The notes beneath the pieces were generated by a model, which saw nothing but the letters and a program-made list of their open reading frames with translations, was not told the DNA's origin and did not search any database. A DNA stretch of 64,000 nt from Nitrosomonas sp. Its GTDB lineage: Bacteria; Pseudomonadota; Gammaproteobacteria; Burkholderiales; Nitrosomonadaceae. Where the stretch lies: contig JAMXAG010000002.1 of NCBI GenBank assembly GCA_024281675.1, positions 124,001 through 188,000 of the forward strand, given 5' to 3'. The position numbers were made by a program, and so were the translations under genes. Shown here one piece after another: positions 1 to 64,000 of the stretch (positions are counted from its first letter, which is position 1; the number at the start of each line of letters is the position of its first letter).

Positions 1-1
1 G

Positions 2-157
2 CATCGCAACTCACTACGTGCTTTGATGATGCTGTTGGATAACATGACTCCAGGCCAGGTTATGAAATCCAGATTGGCTACTGGAAGACCATTGGTATAT
101 GAATTAGATGAGAGCCTCAGACCATTACGGCATTATTATGTGGATAAAAAAATCTGA
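2..157 (+). CDS. gpmA: 2,3-bisphosphoglycerate-dependent phosphoglycerate mutase, 3' end
   Basis: This is the C-terminal 51 codons of a gene that begins before the window. The frame opens with HRNSLRAL, matching the conserved HGNSLRAL segment of dPGM, which carries the second catalytic histidine of the family. It closes with GRPLVYELDESLRPLRHYY, the usual dPGM tail (PLVYELD..L.P..HYY), followed by VDKKI and TGA. The enzyme interconverts 3- and 2-phosphoglycerate in glycolysis and gluconeogenesis in the cytoplasm. The G to R change beside the histidine is unusual but sits at the window edge. Identification rests on this tail only. Confidence 0.85.
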   Translation, partial: HRNSLRALMMLLDNMTPGQVMKSRLATGRPLVYELDESLRPLRHYYVDKKI

Positions 158-251
158 TCATCATTGCTTTAACACGCCATTTTCATAGAATCGGTCACTA
201 TTTGACGTTCTACGCGAACGCCCACCGTATTTCTTTTTTACCTACCCAATC

Positions 252-2486
252 GTGACGGACTATCGACTTTTTGCGACCACGCCAAAAGCGATGGAAGACA
301 TCCTGGCTGGTGAAATCAAACTTCTTGGTGGCAAGAATGTGCAGCTGAAGATGGCAGGCGTTGCTTTTCAAGGTGATTTGAAGCTTGCCTATCAGGCTTG
401 TCTATGGTTGCGCACAGCCAGTCGCATTTTGTTACTGTTGGATAGTTTCGAAGTGCGATCGCAGCAGGATCTCTATGCGGGTATACAACGAATCGACTGG
501 TCAAAGCATCTCAATGCCGATGATAGTTTGGCGGTTTCGTTTAACAGTAAAAATAATCCGGCGATTACCCATACACATTTCGGCGCGCTCAAGGTCAAAG
601 ATGCCATTGTGGATCAAATGCGCGATCGTTTTGGCACCCGCCCCAATGTTGATACAGAACGTCCCAATATTCGAGTGAATGTTTATTTGCATCATGAAAT
701 GGCGCAATTGAGCTTGGATTTATCGGGTGAAAGTTTGCACAAGCGAGGTTATCGCGACACGCCAGTTATTGCGCCGCTGAAAGAGAGTTTGGCGGCGGCG
801 ATGTTGCTACGAGCAGGTTGGCCCGCAATAGCCGCACAAGGCGGTTCATTGCTTGATCCGATGTGTGGTTCTGGCACGTTAATAACGGAAGGCGCGATGA
901 TTGCGGGTGATATCGCACCCGGCTTACAACGTGATTATTTTGGTTTCTTGGGTTGGAAACAACACAATGAAACCTTATGGCAAACGCTGATGAATGAAGC
1001 TCAGCAACGACGCATGATTGGCATCGATAAATTACCGGTCATGGTAGGCTTTGATCAGGATCGCCGTGCGGTTGTGGCCGCGTTGCAGCATATCGAGAAT
1101 ATCGGACTGCAAAACAAAATTCACATTGAAAAACGAGATATTGCAGAAGTATCTGCTGCAGAAAGCTGGCCCAAAGGACTGCTCGTTTGTAATCCTCCAT
1201 ATGGTGAACGGCTTTATGATGAAACCCAAGCTGCGGCGCTCTATCGTACTTTTGGTGAGGTATTAAAACAACGCTTCACCGGTTGGCAAGCAGCCATCAT
1301 CATCGGTAATCCAGAACTAGGTTTTCGCCTGGGTATCCGTTCACAAAAACCCATTACGTTATTTAATGGCGCGCTGGAATGCAAATTGTTGCGTCTGAAT
1401 ATCGATGAAAAAGCCTTCTTTGAACCTAAAGCAAAATCTCAACAGGAACGTATTGAACAAGTCAATCTTCGTGCTCAATCCACGACAGCGGATAGTCACG
1501 CCGAAATGTTTGCCAATCGGTTACGCAAAAACTTGAAGAAATTATCACAGTGGATTAAGAATCATCATATCCATTGTTATCGCCTGTATGACGCTGATTT
1601 GCCAGAATATGCGGTTGCTGTTGATGTATACCAGAGCGAAAAAACCTGGGTGAATGTGCAGGAATATGAACCACCTAAATCGATTGATCCGATCAAAGCT
1701 AATCATCGATTAGCCGGCGCACTCAACGAAATAAGCAAGGTACTCGAAATTCCACCGGAGCAAGTGCTTTTAAAGATTCGTCGCAAGCAAAAAAGCACTG
1801 AGCAATACGAGAAAATGAGCGACTCTCGCCGTTTTCACATCATTGAAGAGAGCGGATGTCAATTTTGGGTGAATTTTGAAGATTATCTCGATACTGGGTT
1901 GTTTCTCGATCATCGCCCAATACGTTTGATGATTCAACAACAAGCTAAGAATAAGCGTTTTCTGAACTTATTTGCTTATACCGGTAGCGCATCGGTTCAT
2001 GCCGCTATCGGTGGTGCTCGTTCCACACTGACCATCGACATGTCAAATACTTATCTGGATTGGGCGAAACGAAATTTTACCCTCAATGGCATTCAAGGCG
2101 ACCATCAATTCGTGCGCGCGGATTGCACCGAGTGGTTGAATGAGCAGGCCAGGGCAGAAAAGAAGCCTCAGTTCGATCTAATTTTTCTCGATCCGCCGAC
2201 TTTCTCGAATTCCAAGAAAATGGATGAGATTTTCGATATCCAGCGTGACCATGTACAGTTGATTCGTAATGCAGTTGCTTTATTGTCAACAAGTAACGGA
2301 GAAGAAGAAAAAGGAATACTTTATTTTTCAACCAACTTCCGGCGCTTCAAAATGGATTTGGAGGCTTTAGCTGATTTGTCGGTTGAAAATATCAGTTCTG
2401 CCATGATTCCCGAGGATTTTAAGCGCAACGCTAGAATTCATTCTTGCTGGAAAATTACACAACAGCCTCACAAGAAAATTCACTGA
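252..2486 (+). CDS. rlmL: 23S rRNA (guanine-N2/N7) methyltransferase RlmKL
   Basis: A bifunctional SAM-dependent 23S rRNA methyltransferase. The N-terminal half (RlmL) makes m2G2445 and the C-terminal half (RlmK) makes m7G2069 in E. coli numbering. The 744 residues fit the fused family (about 700). A THUMP domain covers roughly residues 40-155. The first methyltransferase shows DPMCGSG near residue 201 and the catalytic NPPYGER near 314. The second shows a SAM loop LNLFAYTGSAS near 571 and DPPTFSNSK near 647. The start is GTG at 252, where the N-terminus aligns with the family; no strong ribosome binding site is visible. It follows gpmA by 94 bp on the same strand. Confidence 0.95.
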   Translation: MTDYRLFATTPKAMEDILAGEIKLLGGKNVQLKMAGVAFQGDLKLAYQACLWLRTASRILLLLDSFEVRSQQDLYAGIQRIDWSKHLNADDSLAVSFNSKNNPAITHTHFGALKVKDAIVDQMRDRFGTRPNVDTERPNIRVNVYLHHEMAQLSLDLSGESLHKRGYRDTPVIAPLKESLAAAMLLRAGWPAIAAQGGSLLDPMCGSGTLITEGAMIAGDIAPGLQRDYFGFLGWKQHNETLWQTLMNEAQQRRMIGIDKLPVMVGFDQDRRAVVAALQHIENIGLQNKIHIEKRDIAEVSAAESWPKGLLVCNPPYGERLYDETQAAALYRTFGEVLKQRFTGWQAAIIIGNPELGFRLGIRSQKPITLFNGALECKLLRLNIDEKAFFEPKAKSQQERIEQVNLRAQSTTADSHAEMFANRLRKNLKKLSQWIKNHHIHCYRLYDADLPEYAVAVDVYQSEKTWVNVQEYEPPKSIDPIKANHRLAGALNEISKVLEIPPEQVLLKIRRKQKSTEQYEKMSDSRRFHIIEESGCQFWVNFEDYLDTGLFLDHRPIRLMIQQQAKNKRFLNLFAYTGSASVHAAIGGARSTLTIDMSNTYLDWAKRNFTLNGIQGDHQFVRADCTEWLNEQARAEKKPQFDLIFLDPPTFSNSKKMDEIFDIQRDHVQLIRNAVALLSTSNGEEEKGILYFSTNFRRFKMDLEALADLSVENISSAMIPEDFKRNARIHSCWKITQQPHKKIH

Positions 2487-2720
2487 TCCGACAGACGATA
2501 GGTCAATCAGGTATTTCGTTATTTGTAATTTACCGAAATAAAACTGCTGTTATCAACTAACGCGTGCGGCAATTTGTCACATTCTCATTCTTCTTTCTTT
2601 CAGGAATAATGCTGCCCCAGCTAGGGTCCTCGCAATAGATTCAATTTTCTTAGCAGGTGCATTTAAACCCCCTCTAGCCAATTACCTTTGTGAGTTTCAT
2701 TAACTACGAATGGAAGAAAA

Positions 2721-4151
2721 ATGATTAGTAAGTATATGGTTATACCGGTCTTAGTGCTTGCTTCCTTGGTCGTTCCGATAACATCTGTATCCGCAGCTGA
2801 CGTAAGCAGAACGACGAATCCAACAAGTATCAGCGGAACAAATCTTCATGGTAAAGACAAGACATACAGTACAGAAGGTTTCATTGATTTAAATAACTCT
2901 TTTTTTAAAAGCTTAGGTACAAATGGACGTTCCTGTGTAACTTGCCATGTGCCTACAGAGGGATGGGTCATTACCCCAAAAGGTGTAAAAGCCCGTTTCG
3001 AAAAAACAGGGGGTACAGACCCGGTTTTCCGCTTGGTTGATGGCGCCAATTCACCCCTTGCAGATGTATCTACTGTTGCAAAACGTCGCGAGGTCTATAG
3101 CATGTTGCTAAATAAGGCGAATATTCGTGTAGGCATCGGTATTCCTGCAGATGCAGAATTTATATTGCTCGCGGCAGATGATCCCTATGGTTTTGCGAGC
3201 GCAACAGAATTATCGCTATTCCGTCGTCCTATGCCGACGACCAATCTCAAATTTATTAGTGCAGTCATGTGGGAAGGGCGAGAAACAACGCTTGACTCAA
3301 GCTCCAGTGATTGCATTTTTAACACCACAACGTGCTTCTCACCGGTATCGTTTGATTTATCCACTCAAGCCAATCACGCCACGTTGGGACATGCCGAAGC
3401 ATTAGCAGACTTGACTGAGGCAGAGCGAAGTGAAATTGTTGCATTTGAAATGGGTCTTTTTACAGCCCAAGTACAAAGCAAGGGCGCTGGCAATTTGACA
3501 GATAATGGTGCGCATGGCGGGCCTAGCGCGCTGATCAATCAAACCTATTACTTTGGCATCAACGATACGCTTGTGGGAGACTATCGTACCCGTGAACCTT
3601 TTAATCCTAAGGTGATGTCGCTGTACGATACTTGGCATAGATATATCACAAGCAATGCATCGGATGGGCTCACGCTAGCTAGAGCTGCTATCGCACGAGG
3701 TCAAACCTTATTTAATAACAAGCCTATCCAAATCAGCGGTGTTAAAGGCATCAATGATGATTTAGGTGTCGGTGTACTGCCAGGCACATGCACTACATGT
3801 CACAACACGCCGAATTCAGGCAATCATTCGATTCCAATGCCTTTAGATATCGGCATATCTGATGCTTCCCGCCGTACTCCGGATATGCCTTTGTATACAC
3901 TGCAAAACAAAGCAACCGGTGAAACCATTCAAACAACCGATCCAGGTCGGGCCTTGATTACCGGTAAATGGAAAGATATCGGTCGTTTTAAAGGTCCTGT
4001 ATTGCGTTCTGTTGCATCTCGACCACCTTATTTTCATGATGGCTCAGCTAAAGATTTGCCAGCAGTGGTAGATTTTTATAATACCCGTTTTGCGATCGGA
4101 CTTACCAACAGTGAAAAAGCTGATCTAGTCGCCTTCCTTGCTTCATTGTAA
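2721..4151 (+). CDS. Di-haem cytochrome c peroxidase/MauG-like secreted protein
   Basis: A 476-residue secreted c-type cytochrome. A signal peptide runs to about residue 25 (VSAAD). Two CxxCH haem sites are visible, SCVTCH near residue 72 and CTTCHN near 357. The second lies in the canonical peroxidase-like C-terminal domain (RGQTLFN upstream, then GRFKGPVLR, RPPYFHDGS and DFYNTRF). This arrangement matches the bacterial CcpA/MauG superfamily, which reduces H2O2 or oxidises other substrates in the periplasm. The N-terminal domain is longer than in classical CcpA, so the substrate cannot be named. Start ATG at 2721 follows GGAAGAAAA. A clear terminator follows the gene, which appears monocistronic. 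Confidence 0.82.
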   Translation: MISKYMVIPVLVLASLVVPITSVSAADVSRTTNPTSISGTNLHGKDKTYSTEGFIDLNNSFFKSLGTNGRSCVTCHVPTEGWVITPKGVKARFEKTGGTDPVFRLVDGANSPLADVSTVAKRREVYSMLLNKANIRVGIGIPADAEFILLAADDPYGFASATELSLFRRPMPTTNLKFISAVMWEGRETTLDSSSSDCIFNTTTCFSPVSFDLSTQANHATLGHAEALADLTEAERSEIVAFEMGLFTAQVQSKGAGNLTDNGAHGGPSALINQTYYFGINDTLVGDYRTREPFNPKVMSLYDTWHRYITSNASDGLTLARAAIARGQTLFNNKPIQISGVKGINDDLGVGVLPGTCTTCHNTPNSGNHSIPMPLDIGISDASRRTPDMPLYTLQNKATGETIQTTDPGRALITGKWKDIGRFKGPVLRSVASRPPYFHDGSAKDLPAVVDFYNTRFAIGLTNSEKADLVAFLASL

Positions 4152-4160
4152 TCAATAAAA

Positions 4161-4196
4161 ATACCCTATTATTAATCAAGTAATAGGGTATTTTTT
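4161..4196 (+). terminator. Rho-independent terminator after the di-haem cytochrome gene
   Basis: An 11-bp perfect stem (ATACCCTATTA 4161-4171 with TAATAGGGTAT 4181-4191), a 9-nt loop and a run of T directly after. It lies 10 bp past the stop at 4151 and would end the cytochrome transcript. Confidence 0.85.
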
Positions 4197-4261
4197 CTAT
4201 CAAAAGGGTTAATGCCTGCTTAGTTAAACCTACCCTTTTTTTTCGATACAAGCTAGTAAAA

Positions 4262-4624
4262 TCAGCGCATACGACCTTCAACGAAAGTCGTCTCCCGACC
4301 AAAATCATCCCAAATATAGGCTGGTTTCACAAAGGGAGTCGTTGGAATTAAAAAGGTCGCAATATCAAAGGCGCCACTTAATGAGCGTCCTACCGCATTC
4401 GCCAGACCCGTCAATAAACCGATCGTCATTGCGTGAATAACACCATCTCTGTGCGCAACAATATTCATTGTTTTAGGTATCTCAACCACGCCAGTCACCG
4501 CGTTGGCAAGACCGTTACCTAATTTATCCACAACTTTATCTGCATATTGTTCAGCAGCGGCTGTTCCTGAGGAAGTAATAAATACCATCAAAACGATAAA
4601 GAATAGGTGAGTTATTTTTTTCAT
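4262..4624 (-). CDS. TIGR04073-type exosortase-system-associated protein
   Basis: A 120-residue secreted protein of unknown activity. It has a signal peptide (about residues 1-24, cleavage after GTAAA) and the features of the TIGR04073 family: a repeated L-NA---V-EIP/SGAFDIATF pattern, then TPFVKPAY. The family is known mainly by co-occurrence with exosortase/PEP-CTERM sorting systems. This agrees with a PEP-CTERM protein at 32.5-33.5 kb, although no exosortase lies in the window. It sits 33 bp downstream of the membrane-protein gene at 4658-5170 and could share its transcript. ATG at 4624 is the only sensible start. Confidence 0.72.
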   Translation of the reverse strand: MKKITHLFFIVLMVFITSSGTAAAEQYADKVVDKLGNGLANAVTGVVEIPKTMNIVAHRDGVIHAMTIGLLTGLANAVGRSLSGAFDIATFLIPTTPFVKPAYIWDDFGRETTFVEGRMR

Positions 4625-4657
4625 ATATGTATGCCTTAATTAAGATAATCAATTAGT

Positions 4658-5170
4658 TTATTTATTAGGCTGTTGCTGTTTTAACAAATTCATAATCTGC
4701 CCAACATCTCGTTCGATTTGTTTTTCTGGATATTCCTGACCTGCTAAAGCTGTTCTAAGTCGGTAAGACATTTCTAAAGAAAGTAATTCCATCGTTTTTT
4801 CATTCTTATCTTGGGATGCGGCCAAATACTCAGATTGAAACCTTTTGACTGCATTTGTGATCTCTGGCGTGTCAATTTTCAATCCCGCGAGGGTCGATTG
4901 CAAGTCATATTTCAAACTACCAGATGTTTCTGTTAACGGTATGGACTTATCTGCAGATTCATAAAAAACATGCTTGTGCAATAAAGCTGAGAAAATGATT
5001 AATACAATACCAGAGCCAACAGTGATGACAACAAATCGCCACAGCTGATGGTTTTTTCCGAACACTTTTATCGTATTGATGCGTTGCATTCCCAATAGGG
5101 CGTAAACAATAACTCCGGAAAGAAATAAGATGACGCCGAGCGACATTAAGATGGATGTGATCAATTGCAC
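4658..5170 (-). CDS. Two-transmembrane-helix protein of unknown function
   Basis: I do not recognise this 170-residue protein. Two hydrophobic helices lie at about residues 5-27 and 45-65. A polar, mostly helical C-terminal region of about 100 residues follows, rich in E, K and Q. The topology suggests an inner-membrane anchor with a soluble domain. Its gene is upstream of the TIGR04073-type gene on the same strand, possibly one operon. The start ATG at 5170 is preceded by AGGAG, which supports it. Confidence 0.6.
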   Translation of the reverse strand: MQLITSILMSLGVILFLSGVIVYALLGMQRINTIKVFGKNHQLWRFVVITVGSGIVLIIFSALLHKHVFYESADKSIPLTETSGSLKYDLQSTLAGLKIDTPEITNAVKRFQSEYLAASQDKNEKTMELLSLEMSYRLRTALAGQEYPEKQIERDVGQIMNLLKQQQPNK

Positions 5171-5599
5171 AGTTTACTCCTCTACTCCTGATGTCATAAA
5201 TACCTTATGACTGTGATTTTTATTAATTATGTAGTGAAAACAAATAACAAGTTGAGTTTTTTACTATTTTACTAACTATCTTTAGCGTAACGTTAGCAAA
5301 TACACGAAACAAGCATTCTAGCTTATTTTAATTTGAAGTTTGCTTCATTAATTGTTTCATACTTGATTAATTTTTAGCAAGATAGTAGCGTTGGCGGAAC
5401 GAAGCTTGCCTAACAATAAAAGTATTATGGAACGCTTTAATAATACTTCAACGCAATAAACACTCCTGCAGTACTTTGTTTAGGGCGATTACAGGCTTTA
5501 ATAGCACAAATACTGCAGATTTTAGGTAAACAATTAAACCCGTGATCTGATGCAGCGCAAGACTGTTACGCTTTAACATCAATTAAAAGGAATATCGAA
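5171..5599. other. Intergenic region between divergent genes, with an inverted repeat
   Basis: AT-rich spacer between a leftward gene starting at 5170 and a rightward gene starting at 5600, so promoters for both are expected here. The one structured element is an imperfect inverted repeat, CTGCAGTACTTTG at 5466-5478 and CAAATACTGCAG at 5507-5518, about 80 bp before the YcaC-like gene. It could be an operator or an RNA hairpin. Nothing else is recognisable. Confidence 0.35.
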
Positions 5600-6226
5600 A
5601 TGAGCAAATCTTATCATCGCCTCGACAAAAATAACGCACTCGTCGCGCTCGTCGACCATCAGGCTGGATTGCTATCCTTGGTACGTGATTTTGAACCTGA
5701 TAGATTCAAAAATAATGTATTAGCGCTAGCTGATTTGGCTAAATATTTTAAATTACCGACCATTTTAACAACGAGTTTTGAGGAAGGCCCCAACGGTCCA
5801 CTGGTACCTGAATTAAAACAAATCTTTCCGGATGCCCCATACATCGCACGCCCGGGACAAATTAATGCCTGGGATAACGAAGATTTTGTCAAAGCAGTTA
5901 AAGCAACAGGCAAAAAACAGTTGATCATCGCGGGTGTTGTTACAGAGGTTTGTGTCGCTTTTCCAGCACTTTCAGCCCTGGAAGAAGGATTTGAGGTGTT
6001 TGTTGTGACGGACGCATCGGGAACCTTTAATGAGGTAACCCGTGAGGCTGCCTGGAGCCGCATGGCGGAATCGGGTGCGCAATTGATGAGCTGGTTTGGC
6101 GTTGCTTGTGAATTGCATCGTGACTGGAGGAATGACATAGAAGGTCTTGGTGCATTGTTCTCCAATCATATTCCTGATTATCGCAATCTTTTTACATCAT
6201 ATGTTGCAATCAAGGCCAGCAAGTAG
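5600..6226 (+). CDS. ycaC: YcaC-like isochorismatase-family hydrolase
   Basis: A 208-residue cytoplasmic cysteine hydrolase of the isochorismatase superfamily. The catalytic triad of the YcaC subgroup is in place: D19 in LVDHQAG, R84 in IARPGQ and C118 in VVTEVCVAF, at the same numbering as in E. coli YcaC. The cis-peptide segment GVVTE precedes the cysteine. YcaC proteins form octamers, and their physiological substrate is unknown. The start ATG at 5600 follows AAAAGGAATATCGAA. It is alone, with more than 400 bp free on both sides. Confidence 0.85.
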   Translation: MSKSYHRLDKNNALVALVDHQAGLLSLVRDFEPDRFKNNVLALADLAKYFKLPTILTTSFEEGPNGPLVPELKQIFPDAPYIARPGQINAWDNEDFVKAVKATGKKQLIIAGVVTEVCVAFPALSALEEGFEVFVVTDASGTFNEVTREAAWSRMAESGAQLMSWFGVACELHRDWRNDIEGLGALFSNHIPDYRNLFTSYVAIKASK

Positions 6227-6732
6227 GACGTTGAATATATAACATAAATGCTGTATCTAAACGCCAATTCAGCCGAAAATTGATTGCTTAATCTCTCATT
6301 CAACTGGAATGTTTCCTCGGGTGTCGTAAGCATAGTTTCCCGATAATTCCATAAGAGACAAAACCTCTGAGAAAGTGAATGCTCTCACAGAGTCATTAAT
6401 TCTTATCTGTTAGTTGGGCAATTATGACATGATGGCGAATCTGGCAAGACCGTAAATAGCTTAAACCTTAACCAGGCCTGGCACTTCGAGTACACTGCAA
6501 TGATTAGGGGCAGGAATAAATCCTCCAAGAAAAATCCGAATGTATGACTGTAATCCAAATCAGTTTATCATCAAAAATTGAATGCCATTACAAAATGGGA
6601 GCGTCCATGTAAGGTCTCCCTCCTTTATGAATCCAATTCCATAGTAAGGAAGTTTATGCCATCACTGATCATGATAAAATCCCTCTACCAACTCCGGATT
6701 AAAAGCTTACCTGGATTTATTTACTTCCCGTC
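6227..6732. other. Intergenic region before ilvA
   Basis: About 500 bp with no convincing coding frame on either strand and no tRNA, T-box or attenuator structure that I can recognise. A weak imperfect repeat (CTCTGAGA / TCTCACAGAG) near 6365-6394 is the only structure noted. The ilvA promoter should be in the last 200 bp. Confidence 0.3.
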
Positions 6733-8244
6733 ATGAAAAACAATTATCTTGAAAGAATACTGACCGCACAGGTCTATGATGTGGCGATAGAAAGTCCATT
6801 GGAACTCGTCGCCAATTTATCCGAGCGTATCCATAATCAAGTGTTGTTGAAGCGCGAAGATTTGCAGCAAGTTTTTTCTTTCAAGTTGCGCGGTGCATAC
6901 AACAAGATGATCAAGTTGCCACCTGCGGTACGCAATCGGGGTGTAATTGCTGCTTCAGCAGGCAACCATGCGCAAGGTGTAGCGCTTGCCGCCAAGAGAT
7001 TAAGTTGTAGCGCCACGATCGTGATGCCGGTAACCACGCCACAAATCAAAGTGCATGCAGTGATGGGACATGGCGCCACGGTTGCCTTATACGGCGATTC
7101 GTACAACGACGCCTATGAACATGCCATTACACTGGCGAAAGAAGAACAAGTCACATTTGTTCATCCCTACGACGATCCGGATGTGATCGCCGGACAAGGA
7201 ACGGTTGGCATGGAAATCTTGCGTCAGCACACGGGAAACATCCATTCTATTTTTGTACCGATTGGCGGCGGAGGACTGATTTCCGGCATAGCAGCCTATG
7301 TGAAACGCCTATATCCGAAAATCAAAATCATCGGTGTCGAGCCGGTCGACTCGGATGCTATGTACCGTTCGTTGCAAAGCGGTCGCCGCATCAAATTAGC
7401 GCAAGTGGGGTTATTTGCGGATGGCGTAGCAGTAAGGCACGTGGGCAAGGAAACTTTCCGATTATGCCGCGAATTGGTTGATGAAGTCATTCTAGTCGAT
7501 ACCGATGCCATTTGCGCTGCGATTAAGGATGTGTTCGAAGACACGCGCACGATTCTGGAACCATCCGGAGCACTATCGATTGCCGGCATCAAGGCCTATG
7601 TTGCGCGTGAAAAAATTCAGCACAAGACGCTGGTTGCTATTGCATCTGGCGCTAACATGAATTTTGACCGTTTACGCCATATTTCCGAGCGTGCGGAAAT
7701 TGGTGAGCAACGCGAAGCAGTGATGTCGGTAACCATTCCCGAACAGCCCGGTAGTTTCAAGAAATTCTGTAATTTATTGGGTGCCCGCAGCATCACTGAA
7801 TTCAATTATCGTTATTCCAATCCTAAAGTTGCTCATGTGTTTGTCGGAATTTCGATTCGTAATCAACAAGAAGCCCAAGCACTGATTCAGGAGCTTAGAC
7901 AAAACGGTTTGGCTACTGAAGACATGAGCGACAATGAAATGGCGAAACTACATATCCGCCATTTAGTCGGCGGCCATGCACTTGCAGTCACTAATGAGAT
8001 CCTATATCGCTTTGAATTCCCAGATCGTCCGGGTGCTTTGATGAATTTCCTCAATAACTTGAGCCACAACTGGAATATCAGCTTATTTCATTATCGAAAT
8101 CATGGTGCTGACTATGGTCGTGTGCTGATTGGCATCCAGGTGCCACCTGAAGAAAAACCCGACTTTAAGGCATTTCTTGATCAATTGGGCTATCGCTACT
8201 GGGATGAAACCAAGAATCCCGCGTATAAATTATTCCTTGCATAG
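6733..8244 (+). CDS. ilvA: Threonine ammonia-lyase, biosynthetic
   Basis: PLP-dependent threonine deaminase forming 2-oxobutanoate, the first committed step to isoleucine. Its 503 residues fit the long allosteric form. The PLP lysine lies in SFKLRGAYNK (about residue 51), the asparagine loop in SAGNHAQG and the phosphate-binding glycine loop in GGGGLISG near 178. Two ACT-like regulatory domains occupy about residues 325-410 and 420-500, where isoleucine and valine act in the family. The start ATG is at 6733. It is a monocistronic gene with a probable terminator at 8473. Confidence 0.95.
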   Translation: MKNNYLERILTAQVYDVAIESPLELVANLSERIHNQVLLKREDLQQVFSFKLRGAYNKMIKLPPAVRNRGVIAASAGNHAQGVALAAKRLSCSATIVMPVTTPQIKVHAVMGHGATVALYGDSYNDAYEHAITLAKEEQVTFVHPYDDPDVIAGQGTVGMEILRQHTGNIHSIFVPIGGGGLISGIAAYVKRLYPKIKIIGVEPVDSDAMYRSLQSGRRIKLAQVGLFADGVAVRHVGKETFRLCRELVDEVILVDTDAICAAIKDVFEDTRTILEPSGALSIAGIKAYVAREKIQHKTLVAIASGANMNFDRLRHISERAEIGEQREAVMSVTIPEQPGSFKKFCNLLGARSITEFNYRYSNPKVAHVFVGISIRNQQEAQALIQELRQNGLATEDMSDNEMAKLHIRHLVGGHALAVTNEILYRFEFPDRPGALMNFLNNLSHNWNISLFHYRNHGADYGRVLIGIQVPPEEKPDFKAFLDQLGYRYWDETKNPAYKLFLA

Positions 8245-8643
8245 CACCCTGACGAGTACAATGATCACCTGCGGCAATAGAAACAAAGAGAGGGCGGGGT
8301 AAAAGATCGAGTCGCCGAGATATACGGAACCTCAGAGATAATCCCCCTGAAGAATAGTCAAAAGTAATTTAACTTCGATTAATAATCAGGGGTACCCATT
8401 GACTTCACGCCACGGTAGTTGCGACGCATGCGGCTTGCTTGTCGAACCTACTGATTACGTGAGTGAATCGAGAATGCTTCGTCTAAGCATTTTTTAATCA
8501 CCGTTTCGACCAGGAATATTTTAACACTCCCGGTCGTACGATCATTAAGAAGAGATTAATTACAACCTAATATTTAATCGTTTGAGCTATTTCAAGGACA
8601 ACTAATTAACTGAAATCATTAGTGCATCTATCGGAATCAGAGG
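8245..8643. other. Intergenic region between convergent ilvA and the gene at 8644
   Basis: About 400 bp without a plausible coding frame. It contains the hairpin terminator at 8473-8495 and a long-loop repeat CCCCTGA/TCAGGGG near 8344-8394. I see nothing else. Confidence 0.3.
8473..8495 (+). terminator. Candidate Rho-independent terminator downstream of ilvA
   Basis: A 7-bp stem AATGCTT/AAGCATT with a 5-nt loop followed by five T residues. It is about 230 bp after the ilvA stop, so it would leave a long 3' UTR. The stem is short and not GC-rich. Confidence 0.5.
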
Positions 8644-9036
8644 TTATCGTATTACTGCTTTACCTATCTCTGCTTCTGCTTTGTTAAATTGCCTATCTTG
8701 ATTTCCATCTGCTATTTTTCTATGTAACTCTGCTTCCTGCAAATCTTCGGCTAATTCCTTTTGGTATTCACGGATATTGGCTTGTAGATGTGATTTAAGA
8801 TCTTGTCCTTGTCTACCATAGTAATATGGATGATCTTCATACTCATTTAGTTCTTGCTGATAGCCCTCTAATTTTTCAGAGATCTCTTTTACTAAACCTT
8901 CATAGTAATTTGCCAATGTAGCATGATCGTTCGGATTAATATTGATTGGAGCTGCCGGTACTTCGGCAAATGCTGAGGTCGTAACAACCCCAAAAAATAT
9001 TAATGAAGCGACTGCGGTTACTTTCAGTGAGTTCAT
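8644..9036 (-). CDS. Small secreted helical protein of unknown function
   Basis: I do not recognise this 130-residue protein. It has a signal peptide (residues 1-25, cleavage after SAFA). The mature part is strongly charged and helical, with a Glu/Gln/Lys-rich pattern that may form a coiled coil across about residues 40-110. I chose ATG at 9036 because AAGGAAA stands 8 bp upstream and a signal peptide begins there; the frame continues upstream to 9099 without such signals. It is flanked by long non-coding regions, so probably monocistronic. Confidence 0.62.
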   Translation of the reverse strand: MNSLKVTAVASLIFFGVVTTSAFAEVPAAPININPNDHATLANYYEGLVKEISEKLEGYQQELNEYEDHPYYYGRQGQDLKSHLQANIREYQKELAEDLQEAELHRKIADGNQDRQFNKAEAEIGKAVIR

Positions 9037-9363
9037 GATAAATTTCCTTATAAAATTGTTCAGATGTTGCCATCTTAACGACCACAACACGGAATGCATA
9101 TTGGGGAAACTCTGATTTTCAACTAAGGGAAACCATTAACCATTCATTGAAAAAGTAGGAATCTGTTGATGCCAGTATAAATTTAGCCTGATAGATAGAT
9201 GATCACGAAAAAGCATCCATCGAATCGTGCCTACATACGTAAGAGTCTCAGCCCGGATTGTTTCCGCTCAATCATCAAACAGAATATGTGAAATGCCTGT
9301 TCACAATCGAATCGATATTAACAGCCCTTTTGTCATTTTTAAATCAGCGCCAATAGTTAGTTA
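9037..9363. other. Intergenic region
   Basis: About 330 bp between two leftward genes. No coding frame or strong hairpin is visible. It should hold the promoter of the gene at 8644-9036 and the end of the porin transcript. Confidence 0.3.
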
Positions 9364-10656
9364 TTAAAAACTTATTTGGGTACGGAAAGAAAGAACATGC
9401 AAATTATCGTCCCGAGTCGACGTGCCCAAACCTGTATTGCCGGTCGTGGCTTCAGTGATGTAATAATTCAGCATAAAACGGATACCCTGGCAAGGATACC
9501 AATTTACTCCCAGCGTGATTATCTGAACCTGGCATTTTGAAGTGCCGGTGCTGCACGGATCTGCAGTGAGGCTTTGATTAAAGTTTTCAGCCAAATCATA
9601 GCGTCCTGCAATTTCCAACGCACCCCATTTGCCATTAGGCTGGGGTTTGCCAAAGGCGCCACGATCTTTTCTATAAACTGCATTCTCACCCGTTACAAAC
9701 CAACTTGCTTGTGCATAGAAAGCATGAATTGTGGAATTCTTTATGTTTCCACCGGTTTGATGCGTGTTATCCAACATTGATATTGCATATTCTCCTTGTA
9801 GTGTCAGCGATCCGATCGAATATGCGGTCTCTGCAGAAAGCGTCGATTGGTTATTGCTATTAGGTGCACCAAAACTTGCCCCTGCGACCCCTAAAGACTG
9901 ACTAACACCCTGACGTCCTCCATAAATATCTACGATTCCAGCTGACAAGGAATTTTTATTGCTTGTATCTCTGCTGACAGAGAATCCAAGGTGCAGAGTG
10001 CTATCTTCTTTATTGATAGGCAACCAAACAGCACGCCCGCCATAGGTGATACCTTCAAACGGTAAACCAAAATGGGAGAGGCTCATCACATCAATCCCTA
10101 TGCCTAAATTATCCCTGATCATTGACCGGTAGCCGATGCCGGTTAAAAATTGCCGTCCGCTATATATTCCGGTGGAAGAAGTCGAGGGACGTTCCATGAA
10201 TGTAATTTCATTGGAACTGGTGAGTTCTTCCAAACCCCGATAGGGTTTAAATTGGCCGAGTATAAGCTGACCCGGACCAAGCTTTGTAGATACCCAGGCT
10301 TCACGAAGGCTATGTGGAAAGGCACTGGTTGCATTGACCGCAAAGTCATTCTCAAATTTGAAATTGACCCCATAAATTTTTCCAGTTAACGTGGTATAAG
10401 TTCTGCGCCAATTGAACCCATCTCGATCGTTACCGCTTAAAGTCTGGCTACCAAATGCAGGATAATCTGGATTTGTGTCATCTGGATACACTGAATGTGC
10501 ATCGAAGTGTCCGCGACCATTTAGTCCTACCTCAAAATTACCATCATCGCTCTTAATTCTAGGGCCGCCCTTATAGGCAAAATTGAATGCATGGCATGAA
10601 GCAATGCTTATATTTGTCAGCATTACAAAACCACAGAGCTTTATAGTGTTCTTCAT
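9364..10656 (-). CDS. OprP/OprO-type outer-membrane porin
   Basis: An outer-membrane beta-barrel of the phosphate-selective porin O/P family, about 430 residues including a signal peptide (cleaved near CHAFN). Family signatures are an N-terminal GLNGRGHFDAH strand, RRTYTTLTGKIYG, FKFENDFA, AWVSTKLGPGQLILGQFKPY, and a terminal aromatic (RTQISF) typical of barrels recognised by BamA. The family conducts phosphate, pyrophosphate or other anions; the substrate here is not predictable. I prefer ATG at 10656, where the signal peptide starts (MKNTIKLCGF), to the upstream ATG at 10677; neither has a strong ribosome binding site. Confidence 0.85.
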   Translation of the reverse strand: MKNTIKLCGFVMLTNISIASCHAFNFAYKGGPRIKSDDGNFEVGLNGRGHFDAHSVYPDDTNPDYPAFGSQTLSGNDRDGFNWRRTYTTLTGKIYGVNFKFENDFAVNATSAFPHSLREAWVSTKLGPGQLILGQFKPYRGLEELTSSNEITFMERPSTSSTGIYSGRQFLTGIGYRSMIRDNLGIGIDVMSLSHFGLPFEGITYGGRAVWLPINKEDSTLHLGFSVSRDTSNKNSLSAGIVDIYGGRQGVSQSLGVAGASFGAPNSNNQSTLSAETAYSIGSLTLQGEYAISMLDNTHQTGGNIKNSTIHAFYAQASWFVTGENAVYRKDRGAFGKPQPNGKWGALEIAGRYDLAENFNQSLTADPCSTGTSKCQVQIITLGVNWYPCQGIRFMLNYYITEATTGNTGLGTSTRDDNLHVLSFRTQISF

Positions 10657-11083
10657 ACTCAATCTGCATTCTGACATGTGACGGCATTACTACGAATAAA
10701 GCGGGATCAGATTATATATCAACTTGATACGTGCTAATGAAATCGCATTTTGCATGTATCGTACCGGTCAGTAAAAACAAGCTGAAACGATCACCATCCG
10801 ATTAAATTACCCTCGGCAAAGCCAGGGGGCTACCTCACTGAGTTAAAACGTATTCCAAGCCAGATCAAAATTACTGATTGAGTTGCCAAGATAACTACAA
10901 TACAATCACCTTCTAAAACAAAATAATAAAGCTTAGAGTATTTGAGCTAAGGATTGATACGAAATTAATACTGCTGAGCTGAGAAAGCTTTACCAGCATC
11001 GCTGGCAACCCAACCTAAAGATACCCTTATTTTACTTAATTTGGATTGCACTGGGAGTTATTTGCTGGAACTCTCCCCATTGG
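10657..11083. other. Region between porin and desaturase, partly coding for the desaturase N-terminus
   Basis: Divergent intergenic region. From 10964 to 11083 the desaturase frame is open and reads like coding sequence (Leu/Trp/Ile-rich helix, then the first membrane segment) but lacks ATG, GTG or TTG. AAGGA at 10949-10953 precedes an in-frame ATT at 10964. Before 10955 nothing coding is visible. Confidence 0.45.
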
Positions 11084-11878
11084 ATGATCACTTGGCTTTG
11101 CTATCTTGCAATGGGCTACATTCAAATGGGTATCATGACTTTTATGCATGATTGCACGCATAGTGTTCTATTCAAGGAAAAATGGAAGAATTCGGCATTT
11201 GGTACTTTCGCCATAATACCCATGTTTATTTCATTCATTTCCTTCAAAGAAGATCATCTCCTTCATCACCGCCATAACCGCACCCATAAAGACCCAGATG
11301 CCTTTACGATGGGTAAACGTGGAATTGGTGATTATATTCTTTTTTATGCATATGCCTTGGTTGGCGTGTTTCTTACGGCGATTCAATTTACATTCATTTT
11401 TCCAATACAAAAATTTAAAGGTGCGAAGGCTCTGATTCATTGGGCTGAGATTGCGTTACATTTAGCTTTAGCTGCGGCCATTTTTCATTGGGCATTTAGT
11501 CAAGGAATCGCATCTGAAGTTTTTGCGATTTGGTTTTGGCCACTGGTATTGTTTGGTTTTTTTAATAGTGTTCGTTTTGTGGCAGAGCATTATGGAACGC
11601 CCTGGAACTCTGGACAACTTGCGGGTACCCGGACCATTATTAGCAATCAGGTAAACTCTTGGTTTTGGAATAATATTAATTACCATATTGGCCATCATGT
11701 ATACCCCGCTGTACCTTGGTACAACCTCCAGAAATTACATGCTTTGATGTTGCCTGAAATCAAAAGTCAAAACGCCATTGTTGATAAAAGCTATTTTTCT
11801 GTCTTTTGGGATGCCATGGTGAGAGGACCGGAAAGCTTAGAACAGAACATCAAGCTCAATGCCTCTCGAGTGTTGTAG
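11084..11878 (+). CDS. Membrane fatty acid desaturase family protein
   Basis: A di-iron membrane desaturase/hydroxylase (PF00487 type). The three histidine boxes are present: HDCTH near residue 22, HHRHNRTH near 62 and HIGHHVYP near 205. Hydrophobic helices lie between them. Such enzymes introduce double bonds into acyl chains, or hydroxylate or ketolate lipids, in the inner membrane; the substrate is unknown. Position 11084 is the first conventional start, but protein-like sequence in the same frame extends upstream to 10958 after an in-frame TGA. The true N-terminus may therefore begin at an ATT codon at 10964 or be damaged. Confidence 0.8.
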   Translation: MITWLCYLAMGYIQMGIMTFMHDCTHSVLFKEKWKNSAFGTFAIIPMFISFISFKEDHLLHHRHNRTHKDPDAFTMGKRGIGDYILFYAYALVGVFLTAIQFTFIFPIQKFKGAKALIHWAEIALHLALAAAIFHWAFSQGIASEVFAIWFWPLVLFGFFNSVRFVAEHYGTPWNSGQLAGTRTIISNQVNSWFWNNINYHIGHHVYPAVPWYNLQKLHALMLPEIKSQNAIVDKSYFSVFWDAMVRGPESLEQNIKLNASRVL

Positions 11879-11942
11879 GTTCACCTTCGTAATTGAGATA
11901 ACCCCCCTCCCACAACAAAATTCTAGCAGTACCGATAAAACC

Positions 11943-13358
11943 TCAATTGGTGTCTTGCTGATCAAGTAACGCTGCTAAAAATTGATGCTCTATGTGTTGG
12001 TATTGCTGATTATTATTGCGCGTGACAGTAGGCATCTCCCATGCTGGATTCTGTCGCAGCGCGCTGATCAATTGCGACCAGTGCTCTGGTAATTTTTCAT
12101 TGTCAGCTTTGTCGATCAGCACGGTTGCATGCGCTGCATGGCCACGCTGCATCAGTTTTTGCAATAAATATTTTTGGCGTAGAAATAAAACTTGCAGCGT
12201 GGCTTCATCGGCGCACTGCCATTTAGTACCAGTCATTGTAGCTTTGATCTCATCGCCGTAACGTTTGAAAGTTGACCAACCCGCACCCGCGATGGCACCA
12301 AGTGCAGTGGCTGCACCCAAACTCAAACCACCCACCATCAAATCAATACCTGCCCCAGCTGCCGCACCTTTGGCAGCGGCGCTGCCGACATCCAATCCAT
12401 AAGCTTTAAGAATGCCGGGTGCAAAGATATCCAATTCCCAGTGACCATTGCTGACAGGGATTTTTTGAATCTCGACGTCTTTTTCGGAGAAATTGAAAAT
12501 GGTCAACAAATCATGCAAACATTGTTGTTCCACTTTTCGGACAAAATTATGAAAGTGATCCTCTGTTAGAAAATCCGAATGTAACTTACTTTGATCGGTT
12601 TTAATCTCGCGATGACAAGCAACACTTACGATTAATTCGGTCACTCGTTTGGCACCAGACAAACAAAGTTGTTTCCATAGTAGCGCTCGATAATCAATCA
12701 GCTTTTGCAGTGGTATGTAATGCGTATCTACTAATGTTTGAATTTTCTGATACAAACGCTTTTCTGCTGCAAACGAATAAGCGACGGTATCAAACTCAAG
12801 CGTTGCATGTATGTTATAAGCAGCCAAGTGTTCTCGCCATGTAGCAAGTGCCTGCGGATTTTCAGCTGTAAAGTTAAAAATTGGAATAATCGGTCGCGCA
12901 GCCTGTGTCAGAATTTCGAGCTCTAGACGATACTTCTCGAGAAACGGTTCCCGCACATCAATGATATAAAGCAGAATATCGCTGCGCAATACTTGACGTA
13001 TTACTTTAGCTTCTTGTTCCAGAGGGTCATCAATAGTAATGTTTGCTACAAAATCTCTCAGTATTTGAACTGGGAGCGTTGATTTTGATTTGGCTTGCAG
13101 ATGCTTAATGTGGGAATACAATGCCCTGGAATCTTCCAAACCAGGGGTATCATACACATTCAAAATCGGTTGATTATGAGCGGAGAGTGTGGCTTGTTCA
13201 ACATGCCGCGTCGTTCCAGCAGCGTCTTCAACCATTCCGAATTGCGTACTACGTAACATCGTACGAATCAAAGAAGTTTTACCGGTGTTGGTGTGGCCAA
13301 CCACAACCACATTCAATAGTGGAAGTGAATCTTGAGAATCCGAAACTAAAGCTACCAT
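11943..13358 (-). CDS. GTPase with DUF3482 domain
   Basis: A 471-residue TrmE/Era-like GTPase fused to DUF3482. G1 is GHTNTGKTS (residues 21-29) and G3 is DTPGLED near 68. A Gly/Ala-rich hydrophobic stretch around residues 330-365 (VGSAAAKGAAAGAG, LGAATALGAIAGAG) may insert in or associate with membrane. In Proteobacteria this protein is typically encoded next to a DUF2868 membrane protein, as here, with only 5 bp between the two genes. The pair's function is unknown. The ATG at 13358 directly follows the end of the upstream gene, suggesting coupled translation. Confidence 0.85.
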   Translation of the reverse strand: MVALVSDSQDSLPLLNVVVVGHTNTGKTSLIRTMLRSTQFGMVEDAAGTTRHVEQATLSAHNQPILNVYDTPGLEDSRALYSHIKHLQAKSKSTLPVQILRDFVANITIDDPLEQEAKVIRQVLRSDILLYIIDVREPFLEKYRLELEILTQAARPIIPIFNFTAENPQALATWREHLAAYNIHATLEFDTVAYSFAAEKRLYQKIQTLVDTHYIPLQKLIDYRALLWKQLCLSGAKRVTELIVSVACHREIKTDQSKLHSDFLTEDHFHNFVRKVEQQCLHDLLTIFNFSEKDVEIQKIPVSNGHWELDIFAPGILKAYGLDVGSAAAKGAAAGAGIDLMVGGLSLGAATALGAIAGAGWSTFKRYGDEIKATMTGTKWQCADEATLQVLFLRQKYLLQKLMQRGHAAHATVLIDKADNEKLPEHWSQLISALRQNPAWEMPTVTRNNNQQYQHIEHQFLAALLDQQDTN

Positions 13359-13363
13359 AGCAT

Positions 13364-14761
13364 TTACCTACTGATTACCTGATCTGCGGGAATACCGCAA
13401 GCTTCAGCGAGCCGAAACCAAGCCAGCTCACGTGTGCTGGCAATAGGTATTGAGGCGTTTTGTTTCAACAAAATCAGCCAAGGTTTTTGTGCAGCATTAT
13501 CCACCAACTCCTTGATCAAACGTTGTACACCTCGATCCGGTAATCGGTGTGCAGCAACACCTAACAACAACGGTTCTTTTAGTTTTCGGATGGTCAAGAG
13601 CGCTTGATCCTGTGAATTCTGATCAATAATATTAGTGCGACAGCTGATTCCATTAGGCCAACGTACAGAAGCATCTAATTCGATACCCAATGCAATGGCA
13701 TTGAGCGGTAAAGTAGATTTTTGAATAGGACGTCTCACATCACTTGCTTGTTGAATGTGAGATTTTTTAGCATAAGGATCAGCATCAATCACCGCTGTTT
13801 CCATTTGCGATCCCATGAGTTGTTGACGCAACGTAATGTAATAGGGCAAATAAAGATCGAGTTTAAAGCGCCTTTGATACCAGTGCTGCATCAACAACGA
13901 TAAGCCTAGCACCAGTATGCGCGGAACAATGCCATACAACAACAGCACTCCCATCAGAAAACCAGCCCAGGCTGTTCGTGTCTCGGTATCTTGACCTTTG
14001 ATGCCAATACGGCTAACAGTGATTTGTTCATCTTGTGGCACAGGCAATCCAATCGCTTCTAACGGAGCACCTAACAAACGTGTTATTTGAGGTAGGCTAC
14101 TGTCCGGTAATAATGTCGTTCCCCAAGTAAAATTATACTGTTTGGCAAGCATCATTAAAATTAATAACGCCAAACCGGAGGCAAGATATACTAACCAGAA
14201 TTTGTGCGTCAGCGCGCTAATGCGCCATTTTCCAATGCGGCCTGTCAAATATCTTTCCCACCAAGCACGCGATGCGAGCGAGGAAATCGTCAATTCCTTG
14301 TGTTGCCGGAAGGGTAACCAACTCACTAATTGGGCAACAATGCCACTACTGAGCCCTGGTATCTTCATCAAAATACCTATTGACCATAGCACCAAGGAAA
14401 TGAAATTAAAACCGAGCAGAACGGCAAGCAGCCAATAGATGTTTAACGTGGAAGACTCACTGACCGCCTGACTTGCAGCCAATCCTCCCAGCAACAAGGC
14501 CAGAAAAAGGCAAACTCTTTGTGCATACACAAAATGCTGATGCGGATGCTGCAAGGCGTCTTGTAATTTGTTTTCGCGAATAAGAAAATTTGCACGATCA
14601 TGAAGACGGTGCACAAAATCCACATAGTGAAACTCTCGCGAAGGGTACGCAGGCATATCCTTGATACTGTCATAGGATAAACGCTCTTTTTGCGTTGCTT
14701 CGATGTTACGCAATTGTTCAATACGTACCACATCGGAAAAACTCAGTGGCTTCATTGACAT
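13364..14761 (-). CDS. DUF2868 membrane protein
   Basis: A membrane protein of about 465 residues in the DUF2868 family, partner of the DUF3482 GTPase encoded immediately downstream. Hydrophobic segments are clear around residues 85-110, 115-140, 190-210 and 270-300. The C-terminal 150 residues are soluble. Several ATG codons compete; I place the start at 14761 (MSMKPLSF), where GGA lies about 7 bp upstream, rather than at 14773. The two genes form a tight leftward operon. Function is unknown for the family. Confidence 0.8.
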   Translation of the reverse strand: MSMKPLSFSDVVRIEQLRNIEATQKERLSYDSIKDMPAYPSREFHYVDFVHRLHDRANFLIRENKLQDALQHPHQHFVYAQRVCLFLALLLGGLAASQAVSESSTLNIYWLLAVLLGFNFISLVLWSIGILMKIPGLSSGIVAQLVSWLPFRQHKELTISSLASRAWWERYLTGRIGKWRISALTHKFWLVYLASGLALLILMMLAKQYNFTWGTTLLPDSSLPQITRLLGAPLEAIGLPVPQDEQITVSRIGIKGQDTETRTAWAGFLMGVLLLYGIVPRILVLGLSLLMQHWYQRRFKLDLYLPYYITLRQQLMGSQMETAVIDADPYAKKSHIQQASDVRRPIQKSTLPLNAIALGIELDASVRWPNGISCRTNIIDQNSQDQALLTIRKLKEPLLLGVAAHRLPDRGVQRLIKELVDNAAQKPWLILLKQNASIPIASTRELAWFRLAEACGIPADQVISR

Positions 14762-14922
14762 AATGCAATCCATTCCATATGGATAAGAAGCAAGGCTTTT
14801 GGCTTGAGGTAATGAATATAGATCACAGATAATAAAAACTTTGCTTGGTTTTTAGCACATAAAGCGTGCCGAAAACGGTTAAAATTCGTTGCTAGGATAT
14901 TCAAATAATGGCAGGAACATCT

Positions 14923-15624
14923 ATGAAGCCCGTTGCAATTTTTAGACATTTACCCATCGAAGGGCCTGGCTATTTTGCCACATTTCTCGACAATAATCAT
15001 ATTCCCTGGCAATTGATTAAAATTGATGCGGGTGAAAATGTACCCAGAGATATTCAAAAATTCAGTGGGTTAGTTTTTATGGGTGGGCCAATGAGTGTAA
15101 ACGATGATTTGCCTTGGATTGATTCATCACTTGCGTTGATTCGCCAAGCAGTTGATATCGACATGCCGGTGCTAGGACATTGTTTGGGCGGACAATTAAT
15201 GGCCAAAGCATTAGGTGGCGTGGTCAGCGTCAATCCATTCAAGGAAATGGGATGGGGCGAAGTGAGTATTCCTGAGAATCCGGTAGCATCGTCCTGGTTT
15301 GGTGATCTGACGCATTTTCAAACTTTTCATTGGCATGGCGAAACTTTCAGCTTACCACCTGGTGCAACCAACATTTTATCCAGTTCCTATTGCGAAAACC
15401 AGGCTTTTGCAATGGATATGCATCTAGGAATGCAATGTCATGTTGAAATGACCGCGCGCATGGTACGCGATTGGTGCAGTGTCGCTGCAGAGGAATTGGC
15501 AGCCTTAGAAGGGCCTGCGGTGCAATCAATCAGTGAAATCGAAAAAGACCTACCTCGGCGCATTGAAGATCTCAATGCCATTGCTGAGCGTTTGTATTTG
15601 AAGTGGATTACCTATCTCAAATAA
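14923..15624 (+). CDS. Class I glutamine amidotransferase (GMP synthase-like) protein
   Basis: A stand-alone class I GATase domain protein of about 233 residues. The nucleophile elbow is GHCLGGQL (C87) and the His/Glu pair lies in CHVEM near residue 171. FMGGPMSVND is the usual oxyanion-strand region. Stand-alone members often hydrolyse gamma-glutamyl bonds or supply ammonia to a partner; the partner is not apparent. I start at ATG 14923 because AGGA sits 7 bp upstream and the protein then begins as the family does (MKPVAIFRH). The upstream ATG at 14908 lacks a site. Confidence 0.83.
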   Translation: MKPVAIFRHLPIEGPGYFATFLDNNHIPWQLIKIDAGENVPRDIQKFSGLVFMGGPMSVNDDLPWIDSSLALIRQAVDIDMPVLGHCLGGQLMAKALGGVVSVNPFKEMGWGEVSIPENPVASSWFGDLTHFQTFHWHGETFSLPPGATNILSSSYCENQAFAMDMHLGMQCHVEMTARMVRDWCSVAAEELAALEGPAVQSISEIEKDLPRRIEDLNAIAERLYLKWITYLK

Positions 15625-15709
15625 TACCGCATCACGTATTCCATTGAATTGAAGCTATTCAGTAAGCACTAAGCAGCTCTTCTTTACATTCGCTTTATCA
15701 CATATCTCG

Positions 15710-17563
15710 ATGCTCACTATTCAATCTTTAACTTATCTGCAAAACGGTAATTCCCTGCTGGAAAGGTGTGATTTGCAGGTTTTCCCCAACCAACGAATCG
15801 GCTTAGTAGGAAAAAATGGCTGTGGTAAGTCAACGCTGTTTCAATTAATACGCGGTGTGAAACAACCGGATAGCGGAGAGGTTATGCTCCAACCTGGGAA
15901 AACCATCGCTTTTGTAGAACAAGAAATTATCAATTCGAATTTATCCGTGATTGAGTTTGTGCTTGATGGTGATATGGAATTGCGCCAACTCGAGAAAATA
16001 CTTTCACAGCCACATCACGATGACGCTTGGTTTGAGGCACAGCAGCGCTTTGAAATCATTGGTGGCTATACGGCCCAAGCGCGTGCGGCGCAGCTATTGA
16101 ATGGTCTCGGTTTTTCTAATGACGCTTTGCAAAAATTAGTCAACCAATTTTCCGGTGGTTGGCGTATGCGATTAAATCTGGCGCGCGCTTTAATGCATCG
16201 TGCTGATCTATTGTTATTAGATGAACCAACCAATCATCTCGATCTGGAAGCCATCGTTTGGTTGGAAAATTATCTACTAAATTATCCGGGCAGCATCATC
16301 GTGGTATCCCATGATCGTGAGTTTTTAAATACCTGCACCAACCGGATTGCTTATATCAACAACCATAAAATCGATACCTATCAAGGTAACTATGATGATT
16401 TTGAGCAAACTCGTGCAGAACGTTTGATGCAACATACACAGGCTTATGAGCAGCAGCAAAAACACATTGCACACATGGAAGACTTTGTGCGACGTTTTCG
16501 AGCCAAAGCAACCAAAGCAAAGCAAGCGCAAAGTCGAATCAAAGCACTGGAACGATTAACGCGACTAGCGCCACTTCATGCTGAAGAGGGACATTTTGAA
16601 CTGCGCATTGACGCACCCGAACGAGGCCCTGACGTCTTGATGCGTATCAAGGATTTAAGCTTTGATTATGGTAATCATACGTTATTCGAGCATGTTCAGT
16701 TGATATTACAATCCGGAACTCGAATCGCCTTGTTAGGGCCGAATGGATCAGGAAAATCGACCTTCATCAAACTACTCGTAGGAGAAATTCAACCTACGCA
16801 CGGTGTTATCGAACGCTCTGCCAATCTCGATATTGGTTATTTTGCACAACACCAACTGGAACATCTTGATAGCCAAGCAACACCGTTACAGCACCTTCAA
16901 AAACTTGCACCCACGCAAACCGAGCGTAATTTACGAACTTTTTTAGGCAGATTCGGCTTAGGTGGTGAGCATGAAAATCGACCTGTTGGTACTTTTTCAG
17001 GTGGCGAAAAGAGTCGTTTGGCACTTGCATTATTGGCATGGCAGAAACCCCATTTATTGTTGCTGGATGAGCCAACCAATCACTTGGACTTGGATATGCG
17101 CGTTGCATTAACGCTGGCGTTGGAGCAATACACAGGTGCGGTATTACTAGTGTCACATGATCGCAGCTTAATACGCGCAATTGCCGATGAATTGTGGTTA
17201 ATCGCTGACAAAGCAGTACAACCTTTTAATGGCGGCTTAGAAGACTACAAGGCTTGGGTAGATGCTTATCAAGGCAAGCGGACCGAGAAACCTTCGCAAC
17301 AAAAAATACAATCCGTGCAACGTCCGGCTAACAAACCTAATAAAAAAGGGTTACTACAAAAACAAGCAAAATTAGAGGTTGCCTTGGATAATGCGCAAAA
17401 GGAATTGGCTGATGTTAACCGACGTTTAGCCGACCCCGCCGTCTACGCAAACCCTTCTCGTACCGAAATCGAAAAACTAAGTGAAATGCATGCAATGCTT
17501 GAAAAGAAAGTGGCCGAGTTGGAAGAAAGTTGGCTCGCTTTGGAATTAGCGATGGAAGAATGA
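15710..17563 (+). CDS. yheS: ABC-F family ATPase, YheS-like
   Basis: A soluble ABC-F protein (617 residues) with two ATPase domains and no membrane segment. First Walker A GKNGCGKST is at 34-42, first signature FSGGWRMRL and Walker B LLLDEPTNHLDL follow. A charged interdomain helix (FRAKATKAKQAQSRIK) lies near residue 265, the second Walker A GPNGSGKST near 344, then a second FSGGEKSRL and LLLDEPTNHLDL. A C-terminal coiled coil covers about 540-615. ABC-F proteins act at the ribosomal E site; the YheS subgroup has been tied to relief of stalled translation. The start ATG is at 15710. Symbol assigned by resemblance to E. coli YheS. Confidence 0.9.
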   Translation: MLTIQSLTYLQNGNSLLERCDLQVFPNQRIGLVGKNGCGKSTLFQLIRGVKQPDSGEVMLQPGKTIAFVEQEIINSNLSVIEFVLDGDMELRQLEKILSQPHHDDAWFEAQQRFEIIGGYTAQARAAQLLNGLGFSNDALQKLVNQFSGGWRMRLNLARALMHRADLLLLDEPTNHLDLEAIVWLENYLLNYPGSIIVVSHDREFLNTCTNRIAYINNHKIDTYQGNYDDFEQTRAERLMQHTQAYEQQQKHIAHMEDFVRRFRAKATKAKQAQSRIKALERLTRLAPLHAEEGHFELRIDAPERGPDVLMRIKDLSFDYGNHTLFEHVQLILQSGTRIALLGPNGSGKSTFIKLLVGEIQPTHGVIERSANLDIGYFAQHQLEHLDSQATPLQHLQKLAPTQTERNLRTFLGRFGLGGEHENRPVGTFSGGEKSRLALALLAWQKPHLLLLDEPTNHLDLDMRVALTLALEQYTGAVLLVSHDRSLIRAIADELWLIADKAVQPFNGGLEDYKAWVDAYQGKRTEKPSQQKIQSVQRPANKPNKKGLLQKQAKLEVALDNAQKELADVNRRLADPAVYANPSRTEIEKLSEMHAMLEKKVAELEESWLALELAMEE

Positions 17564-17715
17564 TCGTTTTGGCTATTTGTAATGATGATATGAGTAAAGG
17601 AAACACGGCTTCCCACATTCATTTCGCGTGCCAATACTTGTATTTTTGCAATTACAGGAGACAGCTCTGTACTCACGTCAAAGATTCTCACGCTATTGTC
17701 GGCACAGCCCGGAGA

Positions 17716-17752
17716 GTTAGACTGATAATTCATTATTAATTGCCAGTCTAAC
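17716..17752. terminator. Candidate hairpin between convergent yheS and rhlE
   Basis: A 9-bp perfect inverted repeat, GTTAGACTG at 17716-17724 and CAGTCTAAC at 17744-17752, with a 19-nt AT-rich loop. It lies between the 3' ends of two convergent genes, where a bidirectional terminator is expected. No T-run is attached, so the call is tentative. Confidence 0.35.
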
Positions 17753-17776
17753 TTATTGAATCAGCGCATCAAAAAA

Positions 17777-19162
17777 CTATTTGGCGCGCGCAGAATAATG
17801 AGCGGTTTTAAGACTATTACCATTACTCCTAAAAGTATTACCGCGATTATTTTGATCAAATGGACGTCCGCGTTGTTGTTGTTGTTGTCCGTTGCCACTT
17901 TTATTGAATGAATTTGCCGCACCGAAACTCGGCCGATTATCATAATCAGCAAAAGGTGAGCGTTTACGCTTTTGATTCATACTTGGTGTATTTTTAGCGC
18001 CGTTGCTTTTAAATCTCGGTTTGATTCTTGGTTCTAAACCAGAAATGATATGCGTAGCGATTTTCTGACCGGTATAGCGTTCAATTCTTGTCAAATGCAG
18101 GCTATCTTTTTGCGATGCAAAGGAAACAGCAATACCGTCAGCACCTGCTCGACCAGTTCGGCCAATTCGATGCACGTAATCTTCAGCAAATTTCGGCAAG
18201 TCAAAATTGATCACGTGTGTGATATCCGGCACATCAATACCTCTAGCAGCAACATCGGTTGCAACCAATACACGCAACCCACCGTTGCGAAGCCTAGTTA
18301 GAGTGCGATTCCGTTCACGTTGATTCATATCGCCGTGCAGCGCTGCTGCGGCATGGCCTTGCGCATACAAATTATCCGCCAAGGTATCTGCATCTCTTTT
18401 GGTCGCTGTAAAAACAATCGCTTGCTTAAGTTTTTCATCGCCCAAAACATGATTGAGCAAGCGATTTTTATGAGACAAATCATCCACATAATGTAACCGC
18501 TGTTCAATATTGTCCATCTTGGCTTTCTGCGATGCAACTTGAATTCTTTTGGGGGATTTCAGTAGTTTCGAAGCTACTTTATCGATAGCATCATCCAAAG
18601 TAGCAGAAAACAGCAAGGTTTGACGTGTTGTAGGTGTTGCCGCGGCAATGGTTTCAACATCTTCGATAAAACCCATATCTAGCATTCGATCAGCCTCGTC
18701 CAGCACCATCATTTGCAATCGTTTAAAATCGATTCGCCCCCGCTGTAGATGATCAATCAATCGCCCTGGTGTTGCTACGAGAATATCGACAGGTTGAGAC
18801 AATAAGCGATTTTGTAATGGATAAGGCATGCCACCTAAAATGCTAACCACTTTGATACGCGGCAAATATTTGCCATATTTCTTAGCAGCTTCAGAAACTT
18901 GTAACGCAAGTTCACGCGTTGGAGTAAGTACTAAAATCCGCGGTCCACGACCTTGCATTTTGACCGGCGCTGCAAGCAAATGAAGCGCAGGCAGCATAAA
19001 AGCTGCTGTTTTTCCGGTACCGGTTTGGGCCGAGGCCAACACATCATGGCCTGCAATAAGTTCAGGAATGGCTTGTTGTTGAATGGGTGTAGGTACGGTA
19101 TATCCCGAATCATGAATAGCTTTGAGAACGGAAGAATGTAAATTTAAGGCTTCAAAAGACAC
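17777..19162 (-). CDS. rhlE: ATP-dependent RNA helicase RhlE
   Basis: A DEAD-box RNA helicase of 461 residues. Motifs are in order: Q motif PTPIQQQAIP, Walker A AQTGTGKT (44-51), PTRELALQ, DEADRMLDMGF near 155, SAT, and HRIGRTGRAG near 325. The C-terminal tail is basic, with Asn/Gln/Gly-rich stretches, as in RhlE proteins that act in ribosome assembly and RNA turnover. The start ATG at 19162 has AAAGGAGAGTTG-like sequence nearby on its strand. About 420 bp upstream are non-coding and may give a long leader, common for cold-regulated helicases. Confidence 0.92.
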   Translation of the reverse strand: MSFEALNLHSSVLKAIHDSGYTVPTPIQQQAIPELIAGHDVLASAQTGTGKTAAFMLPALHLLAAPVKMQGRGPRILVLTPTRELALQVSEAAKKYGKYLPRIKVVSILGGMPYPLQNRLLSQPVDILVATPGRLIDHLQRGRIDFKRLQMMVLDEADRMLDMGFIEDVETIAAATPTTRQTLLFSATLDDAIDKVASKLLKSPKRIQVASQKAKMDNIEQRLHYVDDLSHKNRLLNHVLGDEKLKQAIVFTATKRDADTLADNLYAQGHAAAALHGDMNQRERNRTLTRLRNGGLRVLVATDVAARGIDVPDITHVINFDLPKFAEDYVHRIGRTGRAGADGIAVSFASQKDSLHLTRIERYTGQKIATHIISGLEPRIKPRFKSNGAKNTPSMNQKRKRSPFADYDNRPSFGAANSFNKSGNGQQQQQRGRPFDQNNRGNTFRSNGNSLKTAHYSARAK

Positions 19163-19586
19163 GTTATGTTTTCCTAAAGGAGAGTTGAAATTACATCAGC
19201 AGGAAAATCTGATCTCCGACTAAAAATAAACCTGCTAGTGCGCTAATACACCGCTACTAACCAGTAGTACTTTACATTTTTCGGAGAAACGTGAAAAAGA
19301 GAGGCCAGGAACGATGGAAACTGGTTTTCGAACAACTTCAGATACTAATTCATTTGTTACTTTTTCTCATCTAATGAGTATCTCTAAGCTTAAATACAAA
19401 AGCTTCGAATTGAACCAGGAGCGGCATTATACTCAACAATACACAAGCAAGCAATTTAAATCTACAATTCAAATTCTTAGAATACTCATTTATGACGTTT
19501 ATCAGCGCACACCTATTTCTACCTAAGGTGATCATTAATTTCATGAACACCTTCCATCCCATATAATTCAACGAAGTAGATGTCGA
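19163..19586. other. Intergenic region between tyrS and rhlE
   Basis: About 420 bp between two leftward genes. Short frames occur on both strands but have no ribosome binding site or recognisable product. It probably holds the rhlE promoter and leader and the end of the tyrS transcript. Confidence 0.3.
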
Positions 19587-20777
19587 TCATTGTATAACAA
19601 CACGAGCGAATTTACGTTTACCTACCTGCAATACCACTGTTTCACCTTGCGCCAGCTTAAGCGATTTATCAGTTACTTTTTGTTCATTCAATTTCACGGC
19701 ACCTTGATCAATCATGCGTAGCGACTCGCTTGTGCTGGTAGTCAAGCCAGTCAATTTAAGTAATTGCACCAATGATATGTCTTTGTCTTGGATAGAAATG
19801 GTTTGTTCTGCAATGTTATCGGGTAATGCACCATGTTTGAAACGTGTTTCGAAATCCCCCAAAGCTTCCTCGGCGTCTTTCCGTCCATGGAAACGTGTAA
19901 CGATTTCTTGTGCAAATAATACTTTGATATCACGAGGATTTCGGCCTTGCTCAATTTCTTTGCGCCACTGACTAATTGTATCCATGGATTCAAAAGACAG
20001 CAATTCGAGATACCGCCACATTAATTGATCTGATATCGACATAATTTTGCCGAAGATTTCTTTGGGGCTTTCTGTGATACCGACATAATTATTGAGCGAT
20101 TTGGACATTTTATTAACACCGTCCAGCCCTTCTAAAAGGGGCATCGTAAGAATGCATTGCGGAGCTTGGCCAAAATGCTTTTGCAGCTCTCGTCCCATAA
20201 GCAAATTGAATTTTTGATCGGTACCACCCAATTCTAAATCGGCTTTGAGTGCGACTGAATCATAGCCTTGTACCAACGGATAGAGAAATTCATGAATCGC
20301 AATCGATTGGTTATTACGATAGCGTTTATCAAAATCATCACGTTCTAGCATACGCGCAACCGTATGTGTGGCAGCCAACTTAATCATATCTACCGCATTT
20401 AATGAATCCATCCATGAAGAGTTAAATACCACTTCAGTTTTTTCCGGGTTGAGTATTTTGAAAACCTGCTCGGTATAGGATTGCGCATTTTGTGAAACTT
20501 GTTCTCTCGTTAAGGGAGGGCGTGTTGCATTTTTCCCGGTTGGGTCCCCAATCATCCCGGTGAAATCGCCAATCAGAAAAAGGACATGATGCCCCAAATC
20601 TTGTAATTGCTTCAATTTGTTAATAAGTACAGTGTGGCCTAAATGTAAATCTGGTGCTGTGGGGTCGAAGCCTGCTTTGATTCGTAATGGTCTTCCTTGA
20701 ACAAGTTTTTTTTCAAGTTCAGATTCAAGAAGGATTTCGGTGCTACCGCGTTTGATGATGTCAAGCTGTGATTTCAT
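19587..20777 (-). CDS. tyrS: Tyrosyl-tRNA synthetase
   Basis: Class I aminoacyl-tRNA synthetase charging tRNA-Tyr, about 396 residues. The HIGH-like motif is DLHLGHTVL near residue 45 and the KMSKS loop is [12 protein letters not shown] near 230. A C-terminal S4 RNA-binding domain (from about residue 335, [25 protein letters not shown]) completes the enzyme. Sequence features ([14 protein letters not shown]) match the shorter TyrZ-like form. I choose ATG at 20777 ([12 protein letters not shown]), which aligns with the family N-terminus, over a TTG at 20795. Confidence 0.95.
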
Positions 20778-20943
20778 TGGGTTCACGTTTTTCAATTTTT
20801 ATTAATGTTATGATATTTAATCACTTATTAAGTTAACATAGAAATTTCTTTAACTTTAAATTGTACTTTAGTACATATTTTGAGTTTTTCATGCTAGACT
20901 CCCGCCTGTTTAATATGCTAAGTGACTGGGGGGTACTATCTTC

Positions 20944-22299
20944 ATGCTTGATAAATCGCCGTCTCAAAATGAATTGCCTCTTAACAACCAACAGAAAATT
21001 TTAGCCCAAAAATCATCTAAGCTCACAAAAAAAACCATTCGCTGGCTGGTCGCATTATCGAGTATTCCTCTTTTTGGTTTCGTTACCGCATTTGGTATTG
21101 CGCCGAATGTACCCGCTCTTGAAAATATTCAGACTGAAGATGTGGTTCTTGATTTATCCATCCCTGATGCTATTCATGAAGCTCCGGGGAATCAAATTTT
21201 CTGGCATCAAGAGAATATCCGACGTGGTGATACTATATCGGCTATTTTAAACCGTTTGGACATTAGCAACCAGGATTCGAGCGATTTTCTGCAGGCAGCA
21301 CGGGGCAGTCGTGCCATGCGGCAATTAAAACCTGGCAAAACCATTTATGCGCAGACTTCATCCGATGGAGAATTATTAGGGCTGCGTTATTTCTTCAGTA
21401 ACGAAGAATTGTTTTTAATGGAAAAAACCGATGATGAATTCAAAATCACCGAACAATCCATTGAACTCGATACCCGCATTCATATGAAAGCCGGCGTTAT
21501 TAACAGTTCGCTGTTTGCTGCTGTCGATAGCGCAGGAATTCCCAATAATATTGCAACACAATTAACAGAAATATTTGCTTCACAAATTGATTTTCATCGT
21601 GATCTGCGTCATGGTGATCGTTTTATTGTTGTTTATGAAACCTTAGCGAAGAACGAAGTTAAGCGCGCCAAAACGGCTCGCGTATTAGCGGTCGAGTTTG
21701 CAAATAAGGGAAAAATTCATCAAGCAGTATATTTCAAACATCCCAATGGAAGAGATGGATATTACACACCCAAAGGAGAAAGTTTGCGCAAAGAATTTTT
21801 ACTTTCACCATTGGCTGTTTCCCGTATTAGCTCTGGCTTCAGCAATGGACGTTTTCACCCGATTCTTAAAGAATGGAGAGCGCATAAAGGAATTGATTAT
21901 GCCGCACCTGCAGGAACAGCTGTGAAAGCCACCGCAAGCGGGATCGTTGGTTTCTCAGGTTCACAGAGAGGATATGGCAATTTGGTCGTACTAAAACATA
22001 ACGGTAAATTTGAAACTGCTTATGGTCATTTATCCCGATTTGCACCTGGCGTTAGTAAAGGAAAACGTGTAAACCAAGGCGATATTATCGGTTATGTCGG
22101 GTCCACGGGTATGGCAACTGGCCCGCATTTACATTATGAATTGAGAATCGATGGTGTACAGAGAGACCCAACCAGAGTCGTATTGCCAACCGCTACGCCA
22201 CTGGGTAAAAAAGAATTGATTGCTTTCCAAAAAGAAACACAACCATTCTTATCACGTCTAAATATTATGCGTAATATTCATTACGCAGCATCGGAATAA
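20944..22299 (+). CDS. M23 (LytM-type) murein endopeptidase
   Basis: A periplasmic cell-wall endopeptidase of 451 residues, similar in layout to MepM/YebA. It has an N-terminal membrane anchor (about residues 35-55), a LysM/OapA-like region (RRGDTISAILNRL near 100), a middle domain and a C-terminal M23 domain. The zinc ligands are visible as H and D in HKGIDYAAP near 320 and the histidines of GPHLHYELR near 398, with the intervening AYGHLSRF. It would cleave peptide cross-links in peptidoglycan. anmK follows 144 bp downstream, so murein metabolism is clustered here. Confidence 0.88.
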   Translation: MLDKSPSQNELPLNNQQKILAQKSSKLTKKTIRWLVALSSIPLFGFVTAFGIAPNVPALENIQTEDVVLDLSIPDAIHEAPGNQIFWHQENIRRGDTISAILNRLDISNQDSSDFLQAARGSRAMRQLKPGKTIYAQTSSDGELLGLRYFFSNEELFLMEKTDDEFKITEQSIELDTRIHMKAGVINSSLFAAVDSAGIPNNIATQLTEIFASQIDFHRDLRHGDRFIVVYETLAKNEVKRAKTARVLAVEFANKGKIHQAVYFKHPNGRDGYYTPKGESLRKEFLLSPLAVSRISSGFSNGRFHPILKEWRAHKGIDYAAPAGTAVKATASGIVGFSGSQRGYGNLVVLKHNGKFETAYGHLSRFAPGVSKGKRVNQGDIIGYVGSTGMATGPHLHYELRIDGVQRDPTRVVLPTATPLGKKELIAFQKETQPFLSRLNIMRNIHYAASE

Positions 22300-22318
22300 G
22301 AGATACTGCAAAGGGCTT

Positions 22319-22360
22319 AAGGATCGATTTGGAGTTTAATTCGATCCCTTTGTGTCTTTT
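22319..22360 (+). terminator. Candidate terminator after the M23 peptidase gene
   Basis: A hairpin with arms GGATCGA (22321-22327) and TCGATCC (22341-22347), followed by a T-rich stretch. It lies 20 bp after the stop codon. The T-run is interrupted, so strength is uncertain. Confidence 0.45.
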
Positions 22361-22443
22361 GAACGAAAAGTTCGAAACCTCCTTGCCATTTTAAGAAGTG
22401 CTTTAATTATACTTAGACACTTTTTACAAAACCCTCATTTAAA

Positions 22444-23550
22444 ATGACGCCTATTTATTATATCGGCCTCATGTCTGGCACCAGCCTAGATGGTATCGAT
22501 GCAGTACTGGTTAACTTCGGTGAACCCAAGCCCGTTCTACTCGCAACGTTATTTTATCCGTACGATGAAGAATTACGTGCCAATTTACTAGCACTACATC
22601 ATGCTGGTTTTGATGAATTAAACCGCGCCGCATTGCTCAGCAATCAGCTTTCAATACTTTATGCGCAAACAAGCCTGAATTTATTAAAAAAATCCAAAAT
22701 CGATCCTAAAGCAGTTACAGCGATAGGCTGTCATGGGCAAACAATTCGGCATTGTCCCGAAAAAGAAAAACACTACACCATTCAATTGGTCAATGCAGCG
22801 TTACTGGCAGAGTTAACACAGATAACCGTAATAGCGGATTTCCGCAGTCGCGATATTGCCGCAGAAGGACAGGGAGCACCGCTAGTTCCAGCATTTCACA
22901 AGGCATTCTTTGGTGACCCCCATAAACACCGCATTATCGTCAACATTGGCGGAATAGCCAATATCACCAGGCTTGACCCCACTGATGAAGTGATCGGGTT
23001 TGACTGTGGACCAGGCAATATATTGATGGATGCATGGAGTTTGAGGCACACAGGGAAAAATTATGACGACAAAGGGCAATGGGCAAAAACAGGAAAAATT
23101 GTCCAATCACTGTTTGATCTATTAATGGATCAAAGCTTTTTTTCATTCCCTCCCCCGAAAAGTACTGGAAGAGAGTTGTTTAATCTGCATTGGCTTGAAT
23201 ATAAGATATCGCAATGCACCCCCCAATCGCCCGAAAATGTGCAAGCAACTTTGTTGCAATTAACTGTAATATCAATAGCCAATGCGATTACGGATTACTG
23301 TTCAGCGACAAGTGAAATTTATATATGCGGGGGAGGCGCTCATAATACACATCTGATCAAACAGCTATCGAATGCGCTGCCACACTGTACCGTAGCCCTA
23401 ACAAACAAATTAGGTGTGGATGCAGATTGGGTAGAAGCGTTTGCATTCGCCTGGCTAGCGCAATTAACCATACTGCGCAAACCGGGTAATCTCAGCGCGG
23501 TCACTGGAGCGAAAGGGGAAAGAATCTTAGGAGCAATCTACCCTGCATGA
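22444..23550 (+). CDS. anmK: Anhydro-N-acetylmuramic acid kinase
   Basis: Cytoplasmic kinase of murein recycling. It hydrolyses the 1,6-anhydro ring and phosphorylates anhMurNAc to MurNAc-6-phosphate. The 368-residue length fits. The ATP-loop GLMSGTSLDGID is at residues 8-19, then GCHGQTIRH, ADFRSRDIAAEGQGAPLVP and the nucleotide-binding NIGGIAN, then GFDCGPGN. ATG at 22444 starts the conserved N-terminus directly (MTPIYYIGLMSG). The alpha/beta hydrolase gene begins 70 bp downstream and may be co-transcribed. Confidence 0.95.
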   Translation: MTPIYYIGLMSGTSLDGIDAVLVNFGEPKPVLLATLFYPYDEELRANLLALHHAGFDELNRAALLSNQLSILYAQTSLNLLKKSKIDPKAVTAIGCHGQTIRHCPEKEKHYTIQLVNAALLAELTQITVIADFRSRDIAAEGQGAPLVPAFHKAFFGDPHKHRIIVNIGGIANITRLDPTDEVIGFDCGPGNILMDAWSLRHTGKNYDDKGQWAKTGKIVQSLFDLLMDQSFFSFPPPKSTGRELFNLHWLEYKISQCTPQSPENVQATLLQLTVISIANAITDYCSATSEIYICGGGAHNTHLIKQLSNALPHCTVALTNKLGVDADWVEAFAFAWLAQLTILRKPGNLSAVTGAKGERILGAIYPA

Positions 23551-23620
23551 TAAATTAAAGTATTATTAAGTAGCAGCATCAAAATAGCATCAACTGAATC
23601 ATAGAAAAGTTAGTACCATC

Positions 23621-24511
23621 ATGGATGACCCTTTCAAAAAACTACTTGTACCAACGCCATCAGCAGATAAAAAGCCACGCAAGGCACGCCAGATTGCTTA
23701 TACTGACTGGGGTGATCCAAAAAATCCCCATGTTGTGATTTGCGTGCATGGATTGACGCGAAATTGTCGTGACTTTGATTATCTGGCACACGCACTAAAA
23801 TCCGAATGTAGAGTTATTGCGGTCGATGTAGCGGGTCGTGGCCGTAGTGACTGGTTAGAGCAAGCATGTGACTACAATTTTCCCCCACTCTACTTATCCG
23901 ATGCAACCTCATTGATTGCGCACATCCAAGCGCAATACAATACAAAGATCACACTCGATTGGGTGGGTATTTCGATGGGTGGATTGATTGGAATGATCCT
24001 ATCAATCCAACCGCAAACTCGCACAACGATTCGAAAACTAATCATGAGCGATATCGGTCCATTGATACCTGCTACTGCACTCAGAAGAATTTCAGATTAC
24101 GTAGGCCTCGATCCGCGTTTTGATACTTTTGAAGCATTCAAAGCGTATATGAAAAAAATTTCAGTGCCCTTTGGGCCACTAACTGATGCGCAGTGGAATC
24201 ATATGGCCATCTATAGCATGCAAAAATATGAAGACGGCACGTATGGGTTTCGTTACGACCCTAGAATTGGCACCAGCTTAAAAGGATTCGAAATCAAAGA
24301 TATCGATTTATGGCAACAATGGGATCAAGTTACGGTTCCAACATTAGTTCTTCGCGGCGCAGAATCGGATCTTTTATCGGTCGACACTGCTGCACAAATG
24401 AAAATGCGCGGCCCTAAAGCACAGATCGTCGAATTACCAGGCATTGGTCATGCACCTACCATCATGAATGAGCAGCAAATTCAAATTGTGCGCAATTTCA
24501 TTTGCTGCTAA
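23621..24511 (+). CDS. Alpha/beta hydrolase
   Basis: A 296-residue soluble alpha/beta-fold hydrolase. It shows the HG oxyanion motif (CVHGLTRNCRDFD), the nucleophile elbow GISMGG with Ser near residue 118, an acid in GAESDLLS near 245 and the histidine in GIGHAPT near 274. No signal peptide is seen. The substrate cannot be inferred; the family includes esterases and C-C hydrolases. ATG at 23621 is the natural start. Confidence 0.82.
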   Translation: MDDPFKKLLVPTPSADKKPRKARQIAYTDWGDPKNPHVVICVHGLTRNCRDFDYLAHALKSECRVIAVDVAGRGRSDWLEQACDYNFPPLYLSDATSLIAHIQAQYNTKITLDWVGISMGGLIGMILSIQPQTRTTIRKLIMSDIGPLIPATALRRISDYVGLDPRFDTFEAFKAYMKKISVPFGPLTDAQWNHMAIYSMQKYEDGTYGFRYDPRIGTSLKGFEIKDIDLWQQWDQVTVPTLVLRGAESDLLSVDTAAQMKMRGPKAQIVELPGIGHAPTIMNEQQIQIVRNFICC

Positions 24512-24596
24512 TAACCGATCCAAGTCTAATCATCACTGCACGAACAGTTTCTTTCAATCAACTATTTGTATTAATCAATAAAATCAGCGAGCATCA

Positions 24597-25370
24597 TTAC
24601 TTTCTCGGCCAAGCCCTTTTTCCATTAATAACCACTGGCATATACGTGTTAATTTGTTTCGCAGTCGGTACAACTTTATAAATTTTTTGATCTTTACATG
24701 ATTCTGGGAGTTTGTTGCTAATTAAGTCGCGTTCTACGGTAAGTACCAATTCACCCGTATGACCTGAACCGGGTATGACATAGTCTGTATCGACACCGTC
24801 CGGCATCCATAAACTTACAACACCATCTTTAAAACCACTAATGGTCGTTATCTTGCAGACATCCACCATCGGTAGCACGAACTGTATTTGTGCTGCGCAC
24901 GAATCCGAAACAAAAGTGCCTGGTTGGAATCTTACCGAAATAAATCCTTTGATCGCACCACTCCCACTATGCGGCACTCCCTCTCCACCACCGACCCACA
25001 TACCAACAGCCTCATCTGAATCATTCACTTTTACACCACCCGCAGAAAAAACAGAACGATCGATGACATAACTGAAAGGCGCCATGGTAGTATCATAGAG
25101 CATCTCAATGGTATCTTCTGTCGGGTCAAAAACCCCCGAAGATTGGTTGAAAATCTGTAAAGTCGGACTTTCAGAAAAGTTAGGAAAAACTACAGAACTT
25201 CCAATAATAGTATTTTCTCCACATCCGTGCCCGAATACAATCGCATTCCACGATGTTGGTCCTTCTTTAACACGAGGAGACATAAAGGAATTATGCGCCG
25301 AAACCGTTTGCGCAATCCCCCCTAACAACACGATAACCAATAAGCTGATCGATAACTTTATTTTCATCAT
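24597..25370 (-). CDS. Secreted DUF1775/YcnI-like protein A, mature N-terminal His
   Basis: A 257-residue secreted protein. The signal peptide (residues 1-25) ends TVSA, so cleavage should leave His as residue 1 (HNSFMSP). It shares with three other proteins in the window the pattern H-x4-6-P, then GHGCGENT followed by SSVVFP, two further Cys segments (DSCA, DVCKI), ERDL---LPESC and a final AWP. This resembles the DUF1775/YcnI fold, whose B. subtilis member binds Cu(II) through an N-terminal histidine. Metal binding here is inferred. An operator palindrome lies 144 bp upstream. AAGG precedes the two start ATGs. Confidence 0.7.
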   Translation of the reverse strand: MMKIKLSISLLVIVLLGGIAQTVSAHNSFMSPRVKEGPTSWNAIVFGHGCGENTIIGSSVVFPNFSESPTLQIFNQSSGVFDPTEDTIEMLYDTTMAPFSYVIDRSVFSAGGVKVNDSDEAVGMWVGGGEGVPHSGSGAIKGFISVRFQPGTFVSDSCAAQIQFVLPMVDVCKITTISGFKDGVVSLWMPDGVDTDYVIPGSGHTGELVLTVERDLISNKLPESCKDQKIYKVVPTAKQINTYMPVVINGKRAWPRK

Positions 25371-25513
25371 TTAAAACCTTTTATAGTAACGTTATGAAGA
25401 TTCGGATGCACAAGCAATAAACCATAATGGAATCATACGATTCAATCTTTTCTAGAGTCTTGTTTAAGCATCAACAAACAAAATCATTATTAATACAAAC
25501 ATTAGAAAAAACA

Positions 25514-25532
25514 ATGCGACAAAATGTCGCAT
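25514..25532. promoter_or_regulatory. Palindromic operator 1
   Basis: ATGCGACAAAATGTCGCAT, arms of 8 bp around a 3-bp centre. It is one of six matches to TGCGACAANTTGTCGCA in the window, all intergenic. It lies 144 bp upstream of the DUF1775-like gene A and downstream of the gene at 25674. The 8-1-8 to 7-1-7 geometry resembles sites of dimeric Fur-family repressors, but the regulator is unknown. Confidence 0.75.
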
Positions 25533-25605
25533 CCGTTAGCAATGGCTTGAAATCTATATTGTGCTGCAGGAATGTACGCAAACCCGATGGGATGTAATAG
25601 TTGAT

Positions 25606-25650
25606 TGTAGTAGATTGATCTTTGAGTGACTTATAGATCAATCTACTACA
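25606..25650. repeat. 45-bp inverted-repeat element resembling IS1595 ends
   Basis: Perfect 15-bp arms, TGTAGTAGATTGATC at 25606-25620 and GATCAATCTACTACA at 25636-25650, around a 15-nt centre. The outer 11 bp (TGTAGTAGATT) equal part of the terminal repeat of the IS1595-family element at 27764-28474. It may be a MITE-like remnant of that element. As RNA it would form a hairpin after the gene at 25674 and could end that operon, although it has no T-run. Confidence 0.6.
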
Positions 25651-25673
25651 CGAAGTGACTGCTAATACTAGAA

Positions 25674-26141
25674 TTATTGCTGTTGCCGACTGGTAGTACT
25701 GGTTCCAGTATGTACATTGGTAGCGGTCTTGCAATGTAGCTCAACATCGTAGCTATCCGTACCCGCAGCCGTGTGAGCTACATACAAATTGTAAGTTCCC
25801 GCGCCTTGCGTCAGTTTAACAAGCGGGCTGTAGCCGGCATCATTATCTGCGCTATCCAAACTAAATCGTGCACATGCATTAGTATTACAATTTGTCGTGC
25901 CTTTTTGAATGGTAATGTTCACTTTAGACGAATTAGCCGTCATATCTTTAACGCGAGCTTCAAGATAGGAAGGCGCACCATTGCCGTCATCCGTACACGA
26001 GACGGTATAAAAATCAACGGCTGCTGCGAGCCCAGTGGTAAAACTGCCTGCTTGATTATGCGCCAAGGCAAAAACCGAATGGGTTAAAATTACACTACCT
26101 GCTACTAAAGAGATTATCGTTTTTACTGAAGTAAATTTCAT
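25674..26141 (-). CDS. Small secreted protein, mature N-terminal His (paralogue 1)
   Basis: A 155-residue secreted protein of no named family that I recognise. The signal peptide ends VFALA, giving a mature N-terminus HNQAGSF. The mature domain has a DFYTVSC segment, a central basic/hydrophobic stretch, GAGTYNLYVAHTAA and a late Cys (LHCKTATNVHTGTSTT). The protein at 60903-61337 has the same order: HQ, VDYFLITC, GGYHVYVSQS, FHCEDIDNMHSDTS. The two are paralogues. It is the third gene of a leftward run with 32 bp to the HEAT-repeat gene. AGGGGACAGAT precedes ATG. Confidence 0.65.
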   Translation of the reverse strand: MKFTSVKTIISLVAGSVILTHSVFALAHNQAGSFTTGLAAAVDFYTVSCTDDGNGAPSYLEARVKDMTANSSKVNITIQKGTTNCNTNACARFSLDSADNDAGYSPLVKLTQGAGTYNLYVAHTAAGTDSYDVELHCKTATNVHTGTSTTSRQQQ

Positions 26142-26173
26142 ATCTGTCCCCTAAAATCGTTTTTGTAATACCG

Positions 26174-26752
26174 CTATTTCACAGTTTCTGCTGTCGGAAA
26201 AAGACCCTCGAGCTTAACTGCAGCAAGTTCACGAACAGCTTGTTCATCATCCTTTAACGCATTTTTCAACAGTGCTACACTGCGGTCATCGCCCATTAAG
26301 CCATCCAGCGCCATTAGGCGTACTGAAAGCTCACTGTCATCGAGTGCTTGTTCAAGCAATAACATACTGTCCGCACAATTTTGCTGCACCAATGCATAAA
26401 CGGCCTGTCCTCTAACACGGGGATCCGCATCTTGTAAGGCTGTTTGTATGATTTTTTGCCGAACAACAACATCGATAGGCACTGCTGTTGCTAACCGAGA
26501 CAATGCAGCAACACGCTCTTCAGCAATCCTGGATACCGCTTGTTGCATCAATTCGCCAGTAACAACTTGATCGACTGATAACTCGTTCTCACCTGAAAAA
26601 CATTGGACTTGTACTGATGCAAGACTGTCAAACGCTACATTCGAACGGGTTGAAGTACTGTCATTTTCTGCATAAACAAACTGCGTAGCCCCCATCGACA
26701 AAGCCAAGAATAACGACAGATGGAGATGTTTTCGTTGCAATTTCATCATCAT
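26174..26752 (-). CDS. Secreted HEAT-repeat protein
   Basis: A 192-residue protein with a signal peptide (to about residue 29, cleavage after VYA) and HEAT-type helical repeats from about residue 80: VRQKIIQTALQDADPRVRGQAVYAL, then two more D--LSVRLMALDGL and DEQAVRELAAVKL units. HEAT repeats bind protein partners, so a periplasmic scaffold or adaptor role is plausible. It lies between a DUF1775-like gene (98 bp upstream) and the small N-terminal-His gene (32 bp downstream), apparently one operon. AGAGGAATTTC before ATG 26752 supports the start. Confidence 0.7.
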   Translation of the reverse strand: MMMKLQRKHLHLSLFLALSMGATQFVYAENDSTSTRSNVAFDSLASVQVQCFSGENELSVDQVVTGELMQQAVSRIAEERVAALSRLATAVPIDVVVRQKIIQTALQDADPRVRGQAVYALVQQNCADSMLLLEQALDDSELSVRLMALDGLMGDDRSVALLKNALKDDEQAVRELAAVKLEGLFPTAETVK

Positions 26753-26850
26753 GAAATTCCTCTAAAAAAGAGAGAATAGATAAAGGAGCTCTTCGACTTT
26801 CTCTTATCCATTCTCTAATTTAAACACTAATAACTACAGCTACTTCTTTC

Positions 26851-27615
26851 TTAATGGCGTAATGATGGCCACCATTGTTTACCCTTGACAACAATCGGCA
26901 TATCGCGATCCATTTGCGCTTTGGATGGAATCAATTCCACAGCATCACCCGCTTCGGAACAATCTCCTGGTAATGGATTGGCAGCCAGATCTCGTGTAAT
27001 CGTTAATGTTGCTGGAGAATCATAGCCATGCAAACCTACACCGTCAAAAATCGACCCAACGGCAGGTGTCCACATATTCACAGTCGCATCAGAAAGACCT
27101 GCAACATTGGTAACCTTGCATATATCTGAAATTGCAACAACTACTTTTACGCTGGAAGCACACGAAGTCGGTTCAAACGTATGCGCACTGGCTCTGAACG
27201 GTAGGAAAACCGTATAATAAGCAGGCATTTTTCCTTCCCTGACATAGAAACCTACCGTGTTTCCCTGTTCATCATGTTTTTCATCTTCTTGTTTAAAAGT
27301 GCCAGTATCCAAGACTTTTTGATACAAGTTGCCATAATTAGTCACATAATCGGCAATTGTTTTATCAGTAACGACAGTACCATTCACTTTTAATGTAGAG
27401 TCCTGCCCATCCGGGAAAACCACCGAGCTCGCAATGATATGAGTTCCATCACCACATGCGTGACCGATGACAACATTATTCTCAACTCTTACCCCTTCTG
27501 TTATCACAGGCGTGTTTAATCGAGTATGCGCCAAGGCATTGTGTGAAAAACCAACAACCGCAGCTACAGCCAACGCTGCTTTTGTTACATCCTTAAATTG
27601 TTGAATAGATTTCAT
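26851..27615 (-). CDS. Secreted DUF1775/YcnI-like protein B, mature N-terminal His
   Basis: A 254-residue secreted protein, closest in the window to protein C at 56182. The signal peptide ends HNALA, leaving HTRLNTP as mature N-terminus. Family pattern: EGVRVENNVVIGHACGDGT, SSVVFPDG, a variable middle, TSCASSV, DICKVTN, MWTPAVGS, RDLAANPLPGDC and a terminal QWWP. In DUF1775/YcnI proteins the N-terminal His and nearby residues bind Cu(II); here this is inferred. It heads a three-gene operon. An IS1595-family element now lies between this gene and the operator at 28600. Confidence 0.72.
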   Translation of the reverse strand: MKSIQQFKDVTKAALAVAAVVGFSHNALAHTRLNTPVITEGVRVENNVVIGHACGDGTHIIASSVVFPDGQDSTLKVNGTVVTDKTIADYVTNYGNLYQKVLDTGTFKQEDEKHDEQGNTVGFYVREGKMPAYYTVFLPFRASAHTFEPTSCASSVKVVVAISDICKVTNVAGLSDATVNMWTPAVGSIFDGVGLHGYDSPATLTITRDLAANPLPGDCSEAGDAVELIPSKAQMDRDMPIVVKGKQWWPSLRH

Positions 27616-27763
27616 TTCGAGAATTTCTCCTTTTTCTTTTAATGGCTACTTTTATTTTTACAATTCATAAAAACCCACTTCCGTCACACGTATACGCAAG
27701 GTATAGGCTTATAAATTTCAGAGCATAAAAACATGATGAAAGAAGTCGATCTACAAAGAAATT

Positions 27764-28474
27764 GGGGCTGTAGTAGATTAGCTTAGATGTTAGGCTAATC
27801 AAATGAAGATAAGTCATTGTAGATTATTGAAGAAAATACAGTTAAGGTTACTAGAGTTTTTTGTACTGGAAGTTACAGCGAGATCAGCAGCAGATATATT
27901 GGGGATTCAGCCTAATAGTGCAGTGCTGTTTTATCGCAAAATACGGGAAGTTATTGCGTACCATCTGGAACAAGAATCTCATGAAATCTTTGATGGTGTA
28001 GTTGAATTGGGTGAAAGCTATTTTGGTGGTGTTCGTAAAGGTAAACCTGGTCGCGGTGCTGCAGGTAAAGTTGCTGTATTTGGCATATTGAAGCGAGGCG
28101 GCAAAGCTCACACCAAGGTTGTGGAGATACGAAGTCGGAAACGTTAATGCCTTTGATAACGAGAAAAATCGCGCCAGACAGCATAGTTTATACAGACTGT
28201 TATCGTAGTTACAATGCACTTGATGTGAGCCACTTCTATCATGAACGAATCAATCACTCTACGCTATTTGCGCAGGGTAAGAATCACATTAATGGTATTG
28301 AAAACTTTTGGAATCAGGCTAAACGAGTCTTAAGAAAATACAATGGAATCCTCAAAGAATCATTTCCATTGTTTCTCAAAGAATGTGAATTTAGATTCAA
28401 TTATGGAACACCTAAACAACAGTTGAAAATATTGAAAAATTGGACTCAAATTTAACCTAATCTACTACAGCCCC
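27764..28474 (+). mobile_element. IS1595-family (IS1016-like) insertion sequence
   Basis: A 711-bp element bounded by perfect 17-bp inverted repeats (GGGGCTGTAGTAGATTA at 27764-27780, its complement at 28458-28474). It is flanked on both sides by the 8-bp direct repeat AAGAAATT (27756-27763 and 28475-28482), the duplication length expected for IS1595. Boundaries are therefore certain. It sits between the operator at 28600 and the DUF1775-like operon that starts at 27615. Confidence 0.92.
27803..28455 (+). pseudogene. IS1016-type transposase, frameshifted
   Basis: An ISXO2-like/IS1016 transposase broken into two frames, 27803-28147 and 28147-28455. The first part carries GVVELGESYFGGVRKGKPGRGAAGKV and the second VYTDCYRSYN and HINGIENFWNQAKRVLRK. 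Homologues read through; the frame is lost near 28125-28140. The usual VDESYFGG, whose Asp is catalytic, reads LGESYFGG here (GGT for GAT), so the protein would be inactive even if the frameshift were bypassed. Despite this, the ends and target duplication are perfect. Confidence 0.85.
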
Positions 28475-28980
28475 AAGAAATTTGTTTTTTAATGTTCCGC
28501 GTCTGCGCTTTATAGCCAAAAATAATTTTTCAAGCGCACATTGGCACGATAGAAACAAACTTCGAATGGGATGGTATTTCCTGTATGGATAAAAGACAAT
28601 GCGACAAATTGTCGCACTTAACACCCTAAGCTTTGTGGGGATACCCTTGCAAAAATTCGCTTGCAAAGACTTAATAGATTCTCTTAATTGATTATTTCTG
28701 AAGTAGGGTTTTACAAAACACCACTACAGAGACTGCGAAAATGAATACTTTTAAATCTCGCTATCGGTCTAAAAGATATATCTCCCCCTACGATAAAATT
28801 AGCAATAGGCTAATAAACCGCTCACTTCATAGGCGTGTTGGTTTGATACTGGGAGTTTACAGAGGATTTTGCGTAACCGTGTTCTCGGCAGCAATTTAGT
28901 GCAGAAAATGTGCACCCGGTCGGGTTAGCAGGCTAAGTTAACAAACCCGTAGCCCGACTCGGATTGGAAATATGCTTCGT
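28475..28980. other. Intergenic region with an operator, right of the IS1595 element
   Basis: About 500 bp between the IS and the P460 gene. The only clear element is the palindrome at 28600-28616. A 53-codon rightward frame at 28741 lacks similarity or a good ribosome binding site. Before the IS inserted, this sequence would have been the promoter region of the DUF1775-like operon now at 27615. Confidence 0.45.
28600..28616. promoter_or_regulatory. Palindromic operator 2
   Basis: TGCGACAAATTGTCGCA, a perfect 8-1-8 palindrome and the best match to the consensus of the six sites. Subtracting the 711-bp IS and one 8-bp duplication, it would lie about 265 bp upstream of the DUF1775-like gene B. 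With the IS in place it is 985 bp away. Confidence 0.75.
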
Positions 28981-29502
28981 CTATTTCTTAACGAATTCGA
29001 CGAGTTTTTGGTAAGTAAACAGATAGTCTTGCGCTTGTAACGGTGTATGACATTGAACGCAGTTCAGATCGTTGCTTTTCGCGGTGCCATCCGGATTATA
29101 GACTGCAAACCCCCAGTTTCCAGTGCGATCTTCTTTGCTAAAAGATGCCTCCCAGTTATCTTTATTTTCCATCACAGCGACTGCCGCTAAGGAATCAATT
29201 TCAAAAAGTCCATCCTTACCTGCTACCGGCTTACCGTCACCACCTTTTTTCGTATCGTAGATTTCCATCACGATCACGGAACCCGATCCGCTCTTACTAT
29301 CTTTAGTATAACTATTAACCGCTGCCTCGTTTGCATAGAGCTTGGCCACTTGTGTTTGATTGGCGCGATTCATTGTGGCGTATTGTTTAAAATCTTTTTC
29401 GTAGCCTTGTGGAAACTTTACATGATCGGGATTTCCACCCGCTTGTGTATGCAAAGGTATTGCTATCAGGCCCAATACTAATAGTTTAATAAAACTTCTC
29501 AT
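28981..29502 (-). CDS. Cytochrome P460-family protein
   Basis: A secreted 173-residue mono-haem c-type cytochrome. The signal peptide ends HTQAG, and a single CxxCH (LNCVQCHTP) lies near residue 151, close to the C-terminus as in P460 proteins. Family elements include FPQGYEKDFKQYATMNR at the start, VMEIYDTKK, WGFAVYNPDG and a final DYLFTYQKLVEFV. In Nitrosomonas, cytochrome P460 oxidises hydroxylamine to N2O through a Lys-haem cross-link; related cytochromes c'-beta bind NO instead. Which activity applies depends on the cross-linking Lys and a distal Glu, which I cannot assign reliably. AAGGAAGAAAAC precedes ATG. Confidence 0.8.
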   Translation of the reverse strand: MRSFIKLLVLGLIAIPLHTQAGGNPDHVKFPQGYEKDFKQYATMNRANQTQVAKLYANEAAVNSYTKDSKSGSGSVIVMEIYDTKKGGDGKPVAGKDGLFEIDSLAAVAVMENKDNWEASFSKEDRTGNWGFAVYNPDGTAKSNDLNCVQCHTPLQAQDYLFTYQKLVEFVKK

Positions 29503-29615
29503 GTTTTCTTCCTTTTAGGTAATTTGGATCAAATAATCGTTGAATGAGTATGATACCGTATTCAGCCGATTGTATTAATCGAATGAGCTTCTGTCATTTA
29601 CAAACACTGGGTCAA

Positions 29616-29981
29616 TTATTGGCCGAGATCCCAGATTAGTCGAATCGACAAATAGATTACCAGTAATGCAACCACTAGGTGGATTGCAAAATTCACCGGA
29701 TTTTGCTTGATCATATCGATAAAAGTTTTGTTTGCTCCTGTTTGTTTCAATAACAATAACTCGTTTTTGATTCGATTGGAACGTTCACGTTGATAGGCAT
29801 CTAATAAAGTACGTGCTTGCTCGAATTGATCTTCCTCTTTCACCCAAATAGCCGGGATTGAGACCCCCCAATTTCCTGGCGGCGTTTCATAAAAATCAAT
29901 AGCATGCTGCGCTAATAACTCGCGGACTTCTTCAATTTCATCGTCAGGAGCGCCATTTAATCGAAACAATATCTTTGACAT
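29616..29981 (-). CDS. DUF6164-like protein with one C-terminal membrane helix
   Basis: A 121-residue protein. The N-terminal 60 residues form a DUF2007-like alpha/beta domain (ILFRLNGAPDDEIEEVRELLAQHAIDFYETPPGNWG), followed by a basic linker and one transmembrane helix at about residues 97-118 (NFAIHLVVALLVIYLSIRLI). Similar small proteins occur widely in Proteobacteria without known function. The start ATG at 29981 fits the family N-terminus MSKILFRL. Confidence 0.72.
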   Translation of the reverse strand: MSKILFRLNGAPDDEIEEVRELLAQHAIDFYETPPGNWGVSIPAIWVKEEDQFEQARTLLDAYQRERSNRIKNELLLLKQTGANKTFIDMIKQNPVNFAIHLVVALLVIYLSIRLIWDLGQ

Positions 29982-30113
29982 AGGGCGTCTTTTCTGGTGT
30001 TATTTTTTGTAGAGTGTCATATTTACTAATCCAACGATATTGTTACATGGTATGCATAATCGTGCTGCGAAAAAAGTAACTGTCTTTAATTATTAACAAC
30101 TAACTGAAAACCG

Positions 30114-30953
30114 ATGAAAAAAACAATATTAATAACAGGATGTTCCAGTGGAATCGGTTATTGCGTTGCGAAAGGATTGCAAGCGCGCGGCTACCAGGTA
30201 TTAGCAACCGCTAGAAAGCAGGCTGATGTAGTGACGTTAGAAGCGCAGGGGCTAGAAAGTTTTCGTTTAAACTTGACTGACTCCAATTCAATCCATTTTG
30301 CTTTCGAAGAAACGCTGCGCCGAACCAACGGCGAACTATATGCGTTATTCAATAACGGTGCATTTGGACTACCGGGCGCTATTGAGGACTTAAGCCGCGA
30401 TGCATTGCGAGAGCAATTTGAAACCAATGTTTTCGGCTGGCAGGAACTCACGAATCTGGCAATACCGGTGATGCGCCGCCAGGGATATGGAAGAATCATT
30501 CAAAATAGTTCAGTATTAGGGCTGGTTTCACTGCCTTTCAGAGGAGCATACAATGCCTCCAAATATGCCATTGAGGGCCTGAGTGATACGATGCGGCTAG
30601 AACTCCGCGGCACCAATATTTATGTCAGTTTAATTGAACCGGGACCCATTACCAGCCAATTCCGGACAAATTCGATGAAAGCATTACTGAAATATATCGA
30701 CATCGAGAATAGCGTACACCGGGAAAAATATCAGGGCGTGCTCAATCGCTTAAACAAACCCGGACCAGCAGCCGTTCCGTTTACACTACCTCCTGAAGCC
30801 GTGTTGGATCGAGTCATTCATGCACTAGAAAGCAAACAACCGCAACCACACTATTATGTAACCTTTCCAACCTATTTGTTTGGCGCCTTACGAAGGTTAT
30901 TGCCGACCCGCATGCTGGACTTTCTGCTGGCAAAATCAGGCAATAACAATTAG
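30114..30953 (+). CDS. Short-chain dehydrogenase/reductase
   Basis: Classical SDR of 279 residues. The cofactor motif TGCSSGIG is at residues 8-15, FNNGAFG replaces the NNAG motif near 80, a catalytic Ser lies in QNSSVLG and the YNASK pair near 146-150. The basic residues after the second strand (TARKQAD) suggest NADP(H). The C-terminal extension (LPPEAVLDRVIHALESKQPQPHYYVTFP) is common in YbbO-like long SDRs that act on lipophilic aldehydes or steroids. Substrate unknown. No operon partners. Confidence 0.85.
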   Translation: MKKTILITGCSSGIGYCVAKGLQARGYQVLATARKQADVVTLEAQGLESFRLNLTDSNSIHFAFEETLRRTNGELYALFNNGAFGLPGAIEDLSRDALREQFETNVFGWQELTNLAIPVMRRQGYGRIIQNSSVLGLVSLPFRGAYNASKYAIEGLSDTMRLELRGTNIYVSLIEPGPITSQFRTNSMKALLKYIDIENSVHREKYQGVLNRLNKPGPAAVPFTLPPEAVLDRVIHALESKQPQPHYYVTFPTYLFGALRRLLPTRMLDFLLAKSGNNN

Positions 30954-31010
30954 GTATTGCCTATGCTCGGATAGCCCCAAGGGATCTATGCCAAAAATAT
31001 CTTTAGTGTT

Positions 31011-31544
31011 TTACGGCGTTGGGGGTTGTTCTGAAGTTACTGAGGCGCAAGACTCGAGTATTTTCCAGCCAATTTCCCCTGTGTAATGATCACCCTCCAA
31101 AGTAGCGGTGGTAGAAGCATAATCATTTTTCTCCAGCAGTAAGGAAAAAGTGAATGCCATTTGGTTTTTCTCGCTCGCTCTAGCTTCGTAAGAAAGAGTT
31201 TCTGTAATTTCTGTATACAGTCCTCCCGATATTTGAACGGCATCGGGATTAGAAGGAGCGTAAGCAGGATATACATTCGATAAGTAACGCGTATCCAGGG
31301 CAAGAATTTCTGAAGCCTCTCTATCTGAAAATTCCCGTTGCTTAAAATGCAGATAGTGAAGCGCGCGCTTACCGTCAGACCGCAATTTATTGATGACACA
31401 TTTCGCTAGCGCTGTATGTTCACCAGAAAACTGCTGGTTGAAATTTCGAGGTGTTTCCTCGCTGGTTTGCAGTGTTTCGGGAAGATGACTGCACGCAACC
31501 AAAGAAAACGGAATTGTTAAGGATAAGAGCGTACGAATTTTCAT
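31011..31544 (-). CDS. Putative lipoprotein of unknown function
   Basis: A protein of about 177 residues with a lipoprotein signal sequence; the lipobox is SLVACS with Cys near residue 17. The mature part starts SHLPETLQTSEE and has mixed alpha/beta content; I do not recognise a family. I prefer ATG at 31544 (MKIRTLLSLTIPF), where the signal peptide begins, to the TTG 15 bp upstream. The DUF3460 gene lies just upstream on the same strand, so the two may be co-transcribed. Confidence 0.6.
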   Translation of the reverse strand: MKIRTLLSLTIPFSLVACSHLPETLQTSEETPRNFNQQFSGEHTALAKCVINKLRSDGKRALHYLHFKQREFSDREASEILALDTRYLSNVYPAYAPSNPDAVQISGGLYTEITETLSYEARASEKNQMAFTFSLLLEKNDYASTTATLEGDHYTGEIGWKILESCASVTSEQPPTP

Positions 31545-31562
31545 GCTGGATATCGTCAAGAT

Positions 31563-31751
31563 TTATCCACCAAAATAAACATACGGTTTCATGGGATCAC
31601 TGGATTCTTTAAACTTTTTTTGCTCTTCTTTATTGAGTTTTTTATCCCACCACATGTCCCGCGCAGTTTTGCGCTTTTCTTGTAATTCCGGGTTTTTTTC
31701 AAGTAATTCACGAATGAATTTCGTATGATCGGATTCGTAATTGTAATCCAT
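31563..31751 (-). CDS. DUF3460 family small protein
   Basis: A 62-residue acidic and basic soluble protein with the DUF3460 pattern: ESDHTKFIRELLEKNPELQEKR, then RDMWWDK, then PMKPYVYFGG at the C-terminus. The family is restricted mainly to Betaproteobacteria, which helps place the organism. Function is unknown. ATG at 31751 follows AAAAAGGAGACAAAGC, a strong ribosome binding site. Confidence 0.8.
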   Translation of the reverse strand: MDYNYESDHTKFIRELLEKNPELQEKRKTARDMWWDKKLNKEEQKKFKESSDPMKPYVYFGG

Positions 31752-31836
31752 TGCTTTGTCTCCTTTTTAAGACCCATCTAAACCAATAACTTTAGCATAA
31801 TCAGGGGGCTTTTTCAGAAAATTCACATCACTGAGA

Positions 31837-32313
31837 TTACTGAATCTTCCGAACAGGTATACGCCAAATGCAAAAAGCCAAAATGCTTCCTAACGTTACC
31901 AACATTATTTTTTGCCACATTTCGGGCACGATAAGAATAGAACTACCAAATGATAGCGAAATTAGAACATACACCCAGCGTTTGACGCGTTCAGGTATGC
32001 TGTGATAAATCAACCACTCGTAAACAATAGGCCCGGTGATTTTATTTTCCATCAATTTGCGGTGAAAGTGTTCCGATCCGCGGGCAAAACAAGCTGCAGC
32101 CAAAAGTATGAACGGCGTCGTCGGCAATATTGGCAATACCGCTCCTAGGATACCCAAGAATAACGCCAAAAAACCACCTACCAAATAGAGCATCCGAACC
32201 ATCGGCGAATCATGTAATTTCAGGAGATTCGCGATTTGTGATTCGGTTAATACTTTTGTGCGCATTTCCGATGGTGCCGACAGTCCCAGTTTTGTTGATT
32301 TCTCCATTTCCAT
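31837..32313 (-). CDS. YbaN/DUF454 family inner-membrane protein
   Basis: A 158-residue membrane protein. After a polar N-terminus of about 40 residues comes the DUF454 signature GGFLALFLGILGAVLPILPTTPF, then ACFARGSEHFHRKLM and two further helices near 110-150. This is the YbaN family, of unknown function. The N-terminal extension is longer than in E. coli YbaN, so one of the internal ATGs could also be used; ATG at 32313 begins the open frame. Confidence 0.8.
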   Translation of the reverse strand: MEMEKSTKLGLSAPSEMRTKVLTESQIANLLKLHDSPMVRMLYLVGGFLALFLGILGAVLPILPTTPFILLAAACFARGSEHFHRKLMENKITGPIVYEWLIYHSIPERVKRWVYVLISLSFGSSILIVPEMWQKIMLVTLGSILAFCIWRIPVRKIQ

Positions 32314-32540
32314 GTCGTCGTTGTTAACTAGAAAAACACTAGATTAGCAGAAAAGAAGGACGAAAGCGGTTTTTCGCATTGCGCGTTTTGAGCGGAAATC
32401 TGTACGGGCTATTTTTAGTCAACGTAGTCTTGTGAAACCAAAAGCTTGAGAAACAGGAGATTCGTAGACTATGTCGATGAAATTCTATAATTTTGATTGC
32501 CATCTTCACTTCGAAAAATAATAATTCCAGTGCTATGAGT

Positions 32541-33524
32541 TTATTGTTCATTACTACGCTGGTAGCGAATCTTCGCGCCAATCAATAATAGCCCAGAGAT
32601 TAACAACAGATAGGTAGAAGGTTCGGGTATCGCTTGAATCATATGTTGTGCCAATAGTGCATGACCAGCGGAGGTAGGATGGAGTCCGTCCCAAAATAAG
32701 TAGGTAGAAGGATCGCAAGCTGCAATAGCGCCACAGGCATCCGTTGCATTCATCAAACCGGCCGCGGCAGGATTCATCACCGCTTGAGTGACCAAATTGA
32801 AGTCATCGAAGATAGTGACACCCGTCTCTTCTGACAAACGATTCGATAGTGCGCCGTTCATTGCCAAGGCTACCTGTTCACCGAGGAACGAAGCTTGCGA
32901 TCCCTGCTGAGTGATCGCAGGCAACAGCCCAATATTTGGCACATTCCAGACCACAACACGCTCAGCGCCGGCTGTTTGTAGTTGATCAACCAGCGAACCG
33001 ATGGATTGTGCATATAGGGTCGCCGTGGCTTCGATGACGGATTGTGGATCGGCACCTGATGCAATTGCAAGCAATGCATCGCGTGCATCATTGCCACCGC
33101 CTTGCAATACATACAGCGCATCATGCGGCGCAATGCCGCCAGTGCTTCCCAAAAAAACCGCACCTTGCGTGACCAAGCTCGGTGGAAGATTCAAGCCGTC
33201 GGTACTGGTACGCGCCCCGCCAAATGCGAAGTTGCCGCCTCCGGCAAGAACGGGCTGCGCAAAAGGTGACAATCCTATGGCATCGGCGAAAGTTGTCGCC
33301 CATACATCACCGTCAGTAAACTGACCAGACGCATAGGGACTATTCGGAATATAGCCGTTGTCGGTAATGATCTGATTGGGATCAGAACCAATAATCAACG
33401 CAATGTTTCCGGAGTCGGAAAGACTATCGCCAAATACATACAGACCCGAAAAATTCCGTGCGGACACACTCGCGGTCAATCCAGTTAAAATCACTGCAAT
33501 AACAAACCTGCCAAGGCAATTCAT
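32541..33524 (-). CDS. SGNH/GDSL hydrolase with PEP-CTERM sorting signal
   Basis: A secreted esterase/lipase-like enzyme of about 327 residues. The GDSL block is VFGDSLSDSGN near residue 32, Gly-Asn block GGGNDARDA and a C-terminal DGLHPTSAGH with the catalytic Asp/His. The C-terminus is a textbook PEP-CTERM: IPEPSTYLLLISGLLL, then basic residues. Exosortase would cleave there and route the protein to the surface or exopolysaccharide matrix. I start at ATG 33524 because AGGAGA lies 6 bp upstream and a signal peptide follows; the open frame extends to 33578. Confidence 0.9.
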   Translation of the reverse strand: MNCLGRFVIAVILTGLTASVSARNFSGLYVFGDSLSDSGNIALIIGSDPNQIITDNGYIPNSPYASGQFTDGDVWATTFADAIGLSPFAQPVLAGGGNFAFGGARTSTDGLNLPPSLVTQGAVFLGSTGGIAPHDALYVLQGGGNDARDALLAIASGADPQSVIEATATLYAQSIGSLVDQLQTAGAERVVVWNVPNIGLLPAITQQGSQASFLGEQVALAMNGALSNRLSEETGVTIFDDFNLVTQAVMNPAAAGLMNATDACGAIAACDPSTYLFWDGLHPTSAGHALLAQHMIQAIPEPSTYLLLISGLLLIGAKIRYQRSNEQ

Positions 33525-33564
33525 AAAAAATCTCCTGAGTAAACATTGCTTGTAAATAATTAAA

Positions 33565-34839
33565 AGACCTCTGCACAACCGCGAGAATTTAGCTGTAGTG
33601 ACAGAGAAAAATATCCAACTGAGAGTTATTGCACGTCATTTTGGTAGAAAGTGAAGTTTTTTCCTTTTTTTAGGGGAATTTTCCCCCTTATGCAACATTT
33701 GGACGGATTGCTCTCCTTAATGGTTGGTCTACGAAGATTTTGTTGGCTGCTTTTTTCAGGTTCATGCAGATACTTTTCAGTATGACTTGGGCGTTGACTT
33801 TTACCGTACCGAAGTAGCTGGCGCGCCCCATTCTGAATAAGCGTTTGATTGTGCCAAAACACTGTTCGACAATATAACGTTTTTTGCTGATCAATTGATT
33901 CGCCAGCTTCTGGCGTGCCGAGAGTGGTTTGTTCTTGTACGCACGATGCATGATTGCGCTCTTGATCTTTTGCTTTCTTAGAAACTGCCGATTGGCATTG
34001 CTGGCAGATCCCTTGTCAGCATATACCCGATTCGCCTCGATATGCGCACCATCGATAGCTGCTTCGAAATGCATCATTTCACTCTGGTTGGCAGGAGTAG
34101 TGTGAACCCCGCGCACATAGCCGTCTTGTGCGTCCACCACCAGGTAACTGCGGTAGCCAAACTGCGACTTCTTGCCTTTCTTTAGCCAAGTCGCATCCGG
34201 ATCCGCACTTTGTTCTTCGGTACAGCTGATTCCAGGCTGACTGCCATCTTCAAACTGAACAGCCTTACCTTCGGTATCTACCTCAAGTAGGATGGTCTTT
34301 CTAGGGCGTGCCGCTGACTCAATCAGCGTGGCATCAATGACCGCTCCTGTCGCACCCTTGATCATCAATCCGTGTGATTGAAGCTGCTCATTAATAGAAC
34401 CTAGCAAACCATATTAGTCGGTCGTTGATTACCAGACGGTTACGGAACCGGCACAAAGTGGTTTCGTCCGGTATCGCATCCGACAAGGACAATCCACAAA
34501 ATTGTAGAAAATCAATCCGTACACACAGCGCTTGCTCCAACGCAGCATCCGATAAACTATGCCACTGACCCAGCAGGATCGCTTTGAACATCAACAACAC
34601 ATCAAACGGTTCCTGTCCTCCACCATGCGATAACTCGCGCTTGTATAAACCCGTAAGCTTCAGACGTAACTCCTCCCACTCAATCAGCGCATCAATCTTC
34701 ATCAGAACATTATCTCGCTTCAATCGCTCTGCCAATTCCAGTGCTCCAAAACTCATCTGCATCTTTTGCTCCAATTCTCTTTTAACTACCTCTATTTTAG
34801 TGGGTTATTGCAAGGGCAGGCGAGGTTGTGCAGGAGTCT
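33565..34839 (-). mobile_element. IS5-family insertion sequence, copy A
   Basis: About 1275 bp, oriented leftward. Ends are imperfect inverted repeats, AGACCTCTGCACAACCGCG at the left and AGACTCCTGCACAACCTCG (complement) at the right. Copies B and C share almost identical sequence. Flanks (TAAA left, TATT right) do not form the 4-bp duplication expected, so this copy may have been rearranged or the flanks have drifted. Confidence 0.85.
33688..34774 (-). pseudogene. IS5-family transposase, one frameshift (copy A)
   Basis: The best preserved of the three copies. The N-terminal frame (34774 to 34391) carries the DUF772-like domain QEPFDVLLMFKAILLGQW and ETTLCRFRNRLV; the second (34407 to 33688) carries the DDE core with GAVIDATLIES, VYADKGSAS and IVEQCFGTIKRLFRMGRA. 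The break is one extra base near 34411 (CATATTAG against CATCTAG in the other copies). No stop interrupts either half. Confidence 0.85.
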
Positions 34840-35116
34840 TATTAATATTTTAAATATAGAATCAATAGATTAATTGTAAATTTAATCACGACCTAAGCAA
34901 AACTTCTGATAATCATCGAGAAAATTCACAGAAAATTTTCTGCTAAGTTTTCGGCAATTAAAGAAACCAAATAGCGCACAGGTAAAGCATTCTTTTCCAT
35001 ATTCCTCATTGGATGACACGCTCACACATAATGACGAATTATCCATAACAGTTATAATACTTCGATGCGGTTAGCTAAATGTTATTAATTTCTATTGTAA
35101 AAATTAAAAGGGAACT

Positions 35117-35569
35117 ATGAGAACATTCAATTTTAAGCATTCACTCAATTTGATCTTCATACTTTTTGCGATTACTTTAACGTCGGAATGGGCATTCGCG
35201 GATTCCGATGAATTACAAAAAATCGATGTCAAAGTTGGTCATGGCGAAGAAGCAGAAGTAGGTAAGACAGTCAATGTTCATTATACCGGCTGGTTATATG
35301 ACGAAAATGCTGCCGATAAAAAGGGCAAAAAATTCGACAGCTCGCATGATCGAAAAGAACCATTTTCTTTCATGTTAGGTGCAGGACGAGTCATTAAAGG
35401 TTGGGATAAAGGCGTACTGGGCATGAAGATAGGCGGTCAGCGCACATTAATCATTCCTCCATCTATGGCCTATGGATCGAGGGGTGCGGGTAATGTCATT
35501 CCTCCCAATGCCACCCTTATTTTTGATGTGGAATTGATCAGTCTGAAACAAGAAGGAGGACATTATTGA
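35117..35569 (+). CDS. FKBP-type peptidyl-prolyl cis-trans isomerase, secreted
   Basis: A 150-residue single-domain FKBP with a signal peptide (to about residue 28, WAFADS). The PPIase domain shows VNVHYTGWLYD, KFDSSHDRKEPFSFMLG, VIKGWDKGVLGMKIGG, RTLIIPPSMAYGSRG and IPPNATLIFDVELI, which holds the active-site aromatic and acidic residues of the family. It would speed proline isomerisation during folding in the periplasm. AAAAGGGAACT precedes ATG 35117. It is 66 bp upstream of the YdbH-like gene and may be co-transcribed. Confidence 0.9.
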   Translation: MRTFNFKHSLNLIFILFAITLTSEWAFADSDELQKIDVKVGHGEEAEVGKTVNVHYTGWLYDENAADKKGKKFDSSHDRKEPFSFMLGAGRVIKGWDKGVLGMKIGGQRTLIIPPSMAYGSRGAGNVIPPNATLIFDVELISLKQEGGHY

Positions 35570-35634
35570 TTGCTTCAATAAGATATGATTGGCCTATCGA
35601 CTACTCAGTCTATTATTAACAAAATAAAGCCACC

Positions 35635-38600
35635 ATGACATCGACCGAACAGATTCAGCATCCTGAAGGGATTCCACCGACGGATAAGCGAGGATTTTGG
35701 GTGCGTAACAAGCGCTGGACAATCAGCTTAAGCGTTATTTGCGCGCTCATATTGACCCTGATTGCGTTGAGTTATTGGTGGTTGCCTGGCTATGCAAAAT
35801 CGCAATTGGAAATACACTTGTCCGAGCTGCTACAACGTCCGGTTAAAGTAGCAGTCATTGAATTTAAATTGCATAGCCTTGAATTGATTGTGCACGACTT
35901 TAGCATCGGAGAAAAAGCAGGTGATGAAACCGCACCAACCAAGCAGCTATTTTCCTTGGGCAAGTTGTATGTCGATGCCAGTATCGAATCCATAAGACAT
36001 CGTGCACCAGTGATTACCAGTATTGTCTTGTCAGAACCTAAAATTTGGCTAAATCGAGATGCCCGTGATCAATTAAATATTAATGATTTAATTGAAAAGT
36101 TTGGTCAATCCCCAGATAAAGAGGAGAAAGGCCCACCTGCAAAATTTTCGGTTGCTAATATCAAAATTGAAAATGGTTATTTCGAGTTTGATGATCAATT
36201 CAAATCAGCCAATCATAAAATCAGCGAAATCAATTTTGGAATACCCGTTATCGCTAACTTTGAAAGTGCGTTGACTCATTGGGTTGAACCGCATTTTAGT
36301 GCAAAAATTAACGGCTCTCCTTTTTCTCTGGAAGGAAAGTTGCGGCCATTTGCTGAGAAACAGGAAGCAACGTTAGCCTTAAAACTAGATAAGTTTGATT
36401 TAACCGAATTTGATCAATATGTATCTCTGCCAAAAGGTATAAGCTTTAATTCCGGTTTACTGGACATTGATTTGTTAGTCACATTTACCCATATTGCTGA
36501 TCAAACTCCTGATGTGGTGTTATCAGGTGAAGCGCATTTACGACGCATTGCAGTAAAAAATAACGCCGTTGAAGAACCCTATCAAGCTAAATTTAAACAG
36601 ATGACAATCAATTTAGCGAACGTCTATGTGATGGCACAAAAACCTTCTCAATTGGCGATGAAGATTGAGGATATCGCATTAATTCCGAACGATGAAAAAG
36701 CGCCTGCCTTGTCATTAGCCGATTTAACGATTGATAAAATCGGAATCGATATGAACAAGCATGAAATCGAACTGGATGACATCACATTGGAGCGCTTGCG
36801 CACAACATTGCGTCGCGATACGACTGGTAATATCGATTTGTTGCGGCTATTTAAACCAACGGGGGATGCAGCGACAAAAAAACAACCGATGCAACCACAA
36901 CCTATTGTGAATGCATCGAAGCAAAAAAATACCCCTGTAAAAGACCAATCTAACAATAAGGTAAAGAATACTCAGAAACCTGCTATTGCGCTTGCACAAG
37001 TGCCACTGCCAGGACGAAAACCCGATCCCAATAAACCAGTTCAGCCCCAGGTCGCTGAGAACGATACTTCGAGCAAATCAGAAAAAAAGGATCGAAAAGT
37101 CGACATAAAAACCGAGCCAACTGTCATAGCAGATAAAAAACAAGAAAATAAAAAAGAAATTCTCAATGATGCACCTTGGACGGTTCAAATTAAAGGCATC
37201 AACCTTGCAAAAGCCGCTATACGTTACGAAGACTTGAATTTGACCAAAACGCCGCCAATGGTGATGGAACCACTCGATATAACCATTCGTGACATCGACT
37301 TAACTGGCGTTAAGCCGATGAATCTGTCTGTAAAAGCACGCATCAATCAGCGCGGCAACGTTAAAGTAGACGGTACTTTGGCTTGGGCGCCGTTGAACAC
37401 CGACCTAATGATGCAGCTCGATTCGGTTGACTTGGTATCACTGCAGGGATGGGCTGACGGGAAACTCAATGCGCTGATCACGAGCGGAGATATTTCTTTC
37501 CATGGCAATGTAAAAGCGCAGCAGGACACGCAATTGAATTTCAATGTAGCTGGTGATGCAAAACTCGATAACTTGCATGTCTTCGATGAAAAAAATGCAC
37601 AAGACCTGCTGCACTGGAAAAAGCTGGATGTCAGTAGCTTAAAAATCGTCAGCGATCCACTGCGCGTTGATATCAATACCGTCACCTTTAGTGATTTTTA
37701 TGCACGGATGGTTTTATTGCCAAGCGGCAAGCTTAATCTGATTGACATCGTGCAAGTCGATAAGCCGATCGATGTGGAGGTTTCTTCTGCGGATAATAAA
37801 AACGCGGTTGAGCTGAAGGTCACGACATCCGATATCAAACCTATTGATACCTATCAAGTAAACCCTCAAAAAGAAACGCTTGTTCACATTGGCAAGGTAT
37901 TGTTACAACGCGGCAATATCAACTTCTACGATCGCTTTATTAAACCCAATTACCGTGCAAATTTAACGGGATTACATGGACAAATCGGACCATTGTACCC
38001 AGGCAAATTCGGAGTCATTGACGTTAAGGGCGCGATCGATAAAACAGCCCCTCTAGAGATCAAAGGAAAAATTGAACCATTTAGTCAAGAATTTTTCCTC
38101 GATTTAACCGCCAAGGTTAAAGACATCGACCTACCCCCCTTTAGTCCTTATTCTGGAAAATATGTGGGTTACGCTATTGAGAAAGGAAAACTTTCAGCAG
38201 ATGTGCAATACCATGTTGAAAAAGGCGCATTGACTGCGGATAACAAAATCTTTCTCGATCAGTTTACTTTGGGCGAAAAAATCAACAGTGAAAATGCCGT
38301 GTCACTGCCACTGGATTTAGCCATTTCACTGCTAAAAAATCGCAATGGCGAGATCAACCTGCATCTGCCTCTTAAAGGCTCCCTTAATGATCCAGAATTT
38401 AATTTGGGTGGCCTTATCTTTGAAGCGTTTGTTAATCTGATAGGCAAAGCAGCGACCGCACCTTTTACATTAATCGCATCCATGTTTGAAGGTGGCGAAG
38501 AGCTTTCTACCATTACATTTGTACCAGGTTTTGCTGAAATTAACGAAGAAGCAGCCAAGCGCTTGCAATCTCTTGCTAGTATTTTGGCGGATAAACCGTC

Positions 38601-39057
38601 GCTTAATTTGGAAATTTCGGGCTACGCAGATGCAGCCGAAGATCATGACGGACTAAAACTGGCTTTATTGCAGAATAAAGTAAAAGCGCAAAAACTTGCT
38701 GACCAAACGGAAAAAGGTGAGACCGGTGGAGAATTGATCAACGTGCAATTGACCCCCGAAGAATATAGTCAATATTTAACAGCAGCCTATAAGAAGGAGC
38801 CTTTTGAAAAACCTAAAAACATCGTTGGTTTGACTAAAAGCCTGCCAGATGCTGAAATGGAACAACTGATACTGGCGAACATTCAGATCACTGATAACGA
38901 CCTTGCTGCACTTGCCGAGCAGCGCGCCACGGCAGCGCATAATTGGTTGATTGAAAAGGGTAGTATTCCAGATAACCGTATTTTTATCGTTTCAGCTCCT
39001 GAAGCTGAAAAAATCGAAGAAAAAAAAGGCGGAAGAGTGGAGTTCTCACTGAAATAG
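35635..39057 (+). CDS. DUF748/AsmA-like intermembrane protein with OmpA-like C-terminus
   Basis: A 1140-residue envelope protein with one N-terminal transmembrane helix (about residues 28-50). Long beta-rich AsmA-type repeats of the DUF748 family follow. A disordered Lys/Pro/Gln-rich linker spans about residues 410-510. The end is an OmpA-like domain (ISGYADAAEDHDGLKLALLQNKV near 1000). The next two genes are ynbE- and ydbL-like; in E. coli the ydbH-ynbE-ydbL operon builds a bridge that moves phospholipids between membranes. I infer an analogous role. The linker and OmpA-like part are not features of E. coli YdbH. Confidence 0.82.
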   Translation: MTSTEQIQHPEGIPPTDKRGFWVRNKRWTISLSVICALILTLIALSYWWLPGYAKSQLEIHLSELLQRPVKVAVIEFKLHSLELIVHDFSIGEKAGDETAPTKQLFSLGKLYVDASIESIRHRAPVITSIVLSEPKIWLNRDARDQLNINDLIEKFGQSPDKEEKGPPAKFSVANIKIENGYFEFDDQFKSANHKISEINFGIPVIANFESALTHWVEPHFSAKINGSPFSLEGKLRPFAEKQEATLALKLDKFDLTEFDQYVSLPKGISFNSGLLDIDLLVTFTHIADQTPDVVLSGEAHLRRIAVKNNAVEEPYQAKFKQMTINLANVYVMAQKPSQLAMKIEDIALIPNDEKAPALSLADLTIDKIGIDMNKHEIELDDITLERLRTTLRRDTTGNIDLLRLFKPTGDAATKKQPMQPQPIVNASKQKNTPVKDQSNNKVKNTQKPAIALAQVPLPGRKPDPNKPVQPQVAENDTSSKSEKKDRKVDIKTEPTVIADKKQENKKEILNDAPWTVQIKGINLAKAAIRYEDLNLTKTPPMVMEPLDITIRDIDLTGVKPMNLSVKARINQRGNVKVDGTLAWAPLNTDLMMQLDSVDLVSLQGWADGKLNALITSGDISFHGNVKAQQDTQLNFNVAGDAKLDNLHVFDEKNAQDLLHWKKLDVSSLKIVSDPLRVDINTVTFSDFYARMVLLPSGKLNLIDIVQVDKPIDVEVSSADNKNAVELKVTTSDIKPIDTYQVNPQKETLVHIGKVLLQRGNINFYDRFIKPNYRANLTGLHGQIGPLYPGKFGVIDVKGAIDKTAPLEIKGKIEPFSQEFFLDLTAKVKDIDLPPFSPYSGKYVGYAIEKGKLSADVQYHVEKGALTADNKIFLDQFTLGEKINSENAVSLPLDLAISLLKNRNGEINLHLPLKGSLNDPEFNLGGLIFEAFVNLIGKAATAPFTLIASMFEGGEELSTITFVPGFAEINEEAAKRLQSLASILADKPSLNLEISGYADAAEDHDGLKLALLQNKVKAQKLADQTEKGETGGELINVQLTPEEYSQYLTAAYKKEPFEKPKNIVGLTKSLPDAEMEQLILANIQITDNDLAALAEQRATAAHNWLIEKGSIPDNRIFIVSAPEAEKIEEKKGGRVEFSLK

Positions 39058-39146
39058 TTTCCGAGTCTAATAGCTAGAAAACTGGCGCCATAAATTTGCT
39101 ACAAAATAGGTTTTAAAAACTTAATAGATAGTCCGGGAGTAAAATC

Positions 39147-39359
39147 ATGTATGGCGCAGGTCAAATCATTCAATTTCACTATACCGCTTGGGTGTTGGTC
39201 GTGCTTTTGACAAATATAGCATGTACGCCCACCGTTAAAGTTGAACCACCCCACGAACCAATCACGATCAATTTGAATATCAAATTGGATGCGGACATCC
39301 GTGTAAAGCTTGAAGAAGACGCAAAAAAAGATATCGCTGCGAATCCTGGTATTTTCTAG
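39147..39359 (+). CDS. ynbE: YnbE-like lipoprotein
   Basis: A 70-residue lipoprotein-like protein. A hydrophobic signal (about residues 13-26) ends in NIACTP, giving a lipidated Cys. PHEPITINLNIKLDADIRVKLEEDAKKDIAANPGIF matches YnbE, including the IxIxLNIKxD beta strand. In E. coli YnbE is an outer-membrane lipoprotein that pairs by beta-strand augmentation with the C-terminus of YdbH. The gene is 89 bp after the DUF748 gene and immediately before ydbL. Confidence 0.85.
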   Translation: MYGAGQIIQFHYTAWVLVVLLTNIACTPTVKVEPPHEPITINLNIKLDADIRVKLEEDAKKDIAANPGIF

Positions 39360-39391
39360 GTTATTTGAAATATCTATCGATGGAGGACGGA

Positions 39392-39745
39392 ATGAGCAAG
39401 ATTATGAATAGCATCGATGCCACTACTTCGATGCAAAAATTTATCACAATCTCTTTACTGATTTTTACGTTAGGGAATCCCTATGCATGGGCTGCCTCGT
39501 TGGAAGAACTGCGTGCATCCGGAACAATTGGAGAAAGCGCTACGGGTTATGTGATCGCACGAGATTCCAGTGCACAAGCACAAGCGGATTCTATCAATAC
39601 GCAACGCCGCGTAATTTACCAGCAGAAAGCCGCGGCACAAGGCATCAGTGCCGATCAGGTCGGTAAAGTTTACGCCCAAGAGATTTTTAATACAGTACCT
39701 GCGGGAACCTGGATTCAGATCAATGGGCAATGGACAAAGAAATAG
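39392..39745 (+). CDS. ydbL: YdbL-like periplasmic protein (DUF1318)
   Basis: A secreted protein of about 117 residues with a signal peptide ending AWAAS. The DUF1318 core is visible: LRASGTIGESATGYVIARD, then INTQRRVIYQQKAAAQGIS and the end AGTWIQINGQWTKK. In E. coli, YdbL assists assembly of the YdbH-YnbE bridge. I chose the ATG at 39392 because GGAGG stands 5 bp before it; the open frame begins at 39365. It is the third gene of the module. Confidence 0.85.
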   Translation: MSKIMNSIDATTSMQKFITISLLIFTLGNPYAWAASLEELRASGTIGESATGYVIARDSSAQAQADSINTQRRVIYQQKAAAQGISADQVGKVYAQEIFNTVPAGTWIQINGQWTKK

Positions 39746-39885
39746 CGGTTATAACACATCGGAGTAAAATATGGTTTAGCAGCTTGATCGCTGTTTCGAT
39801 TAACCTATAGACCGTGCCTCGTAGCAAATTACCTAATTGGTTTGAAGCATTAATCCTGTAAATCCATTATGTTAAATAGACATTC

Positions 39886-40407
39886 ATGCGAGCAACATCC
39901 GATACCCATGAAACGCTTTACGCTTTAGCGCAGCGAGTCGGGGCATGCCTAATCCAACATGAATTGATGCTCGTCACGGCCGAATCGTGTACCGGCGGTT
40001 GGCTAAGTCAAGTAATTACATCGGTTCCTGGAAGTTCCTCTTGGTACGAAAGGGGATTTATTACTTACAGCAATCTTTCCAAACAAGAAATGCTTGGTGT
40101 TCAATTCGCAACATTGGCGCAGTATGGCGCCGTATCGTCACAAACAGCACAAGAGATGGTATTGGGAGCACTCAACCGAAGCCATGCACAGATTGGCGTA
40201 TCGATTACTGGTATAGCCGGGCCAGATGGCGGAACAGTTAATAAGCCTGTCGGTATGGTATGTTTTGCGTGGACGACAAAAACGGGTTGCGTTCAGCAGG
40301 AAATCTATCATTACCAAGGTGACCGAGAGGCCATTAGACATCAGGCTGTAATAACAGCGCTGAATGGAATATTAATGCTGACCAGCAATATTTCTGTAAT
40401 CGTCTAA
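39886..40407 (+). CDS. pncC: Nicotinamide-nucleotide amidase (CinA C-terminal domain)
   Basis: A 173-residue single-domain protein equivalent to the CinA C-terminal domain. It deamidates NMN to nicotinate mononucleotide in NAD recycling. Conserved segments are TAESCTGGWLSQVIT with the catalytic Ser, FITYSNLSKQEMLGV, and SITGIAGPDGGT followed by PVGMVCFAW. It is a cytoplasmic enzyme. ATG at 39886 is the only good start. IS copy B lies 140 bp downstream. Confidence 0.92.
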   Translation: MRATSDTHETLYALAQRVGACLIQHELMLVTAESCTGGWLSQVITSVPGSSSWYERGFITYSNLSKQEMLGVQFATLAQYGAVSSQTAQEMVLGALNRSHAQIGVSITGIAGPDGGTVNKPVGMVCFAWTTKTGCVQQEIYHYQGDREAIRHQAVITALNGILMLTSNISVIV

Positions 40408-40548
40408 ATAATCATAATCAACCGAACGATGATCGTATCTATGTTTCATCCAGCTTTTTCAACACCTTCCGGTAATTTTGTCTGCATGTTTAAATCACGC
40501 TTACCACCATCAGTATTTTTTGGATGTGATTTTTCTCACAGATAACTA

Positions 40549-41821
40549 AGACTCCTGCACAACCTCGCCTGCCCTTGCAATAACCCACTAAAATAGAGGT
40601 AGTTAAAAGAGAGTTGGAGCAAAAGATGCAGATGAGTTTTGGAGCACTGGAATTGGCAGAGCGATTGAAGCGAGATAATGTTCTGATGAAGATTGATGCG
40701 CTGATTGAGTGGGAGGAGTTACGTCCGAAGCTTACGGGTTTATACAAGCGCGAGTTATCGCATGGTGGAGGACAGGAACCGTTTGATGTGTTGTTGATGT
40801 TCAAAGCGATCCTGCTGGGTCAGTGGCATAGTTTATCGGATGCTGCGTTGGAGCAAGCGCTGTGTGTACGGATTGATTTTCTACAATTTTGTGGATTGTC
40901 CTTGTCGGATGCGATACCGGACGAAACCACTTTGTGCCGGTTCCGTAACCGTCTGGTAATCAACGACCGACTAGATGGTTTGCTAGGTTCTATTAATGAG
41001 CAGCTTCAATCACACGGATTGATGATCAAGGGTGCGACAGGAGCGGTCATTGATGCCACGCTGATTGAGTCAGCGGCACGCCTAGAAAGACCATCCTACT
41101 TGAGGTAGATACCGAAGGTAAGGCTGTTCAGTTTGAAGATGGCAGTCAGCCTGGAATCAGCTGTACCGAAGAACAAGTGCGGATCCGGGATGCGACTTGG
41201 CTAAAGAAAGGCAAGAAGTCGCAGTTTGGCTACCGCAGTTACCTTGGTGGTGGACGCACAAGACGGCTATGTGCGCGGGGTTCACACTACTCCTGCCAAC
41301 CAGAGTGAAATGATGCATTTCGAAGCAGCTATCGATGGTGCGCATATCGAGGCGAATCGGGTATATGCTGACAAGGGATCTGCCAGCAATGCCAATCGGC
41401 AGTTCTAAGAAAGCAAAAGATCAAGAGCGCAATCATGCATCGTGCGTACAAGAACAAACCACTCTCGGCACGCCAGAAGCTGGCGAATCAATTGATCAGC
41501 AAAAAACGTTATATTGTCGAACAGTGTTTTGGCACAATCAAACGCTTATTCAGAATGGGGCGCGCCAGCTACTTCGGTACGGTAAAAGTCAACGCCCAAG
41601 TCATACTGAAAAGTATCTGCATGAACCTGAAAAAAGCAGCCAACAAAATCTTCGTAGACCAACCATTAAGGAGAGCAATCCGTCCAAATGTTGCATAAGG
41701 GGGAAAATTCCCCTAAAAAAAGGAAAAAACTTCACTTTCTACCAAAATGACGTGCAATAACTCTCAGTTGGATATTTTTCTCTGTCACTACAGCTAAATT
41801 CTCGCGGTTGTGCAGAGGTCT
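40549..41821 (+). mobile_element. IS5-family insertion sequence, copy B
   Basis: About 1273 bp, oriented rightward, with ends AGACTCCTGCACAACCTCG and, at the right, the complement of AGACCTCTGCACAACCGCG. It is near-identical to copies A and C. The flanks (ACTA left, TTTT right) are not a duplication. It separates pncC from the chromate transporter gene. Confidence 0.85.
40614..41698 (+). pseudogene. IS5-family transposase, multiple frameshifts (copy B)
   Basis: The N-terminal 160 codons are intact, but a missing C near 41090 (GCACGCCTAG against GCACGCCCTAG in copy A) shifts the frame. Further one-base differences occur near 41180-41190, 41243 and 41405, almost all in short homopolymers. The C-terminal part is open again from 41435. 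The likely start is ATG at 40626, after GGAG. Confidence 0.85.
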
Positions 41822-41982
41822 TTTTTATTTTGTAAAGGCTTCAGCATATATCCATACAATCCTATTGCTTTTTATTGTTGGTGAATAGACAATAGCTGCA
41901 ACTGGGGATAAAGCAGCCTCCCCGCTTTAAGACGACTTCGTCCAAGGACTGCTCTACAATTGGATAATTCCAAGGAGGAGTA

Positions 41983-43341
41983 ATGGACGTACCGAAGCAA
42001 CAATTTCCTGATAACACACAACCCCCTGAGCAAATTACATTATCTCAGGCTTTCTGGTATTGGCTAAAACTTGGTTTCATCAGTTTTGGTGGGCCAGCCG
42101 GTCAGATTGCCATCATGCATCAGGATTTAGTCGAGCGTATGCGCTGGATTTCAGAACGACGTTTCCTGCACGCGCTTAATTATTGCATGATGCTACCAGG
42201 GCCGGAAGCTCAGCAGCTTGCTATCTATATCGGCTGGTTGTTACATCGTACATGGGGCGGAATTCTTGCCGGAACTTTGTTTGTATTGCCTTCTTTGTTT
42301 ATTCTGATCGCGCTTTCATGGATTTACCTCGCTTTTGGCGATGTTTCAATGGTTGCTGGCCTATTTTATGGGATCAAACCCGCAGTAACCGCTATTGTGG
42401 TACAGGCAACCTATCGACTTGGCTCGAGGACCCTAAAGAATAATCTGCTATGGGCAATAGCAGCAGCTTCATTCGTTGCAATCTTCGCACTAAACATTCC
42501 ATTCCCGATTATTGTCGCCAGTGCCGCATTGATCGGTTATGTAGGCGGATATATCTCGCCCAATAATTTCAAGGTTGGTGGTGGGCATGGACAAGCAAAT
42601 AAGTCTTATGGTGCAGCATTAATTGATGACCATACGCCAACACCCGAACATGCGCGCTTTCTTTGGTCGCGGTTGGCTAAGATAGTTGTGATCGGTGGTT
42701 TGTTATGGTTACTGCCAATGATGTTGCTCGCAACCCATTATGGATGGGATCACACACTGACACAGATGGGCTGGTTTTTTACCAAGGCCGCCTTGCTGAC
42801 TTTTGGAGGGGCTTATGCGGTACTACCCTACATTTATCAAGGTGCGGTTGGATTTTACGAATGGCTCACACCAGCACAGATGATTGATGGCTTGGCACTT
42901 GGCGAAGCTACTCCAGGACCACTGATTATGGTGGTAGCTTTTGTTGGTTTCATTGGTGGTTATGTAAATGCGCTATTTGGGCCGGACATGCTATTTCTAG
43001 CCGGAGCCGTAGCGGCGACACTGGTGGTGTGGTTTACTTTCCTACCATCTTTCATTTTTATTCTCGCCGGTGGCCCGTTGGTGGAATCCACCCACGGTAA
43101 CCTAAAATTTACCGCGCCTCTGACTGCGATCTCGGCAGCCGTTGTCGGAGTCATCCTAAACCTGGCTATGTTCTTTGGCTATTATGTGCTATGGCCGAAT
43201 GGTTTTACAGGCACATTCGATTGGATATCGGCCTTGATTGCCTTGATGGCGGCTATCGCGCTGTTTCGCTTTAAACGCAACGTGATTGAAGTCATCGCAG
43301 CCTGCGCAGTCATCGGGTTGATTCTAAAAACTTTTCTGTGA
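41983..43341 (+). CDS. chrA: Chromate transporter
   Basis: A 452-residue inner-membrane CHR family antiporter, long form with two homologous halves. The first half starts LGFISFGGPAGQIAIMHQDLVE, with MLPGPEAQQLAIYIGW; the second starts FFTKAALLTFGGAYAVLPYI, with ALGEATPGPLIMVVAFVGF. Both halves show the family's FGG and PGP motifs. ChrA exports chromate driven by the membrane potential. AAGGAGGAGTA before ATG 41983 is a strong site. A truncated chrB begins 10 bp downstream, so this was once a chrA-chrB unit. Confidence 0.93.
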   Translation: MDVPKQQFPDNTQPPEQITLSQAFWYWLKLGFISFGGPAGQIAIMHQDLVERMRWISERRFLHALNYCMMLPGPEAQQLAIYIGWLLHRTWGGILAGTLFVLPSLFILIALSWIYLAFGDVSMVAGLFYGIKPAVTAIVVQATYRLGSRTLKNNLLWAIAAASFVAIFALNIPFPIIVASAALIGYVGGYISPNNFKVGGGHGQANKSYGAALIDDHTPTPEHARFLWSRLAKIVVIGGLLWLLPMMLLATHYGWDHTLTQMGWFFTKAALLTFGGAYAVLPYIYQGAVGFYEWLTPAQMIDGLALGEATPGPLIMVVAFVGFIGGYVNALFGPDMLFLAGAVAATLVVWFTFLPSFIFILAGGPLVESTHGNLKFTAPLTAISAAVVGVILNLAMFFGYYVLWPNGFTGTFDWISALIALMAAIALFRFKRNVIEVIAACAVIGLILKTFL

Positions 43342-43350
43342 GGTGTAACT

Positions 43351-43503
43351 ATGAAATGGATTACTCGTGAGCGTCCTAAAATTGATCGAATCGCCTGCCC
43401 CTGGTTGATTGTGCCCTTTATTGAGCAGATTCTCGGGCGACTTTCTTTAAATGAGTTCTGTTTTTGCAGAAGCTTGTTCTTGTCGTGCTACATTCCATAC
43501 TGA
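43351..43503 (+). pseudogene. chrB 5' fragment (chromate resistance regulator/ChrB domain)
   Basis: About 25 codons match the ChrB domain start (KWITRERPKIDRIACPWLI), after which the sequence loses all similarity and stops at codon 51. It overlaps the 3' end of the oppositely oriented transporter gene at 43447. The rest of chrB is missing, consistent with a deletion or an insertion of foreign sequence at about 43425. Confidence 0.75.
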
Positions 43504-44055
43504 TTTAGCAGCATCCACATTTAAGATAGCAATACCTATTCCCACGATTAAATCCGGCCAACCAGAATACCAGTATAGAGTAACGAGGCCTGCCAGAATT
43601 ATAGCGATGTTGGCTAATGCATCATTTCGTGCAGAAAGAAAAGCCGCGCGGGTCAAACTGCTATTGTGATCACGAAATCGAGCCAGTAGAAAAGCGCACC
43701 CTAAGTTAACGGCTAATGCTCCTAAACCGGTTGCAGAAAGCATCCATGGATCAGGAGCTATGGGCAGGTTAAATTTCTCCCATGCGGTCCAAAGCATAAA
43801 TATTCCAGGAATTAGCAATATAAAGGCGAGTAACATTCCAACAAATGAGCGCATCTTTAAAGACCATCCGAATGCGACGAGAATCAGCAAATTGACGGTG
43901 GTGTCTTCCAAAAAATCGATGCTATCAGCAAATAAGGAAACAGATCCGATACGTTGGGCCACCTGAAACTCAACGAAAAAATAAGCTAAATTAGCTAAAG
44001 CTACAATCAGCACTACGCGACGAATTTGTTGTTCCAGGGAGTTCAGATTATTCAT
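43447..44055 (-). CDS. CDF-like cation transporter without cytoplasmic domain
   Basis: A 202-residue six-helix membrane protein of the cation diffusion facilitator fold. The helix-2 metal motif is ADSIDFLED, and the helix-5 equivalent is SARNDALAN, where a classical member would have HxxxD. The protein ends soon after helix 6 (AILNVDAAKSVWNVARQEQ), so the usual C-terminal metal-sensing domain is absent. Substrate could be Zn, Co or Cd; the altered helix-5 site makes that uncertain. It overlaps the chrB stump in antisense. Confidence 0.75.
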   Translation of the reverse strand: MNNLNSLEQQIRRVVLIVALANLAYFFVEFQVAQRIGSVSLFADSIDFLEDTTVNLLILVAFGWSLKMRSFVGMLLAFILLIPGIFMLWTAWEKFNLPIAPDPWMLSATGLGALAVNLGCAFLLARFRDHNSSLTRAAFLSARNDALANIAIILAGLVTLYWYSGWPDLIVGIGIAILNVDAAKSVWNVARQEQASAKTELI

Positions 44056-44157
44056 CGATGGGGATTCAGGCGAGTTGTTGATTCGGCCATGCTACATGAA
44101 TCGTAATTTAAATACATTACCCTCATTGGCAAACAAGTCAGTTAGAGGCAATCAAAA

Positions 44158-44877
44158 CTATTTGTAGTGATCGTTATATTTTTTCTCAATTTCAGAAGGA
44201 TTTGTTTCACCATTTACGTTGATCAATACAAGGCGTCCATTACCTTGCGAATAATCATTACGAAAATCATAGACGCCGCCTAAAACAGTCAATCGGTTTT
44301 CTTTGACTTCACTCGCGTATTTCTTTAAAGCAATTGATACTTGATGATTGACATTGCTTTCAACGCTTTCTTTAACCTGCGCATGATCATCAGCTTTATG
44401 ACCTACCACTTTGATGGTTTCTAATTCACGCCAGATGGAAGGCTCCAGATGTTTAGGTCGCGACATTGCAGCTTCAACAGCTCCACATGAAGAATGTCCT
44501 ATCACAAATAAGACAGGTGTATGTAAATGACGAACGCCATATTCAATGGATCCCTCAGTTGTGGAAACTTGATTGCCAATGTTTCGAACCAAAAAGATAT
44601 CCCCATCTGGATGAACATCCATTGCGTGGGAATGCACTCGCGAATCGGCACATGTAACCATTGTTACAATCGGCTTTTGGCCATGAATATGCCGATCAAA
44701 ATAACCGGATGGCATGTTCTTAACGAACGCATCATTCGATACCATGATGTGGTGAACGACTTCTCTAATCTGCTCTTGTTTACTTTTATTGATTTGATCA
44801 GTGGAAGAAGCCCATAAACTACTATTAATAGTAAGAAAGGATAGTATAAAAATAAAGATTCGATATTGCTGTACCAC
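44158..44877 (-). CDS. Periplasmic beta-class carbonic anhydrase
   Basis: A beta-carbonic anhydrase with a signal peptide (IFIFILSFLTINSSLWASS). Zinc ligands are the Cys of VTCADSRVHSH and the His and Cys of GHSSCGAVEAA, with the Asp-Arg dyad in CADSR. It interconverts CO2 and bicarbonate, here outside the inner membrane, which could supply bicarbonate to an autotroph. I start at GTG 44877, where GGAG lies 7 bp upstream; the frame stays open to a TTG at 44904. Confidence 0.87.
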   Translation of the reverse strand: MVQQYRIFIFILSFLTINSSLWASSTDQINKSKQEQIREVVHHIMVSNDAFVKNMPSGYFDRHIHGQKPIVTMVTCADSRVHSHAMDVHPDGDIFLVRNIGNQVSTTEGSIEYGVRHLHTPVLFVIGHSSCGAVEAAMSRPKHLEPSIWRELETIKVVGHKADDHAQVKESVESNVNHQVSIALKKYASEVKENRLTVLGGVYDFRNDYSQGNGRLVLINVNGETNPSEIEKKYNDHYK

Positions 44878-45037
44878 AAGTGCGCTCCATAAGATTAATA
44901 TCAAGAATAACAGGACGGTAATTTATTGATCGAATTCAGGGAGATATGAATTGCCATCTTGTCTTATTTAAAATAACAGAAAGCCACTGTCATTATTGTA
45001 GTATAGGCCCATTAACTGCAAAAGAAGGTTGAACTTA

Positions 45038-45727
45038 ATGACGCAACATGAAATACATCACTTGCATCGGGTAGGATGGTTACGCGCTGCAGTTCTTGGC
45101 GCCAATGATGGGATTATCTCAACGGCCAGCCTCATTATTGGTATTGCAGCCGCTCAAGCTAACCAAGCAGATATTTTACTTGCAGGTTGTGCCGGTATGG
45201 TTGCAGGTGCCATGTCCATGGCAGCCGGAGAATATGTATCGGTCAGTTCACAATCTGATACAGAGAAAGCAGATATTGAACGGGAAAGAAAATCGCTAGG
45301 TGAAGATTACGAATTTGAACTTCAAGAACTTGCAAACATTTATGAACAACGCGGGCTTGATTACAATTTGGCTAGAAAAGTAGCGCAGCAACTGATGGCG
45401 CATAACGCATTAGAGGCCCATGCTAGAGATGAGTTAGGGTTATACGAAAATGTCAAAGCACGTCCAATTCAAGCCGCGTTATTCTCTTGCGGTACTTTTG
45501 CCGTCGGTGCCGCGCTGCCTATGTTTATTGCATGGATGGTGCCATTTGTTCAATTGATTCCGTTAGTTGCAACTTCGTCCTTAATATTCATGGCAATTTT
45601 AGGTGGGCTTGCTGCTTATGCGGGAGGCGCATCCGTTCTAACGGGTGCGGTTAGAATCACATTTTGGGGCGCCCTGGCTATGGGTTTAACTGCAATCGTG
45701 GGAAAAATATTCGGTGTAACTATATAG
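45038..45727 (+). CDS. VIT1/CCC1-family iron/manganese transporter
   Basis: A membrane protein of about 229 residues in the vacuolar iron transporter family. The first helix carries RAAVLGANDGIISTASLIIG, followed by AMSMAAGEYVSVSSQSD, the family signature, then a charged cytoplasmic helix (EFELQELANIYEQRGL) with Glu residues that bind metal in plant VIT1, and three further helices. It likely exports or sequesters Fe2+ or Mn2+. ATG at 45038 is preferred over the TTG at 45029. Confidence 0.85.
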   Translation: MTQHEIHHLHRVGWLRAAVLGANDGIISTASLIIGIAAAQANQADILLAGCAGMVAGAMSMAAGEYVSVSSQSDTEKADIERERKSLGEDYEFELQELANIYEQRGLDYNLARKVAQQLMAHNALEAHARDELGLYENVKARPIQAALFSCGTFAVGAALPMFIAWMVPFVQLIPLVATSSLIFMAILGGLAAYAGGASVLTGAVRITFWGALAMGLTAIVGKIFGVTI

Positions 45728-45881
45728 GATGAAGTGCCATTGCTTTCCAAGCTGCGTTGCAAGTTTATACCCGAGAAGCTCACCCATAAGAGTGGGGAAC
45801 TATCCAATCTTCTTTGGGTTTATTTGGCATCGTAATGAGTAATCAAGGGAAATAATTTCCGACTATGTCATTCACTTACAC

Positions 45882-46190
45882 ATGATCAATGATCGTATTC
45901 CTAGTATGCTGACGTTAAAAACACAAATCTGGCACATCGTTTTATACACACTGTTTGTGACGCTCATTTCGTTAGGTTATTTCATTTATGCCTACTTCGT
46001 TCACCCTATTCCTGATGAACGGGAAACCTTCATGAGTGAGATTGGTGAAGGTTTCGGCAAATTGGGTTTGGCACTGCTGATTTTTATTTATTTGCGCACT
46101 GTGTTAAAGCTCTTTCTAGGTGAGGGAAGCTTTGCCCAAAGATTACTTCCCGATTATGATGTGGTGATTCAATCTACGTTTATGCGTTAA
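45882..46190 (+). CDS. Small membrane protein of unknown function
   Basis: A 102-residue protein with two hydrophobic helices (about residues 18-38 and 56-75). I do not recognise the family. It precedes another small membrane protein by 12 bp, so the two form a unit, perhaps following the VIT-type gene. An internal ATG at 45906 is an alternative start. Confidence 0.55.
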   Translation: MINDRIPSMLTLKTQIWHIVLYTLFVTLISLGYFIYAYFVHPIPDERETFMSEIGEGFGKLGLALLIFIYLRTVLKLFLGEGSFAQRLLPDYDVVIQSTFMR

Positions 46191-46202
46191 TTACTGGCGT
46201 GG

Positions 46203-46469
46203 ATGAACAAAACACATATTTACTTTGGTATTGGCGCTATTGCCATCATCTTATTGCATATTGCAATGATGGGATTCTCACGATACAGCGATATTTGGTT
46301 CTTTCCCGCATTATTGTTCTTGGTTATCTGGCAAGGTTTTTTTGGTTTATTTCTAACGTGGCGGTATTCACCGGCGGAACTCAAAACGCTATCTTATCTG
46401 GTGCATGCACAATTCTTCACAGGCATTGCCATCGGTATATTTGCATTTTTTTGGTCATCTACTCATTGA
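46203..46469 (+). CDS. Small membrane protein of unknown function
   Basis: An 88-residue protein with three predicted membrane helices (about residues 6-25, 32-52, 64-84). The frame was chosen because of its consistent hydrophobic pattern; a second frame beginning at 46199 overlaps it but reads Cys/His-rich and is not convincing. Likely co-transcribed with the gene ending at 46190. Confidence 0.58.
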   Translation: MNKTHIYFGIGAIAIILLHIAMMGFSRYSDIWFFPALLFLVIWQGFFGLFLTWRYSPAELKTLSYLVHAQFFTGIAIGIFAFFWSSTH

Positions 46470-46491
46470 TAATTAGCGCGCATAACAAATA

Positions 46492-46572
46492 CCCCGTGGT
46501 CTTGCCACGGGGATAGGCGTAGGGTACGCAGAGCAAATTTATCGGAAGAAATCTCGGGAGATTGCTCCCGAG
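46492..46572. terminator. Two tandem GC-rich hairpins between convergent genes
   Basis: Two perfect 8-bp stems, CCCCGTGG/CCACGGGG at 46492-46512 and CTCGGGAG/CTCCCGAG at 46553-46572, with 4-5 nt loops. They lie between the convergent genes ending at 46469 and 46592 and probably terminate transcription from both sides. T-runs are weak. Confidence 0.55.
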
Positions 46573-46591
46573 TAGTTAGCCTGAACGAAAT

Positions 46592-47428
46592 TTATGCAAT
46601 TATGTCAGCAGCAAGATTAAGTGGCGCACCCACCAGGTTGATTTGAATATCCGCGCCAAATAGCACATTTGCCGTTAATATTCCTGCGTTGTACGATAAT
46701 TGAGCCGCAGCAAATGTCTGATTACCTAGGAATAACACGTTTGCGTCAATTGTGGAAAGATCAATCTTATCCCCTTCTAGCCGATTGAAGTCCAAAATGT
46801 GATCGATTAAACCACCAGAAGGGCTTTCGCTGACAAAATTAAAATCAAACTTGTCCGCGCCTGTTCCACCTACAAGAGAATCTTGGTTTGCCCCGCCGGT
46901 TAGCATATCATTGCCGGCACCGCCAGCTATGAAGTCAGCACCGGCACCACCATTTAGAGTATCGCTGCCCCCTTCACCCGAAAGTATGTTGTTGGCGCCA
47001 TTTCCATTGATGATGTTATTCAAACTATTGCCCTTTCCGCTGATAGCTGCACCTGTCAGATTAAGGTTGTTCAAAAAGTTTCCAAGCGTATATGACAGTA
47101 TTGAACTGTTTACCGTATCCGTACCGCCGGGTACCGTTTCGGTGACAGCATCTCCTTTGTTGTCGACGTAGTAAGTATCGTTACCAGAACCACCCCGCAT
47201 GTTATCAGCACCGGTACCGCCATTGAGCGTATCATTTGTTCCTAACGCATGGATAATATCGTTACCGTCGAGTCCATTGATTGTATCGGGACGATCAGGT
47301 GTAAATACTAATACGCCATTGATAATCATAAATGCCGGGTCAACCTTTCCAACCAGTATAGGATGAAACAGGCCATTTCCATTAACTGTATTGTTATCAC
47401 TAAAAATCGTTCCATTGACTGTTGCCAT
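46592..47428 (-). CDS. RTX-type calcium-binding repeat protein
   Basis: A 278-residue secreted-type protein with no N-terminal signal peptide. It contains hemolysin-type nonapeptides: GLDGNDIIHALG, TNDTLNGGTGADNMRGGSGNDTYYVD, then GEGGSDTLNGGAGADFIAGGAGNDMLTGG and SLVGGTGADKFDF. These GGxGxDxLx units bind Ca2+ and are typical of type I secretion substrates, as is the C-terminal ending. No ABC/MFP transporter genes are in the window. The mature role is unknown. ATG at 47428 follows AAGGAGTTATATC. Confidence 0.85.
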   Translation of the reverse strand: MATVNGTIFSDNNTVNGNGLFHPILVGKVDPAFMIINGVLVFTPDRPDTINGLDGNDIIHALGTNDTLNGGTGADNMRGGSGNDTYYVDNKGDAVTETVPGGTDTVNSSILSYTLGNFLNNLNLTGAAISGKGNSLNNIINGNGANNILSGEGGSDTLNGGAGADFIAGGAGNDMLTGGANQDSLVGGTGADKFDFNFVSESPSGGLIDHILDFNRLEGDKIDLSTIDANVLFLGNQTFAAAQLSYNAGILTANVLFGADIQINLVGAPLNLAADIIA

Positions 47429-47573
47429 GATATAACTCCTTATTCGTAAATTAATCTTTTACTGGCCACGCTATAATTCAACATCAACTCAAGTTGTGGC
47501 ATCTTTGTTTAAGATACTTCTTGGGAAGTAAGCTGAATTATTTCTATAGAATATTCACAATAACTTCAGTTAA

Positions 47574-48829
47574 AGACCTCTGCACAACCGCGAGAATTTA
47601 GCTGTAGTGACAGAGAAAAATATCCAACTGAGAGTTATTGCACGTCATTTTGGTAGAAAGTGAAGTTTTTTCCTTTTTTTAGGGGAATTTTCCCCCTTAT
47701 GCAACATTTGGACGGATTGCTTCTTCCTTTAACGGTTGGTCTACGAAGATTTTGTTGGCTGCTTTTTTCAGGTTCATGCAGATACTTTTCAGTATGACTT
47801 GGGCGTTGATTTTTAGTGTACCGAAGTAGCTTGCACGTCCCATTCTGAATAGGCGTTTGATTGCGCCGAAATACTGTTCGATAATATAGTGTTTTTGCTG
47901 ATCAATTGATTCGCCAGCTTCTGGCGTGACGAGAGTGGTTCGTCTTGTCGCGCGATGCTCTGATCTTTTGCTTTTCTTAAACTGTCGATTGGCGTTGCTG
48001 GCGGATCCCTTGTCGGTATACACTCGATTCGCCTCGATATGCGCACCATCGATAGCTGCTTCGAAATGCATCATTTCAGGCAGGAGTAATGTGAACCCCG
48101 CGCACATAGCCGTCTTGTGCGTCTACCACCAGGTACTGCGGTAGCCAAACTGCGACTTCTTGCTTTTCTTTAGCCAAGTCGCATCCGGATCCGCACTTTG
48201 TTCTTCGGTACAGCTGATTCCAGGCTGACTGCCATCTTCAAACTGAACAGCCTTACCTTCGGCATCTACCTCCAGTGTGATGCGGTTTTTTAGGGGCGTG
48301 CCGCTGACTCAATCAGCGTGGCATCAATGACCGCTCCTGTCGCACCCTTGATCATCAATCCGTGTGATTGAAGCTGCTCATTAATAGAACCTAGCAAACC
48401 ATCTAGTCGGTCGTTGATTACCAGACGGTTACGGAACCGGGGCACAAAGTGGTTTGTCCGGTATCGCATCCGACAAGGACAATCCACAAAATTGTAGAAA
48501 ATTAATCCGTACACACAGCGCTTGCTCCAACGCAGCATCCGATAAACTATGCCACTGACCCAGCAGGATCGCTTTGAACATCAACAACACATCAAACGGT
48601 TCCTGTCCTCCACCATGCGATAACTCGCGCTTGTATAAACCCGTAAGCTTCGGACGTAACTCCTCCCACTCAATCAGCGCATCAATCTTCATCAGAACAT
48701 TATCTCGCTTCAATCGCTCTGCCAATTCCAGTGTTCCAAAACTCATCTGCATCTTTTGCTCCAACTGTCTTTTAACTACCTCTATTTTAGTTGGTTATTG
48801 CAATAGCAGGGGAGGTTGTGCATGAGTCT
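47574..48829 (-). mobile_element. IS5-family insertion sequence, copy C
   Basis: About 1256 bp, oriented leftward. It is the only copy with a visible target duplication: TTAA at 47570-47573 and 48830-48833. This fixes the element ends at AGACC...AGTCT and fits the YTAR-type 4-bp duplication of IS5-like elements. Compared with A and B it carries several extra small deletions. Confidence 0.88.
47697..48764 (-). pseudogene. IS5-family transposase, multiple frameshifts (copy C)
   Basis: Reading frames are broken near 48440 (an extra G and a missing C around the ETTLC codons), 48290 (altered PRKTILLEV region), 48120 and 48080 (7-bp loss next to GVHTTPANQ), and 47965-47990. N-terminal and C-terminal blocks remain recognisable, including GAVIDATLIES and FRMGRASYFGT. 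It is the most degraded copy. Confidence 0.85.
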
Positions 48830-49031
48830 TTAAAAAGCTTTTATCCAAAGTACATTTAGCCTAGATTTCTTTGAGTAAACTGAAATAGTTTTAAACTTTC
48901 TAACAAAAGCACTTTGGAGATCATTGCTTTAAACCAATCAAGTTCTTAGTTATCGGATCTATAACAAGCTTGAGGCGCTCATGATTTTTTATAAATCATG
49001 ACTAGCCTAATATTCCAGTACCACAACAATA

Positions 49032-49058
49032 AAGCACCCCGCCGCAAGCAGCGGGGAA
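49032..49058 (-). terminator. Candidate terminator of the TonB-receptor operon
   Basis: A GC-rich hairpin (CCCCGC 49037-49042 with GCGGGG 49051-49056), followed on the minus strand by TGCTTTATTGTTG. It is 16 bp past the stop of the gene at 49074, as expected for the end of this leftward operon. Confidence 0.5.
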
Positions 49059-49073
49059 TTGAACCCGTAGAGA

Positions 49074-50195
49074 TTAAAGTCCGGCCTGTACAGCGAAGGT
49101 ATCAAACTCGCCCAAATTATTAATATTGGCACCAAATTCACCACCGATCGCAAAAACATGATTGTCTTTTATACCCACGCAAGTACCATTTTGATAACAC
49201 CGCGCATAATATCCCAGTGCTATGAACGATGTTGCCGCATGCGGCAACAAAGCAGGATAATTGGATTCAGCCCAATTAAACAACTTATCGGCCAATGCAG
49301 TATCAGTATTCGATTGTAGAACTCGCCCGGCTACTGCCTGCTGAAAATCTGTCAATGGCAAACCATTATTAAACATTATCCATAAACTATCGGAAGGCAC
49401 AGGATAATTATCGGTAATTAATTGCAGCTCGACCATATAAGCACCTATGGGTGCATTAGGGGTACCTAGATTAGATTCTATAATCCAATCAAGATGCGTA
49501 TGCAAGGAACCATCAGATCTGACTTCGCCGACAATGAGGGATGAAGCACTGCTTACCCCATGTCGATTGAATATCGTAAATCCTTCAATCGTTTTGGGAA
49601 TACAGAAAATCTGCCCACAATCTTGATTGGGTTGCAAATCCAGGCCACCAGCCAATCGAATTTGTATGCTCTCAGGTGCCAATGTCCATTGGCGGCTTTC
49701 TGTACTCCAATAACTTAAATGACCACTTGCAAGATATCGCACCCGGTCACCGGCCGTCATATCACCTGCAACACTTTCGAATCCTGGACTATCAATCGCT
49801 GTGCGGTCAGGAAAGATACTGAATCCTGATACATAAATCGGTGTGCCGGTCAGCTGATCAATCGGCATTTGCCCAGCAGGCAAACCAAGCGTTTCTGGTT
49901 TTACCAAGCTACACCCTTTTTCAGGACGGCAAAAGCTCGCTTGTACTCGCTGCTCTATAGTCCTGACTTCAATATGTTGATGCAATTCACCTGCGAATAC
50001 AATCAGTGGATTCAATAAATAGAATCCAATCAAGCTACTAATAGCTATATTAGGCAACTTAAAAAAAAGCTTAGAAATAAAATTGGATAGCGTAAACATA
50101 TTAAGAATTAAGTAAAAGTTGGTTGAATTTGTAAGTTCATATGAAGTGAAACCATCAAATAAATTTTCTGAGATTTTCAATTTACTCCTGTGCAT
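49074..50195 (-). CDS. Secreted all-beta protein, partner of the TonB receptor (paralogue 2)
   Basis: A 373-residue secreted protein. A long N-terminus precedes a hydrophobic signal ending IVFAG, so the mature protein starts GELHQHIEV. It is a paralogue of the gene at 52450: both have a GF...WS-E--QW region, an H-rich strand (SLHTHLD here), GAYMV and SD---IMF, then the same C-terminal domain (LFNWAESNYPALLPH, GYYARCYQNGTCVGIKD, FAIGGEFG). Last gene of the operon, 42 bp after the receptor. Start is uncertain: ATG 50195, or ATG 50099 at the signal peptide. It may bind metal or cap the receptor; that is inference. Confidence 0.65.
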   Translation of the reverse strand: MHRSKLKISENLFDGFTSYELTNSTNFYLILNMFTLSNFISKLFFKLPNIAISSLIGFYLLNPLIVFAGELHQHIEVRTIEQRVQASFCRPEKGCSLVKPETLGLPAGQMPIDQLTGTPIYVSGFSIFPDRTAIDSPGFESVAGDMTAGDRVRYLASGHLSYWSTESRQWTLAPESIQIRLAGGLDLQPNQDCGQIFCIPKTIEGFTIFNRHGVSSASSLIVGEVRSDGSLHTHLDWIIESNLGTPNAPIGAYMVELQLITDNYPVPSDSLWIMFNNGLPLTDFQQAVAGRVLQSNTDTALADKLFNWAESNYPALLPHAATSFIALGYYARCYQNGTCVGIKDNHVFAIGGEFGANINNLGEFDTFAVQAGL

Positions 50196-50237
50196 AACAT
50201 CAATTCCCTAGGAATACAGAATTCGTTTTAAGGACGA

Positions 50238-52466
50238 CTAGAATGTTGCACTCATTCCTACTTGAGCGCTAAATCCAGCTTCAGGTGCAAAATTCCGTAA
50301 AAAAGACGTTGAGTTTCTTATGGTCGTGTTAGTCATATTTGAAAGTTTAGCGAAGAAAAGGATTTTTCTGTGATCGGACATCTTCCAATCGTAAGTTAAA
50401 TCCAGATCTAATCGATGATAATTCGGCGTTTCAGTTTCCAGATTCCCTGGTCTATTTTGCTCCAATGCATGGGTATAGCGTAAACCTCCCCGCCACTGCA
50501 TCCATTGAAATCCTACTTCCCCACCGAATCGTAGTGGTGGAAGCCTAGGAACATCGCCAAGAGCGCCATTCTGAAACCAGCCACGCACATAATCAGAAAA
50601 CAGGGTTAAACGAGGACTAAAGGGTGAACTCAAGCGGGGATGAGCGGTAATCTCAGCTTCATAACCCCAGAAATTTGCATGATTAGCTTGATAACCAAAA
50701 ACAGGTAAGCAATTCCTCAAATTCGCACAAGTTTGTTGAAAACGCGGTGGATCTGGTGCGAAATTAAAAAAGAAACCCTGGTTCTCCAAATAAATAAAAT
50801 CTTGTATCGATTTGTAATAGCCATTGGCAAGGAAAGAGGCATGTTTACCTGCAAAACGCAATCCTAGCTCATAGTGATTCGTTTGCTCTGCATTAAGATT
50901 CAGGCGACCGAGCTCAAAGCTACGAGTAGCAAAATGAGGACCTGAAGCAAAGAGTTCTTGCACATCCGGTGCTCGTTGAGCATGTTGCCAATTTAAATAT
51001 AGCGAAGTTTGTGGAAGAATTTCATAATTTAGGCTCGCAGCTAATGAGTAAGTAAGATAATTTAATGTATTTGGCAAAGGTAATGGTGCCGAAATTCCTG
51101 CCATTCTAACCTCATTGCTCTTGGGGTTCGTTGTTTGGTGCTCAATACGGGCACCTACTTCAAGATTAAGTCGATCCGTAATAAAAAGAGTCTCCGTTAG
51201 AAAAAATCCTAACGAATCGGTATTCGTACTAGGTGTAAACGTTTCGATTCCTGTGGCTGAAAAATTACGATTCTGCCATTGCATACCAAAAACACCATCC
51301 AGCCAGCTACCTCGTTGATGGTTCATCTCCAAACGAGATTCCCATACGGAATTCTTAAACTGAGTCAGTGAAGAACTCCTATCAGTAATACCTTTATCAT
51401 AATCCCTATGATCGTAATCAATATAGCTCAGTTTTGCTTTTATTTTAGGCAATGATGGCCAGTATGTTTTCAACAAGCCATCTAAATCATATCGACGCTG
51501 GGACATATCAATCCTAATGGCTTCTTGTGAAGTTCTTGTACCGTCGGTATGACCAGGAACACCCGGTGGAATACCATAATTTCTCGTCATTTCATGATAG
51601 CTTCCACCCAAATGCCCATGTTTACCGATCATTGATAGCCCAGCAGATCCTCCCTGACTGTTGGCATTACTATTTTGAATCACTTTCGAGCTATTCGTCT
51701 CAGGGTCAACCTGGAATTGTTGCCGGATCGCAGCTTCATCCAAAGCAGCTCCAGGAATACGGGTATTATTCGAGGAACGTTGAAAATAATCGATATGAAT
51801 CGCAAAATTACCTCTGCCAATATCCAAACCGATCATGCTGGATTTATCTGAAGAATTATGGTCATAACGAAAATCCATTCGACCAGCAGCGCCATTAAGA
51901 GGAATCTTTTCAGGTATACGTTGATGTTTAATATCAACCATACCGCCAATCGCATTACCACCATAACGGAGGGTTGCAGGCCCCCTTAGCACGGTAATAC
52001 TATCTGCCAACATTGTTTCAAACGCAACCGCCAGATCAGGACTTAACGCAGAAAGATCATGTGCGCCAATCCCATTTTGCATGATTCTGACGCGAGGACC
52101 ACTCATACCGCGGATGACCGGTTGACCAACACCAGGCCCATAAGATAGATTACTAACACCCATTTCACGCTCTAGCGTTTTACCAAGGGTTTCGCCGGTG
52201 TGAACACGGAGTTCCCGACTCTCTAGCTTCTGTATCGGTTCGGCACTGATTTCCGTAGCTTCAATCGTAATTGTTTTAAGCTTGACAGGCTCTTGCTGCG
52301 AATTAGGGGAAGTTTGATTCTGGGTATTCGTATTGTTTTCTGCTATCGATTTTTTTTGTCCGCCTTGATCCTTTGATAACGCAGAATCACTCAAAAAAAA
52401 CAAAGTGATCAAAAGAATGCATGGGAATAATAAGCTCGACAAAACTTCATTAAAGCCCCGCTGCAT
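50238..52466 (-). CDS. ZnuD-like TonB-dependent outer-membrane receptor
   Basis: A 742-residue TonB-dependent receptor: signal peptide (ending SALSK), plug at about 65-200 and 22-strand barrel ending in SATF. The plug reads HTGETLGKTLEREMGVSNL, then GVGQPVIRGMSGPRVRIMQNG and LRGPATLRYGG, and the C-terminus carries NSTSFLRNFAPEAG. These segments match ZnuD-type receptors, which import Zn2+ (some relatives may take other metals). Loop cysteines (CANLRNC) may form a disulfide. It overlaps the upstream gene by 17 bp, so translation is coupled. TonB/ExbBD are not in the window. Confidence 0.83.
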   Translation of the reverse strand: MQRGFNEVLSSLLFPCILLITLFFLSDSALSKDQGGQKKSIAENNTNTQNQTSPNSQQEPVKLKTITIEATEISAEPIQKLESRELRVHTGETLGKTLEREMGVSNLSYGPGVGQPVIRGMSGPRVRIMQNGIGAHDLSALSPDLAVAFETMLADSITVLRGPATLRYGGNAIGGMVDIKHQRIPEKIPLNGAAGRMDFRYDHNSSDKSSMIGLDIGRGNFAIHIDYFQRSSNNTRIPGAALDEAAIRQQFQVDPETNSSKVIQNSNANSQGGSAGLSMIGKHGHLGGSYHEMTRNYGIPPGVPGHTDGTRTSQEAIRIDMSQRRYDLDGLLKTYWPSLPKIKAKLSYIDYDHRDYDKGITDRSSSLTQFKNSVWESRLEMNHQRGSWLDGVFGMQWQNRNFSATGIETFTPSTNTDSLGFFLTETLFITDRLNLEVGARIEHQTTNPKSNEVRMAGISAPLPLPNTLNYLTYSLAASLNYEILPQTSLYLNWQHAQRAPDVQELFASGPHFATRSFELGRLNLNAEQTNHYELGLRFAGKHASFLANGYYKSIQDFIYLENQGFFFNFAPDPPRFQQTCANLRNCLPVFGYQANHANFWGYEAEITAHPRLSSPFSPRLTLFSDYVRGWFQNGALGDVPRLPPLRFGGEVGFQWMQWRGGLRYTHALEQNRPGNLETETPNYHRLDLDLTYDWKMSDHRKILFFAKLSNMTNTTIRNSTSFLRNFAPEAGFSAQVGMSATF

Positions 52467-53406
52467 TGTAAAAAACTCCTATTGAACCTTGGCTGGCTAG
52501 ATCTCCCAGAACTCCACCCACAGTGTAAATATTACCGTCCTTGCTACCGACGCAAACAGAGTTATCGTAGCATCGAGCATAGTATCCAGAAATAAATCGG
52601 CTTTCTGCCGGATGAGGAAATAACTGGCTATATTGTGATTCTGCCCAATCAAAAAGTGTATCCATGCGGTTATAATCATTTAATTCAACAGTTGGCACCA
52701 CCTTCATAGCCTGAGACAATGCCAAGCGATCAAAGCTCTTTTGGGCATTAATGTGAAAAATTAATGCAAATGGATCGGAAGGTTTATAAAGAATATGCTC
52801 ACCCGAATCATCTACCCCTAAAACATTAATAAAAACCATATAAGCTCCATCTTCAGGTACAGATCCATCTGGTTTTTGTATTCGGAAAATAACATGCGCT
52901 TCGAAGCTACTACTGCTCGTCAATTTCTCGATAAATCCTTGCGATCCTTTACCTTCCTTATCGCTCACCATTTTTTCATCAGATAATCGACTAATTACTA
53001 TTCGTTCTGAAAAACCATCTCGTAACCACTGTGATTGCTCACTTGACCATCTCAATAATGTGCTCTCGATTTGATAGCCTAAAATACCTCCTTGATCAAA
53101 ATCGATCCCAGTAAATCCCGAATCTCCCATGCGATAAGGTGTGAGCGTATCAGTAAAAGGAATGACAAATGCGGTATAGTCACCCAACGGTTTTCCCTGC
53201 CGCCGGATATCAATTTCAATTTTGCCATCGCGCCACGCAAACCCCATATTCGGCTCACCCTCATGAGCCATGGCCACTACACTGAAAAAAAGCAAAAATA
53301 ATCCGACGAAAATACATTTAATCAATTGAATGCTCCAGAAAATTTCTAAAGAAGATCTGCTGATATGAGTCACTGAATGAATCTCCATCAATTGAAAAAT
53401 TTTCAA
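52450..53406 (-). CDS. Secreted all-beta protein, mature N-terminal His (paralogue 1)
   Basis: A 318-residue secreted protein, first gene of the receptor operon. The signal peptide ends VVAMA, giving a mature N-terminus HEGEPNMG. Body: beta-rich domain with a WSSEQSQW strand and AHVIF, then a C-terminal domain (LFDWAESQYSQLFPHP, GYYARCYDNSVCVGSKDG, YTVGGVLG) also present in its paralogue at 49074. The family is unknown to me. The operator palindrome at 53564 lies about 160 bp upstream. The start is a TTG at 53406 or ATG at 53388; neither has a clear ribosome binding site. Confidence 0.65.
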   Translation of the reverse strand: MKIFQLMEIHSVTHISRSSLEIFWSIQLIKCIFVGLFLLFFSVVAMAHEGEPNMGFAWRDGKIEIDIRRQGKPLGDYTAFVIPFTDTLTPYRMGDSGFTGIDFDQGGILGYQIESTLLRWSSEQSQWLRDGFSERIVISRLSDEKMVSDKEGKGSQGFIEKLTSSSSFEAHVIFRIQKPDGSVPEDGAYMVFINVLGVDDSGEHILYKPSDPFALIFHINAQKSFDRLALSQAMKVVPTVELNDYNRMDTLFDWAESQYSQLFPHPAESRFISGYYARCYDNSVCVGSKDGNIYTVGGVLGDLASQGSIGVFYNAAGL

Positions 53407-53800
53407 TTTTTCTTTTCTTAAGCAGTTTACAATTTATGTAACTGAGAACTCATTTGATGGAGTGTCTGTAGTATCTCTTGAAAGAAATACGCTATGAACT
53501 CGTTTGATAAATTTCTACAAAAATAAATTAGCGCGATCCTATGTGATCAATGGATAAATATCAATGCGACAAAATGTCGCATGGCTTCTGTCCGGTTTTA
53601 TCACTAAAATTGGTGCTCTTTCTTTTTTCTCTAAACTATTCAATGAAAGCGGTTGTAGCCTATACGCGACTTGGTTGGCACTTTCGGTTGTTTTGGTAAG
53701 CATGGGAGAGTGCTTTACGCCGCCGCTGCGAAATACTCAAGATGTTGTGTTGGTACGAAGTTGCCGGAACAATATAGTCTGTACGAATCCCAATAATCCG
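53407..53800. other. Intergenic/promoter region of the receptor operon
   Basis: About 390 bp between two leftward genes. It holds the operator at 53564-53582. A rightward 90-codon frame opens inside the palindrome itself but has no ribosome binding site and is likely chance. The remainder is AT-rich without other structure. Confidence 0.45.
53564..53582. promoter_or_regulatory. Palindromic operator 3
   Basis: ATGCGACAAAATGTCGCAT, identical over 19 bp to operator 1, 28 kb away. It is 158 bp upstream of the first gene of the ZnuD-like receptor operon, the best functional clue that the regulon concerns metal. Confidence 0.8.
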
Positions 53801-56140
53801 TTACATCAACTCTGTTGTCAGATGAACGCCAACTAATTGGACCGATTCACCCAGAACACCATCGTTCACAAAATCATTTGAAGTAGGACTATTTGTTCGA
53901 ATACTGGCACTCTCACTCGCAAAACTACGGCCAAATATCACATATCCGGCACCAGAATTAATGATGCCACCGTCACCGAAAGGCGCTCCAATAATCAAAT
54001 CATCAAATCCGTCATTATTGACATCACCTGCACTACTAACCGACTTACCGAACGCATCGCCGAGAGTCAACCCATCCAGAGAAAGCCCCTCACTGCTGCT
54101 CAATTCAGTTAAATTTAGCGAAGCACTAAAACCGGATGCTTTACCAAACACCACGTAACTGGCACCTGAATCTTCACCATTCGAATCTACCCCATATGCA
54201 CCGATGATCAAATCATCAAATCCATCACCATTAAAATCCCCAGCGGAGCTGACCGATCTACCGGATAAATCTCCAGCTGCCCCACCTTCCAAACGGAAAC
54301 CATTACTACCATCCAAGTTGGATAAATTGGATGTAGCTTCAAAACCAGATGCCTTACCAAACACCACATAACTGGCACCTGAATCTTCACCATTAGTATC
54401 AGTTTGTCTGGCGCCAATAATCACGTCATCAAATCCATCACCATTGACATCGCCCGCACTATCGACTGAATAACCCGCTTGGTCTCCTTCTGCTTCTCCA
54501 TTTAGACTAAATCCGTTATCGCCATTCAATTCAGTTAGATCTACGACAGCACCGAAACCCGAGGCTTTTCCAAATAGCACATAACTTGTGCCAGTTCCTC
54601 CATAATAAGAGCCGCCAATTAAATCGCTAAATCCGTCACCATTAATATCACCCGCACTGACACCATTGCCAAACTGCGCTCCTTCCAATGATCCTTCAAT
54701 TTTAAAACCGTTGCTTCCATTAAGATTGGACAAATCTAACGTCGCATCGAAACCAGTCGTTTTACCAAAAACCACATAGCTATTACCAGCTCCAGTACCA
54801 TTTGGATTGGTTGCAGTAGGTGCGCCGATGATTAAATCATCAATATCATCTCCATTAACATCTCCCGCACGACTAAGAGACCATCCTAATAAAAGACCTT
54901 CTTCATCATCAACATTCATCCGAAAACCATTACTGCCATCTAAGCTAGACAAATCCAGCGTAGCGCTAAATCCTGAAGCTTTGCCAAAGATGACATAAGT
55001 ATAGCCAGCATCTTTACCCTGAACATCAGACATAGCCGCTGAAATTAATAAATCATCAAATCCATCCCCATTGATATCTCCAGCAGTACCCACTGCTTGA
55101 CCTGCTGCATCACCACCCGCCACACCATTAAGACGAAAACCGTTACTCCCATCCAAACTCGATAAAGGAAGCGTTGCGCCAAAACCTGTAGCTTTACCAA
55201 ACACCACAAAACTGGCGCCAGAGTAAAAATCATCAAAATTATGCGGCGCACCAATGACGAGATCATCGAACTCATCACCATTCATATCGCCCGCGCTGCC
55301 TACAGATTCACCCGTATCATCACTCGTTGATATACCATCCAGACGAAACCCATTACTACCATTGAGATCCGCTAAATTGATGGATCTACCAGCGTTATTA
55401 AGCAGACTATCGATGGCTGTTTTAGCAGTCGCTACCGTGACAACATCCGCGGTAACACCTGCCAATACTTGCTGGAGTGTCGCCAGATTGGTTGATGATC
55501 CGGCTTTTTCAATCGAATAATAGCGCGACACCTCAATACGGTTATCAAATTGTGTGGCAGTAGCCCCCCATACCAGATCAGCATGATCCATGCCGTCGAG
55601 TGCGGTAACTGCCCAATCGACCATTTGACCAAACGTCAGGCCGGCAGCCTGCTGCGCAAGGATGTAGTCGACCGCGCCCGTTTTGTCATCCGAAGTCACC
55701 GTATCTCCCACCAAGTTATCAACTATCCTGGTTGCATTGTTGGTGTTGTATGCTAATGCTGCAGCTCCCCAATCGGCATCGGATTCGGGAAAACCGCCCA
55801 ACAGGCCCGTTATTTCCACAATCATTTCTGCTTGTGTTGCGCCAGCATTCATGCGATCCAAGATATAGTCGATCGCAATCGTTTTATTTGCTTCCGTAGC
55901 GCGATCCGCGATCAAGTCATTGATGAATGCTTTCGCAAACGCTTCAGGCGTCAAATCATCAGCATAATTTTTGCCCAAAAATAATTCATTGCCAGCAAGG
56001 GATTGCGCGATATCCGCCAACGATTTCTCGGCTTCCAATTGCGAACCCATCGCGTCCAAAAAAATTGCGCCAGGCGATGCATTGAACATCGCCTGAACCA
56101 TTTGGAGAAGTGAGGTTTGTTGTTGTTCTGTCAGTGCCAT
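53801..56140 (-). CDS. FG-GAP repeat (integrin alpha-like) surface protein
   Basis: A 779-residue protein without an N-terminal signal peptide. The first 250 residues form helical repeats of the S-layer/DUF4214-like type (AKAFINDLIADR, AVDYILAQQAAG, TFGQMVDWA). About seven FG-GAP repeats follow, each with L--LDGSNGFRL, then S-GDVNGDGFDDLIIGA and YVVFGKASGF. The DxNGDGxDD loops bind Ca2+. Likely exported by type I secretion and displayed at the surface, where it might adhere or scaffold. It starts only 41 bp after the DUF1775-like gene C and so probably belongs to that operon. Confidence 0.82.
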   Translation of the reverse strand: MALTEQQQTSLLQMVQAMFNASPGAIFLDAMGSQLEAEKSLADIAQSLAGNELFLGKNYADDLTPEAFAKAFINDLIADRATEANKTIAIDYILDRMNAGATQAEMIVEITGLLGGFPESDADWGAAALAYNTNNATRIVDNLVGDTVTSDDKTGAVDYILAQQAAGLTFGQMVDWAVTALDGMDHADLVWGATATQFDNRIEVSRYYSIEKAGSSTNLATLQQVLAGVTADVVTVATAKTAIDSLLNNAGRSINLADLNGSNGFRLDGISTSDDTGESVGSAGDMNGDEFDDLVIGAPHNFDDFYSGASFVVFGKATGFGATLPLSSLDGSNGFRLNGVAGGDAAGQAVGTAGDINGDGFDDLLISAAMSDVQGKDAGYTYVIFGKASGFSATLDLSSLDGSNGFRMNVDDEEGLLLGWSLSRAGDVNGDDIDDLIIGAPTATNPNGTGAGNSYVVFGKTTGFDATLDLSNLNGSNGFKIEGSLEGAQFGNGVSAGDINGDGFSDLIGGSYYGGTGTSYVLFGKASGFGAVVDLTELNGDNGFSLNGEAEGDQAGYSVDSAGDVNGDGFDDVIIGARQTDTNGEDSGASYVVFGKASGFEATSNLSNLDGSNGFRLEGGAAGDLSGRSVSSAGDFNGDGFDDLIIGAYGVDSNGEDSGASYVVFGKASGFSASLNLTELSSSEGLSLDGLTLGDAFGKSVSSAGDVNNDGFDDLIIGAPFGDGGIINSGAGYVIFGRSFASESASIRTNSPTSNDFVNDGVLGESVQLVGVHLTTELM

Positions 56141-56181
56141 TGCATTATTTCCTTAAATTCTTAGTTATCTACTGTGATCAA

Positions 56182-56949
56182 TCAGGGTTGTGGCCATACT
56201 TGTACGCCATTGAATTGGATCGGCATATCGCGATCCACTTGTGCGGCGGAAGGTCTCACCGATACGTTCTGGCCTGCAGCACAAGATTCCGGCAAGGGAT
56301 TGGCTTCCAAATCACGGTTGACTGTAAAAAATACAGGAAAATCAAAGGCGTGCCCCCCAGGAGTTCCGTCATACTTTGAACCAACCGCTGGAGTCCAAAA
56401 ACTTACCGCATTGTCACTATTGATGTCATCAATACCGGTTATTTTGCAGATATCGGCCGCAGCGACCGCAAACCGAATTGTTTTGGCACACGATTCCGGC
56501 TTAATTGTTATGGCACTAGAAACGAATGGAATACGACCAAACAAGTGAGGTGCTATCGTTCGACCGCCACCGGTCCAGAATCCGAGCACATTTCCAAGAG
56601 CATCGCGTTTGGTATCTTGTTCACTGAATACTGAACGATCCTGGTATAACTGAATGACATTTCCCCAGTTTGTTACGAAATCGCTTAATGGGCCACTGTA
56701 AGGATTACCGTTGGTTGTAATGGTTGAATCAACACCATCTGGGAAAACAATGCTTGAGCCAATCACAGCATTATCGCCGCAGCCATGCGTAATCACGAGA
56801 TAGTTTTCCGATTTCTTGCCTTCAGTAATTTGTGCAGGTTCGATTACGGTATGAGCAACTGCACTCTGATAGGCAAAACCTGTCAGCACAATGAAAATGA
56901 ATGCCAGAAAGCTTTGATTGATTATTCGAGATAACAATACGTTTCGCAT
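56182..56949 (-). CDS. Secreted DUF1775/YcnI-like protein C, mature N-terminal His
   Basis: A 255-residue secreted protein. The signal peptide ends QSAVA, leaving HTVIEPAQI as mature N-terminus. The family pattern is complete: EGKKSENYLVITHGCGDN, SSIVFPDGVDST, ESCAKTI, DICKITG, FWTPAVGSKYDG, RDLEANPLPESC, VDRDMPI and VWP at the end. It is closest to protein B at 26851. AAGGAGACGAATT before ATG 56949 is a strong site. The operator at 57110 lies 161 bp upstream and is shared with the divergent gene D. Confidence 0.72.
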   Translation of the reverse strand: MRNVLLSRIINQSFLAFIFIVLTGFAYQSAVAHTVIEPAQITEGKKSENYLVITHGCGDNAVIGSSIVFPDGVDSTITTNGNPYSGPLSDFVTNWGNVIQLYQDRSVFSEQDTKRDALGNVLGFWTGGGRTIAPHLFGRIPFVSSAITIKPESCAKTIRFAVAAADICKITGIDDINSDNAVSFWTPAVGSKYDGTPGGHAFDFPVFFTVNRDLEANPLPESCAAGQNVSVRPSAAQVDRDMPIQFNGVQVWPQP

Positions 56950-57298
56950 AATTCGTCTCCTTGATGAGTTATTTTTTTAATATTCGGAGTAGTGAGAGAG
57001 AACTGCGCACTGCAGAAAATCGAGTGATAAACATGAAACGACTGCTCATCCAAAAAACACTACTCGGTTAATAGCGAGGCATTATCAGCGATCGGTGTAT
57101 TGTTAACAATGTGACAAATTGTCGCATTGATTTAAACATTTTCCTCAATCAGCATATCGCTGGAATCTAGGTTTAAATAATGAATTTTCTGAAACCGATT
57201 CTTAGAAAGTGCTTTTCTACCAATAACTGATTTTTTACTTAAAACAAATAAATTACGAGAACGCACTGATTACATAATTTTTCAAACAAGAGGTGTCT
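56950..57298. promoter_or_regulatory. Divergent promoter region of genes C and D
   Basis: About 350 bp between two divergent DUF1775-like genes. The palindrome at 57110-57126 lies almost centrally, 161 bp from one start and 173 bp from the other. No other element is recognised. Confidence 0.55.
57110..57126. promoter_or_regulatory. Palindromic operator 4
   Basis: TGTGACAAATTGTCGCA, one mismatch from the perfect 8-1-8 palindrome. Its central place between two divergent secreted-protein genes suggests control of both. Confidence 0.75.
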
Positions 57299-58196
57299 AT
57301 GAACAAAACATTAACGCTGCAAATCGCGGCTGGCATTGCATCAGCGCTGCTGGTGACAAACGTGCAATCGCATATGTTCACGAACTTTCCAGTCTACGAT
57401 CGCGGTGGGCTTTATAAAAAAAAGTAAGGAAACCGAATGGCCCTATTACCGAGATGGCGCTTTCGGTCCCATCCGGTTCAATGTACAGCACGCTTGCAAC
57501 CATGATGGCAATGATCCGATAACCACTAAGCAAGTGGCAGTCGTTATTCCTACGGGTGCAACCGTTCAAAAGATCAATACAACTCTGCCTGCCCCATGGG
57601 AATTTCCAACTTTCGAACCGCCCTACCAGGAAATCGGCTCCGCATCTCCCGATGCAAATGGCTACGACTGGGCCATTCAATTTGTGAAACCGCATGCCCA
57701 GACTTCGTTGAACAAGGTTTATCCAATCATGGGTAAAACGTCAACAGGAGAAAATATACCCCGAGCACTCGTTTGGGTTGGCGATCATCCGGACAACAAT
57801 GATGCAGATCTTTTAATCACAAACTTCTTTCCGGAAATTCCCGCAGAGTCCTGCATCAAAGAAGCGCAATACTTTTTCCCATCAGCACAATTTTGTACCA
57901 CCCAAGGCCAGCCCAATTCTGTAAGCGGCTGGTTACTCGGCACTACAAGCCAATGGACGAAAGATCGATTGGGTGAATCTGCAGTACAGTGGTCACTCAC
58001 CGTCAGTGTAATGCGTGATCTCACGAAAAAGCCGCTACCCAGCAACTGTGGAAACGGTGACATTATCGGCATATATCCCTCCCGAGAGGACATTGATCAA
58101 TACTTGAGACCGGTCTCTATGGATAAGAAAGGACACAAAGTTCAACAGAAAAGTATCAACTGGTGGCTCAAGCAACGTCAACACGGTGATCATTAG
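57299..58196 (+). CDS. Secreted DUF1775-like protein D, interrupted at an A8 tract
   Basis: A diverged member of the family. The first frame from ATG 57299 (AGAGGTGTCT upstream) encodes a signal peptide ending NVQS and a mature N-terminus HMFTNFPVYDRGGLYKKK, then stops. The second frame (open from a GTG at 57405) continues KKSKETEWPYYRDG and carries QHACNHDG, VAVVIPTG, ESCIKEAQ, VMRDLTKKPLPSNC and a His-rich tail (QRQHGDH). The two frames join if one A is removed from the eight at 57416-57423. As sequenced the gene is broken; slippage, phase variation or a sequencing error could each explain this. Confidence 0.68.
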
Positions 58197-58230
58197 AATT
58201 TTGTTCTACAGAGCAGCCTAAGGATCTCCT

Positions 58231-58262
58231 TCATCGTTACCCTATAGATAGGGTAACGATGA
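58231..58262. terminator. Perfect hairpin between gene D and the DUF1775-like relic
   Basis: Arms TCATCGTTACCCTAT (58231-58245) and ATAGGGTAACGATGA (58248-58262) are fully complementary around a 2-nt centre. It lies between convergent reading frames, 35 bp after gene D, and would act as a bidirectional stop. No T-run follows. Confidence 0.5.
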
Positions 58263-58269
58263 AATAGTC

Positions 58270-58890
58270 TGAATCATATCAATCTAAAGAATCAAAATAA
58301 TCGCGATCTGTTCCCTTTCTTTTTACCGGCCAATAATCAGGAATGGGTAGATTTTTATCGACATCTTCCGCCGACGGAGTAACTCTAACGGTTATACCGT
58401 TACCGCATGCTTTCGTTAATTTACCATTGGTCACGGTATGGATTTGTTTTCAAATTCCTCATGACGGTTAAAGTCGATGGTTCGCCTATTCCATGATTAA
58501 CACCATTAGCACGCGCATCGGCAGCAATTTTCAATCCATTATCAGAAATGAATAGCGAAATCTTTCCAGGTTGCAATGCGGGTGCGTTCGGATTCACTTA
58601 ATGGCGCTAACGGAACTCAGTAGGGCGGCTGCAAATCCAAGTTGAGCGGCCAGACTTCAACCTGAGTAGGAGCATCGTCTGGAAGCGTTACTCGTTGAAT
58701 CACCTGCACCATTTATTAAGAAAAAGGATATCAAGTATAAGAAGGATTGGGCTGTTCAATCTTAACCGAGAAATCCTAGTTGGATAAAGCAAAGTTTCTG
58801 GCTCAAAGAGAAAAACAGCATCCTCGCTACCTACTGCCTTTATCCCCACGGGTGATGTAAATCTCAAACCCGAATTGCTACAAAGAAAGT
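58270..58890 (-). pseudogene. Decayed DUF1775-like gene E
   Basis: No long frame is open, but minus-strand pieces match the family. Near 58650 it reads VIQRVTLPDDAPTQVEVWPL, ended by TGA. From about 58590 it reads ISDNGLKIAADARANGVNHG and then STLTVMRNLKTNPY. After a frameshift at about 58445 it continues LTKACGNGITVRVTPSAEDV and LPIPDYWP. These correspond to the VVFPDG, RDL--NPLP-C and C-terminal WP blocks of proteins A-D. The 5' part near 58700-58890 is not interpretable. Operator 5 lies just upstream of it. Confidence 0.65.
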
Positions 58891-58906
58891 GCGACAATTG
58901 GTCGCA
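58890..58906. promoter_or_regulatory. Palindromic operator 5
   Basis: TGCGACAATTGGTCGCA, arms conserved with a shifted centre. It lies 118 bp upstream of the thioredoxin-like gene (rightward) and at the 5' side of the decayed DUF1775-like gene (leftward), again a divergent arrangement. Confidence 0.68.
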
Positions 58907-59023
58907 TGTTCAAAAAATAGAAATTTGTAGATAATCTGTCGAAACTGAACGAATTGCCTCTCTTTGTGCCACATTGATATTTAATAACCTCAACCTCACT
59001 CATCGCCATTAACGAGCACCATC

Positions 59024-59518
59024 ATGAAGCGACCTAAAATTATTGTTACTTATTTTCTATTCTTGTTATACGGTATTGGCTGGCCTGCTCACGCGGAACA
59101 AGCGGATTTGAAGCATTTTACTTCCGGGAGTTATCAGCAATTGCTGAAAGAATATGCCGACAAGCCCTTTGTATTGATGATTTGGTCTATTAACTGCACT
59201 TCGTGCTTGAAAAAAATGCCTTTAATGAATGAACTGCGCAAAAGCATGCCGGATATTAATATGATCATGTTGGCCACTGATGATGCTTCGGCAGCAGATC
59301 AGGTTAAATCCATACTGACTGGAAACGAACTCAATCAAGTCGATAACTGGATTTTTGCCGATGCTAACTCTCAAAAGCTTCGATATGAAATTGATCCCAA
59401 GTGGTATGGCGAAGTACCACGCACCTATTTTTTGGATAAAGACCACCAGCGTCTTGGGATCAGCGGCTCAGTACCACGAGAAACGCTTGAAACCATACTC
59501 AAGAAAATTCTCAATTAA
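59024..59518 (+). CDS. TlpA-like periplasmic thioredoxin
   Basis: A 164-residue secreted thioredoxin-fold protein. Signal peptide ends PAHAE; the active site is WSINCTSCLKKMP with CTSC near residues 58-61; the cis-proline is in GEVPRTYFLD near 138. TlpA-type proteins reduce disulfides in the periplasm and often serve cytochrome or copper-site assembly. Several proteins of this cluster have multiple Cys, so they could be its clients; that is inference. An operator lies 118 bp upstream. The BNR-repeat gene follows 163 bp later. Confidence 0.8.
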   Translation: MKRPKIIVTYFLFLLYGIGWPAHAEQADLKHFTSGSYQQLLKEYADKPFVLMIWSINCTSCLKKMPLMNELRKSMPDINMIMLATDDASAADQVKSILTGNELNQVDNWIFADANSQKLRYEIDPKWYGEVPRTYFLDKDHQRLGISGSVPRETLETILKKILN

Positions 59519-59681
59519 CTCTATTTATAAGGAAGTCAGACTTCTCCAATACGTGCACCTTGAGACAATAAACCAATATGTCCTCGCCACCACATGTAAC
59601 GGATGCACTAACCTTATCACGCTGGATTTGTAGTCAGTTGAATGATTCAACTGAAACCAGTTTTTCTAAATATACGCCATC

Positions 59682-60881
59682 ATGAACGGTCTTTCTTTGA
59701 TTTTCATCGCGGTATTGCTATTAGTTTCATCAGGAAATTTGATAGCCGAATCCGAGAAAATACTTCCTGAACAAAAAATCTATACCGCAGCAGCATTCGG
59801 TCCAGATGGACGATTATGGCGAATAATTCCGTCTCAGAAATATGTCTCGGTCGATTATTCAACCGATTACGGAAAATCATTTGGTCAAGCGATTCGCCTC
59901 AATCCAACCGATATGCCCATCCATTTATGGGACGAAAATCCTCCCGCTATTTCCGTGGATCGAGAAGGAAGAGTCTATGTGCTCTACTTCGCCGATGATC
60001 AACAATCCAGCACCAGTTTTTTCAGCCATTCCGACAATGGCACTCTGTTCAGTGCGCCTATCAAGATCAGTTCCGAGGCCAATACCTGGTATCACTATCA
60101 AACGGAAATGCTGGTCGATGCAAAGAATCGCATTCATTTTATTTGGCACGATACGCGCGACCGGGCTGAATATAAAAAACAAGGCGGTGGGGATTTATCG
60201 ATTTATCATGCTTCCGCAAAAACCAAAACAATAGAAGCTCCCTTTTCTGATCAACGTATTGCAAAGAACATCTGTTCTTGCTGCCGCACAGCGATGGCTG
60301 AAGATGTCGATGGTAATTTGGTCATATTGGCCCGTTTTGTCTACCCGGGAAATATTCGCGATCATGGCCTGTTTAAATTGTCATCTGATGGAAAAGCCGG
60401 TGAACCATGGCGAGTAACTTTCGATGACTGGGAAATTGAAGGATGCCCGACACACGGCCCCGCACTGTCGATCAGCACTGATGGTCGCTACCACATGACT
60501 TGGTTTACCCAAGGAGAGAAACGAAGCGGGCTTTTTTATGCATGGTCGGACGATCAAGGAAAAACATTTTCCAATCCAATACAAGTGGGCGATCAAGATA
60601 AATTACCCGGCCGCGCTGATGTACTGGCTTTGGGTAAACGGGTAGCGTTAGCATGGAAAGTATTTGATGGTAATAAAACCCGTGTGGAAGCTATGTATTC
60701 TTCTGATGGAGGATTGCATTGGTCGAAAGCCGAATCAATCGCTGAAACAGCCGCTCAGTCTGCTCATCCCGCGCTGATCACAGACGGTAAGCAGATTTTT
60801 CTTTCCTGGAATAGCATGGATACAGGCTACCACCTAATTCCAATTGAACCACTCAACAGCACGGTCGATACTAAACCCTAA
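59682..60881 (+). CDS. Secreted BNR-repeat (sialidase-like fold) protein with Cys-rich motif
   Basis: A 399-residue secreted protein, signal peptide ending NLIAE. It is a six-bladed propeller with Asp-box-like repeats: STDYGKSFGQ, SHSDNGTLFS, SDDQGKTFSN and SSDGGLHWSK. Such folds occur in sialidases, but the catalytic Arg triad and Tyr are not obvious, so hydrolase activity is unsupported. Between blades it carries KNICSCCRTAM near residue 205 and EGCPTHGP near 250, a CxCC plus CxxH set that could bind metal or haem-free copper. It follows the thioredoxin gene in the same direction. Confidence 0.72.
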   Translation: MNGLSLIFIAVLLLVSSGNLIAESEKILPEQKIYTAAAFGPDGRLWRIIPSQKYVSVDYSTDYGKSFGQAIRLNPTDMPIHLWDENPPAISVDREGRVYVLYFADDQQSSTSFFSHSDNGTLFSAPIKISSEANTWYHYQTEMLVDAKNRIHFIWHDTRDRAEYKKQGGGDLSIYHASAKTKTIEAPFSDQRIAKNICSCCRTAMAEDVDGNLVILARFVYPGNIRDHGLFKLSSDGKAGEPWRVTFDDWEIEGCPTHGPALSISTDGRYHMTWFTQGEKRSGLFYAWSDDQGKTFSNPIQVGDQDKLPGRADVLALGKRVALAWKVFDGNKTRVEAMYSSDGGLHWSKAESIAETAAQSAHPALITDGKQIFLSWNSMDTGYHLIPIEPLNSTVDTKP

Positions 60882-60902
60882 TTGGTGGGGGAGGAGAAAG
60901 GG

Positions 60903-61337
60903 TTATGGCTGATCAATTTTGGTAACCACTGAGGTATCAGAATGCATATTATCAATGTCTTCACAATGAAAAATTAATTGGTAATTGGCCGCTTTCTCAT
61001 CGCTCATTGATTGGCTGACATAGACATGATAACCCCCCACACCTCCTCCCACTCGTAGCACCGGGCTTGTTTTGCCATCTGGATTCATGGCGCTGAATGC
61101 TACCTTATCCTTGACAACCACTACATTAAATTGTCTGCCATCCACTACCTTGAGATCATCAATCTGCACAAACAAGTGATGACTACCCGCCTCTCCACAT
61201 GTTATTAGGAAATAATCTACGGCATGCGGCGCGGTAAGGCTATTAATGAGTTGATGCGACGAAGCAATGCTTGCGTAGCAAATCGCAATCAGAATACTTG
61301 AGAAAATGGCCACTTTTTTGAGTGACTGTTTCTTCAT
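60903..61337 (-). CDS. Small secreted protein, mature N-terminal His (paralogue 2)
   Basis: A 144-residue secreted protein, paralogue of the one at 25674-26141. The signal peptide ends ASIASS, leaving HQLINSL as mature N-terminus. Shared order: VDYFLITC, HLFVQIDDLKV, GGVGGYHVYVSQS, FHCEDIDNMHSDTS. The two Cys probably pair. I start at ATG 61337 because AGGAG lies 7 bp upstream; the frame is open to 61469 but without a signal. A broken MbtH-like gene and operator 6 are upstream on the same strand. Confidence 0.68.
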   Translation of the reverse strand: MKKQSLKKVAIFSSILIAICYASIASSHQLINSLTAPHAVDYFLITCGEAGSHHLFVQIDDLKVVDGRQFNVVVVKDKVAFSAMNPDGKTSPVLRVGGGVGGYHVYVSQSMSDEKAANYQLIFHCEDIDNMHSDTSVVTKIDQP

Positions 61338-61507
61338 GGTAAAACTCCTAATATTGTAAATGTTTCGATTTGAGCTGCAAGACATTGCTATCTTGTCCCA
61401 AGTAAAAGCGTTAAGGAAAGCAAAATGCGTATTCGTGACTGTGAGCAATATCGCACGTTTGACAACCACTCGGAAGAACCAAGTCTGTCATATGGGTAAA
61501 ACATTTT

Positions 61508-61743
61508 TTACTTAGCTTGGCGTGCGTTATCTTGTTCCATGTGTTTTCGTAAACTCAATGGACGCATATCCGTCCATACTTCCTTGATGTACGCCAGACA
61601 CTCGTCCTTGCCACCACTTTTACCTACCACACGCGCCACCCACCTGGCATTTCTTTATAGCTCGGCCAAATAGAGTATTGTTCTTCATGATTGACCACAA
61701 TATGATAAATTATTGCGTCATCTTCATTTTCGTTCTATTCCAT
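61508..61743 (-). pseudogene. MbtH-like protein gene, broken
   Basis: The minus strand encodes an MbtH-family protein in two frames. The first reads [32 protein letters not shown], and the second [20 protein letters not shown] then [12 protein letters not shown] to a TAA. The diagnostic NxExQxSxWP and WTDxRPxSL segments are intact. A 2-bp insertion (GTGTGG for GTGG) near 61635 joins the frames, and a TAG follows two codons after the ATG at 61741-61743. MbtH proteins activate NRPS adenylation domains; no NRPS gene is in the window. Confidence 0.78.
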
Positions 61744-61835
61744 GCTACTTTCTCTCTCATAAAATAATCAATAAAAACTTTCCCAGAACCTCAAGAAGTC
61801 TTATTTAGACTAAAACCAGCAAGAAGTGGTGTCAA

Positions 61836-61852
61836 TGTGGCAAATTGTCGCA
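61836..61852. promoter_or_regulatory. Palindromic operator 6
   Basis: TGTGGCAAATTGTCGCA; the right half is perfect and the left half has two changes, so it is the weakest of the six. It lies 93 bp upstream of the MbtH relic (leftward) and 178 bp upstream of the TIGR03032 gene (rightward). Confidence 0.6.
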
Positions 61853-62029
61853 TTCTATTTCTATTATTTAGAATCCCGTCACTAGTAATGAATTATTAGA
61901 CTACTTTATATAAGGTAACTGGATATTAAGATACGACAACGCAGACCCCGATCAATTAGATGTAATGCGTAAAATAATAAGCCGGGGGAAAAACAAAATT
62001 AAGTTGCCAATCATTATTGGAATGCCGCA

Positions 62030-63094
62030 ATGAATGCCAGTGACACAATCGTTACACCAGCAACTACGCCAACACTTGAAATCAATACATCTCGCCAGTT
62101 TCTATCTTGGCTGGCAGAACATCGCCTTTCTATTGCCTTTACCACTTACCAAATCGGTAAAGTTTATTTTGTTGGCTTAAAACCGGATAACACACTTTCT
62201 GTTTTTGAACGCAGTTTCAATCGTTGTATGGGCTTGTGTGCAACAGCCAACGGGTTATACATGAGCAGCCTGTTTCAAATATGGCGCTTTGAAAATGTAT
62301 TCGAAACAGGGCAGCAATCAAATGGTTTTGATCGGCTATATGTACCGCAAGTAGGATATACCACGGGTGATTTAGACATTCACGATATGGCGGTAGATAG
62401 CAATGGCCGTTTGATTTTTGTGAATACACTCTTTGGTTGCCTCGCCACCTTGAGTGAGACGCATAGCTTTAAGCCGTTCTGGCAACCTTTCTTTCTAAGT
62501 AAACTGGCAGCGGAAGATCGTTGTCATTTAAATGGTCTAGCAATGAAGGATGGCCAGCCGGCTTATGTCACGGCAGTGAGTCAAACCGATATTGCAGATG
62601 GTTGGCGTGAGCATCGTATGCATGGCGGTGTCGTAATCGATGTGGCACGCAATGAGATTGTTTGCTCAGGATTATCCATGCCACATTCACCGCGCTGGCA
62701 TCAAGGCAAATTGTGGGTATTAAACTCGGGTACCGGGGATTTTGGTTATGTTGATTTAAATACAGGTCGATTTGAATCGATATGCTTTTGTCCAGGTTAT
62801 ATGCGTGGACTGAGCTTTCATGGCGATTTTGCCCTAGTAGGCTTGTCTAAACCACGCGAAAATAAAACCTTCAGCGGTTTGTCTTTGGATGATCACCTGA
62901 AATCCAAGCAAGTTGAAGCGCGTTGCGGTATCCAAGTCATCGATTTACGTACTGGCGATATAGTCCATTGGTTACGAATGGAAGGAATCGTGAATGAATT
63001 GTATGATGTAGTTCCTCTGCCAGAAGCCCGGCGTCCAATGGCGCTCGGCTTTAAAACCGATGAAATTCGCCGTATGTTAAGCATTGAAACATAA
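62030..63094 (+). CDS. TIGR03032 family protein
   Basis: A 354-residue protein without a signal peptide. It matches the TIGR03032 family: RQFLSWLAEHRLSIAFTTYQ, then NRCMGLCATANGLYMSS, WRFENV, HDMAVDSNGRLIFVNTLFGCLA and PHSPRWHQGKLWVLNSGTG. The pattern suggests a beta-propeller. The family's function is unknown; it is sometimes encoded near NRPS or glycan genes, which fits the MbtH relic nearby. The start ATG at 62030 gives the family-like N-terminus but has a weak ribosome binding site. Confidence 0.78.
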   Translation: MNASDTIVTPATTPTLEINTSRQFLSWLAEHRLSIAFTTYQIGKVYFVGLKPDNTLSVFERSFNRCMGLCATANGLYMSSLFQIWRFENVFETGQQSNGFDRLYVPQVGYTTGDLDIHDMAVDSNGRLIFVNTLFGCLATLSETHSFKPFWQPFFLSKLAAEDRCHLNGLAMKDGQPAYVTAVSQTDIADGWREHRMHGGVVIDVARNEIVCSGLSMPHSPRWHQGKLWVLNSGTGDFGYVDLNTGRFESICFCPGYMRGLSFHGDFALVGLSKPRENKTFSGLSLDDHLKSKQVEARCGIQVIDLRTGDIVHWLRMEGIVNELYDVVPLPEARRPMALGFKTDEIRRMLSIET

Positions 63095-63222
63095 TAGAAA
63101 ATCAAGCTTCAGCGATATTTTGTCCAGTCACCCGTTAGTGCGTGATCACAATATTTCTCAGAAAGAGGCTGGTTATAAATCAAGTGCGCTTAATACTTCA
63201 AGTCCTTGTCAAGCCGCGATGA

Positions 63223-63828
63223 TTAGTTGTGGCTTTCCCTATCATGTGATAACAATCGATCGCAATAGGCAATTGCCAGCGCGGAAAGTAAAAAAGCGAT
63301 GTGAATACACGTTTGCGCGATTAAAGTTTTCTCATCATAGGCACTGGCATTGATAAACGTTTTCAATAAATGAATCGATGAAATGCCGATAATCGCTGTT
63401 GCCAGTTTAACCTTCAAAACAGACGCATTGACATGAGATAGCCATTCAGGCTGATCGGGATGATCTTCTAAATTCATACGCGACACAAATGTTTCATACC
63501 CTCCAATAATCACCATGATCAGCAGATTAGAAATCATGACCACATCGATTAAACCCAGCACAACCAACATAATCGCCGTCTCACCCAGCTTGGTATGTTT
63601 GTGATTACTATCAACTGCAACCGCTTCCATGATATGTTTCAGCGATTCTTGATTGCCCATCACGGCACCGATTAAATCTACCAGTTCAACCCAAAAATGA
63701 TAAACGTATACACATTGTGCAAGCACTAACCCCAGATACAAAGGTAGTTGCAACCAGCGCGTGAGAAAGAGAAAACGTGCCATGATTGAAATCTTTTTCA
63801 CAGTAACTTGTTTTGAATTGTTTTCCAT
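63223..63828 (-). CDS. UPF0114 (YqhA) family inner-membrane protein
   Basis: A 201-residue membrane protein. Helices lie at about residues 28-50, 85-110, 135-160 and 170-190. Family segments: [50 protein letters not shown] and [21 protein letters not shown]. Function of UPF0114/YqhA proteins is unknown. The start could be ATG 63828 or the internal ATG at 63783 ([10 protein letters not shown]), which is closer to the family N-terminus. It converges with the TIGR03032 gene. Confidence 0.82.
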
Positions 63829-63928
63829 AAGCCTTTACGATAAATCGAGAAACGAAATAACCCCATCACTAAAGTCATGCCTAGAAATCACAGTTAGACA
63901 AGGCGAAATTTCTAAGCTCAATACGAAT

Positions 63929-63967
63929 AAAAAATCGATGCCTCTCAATAACCTGAGAAGCACCGAT
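63929..63967 (-). terminator. Rho-independent terminator on the minus strand
   Basis: A 14-bp stem with two mismatches (ATCGATGCCTCTCA at 63934-63947 and TGAGAAGCACCGAT at 63954-63967), followed on the minus strand by six T. It would end a leftward transcript entering from beyond the right edge. Confidence 0.7.
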
Positions 63968-64000
63968 CTTAGTTGAAAAATGATGAATTATATTTTTGCT

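Follow-up and report, generated by a model that had tools for sequence, protein, structure and literature searches.

The described systems closest to the one reported here are the two-component pairs RegB/RegA, PrrB/PrrA, ActS/ActR, RoxS/RoxR and RegS/RegR. RegA-family regulators act as global redox switches with a poorly defined DNA code: in the portions of the reports available to us, ChIP-seq in R. sphaeroides did not find a strong consensus (PMC4263372), and no RegA motif could be predicted in A. ferrooxidans (PMC5506826). A literature search on the letters of our motif led to PMC4064962 as the one relevant paper, and a ChIP site of RegA reported from R. capsulatus, at cydAB, reads GTGACAATTTGTCCC. 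RegB kinases are characterized by GGXXNPF and a redox-active cysteine, according to an excerpt of PMC8191878. The Nitrosomonas system that we describe shares with these pairs its best-matching kinase and regulator families, the GGxxNPF motif, the cysteine and the conserved HTH, together with a GCGAC-N5-GTCGC type of site that also stands at regBA's own promoter. Whereas the published RegA motifs are degenerate, the Nitrosomonas box hardly varies and keeps to a single promoter position, and its targets, unlike those of the published RegA systems, are mostly secreted proteins and small RNA (sRNA) candidates.

In Methylomonas sp. DH-1, RegB/A regulates iron uptake and RegA was located at the feo promoter by ChIP (PMC13274454, in part). 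That system likewise ties RegA to metal uptake in a host with a copper monooxygenase, but it concerns iron and methanol and is presented with no motif or consensus, and the sections available to us mention no sRNAs and no 'His-first' proteins, by which we mean proteins with histidine directly after the signal segment. An excerpt on R. capsulatus describes RegA as binding Cu, with Cu(II) and oxygen driving disulfide dimers (PMC9147068); there copper acts on RegA, whereas in Nitrosomonas RegA would control copper-handling genes. YcnI/DUF1775 proteins share with one Nitrosomonas family a predicted fold (copper-bound YcnI, 7mek, ranks first) and possibly an N-terminal His, invariant in the Nitrosomonas family, but that family is larger, has four invariant Cys and is about 8% identical. 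The methanotroph pairs CorA/CorB and MopE/SACCP combine a copper-repressible surface protein with a dihaem peroxidase-like partner (PMC3912023, as far as the available text goes); in Nitrosomonas a CorA-like gene at locus L019 and a MauG-like gene starting at 2721 both bear the box, but the CorA match at L019 is weak (20.5 bits of 27) and the two genes lie at separate loci.

Palindromic boxes and promoter geometry

Allowing up to 3 mismatches to the palindrome TGCGACAANTTGTCGCA, we found seven sites in the 64 kb stretch of Nitrosomonas DNA that was analysed (the window), every one with at most 2 mismatches; 0.46 were expected, and none of 100 dinucleotide shuffles reached seven. A previous reading of the window from its sequence alone (the sequence-only reading) had reported six of these sites as an excess over chance, which holds, with two starts moved by one base (25514 to 25515 and 53564 to 53565) and the other four as given; the seventh, at 2565-2581, is additional. 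The match to the pattern is exact only at 28600, with 1 mismatch at four sites and 2 at two. The identity over 19 bp claimed for 25515 and 53565 extends to 21 bp, each site having perfect 7-bp arms around AAA. No site falls within a credible gene, in agreement with the intergenic placement reported earlier, and two overlap short mechanical ORFs. Four sites stand 144, 158, 160 and 117 bp from gene starts. Site 61836 lies some 0.5 kb away from the secreted gene toward which it is oriented, counting from a start at MKKQ, and the opposite gene is 177 bp away. The 28600 site had been described as parted from its operon by an insertion sequence; the element (IS, 27764-28474, minus strand) indeed lies between promoter and operon, and its flanks abut, with an 8-base overlap, in a relative (L148).

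The window sites have a direction, and every one is followed at a constant distance by a -10-like hexamer, features that had escaped the sequence-only reading. On the plus strand, the unit at 2565-2610 reads TGCGGCAATTTGTCACA-TTCTCA-17-AATAAT ahead of the MauG/MbnH-like gene, and the unit at 58890-58935 (box 58890-58906) has the -10 GATAAT. The remaining five are on the minus strand: 25486-25531 (box 25515-25531, -10 AATAAT), 28571-28616 (the exact palindrome, 28600-28616, -10 TACCAT), 53536-53581 (box 53565-53581, -10 TAGGAT), 57081-57126 (box 57110-57126, -10 GATAAT) and 61807-61852 (box 61836-61852, -10 TAGTCT); at 25515, 53565 and 57110 the promoter pattern also fits the other strand.

A search of the whole host genome at up to 2 mismatches gave 20 sites, 17 of them outside credible coding sequence, and none for the reversed pattern used as a control. 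The sequence-only reading had named many scattered or coding matches, and a lack of conservation upstream of orthologues, as observations that would count against a regulon. Neither was seen. Few good matches were coding (3/20: C28:110315, C1:10500 and C26:1011, left out of the geometry count below), and the box preceded 59 of the 63 family genes or loci tested, being absent before homologues in two Methyloprofundus MAGs, one Methylococcaceae MAG and L172. Relaxing the search to 3 mismatches added 19 host sites against 9 for the reversed control, and we regard these as mostly chance matches.

The host promoters follow one layout: the palindrome, a -35-like hexamer, 17 nt and a -10. Exactly 23 nt past the box, the hexamer has A at position 2 and T at position 6 in all 17 non-coding sites and matches TATAAT in at least 4 of 6 positions in 15/17, compared with at most 4/17 at any other gap between 12 and 39. 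A search of the host genome with the whole-promoter pattern gave 20 matches (16 of the 17 promoters, three reverse readings and one other) and none for the control. Among 149 sites at 68 named loci, from relatives that are mostly Nitrosomonas, the gap-23 hexamer was present in 129 in either orientation, and other gaps from 14 to 39 reached at most 37. In a promoter of sigma-70 type, the box would span positions of about -52 to -36, abutting a poor -35 and keeping a constant 23 nt to the -10, a geometry that appears to be new. The Nitrosomonas regB promoter itself mostly has a TAATGT-type -10 (3/6 matches) and no TTG -35, and outside Nitrosomonas the fixed spacing was absent from regB promoters, with gap 23 in 2 of 39.

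The regulator reading the box

Judged from sequence, the box is most probably read by RegA (PrrA/ActR/RoxR), a redox response regulator. The host regB-regA operon (contig C19) is itself preceded by a box. The best NCBIfam families for the pair are ActS/PrrB/RegB at 276 bits (NF033792, 3.7e-82) and ActR/PrrA/RegA at 197 bits (NF033791, 1.7e-58), ahead of all others except NF045988, also a RegB family, for the kinase; these scores do not reach the equivalog cut-offs of 350 and 250, and the RegA cut-off lies above the scores of all 274 genomes searched in the class. The kinase carries GGSTNPF (the quinone motif), HELGTPL and QIVHCKQTL, with a Cys in the expected place after the H-box when aligned by eye, and the regulator combines a Response_reg receiver with an HTH_8 domain (Fis-type HTH) containing NMHRRTLQRKL. 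RegA is single copy in all 61 Nitrosomonas genomes searched.

The box marks regBA loci beyond the host. At Nitrosomonas regBA it was found in 26/30 loci (0.05 expected), the other four missing the limit of 2 mismatches, and at the same limit it precedes regB in 37 of 59 other RegA-bearing genomes of the class (1.3 expected), leaving 22 regB promoters with no match. None of the 17 host sites departs from the published motifs for RegA, RegR and PrrA by more than 1, 2 and 2 mismatches, respectively, limits reached by 0.5%, 0.2% and 0.15% of 4000 random 17-mers from the window. Totals over whole genomes are different: RegA-positive genomes of the class held 201 sites and 192 matches to the reversed pattern, no clear excess, and 24 genomes from elsewhere in the order held 0-10 sites each against 0-9 for the control, so an abundance of boxes is seen in Nitrosomonas and not everywhere. 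The sequence-only reading had proposed an undescribed regulon. Since the box precedes regB-regA, fits the RegA, RegR and PrrA motifs and marks many regB promoters, the type of regulator is a known one and the motif has been described in degenerate form; what does seem undescribed is which genes are targeted, how their promoters are laid out, and the sRNAs. We put the probability of the whole explanation, that TGCGACAAWTTGTCRCA is a RegA site at a fixed promoter position from which RegA activates about 17 transcripts, at roughly 80%.

The resemblance to Fur, Zur or PerR sites that had been noted from the 8-1-8 shape found no support. A Fur-family metalloregulator would suit the metal-uptake-like secreted genes behind the boxes, and the genome has two Fur-family genes, but Fur boxes are AT-rich, unlike the GC-rich half-site TGCGACA, and the association of the box with many regB promoters of the class and its fit to RegA-family motifs make such a reader very unlikely. 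Neither contig carrying a Fur-family gene (C13:48422 and C27:124193) had a site at up to 2 mismatches, contrary to what would be expected of a Fur-family gene with its own site. We give a somewhat better, though still small, chance to a different regulator with a similar site, such as another Fis-type response regulator (response regulators other than RegA are common in these genomes) or the ArsR-like protein whose gene starts 162 bp from the C1:384575 site and diverges from it. Of 69 loci searched in relatives, 31 had a match to the spermine-synthase-like gene downstream of that site; the ArsR neighbour was matched in two of the 69, neither with the spermine-synthase-like gene (loci cut at their ends), and we rejected it as the regulator. 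A class-wide association with the box was shown by regBA, the pair for which it was examined. BlaI/CopY, CRP/FNR and ECF sigma factors were also considered, and were dropped once the box had been linked to regBA and the -10 had proved to lie at a constant distance.

That RegA binds the box but mainly represses, or has effects that vary by promoter, is improbable, though less so than a different reader. R. capsulatus RegA acts as both activator and repressor in the part of the published table available, and a palindrome adjoining the -35 could block polymerase. Repressor sites usually vary in position, however, and what is seen here, one unvarying place ahead of a degenerate -35 and a -10 at 17/17 sites, is as would be expected if RegA activates. 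Hardly any weight falls on the boxes being non-regulatory mobile repeats or terminator hairpins: they are short palindromes with conserved tails, and three occupy the space between converging ORFs, but the flanks of the roughly 17 copies are unrelated, the -10-like hexamer stands at a constant distance, and the copies in convergent gaps precede sRNA-like units that have stems of their own. Binding of the box by RegA, and activation as its effect, are the readings that we prefer, and with a near-invariant box at one fixed position, both DNA recognition and the mechanism of activation could be tested on about 17 natural promoters.

Genes and candidate small RNAs behind the boxes

The seventh site precedes a secreted-looking dihaem CCP/MauG-like protein of 476 aa (2721-4151, plus strand; Pfam CCP_MauG 3.1e-06) with a weak MbnH match (TIGR04039, 51 bits of a 363-bit cut-off). 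On the minus strand, alignments place two further secreted-looking proteins in a YcnI-like family, at 24597-25370 (with His after a signal-like segment) and at 56182-56949. The operon separated from the 28600 box begins with a secreted YcnI-like protein (26851-27615, minus strand; AF2 mean pLDDT 88.7; best PDB fold, copper-bound YcnI), followed on the same strand by a secreted-looking HEAT-repeat protein (26174-26752) and a 155 aa predicted beta-sandwich protein of a second His-first family (25674-26141). Three minus-strand genes run in a row behind the 53565 box: a 318 aa protein with AHEG after its signal-like segment (52450-53406), a TonB-dependent receptor that is ZnuD-like and also resembles the copper receptor OprC (50238-52466), and a 373 aa protein (49074-50195), the first and third without a Pfam family. 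A divergent, distant YcnI-like member lies at 57405-58196 (plus strand), its frame apparently interrupted near 57400. The 58890 box precedes a secreted-looking thioredoxin/TlpA-like protein (59024-59518, plus strand) with weak family matches and box-bearing homologues, and a BNR-repeat-like protein below the Pfam cut-off follows (59682-60881, plus strand). The 61836 box points at a small protein of the second His-first family (60903-61337, minus strand).

In the YcnI-like family, an alignment of 49 sequences (45 of 51 passing relatives plus four host proteins) shows an invariant His (H30), a candidate copper ligand that would be the first residue of the mature protein if cleavage falls before it. 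The top PDB match of the predicted fold is copper-bound YcnI 7mek (E 9.7e-05), a partial match (TMq 0.38, TMt 0.68), and five of the top six are YcnI. No match to DUF1775 and no convincing Pfam match was found among the 49 members, and we therefore speak of a YcnI-like fold rather than of family membership. The second His-first family, aligned from 45 of 73 sequences, has a predicted beta-sandwich fold with PDB matches that are not specific. Among box-driven genes with a signal-like start, 91/127 are His-first compared with 92/383 in the background, a home-made signal rule being used; we do not count this as evidence, as the loci were fetched using one such family and the enrichment is biased.

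Three candidate sRNAs (A, B and C) with CCCUCC stretches lie behind boxes. Each has its own promoter, a stable stem, conservation and no ORF of at least 80 aa, although smaller peptides are possible, and no Rfam family matched at gathering score in 20 sRNA loci. Our first search pattern gave control matches and many chance matches and was replaced by a tighter one, which cannot reach family A. The CCCUCC stretches could pair with Shine-Dalgarno sequences, and the candidates, judged by these features, would be made and act on ribosome-binding sites.

A possible link to copper shortage

Under the model that we propose, RegB would take its signal from the quinone pool and from a redox-active cysteine and would phosphorylate RegA, whose dimer would bind the box and recruit RNA polymerase from a class-II-like position. 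About 17 transcripts would be switched on, regB-regA itself included: a secreted set of proteins that are His-first after signal cleavage (among them the YcnI-like fold family), the TonB receptor, the MauG-like dihaem protein and the thioredoxin-like protein, along with the three CCCUCC sRNA candidates. If this is correct, ammonia oxidizers gain a regulator for a set of genes whose secreted products possibly handle copper, and three candidate sRNA families are added.

The ammonia monooxygenase and oxidases of Nitrosomonas need copper, and nitrification relies on copper enzymes. Copper shortage might be sensed indirectly, failing copper oxidases leaving a reduced quinone pool on which RegB fires and RegA induces a copper-acquisition set together with anti-Shine-Dalgarno sRNAs, a reading that we hold tentatively and think rather doubtful. 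The His-first YcnI-like proteins, the TonB receptor and a dihaem maturation enzyme would form that set, and the sRNAs would silence competing copper users.

In one genome (G324), which belongs to a different family of the order, a box stands 1.3 kb upstream of regA, and further boxes occur in a cluster of TonB, PepSY, DUF3570, redoxin and His-first genes, and a link between RegA and copper acquisition may therefore reach beyond one genus.

The box and its promoter position

A pattern search confirmed all six palindrome copies reported by the sequence-only reading and added a seventh at 2565. These seven copies of TGCGACAANTTGTCGCA at up to three mismatches compare with 0.46 expected in the window, and none of 100 shuffles gave seven. 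The host genome (2.81 Mb, 29 contigs) contains 20 boxes at up to two mismatches against none for the reversed pattern used as a control; exactly three mismatches add 19 further sites, many of which are noise, since the control gives nine matches at that level. Seventeen of the 20 boxes lie outside coding sequence, counting two that overlap short mechanical ORFs which we do not credit, and three lie within it. A near-perfect box at C28:110315 (L023:8316), within the start of an SDR-like gene and 140 bp from a divergent gene, was treated as a probable chance match.

Orienting the boxes towards the gene downstream shows them to be asymmetric: 15 of 17 read TGCGACAATTTGTCRCA and then TT. In all 17 non-coding boxes a -10-like hexamer with A2 and T6 follows the palindrome at a gap of exactly 23 nt; agreement with TATAAT at four or more of six positions is found in 15 of 17 at this gap and in at most 4 of 17 at every other gap from 12 to 39. 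The 68 named loci, a non-random sample retrieved by homology to one target family, hold 149 distinct sites, of which 129 have the gap-23 hexamer (in either orientation) and at most 37 have one at other gaps from 14 to 39. A whole-promoter pattern of 12 fixed bases has 20 matches in the genome and none in the control. Sixteen of these are among the 17 promoters (the one that deviates is 58890), three are reverse readings of window sites, and one is C15:46406. Taking the -10 as reference, the palindrome occupies roughly -52 to -36, which would be the place of a class-II-like activator, and the bound regulator probably activates transcription.

RegA as the probable regulator

The box at C19:38329 lies 73 bp upstream of two genes that, among NCBIfam families, match ActS/PrrB/RegB and ActR/PrrA/RegA best. 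Both host proteins score below the curated cut-offs, and the RegA cut-off is reached in none of 274 genomes of the class. Host RegB has GGSTNPF, the H-box and a cysteine in the expected position; the helix-turn-helix of RegA reads NMHRRTLQRKL. A clear RegA (best match above 110 bits) was found in 91 of the 274 genomes, host included, with two matches partial; the best of the remainder scores 89 bits. We took regB-regA regions from 60 of the 90 other RegA-positive genomes; in 59 of them a long ORF occupies the place of the kinase gene. Within -300 to +120 of the start of this ORF, the core box occurs at up to two mismatches in 37 of 59 regions, against 1.3 expected from Markov shuffles, and at up to one mismatch in 29. 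Among the best-scoring 30 of 61 Nitrosomonas regA loci, 26 have the box (0.05 expected), and RegA is single-copy in all 61 Nitrosomonas genomes.

All 36 congeners scanned carry 2-21 sites each, always above their own control (0-5), and 24 other genomes of the order carry 0-10 sites with 0-9 in their control. In the class as a whole, RegA-positive genomes (n=90) average 2.2 sites and negative genomes (n=183) 0.67 (Mann-Whitney 3e-17; 0.001 after control subtraction), which lends weak support to a link between RegA and the box because the positive total of 201 sites is hardly above its control of 192.

The 17 boxes come within one mismatch of the published RegA motif and within two of the RegR and PrrA motifs, as do 0.5%, 0.2% and 0.15%, respectively, of random 17-mers from the window. 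A ChIP table for R. capsulatus includes the cydAB site GTGACAATTTGTCCC (PMC5359404). Earlier studies describe motif prediction as not possible in A. ferrooxidans and a strong consensus as absent in R. sphaeroides, and it is against these descriptions that a sharp box matters. What appears to be new is the sharpness of the box, its fixed place in the promoter, the set of targets and the candidate small RNAs; the regulator and the type of box were already known. Among the top-listed open-licence papers, none reported RegA targets or such small RNAs in Nitrosomonas.

Secreted families and other box targets

One secreted family accounts for three or four of the window targets. The 68 loci in which it was found come mainly from Nitrosomonas or beta-proteobacterial MAGs; a few are from methanotroph MAGs, and one carries a Phycisphaerae label. 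The host is itself a Nitrosomonas, its closest named record being JAMWZY010000001.1 (95% protein identity). Of these loci, 63 have 200 bp or more of upstream sequence (five were too short), and 59 of the 63 carry a box there at up to two mismatches; it is absent at that level from L172 and the methanotroph loci L200, L208 and L210. An alignment of 49 members shows invariant columns at H30, the residue that follows the signal-like segment, at H52 and at four cysteines. We found no convincing Pfam match, and the top PDB match of an AlphaFold2 model (mean pLDDT 88.7) was copper-bound YcnI (E 9.7e-05, TMt 0.68, TMq 0.38). In the divergent YcnI-like gene at 57297-58196 (+), the signal-peptide-like start and the remainder are in different frames near 57400, reflecting a pseudogene, a phase-variable gene or a sequencing error.

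Further targets are a ZnuD/OprC-like TonB receptor, a MauG-like dihaem protein, an amidohydrolase, a spermine-synthase-like membrane protein and, on weak family matches, TlpA-like, BNR-like and CorA-like proteins. Clusters of box-driven genes in the examined loci, own member counted, comprise 14 amidohydrolases, 13 spermine-synthase-like proteins, 12 of the 60903 type (the second secreted family with a histidine after its signal-like segment) and 7 TlpA-like proteins. In G324, a genome from a different family of the same order, regA has a box 1.3 kb upstream, and further boxes occur in a cluster of TonB receptors, PepSY_TM, DUF3570, redoxin and a protein distantly related (25% identity) to the second histidine-first protein. 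One study describes PepSY_TM genes that adjoin TonB copper transporters (PMC12914433); together with the target set and the G324 cluster, this suggests copper as a recurring theme.

In two of the order's families, genes for a histidine-first protein, a redoxin and DUF3570 co-occur close to RegA boxes (L017:13260-17402; L348:2544-12332). A stop-containing stretch at 61470-61730 (-) lies roughly at the position occupied in the relative L214 by a box-driven MbtH-like gene (Pfam MbtH, 4.6e-20) and was judged by eye to be a remnant. The box at 28600 adjoins a cytochrome P460-family gene, 28981-29502 (-), and is directed away from it.

Candidate small RNAs and a conserved leader

Three boxes lie in gaps between convergent ORFs (C12:94109, C20:44323 and C12:231826), each followed by TTCNCA, 17 nt, CATAAT and then CCCTCC-type stretches. 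Of the three candidate small RNAs, A and B terminate in a GC-rich hairpin with a T run, and candidate C contains a long stem, after which three of seven aligned sequences show a U run. Single-sequence folding z-scores are -3.6, -3.0 and -4.2 for A, B and C, and none of 20 candidate loci matched Rfam. Of 60 other Nitrosomonas genomes, two have a full-length match to candidate A. The promoter plus TCCCTC occurs in 10 of 85 genomes (control, 0), with B in four and C in seven, host counted, and one match (genome G376) of unclear type; these limited counts place the candidates in only part of the genus. Their CCCUCC stretches might base-pair with Shine-Dalgarno sequences. For N. europaea, putative non-coding RNAs have reportedly been published.

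At six loci of other Nitrosomonas (L275, L277, L280, L281, L283 and L284), a box and a TTC-type -35 precede a conserved leader whose arms read AACGTGGTT...CCACG and which contains a GGAG(G/A)(A/T)(T/G)... stretch; the gene that follows may be RIO-kinase-like.
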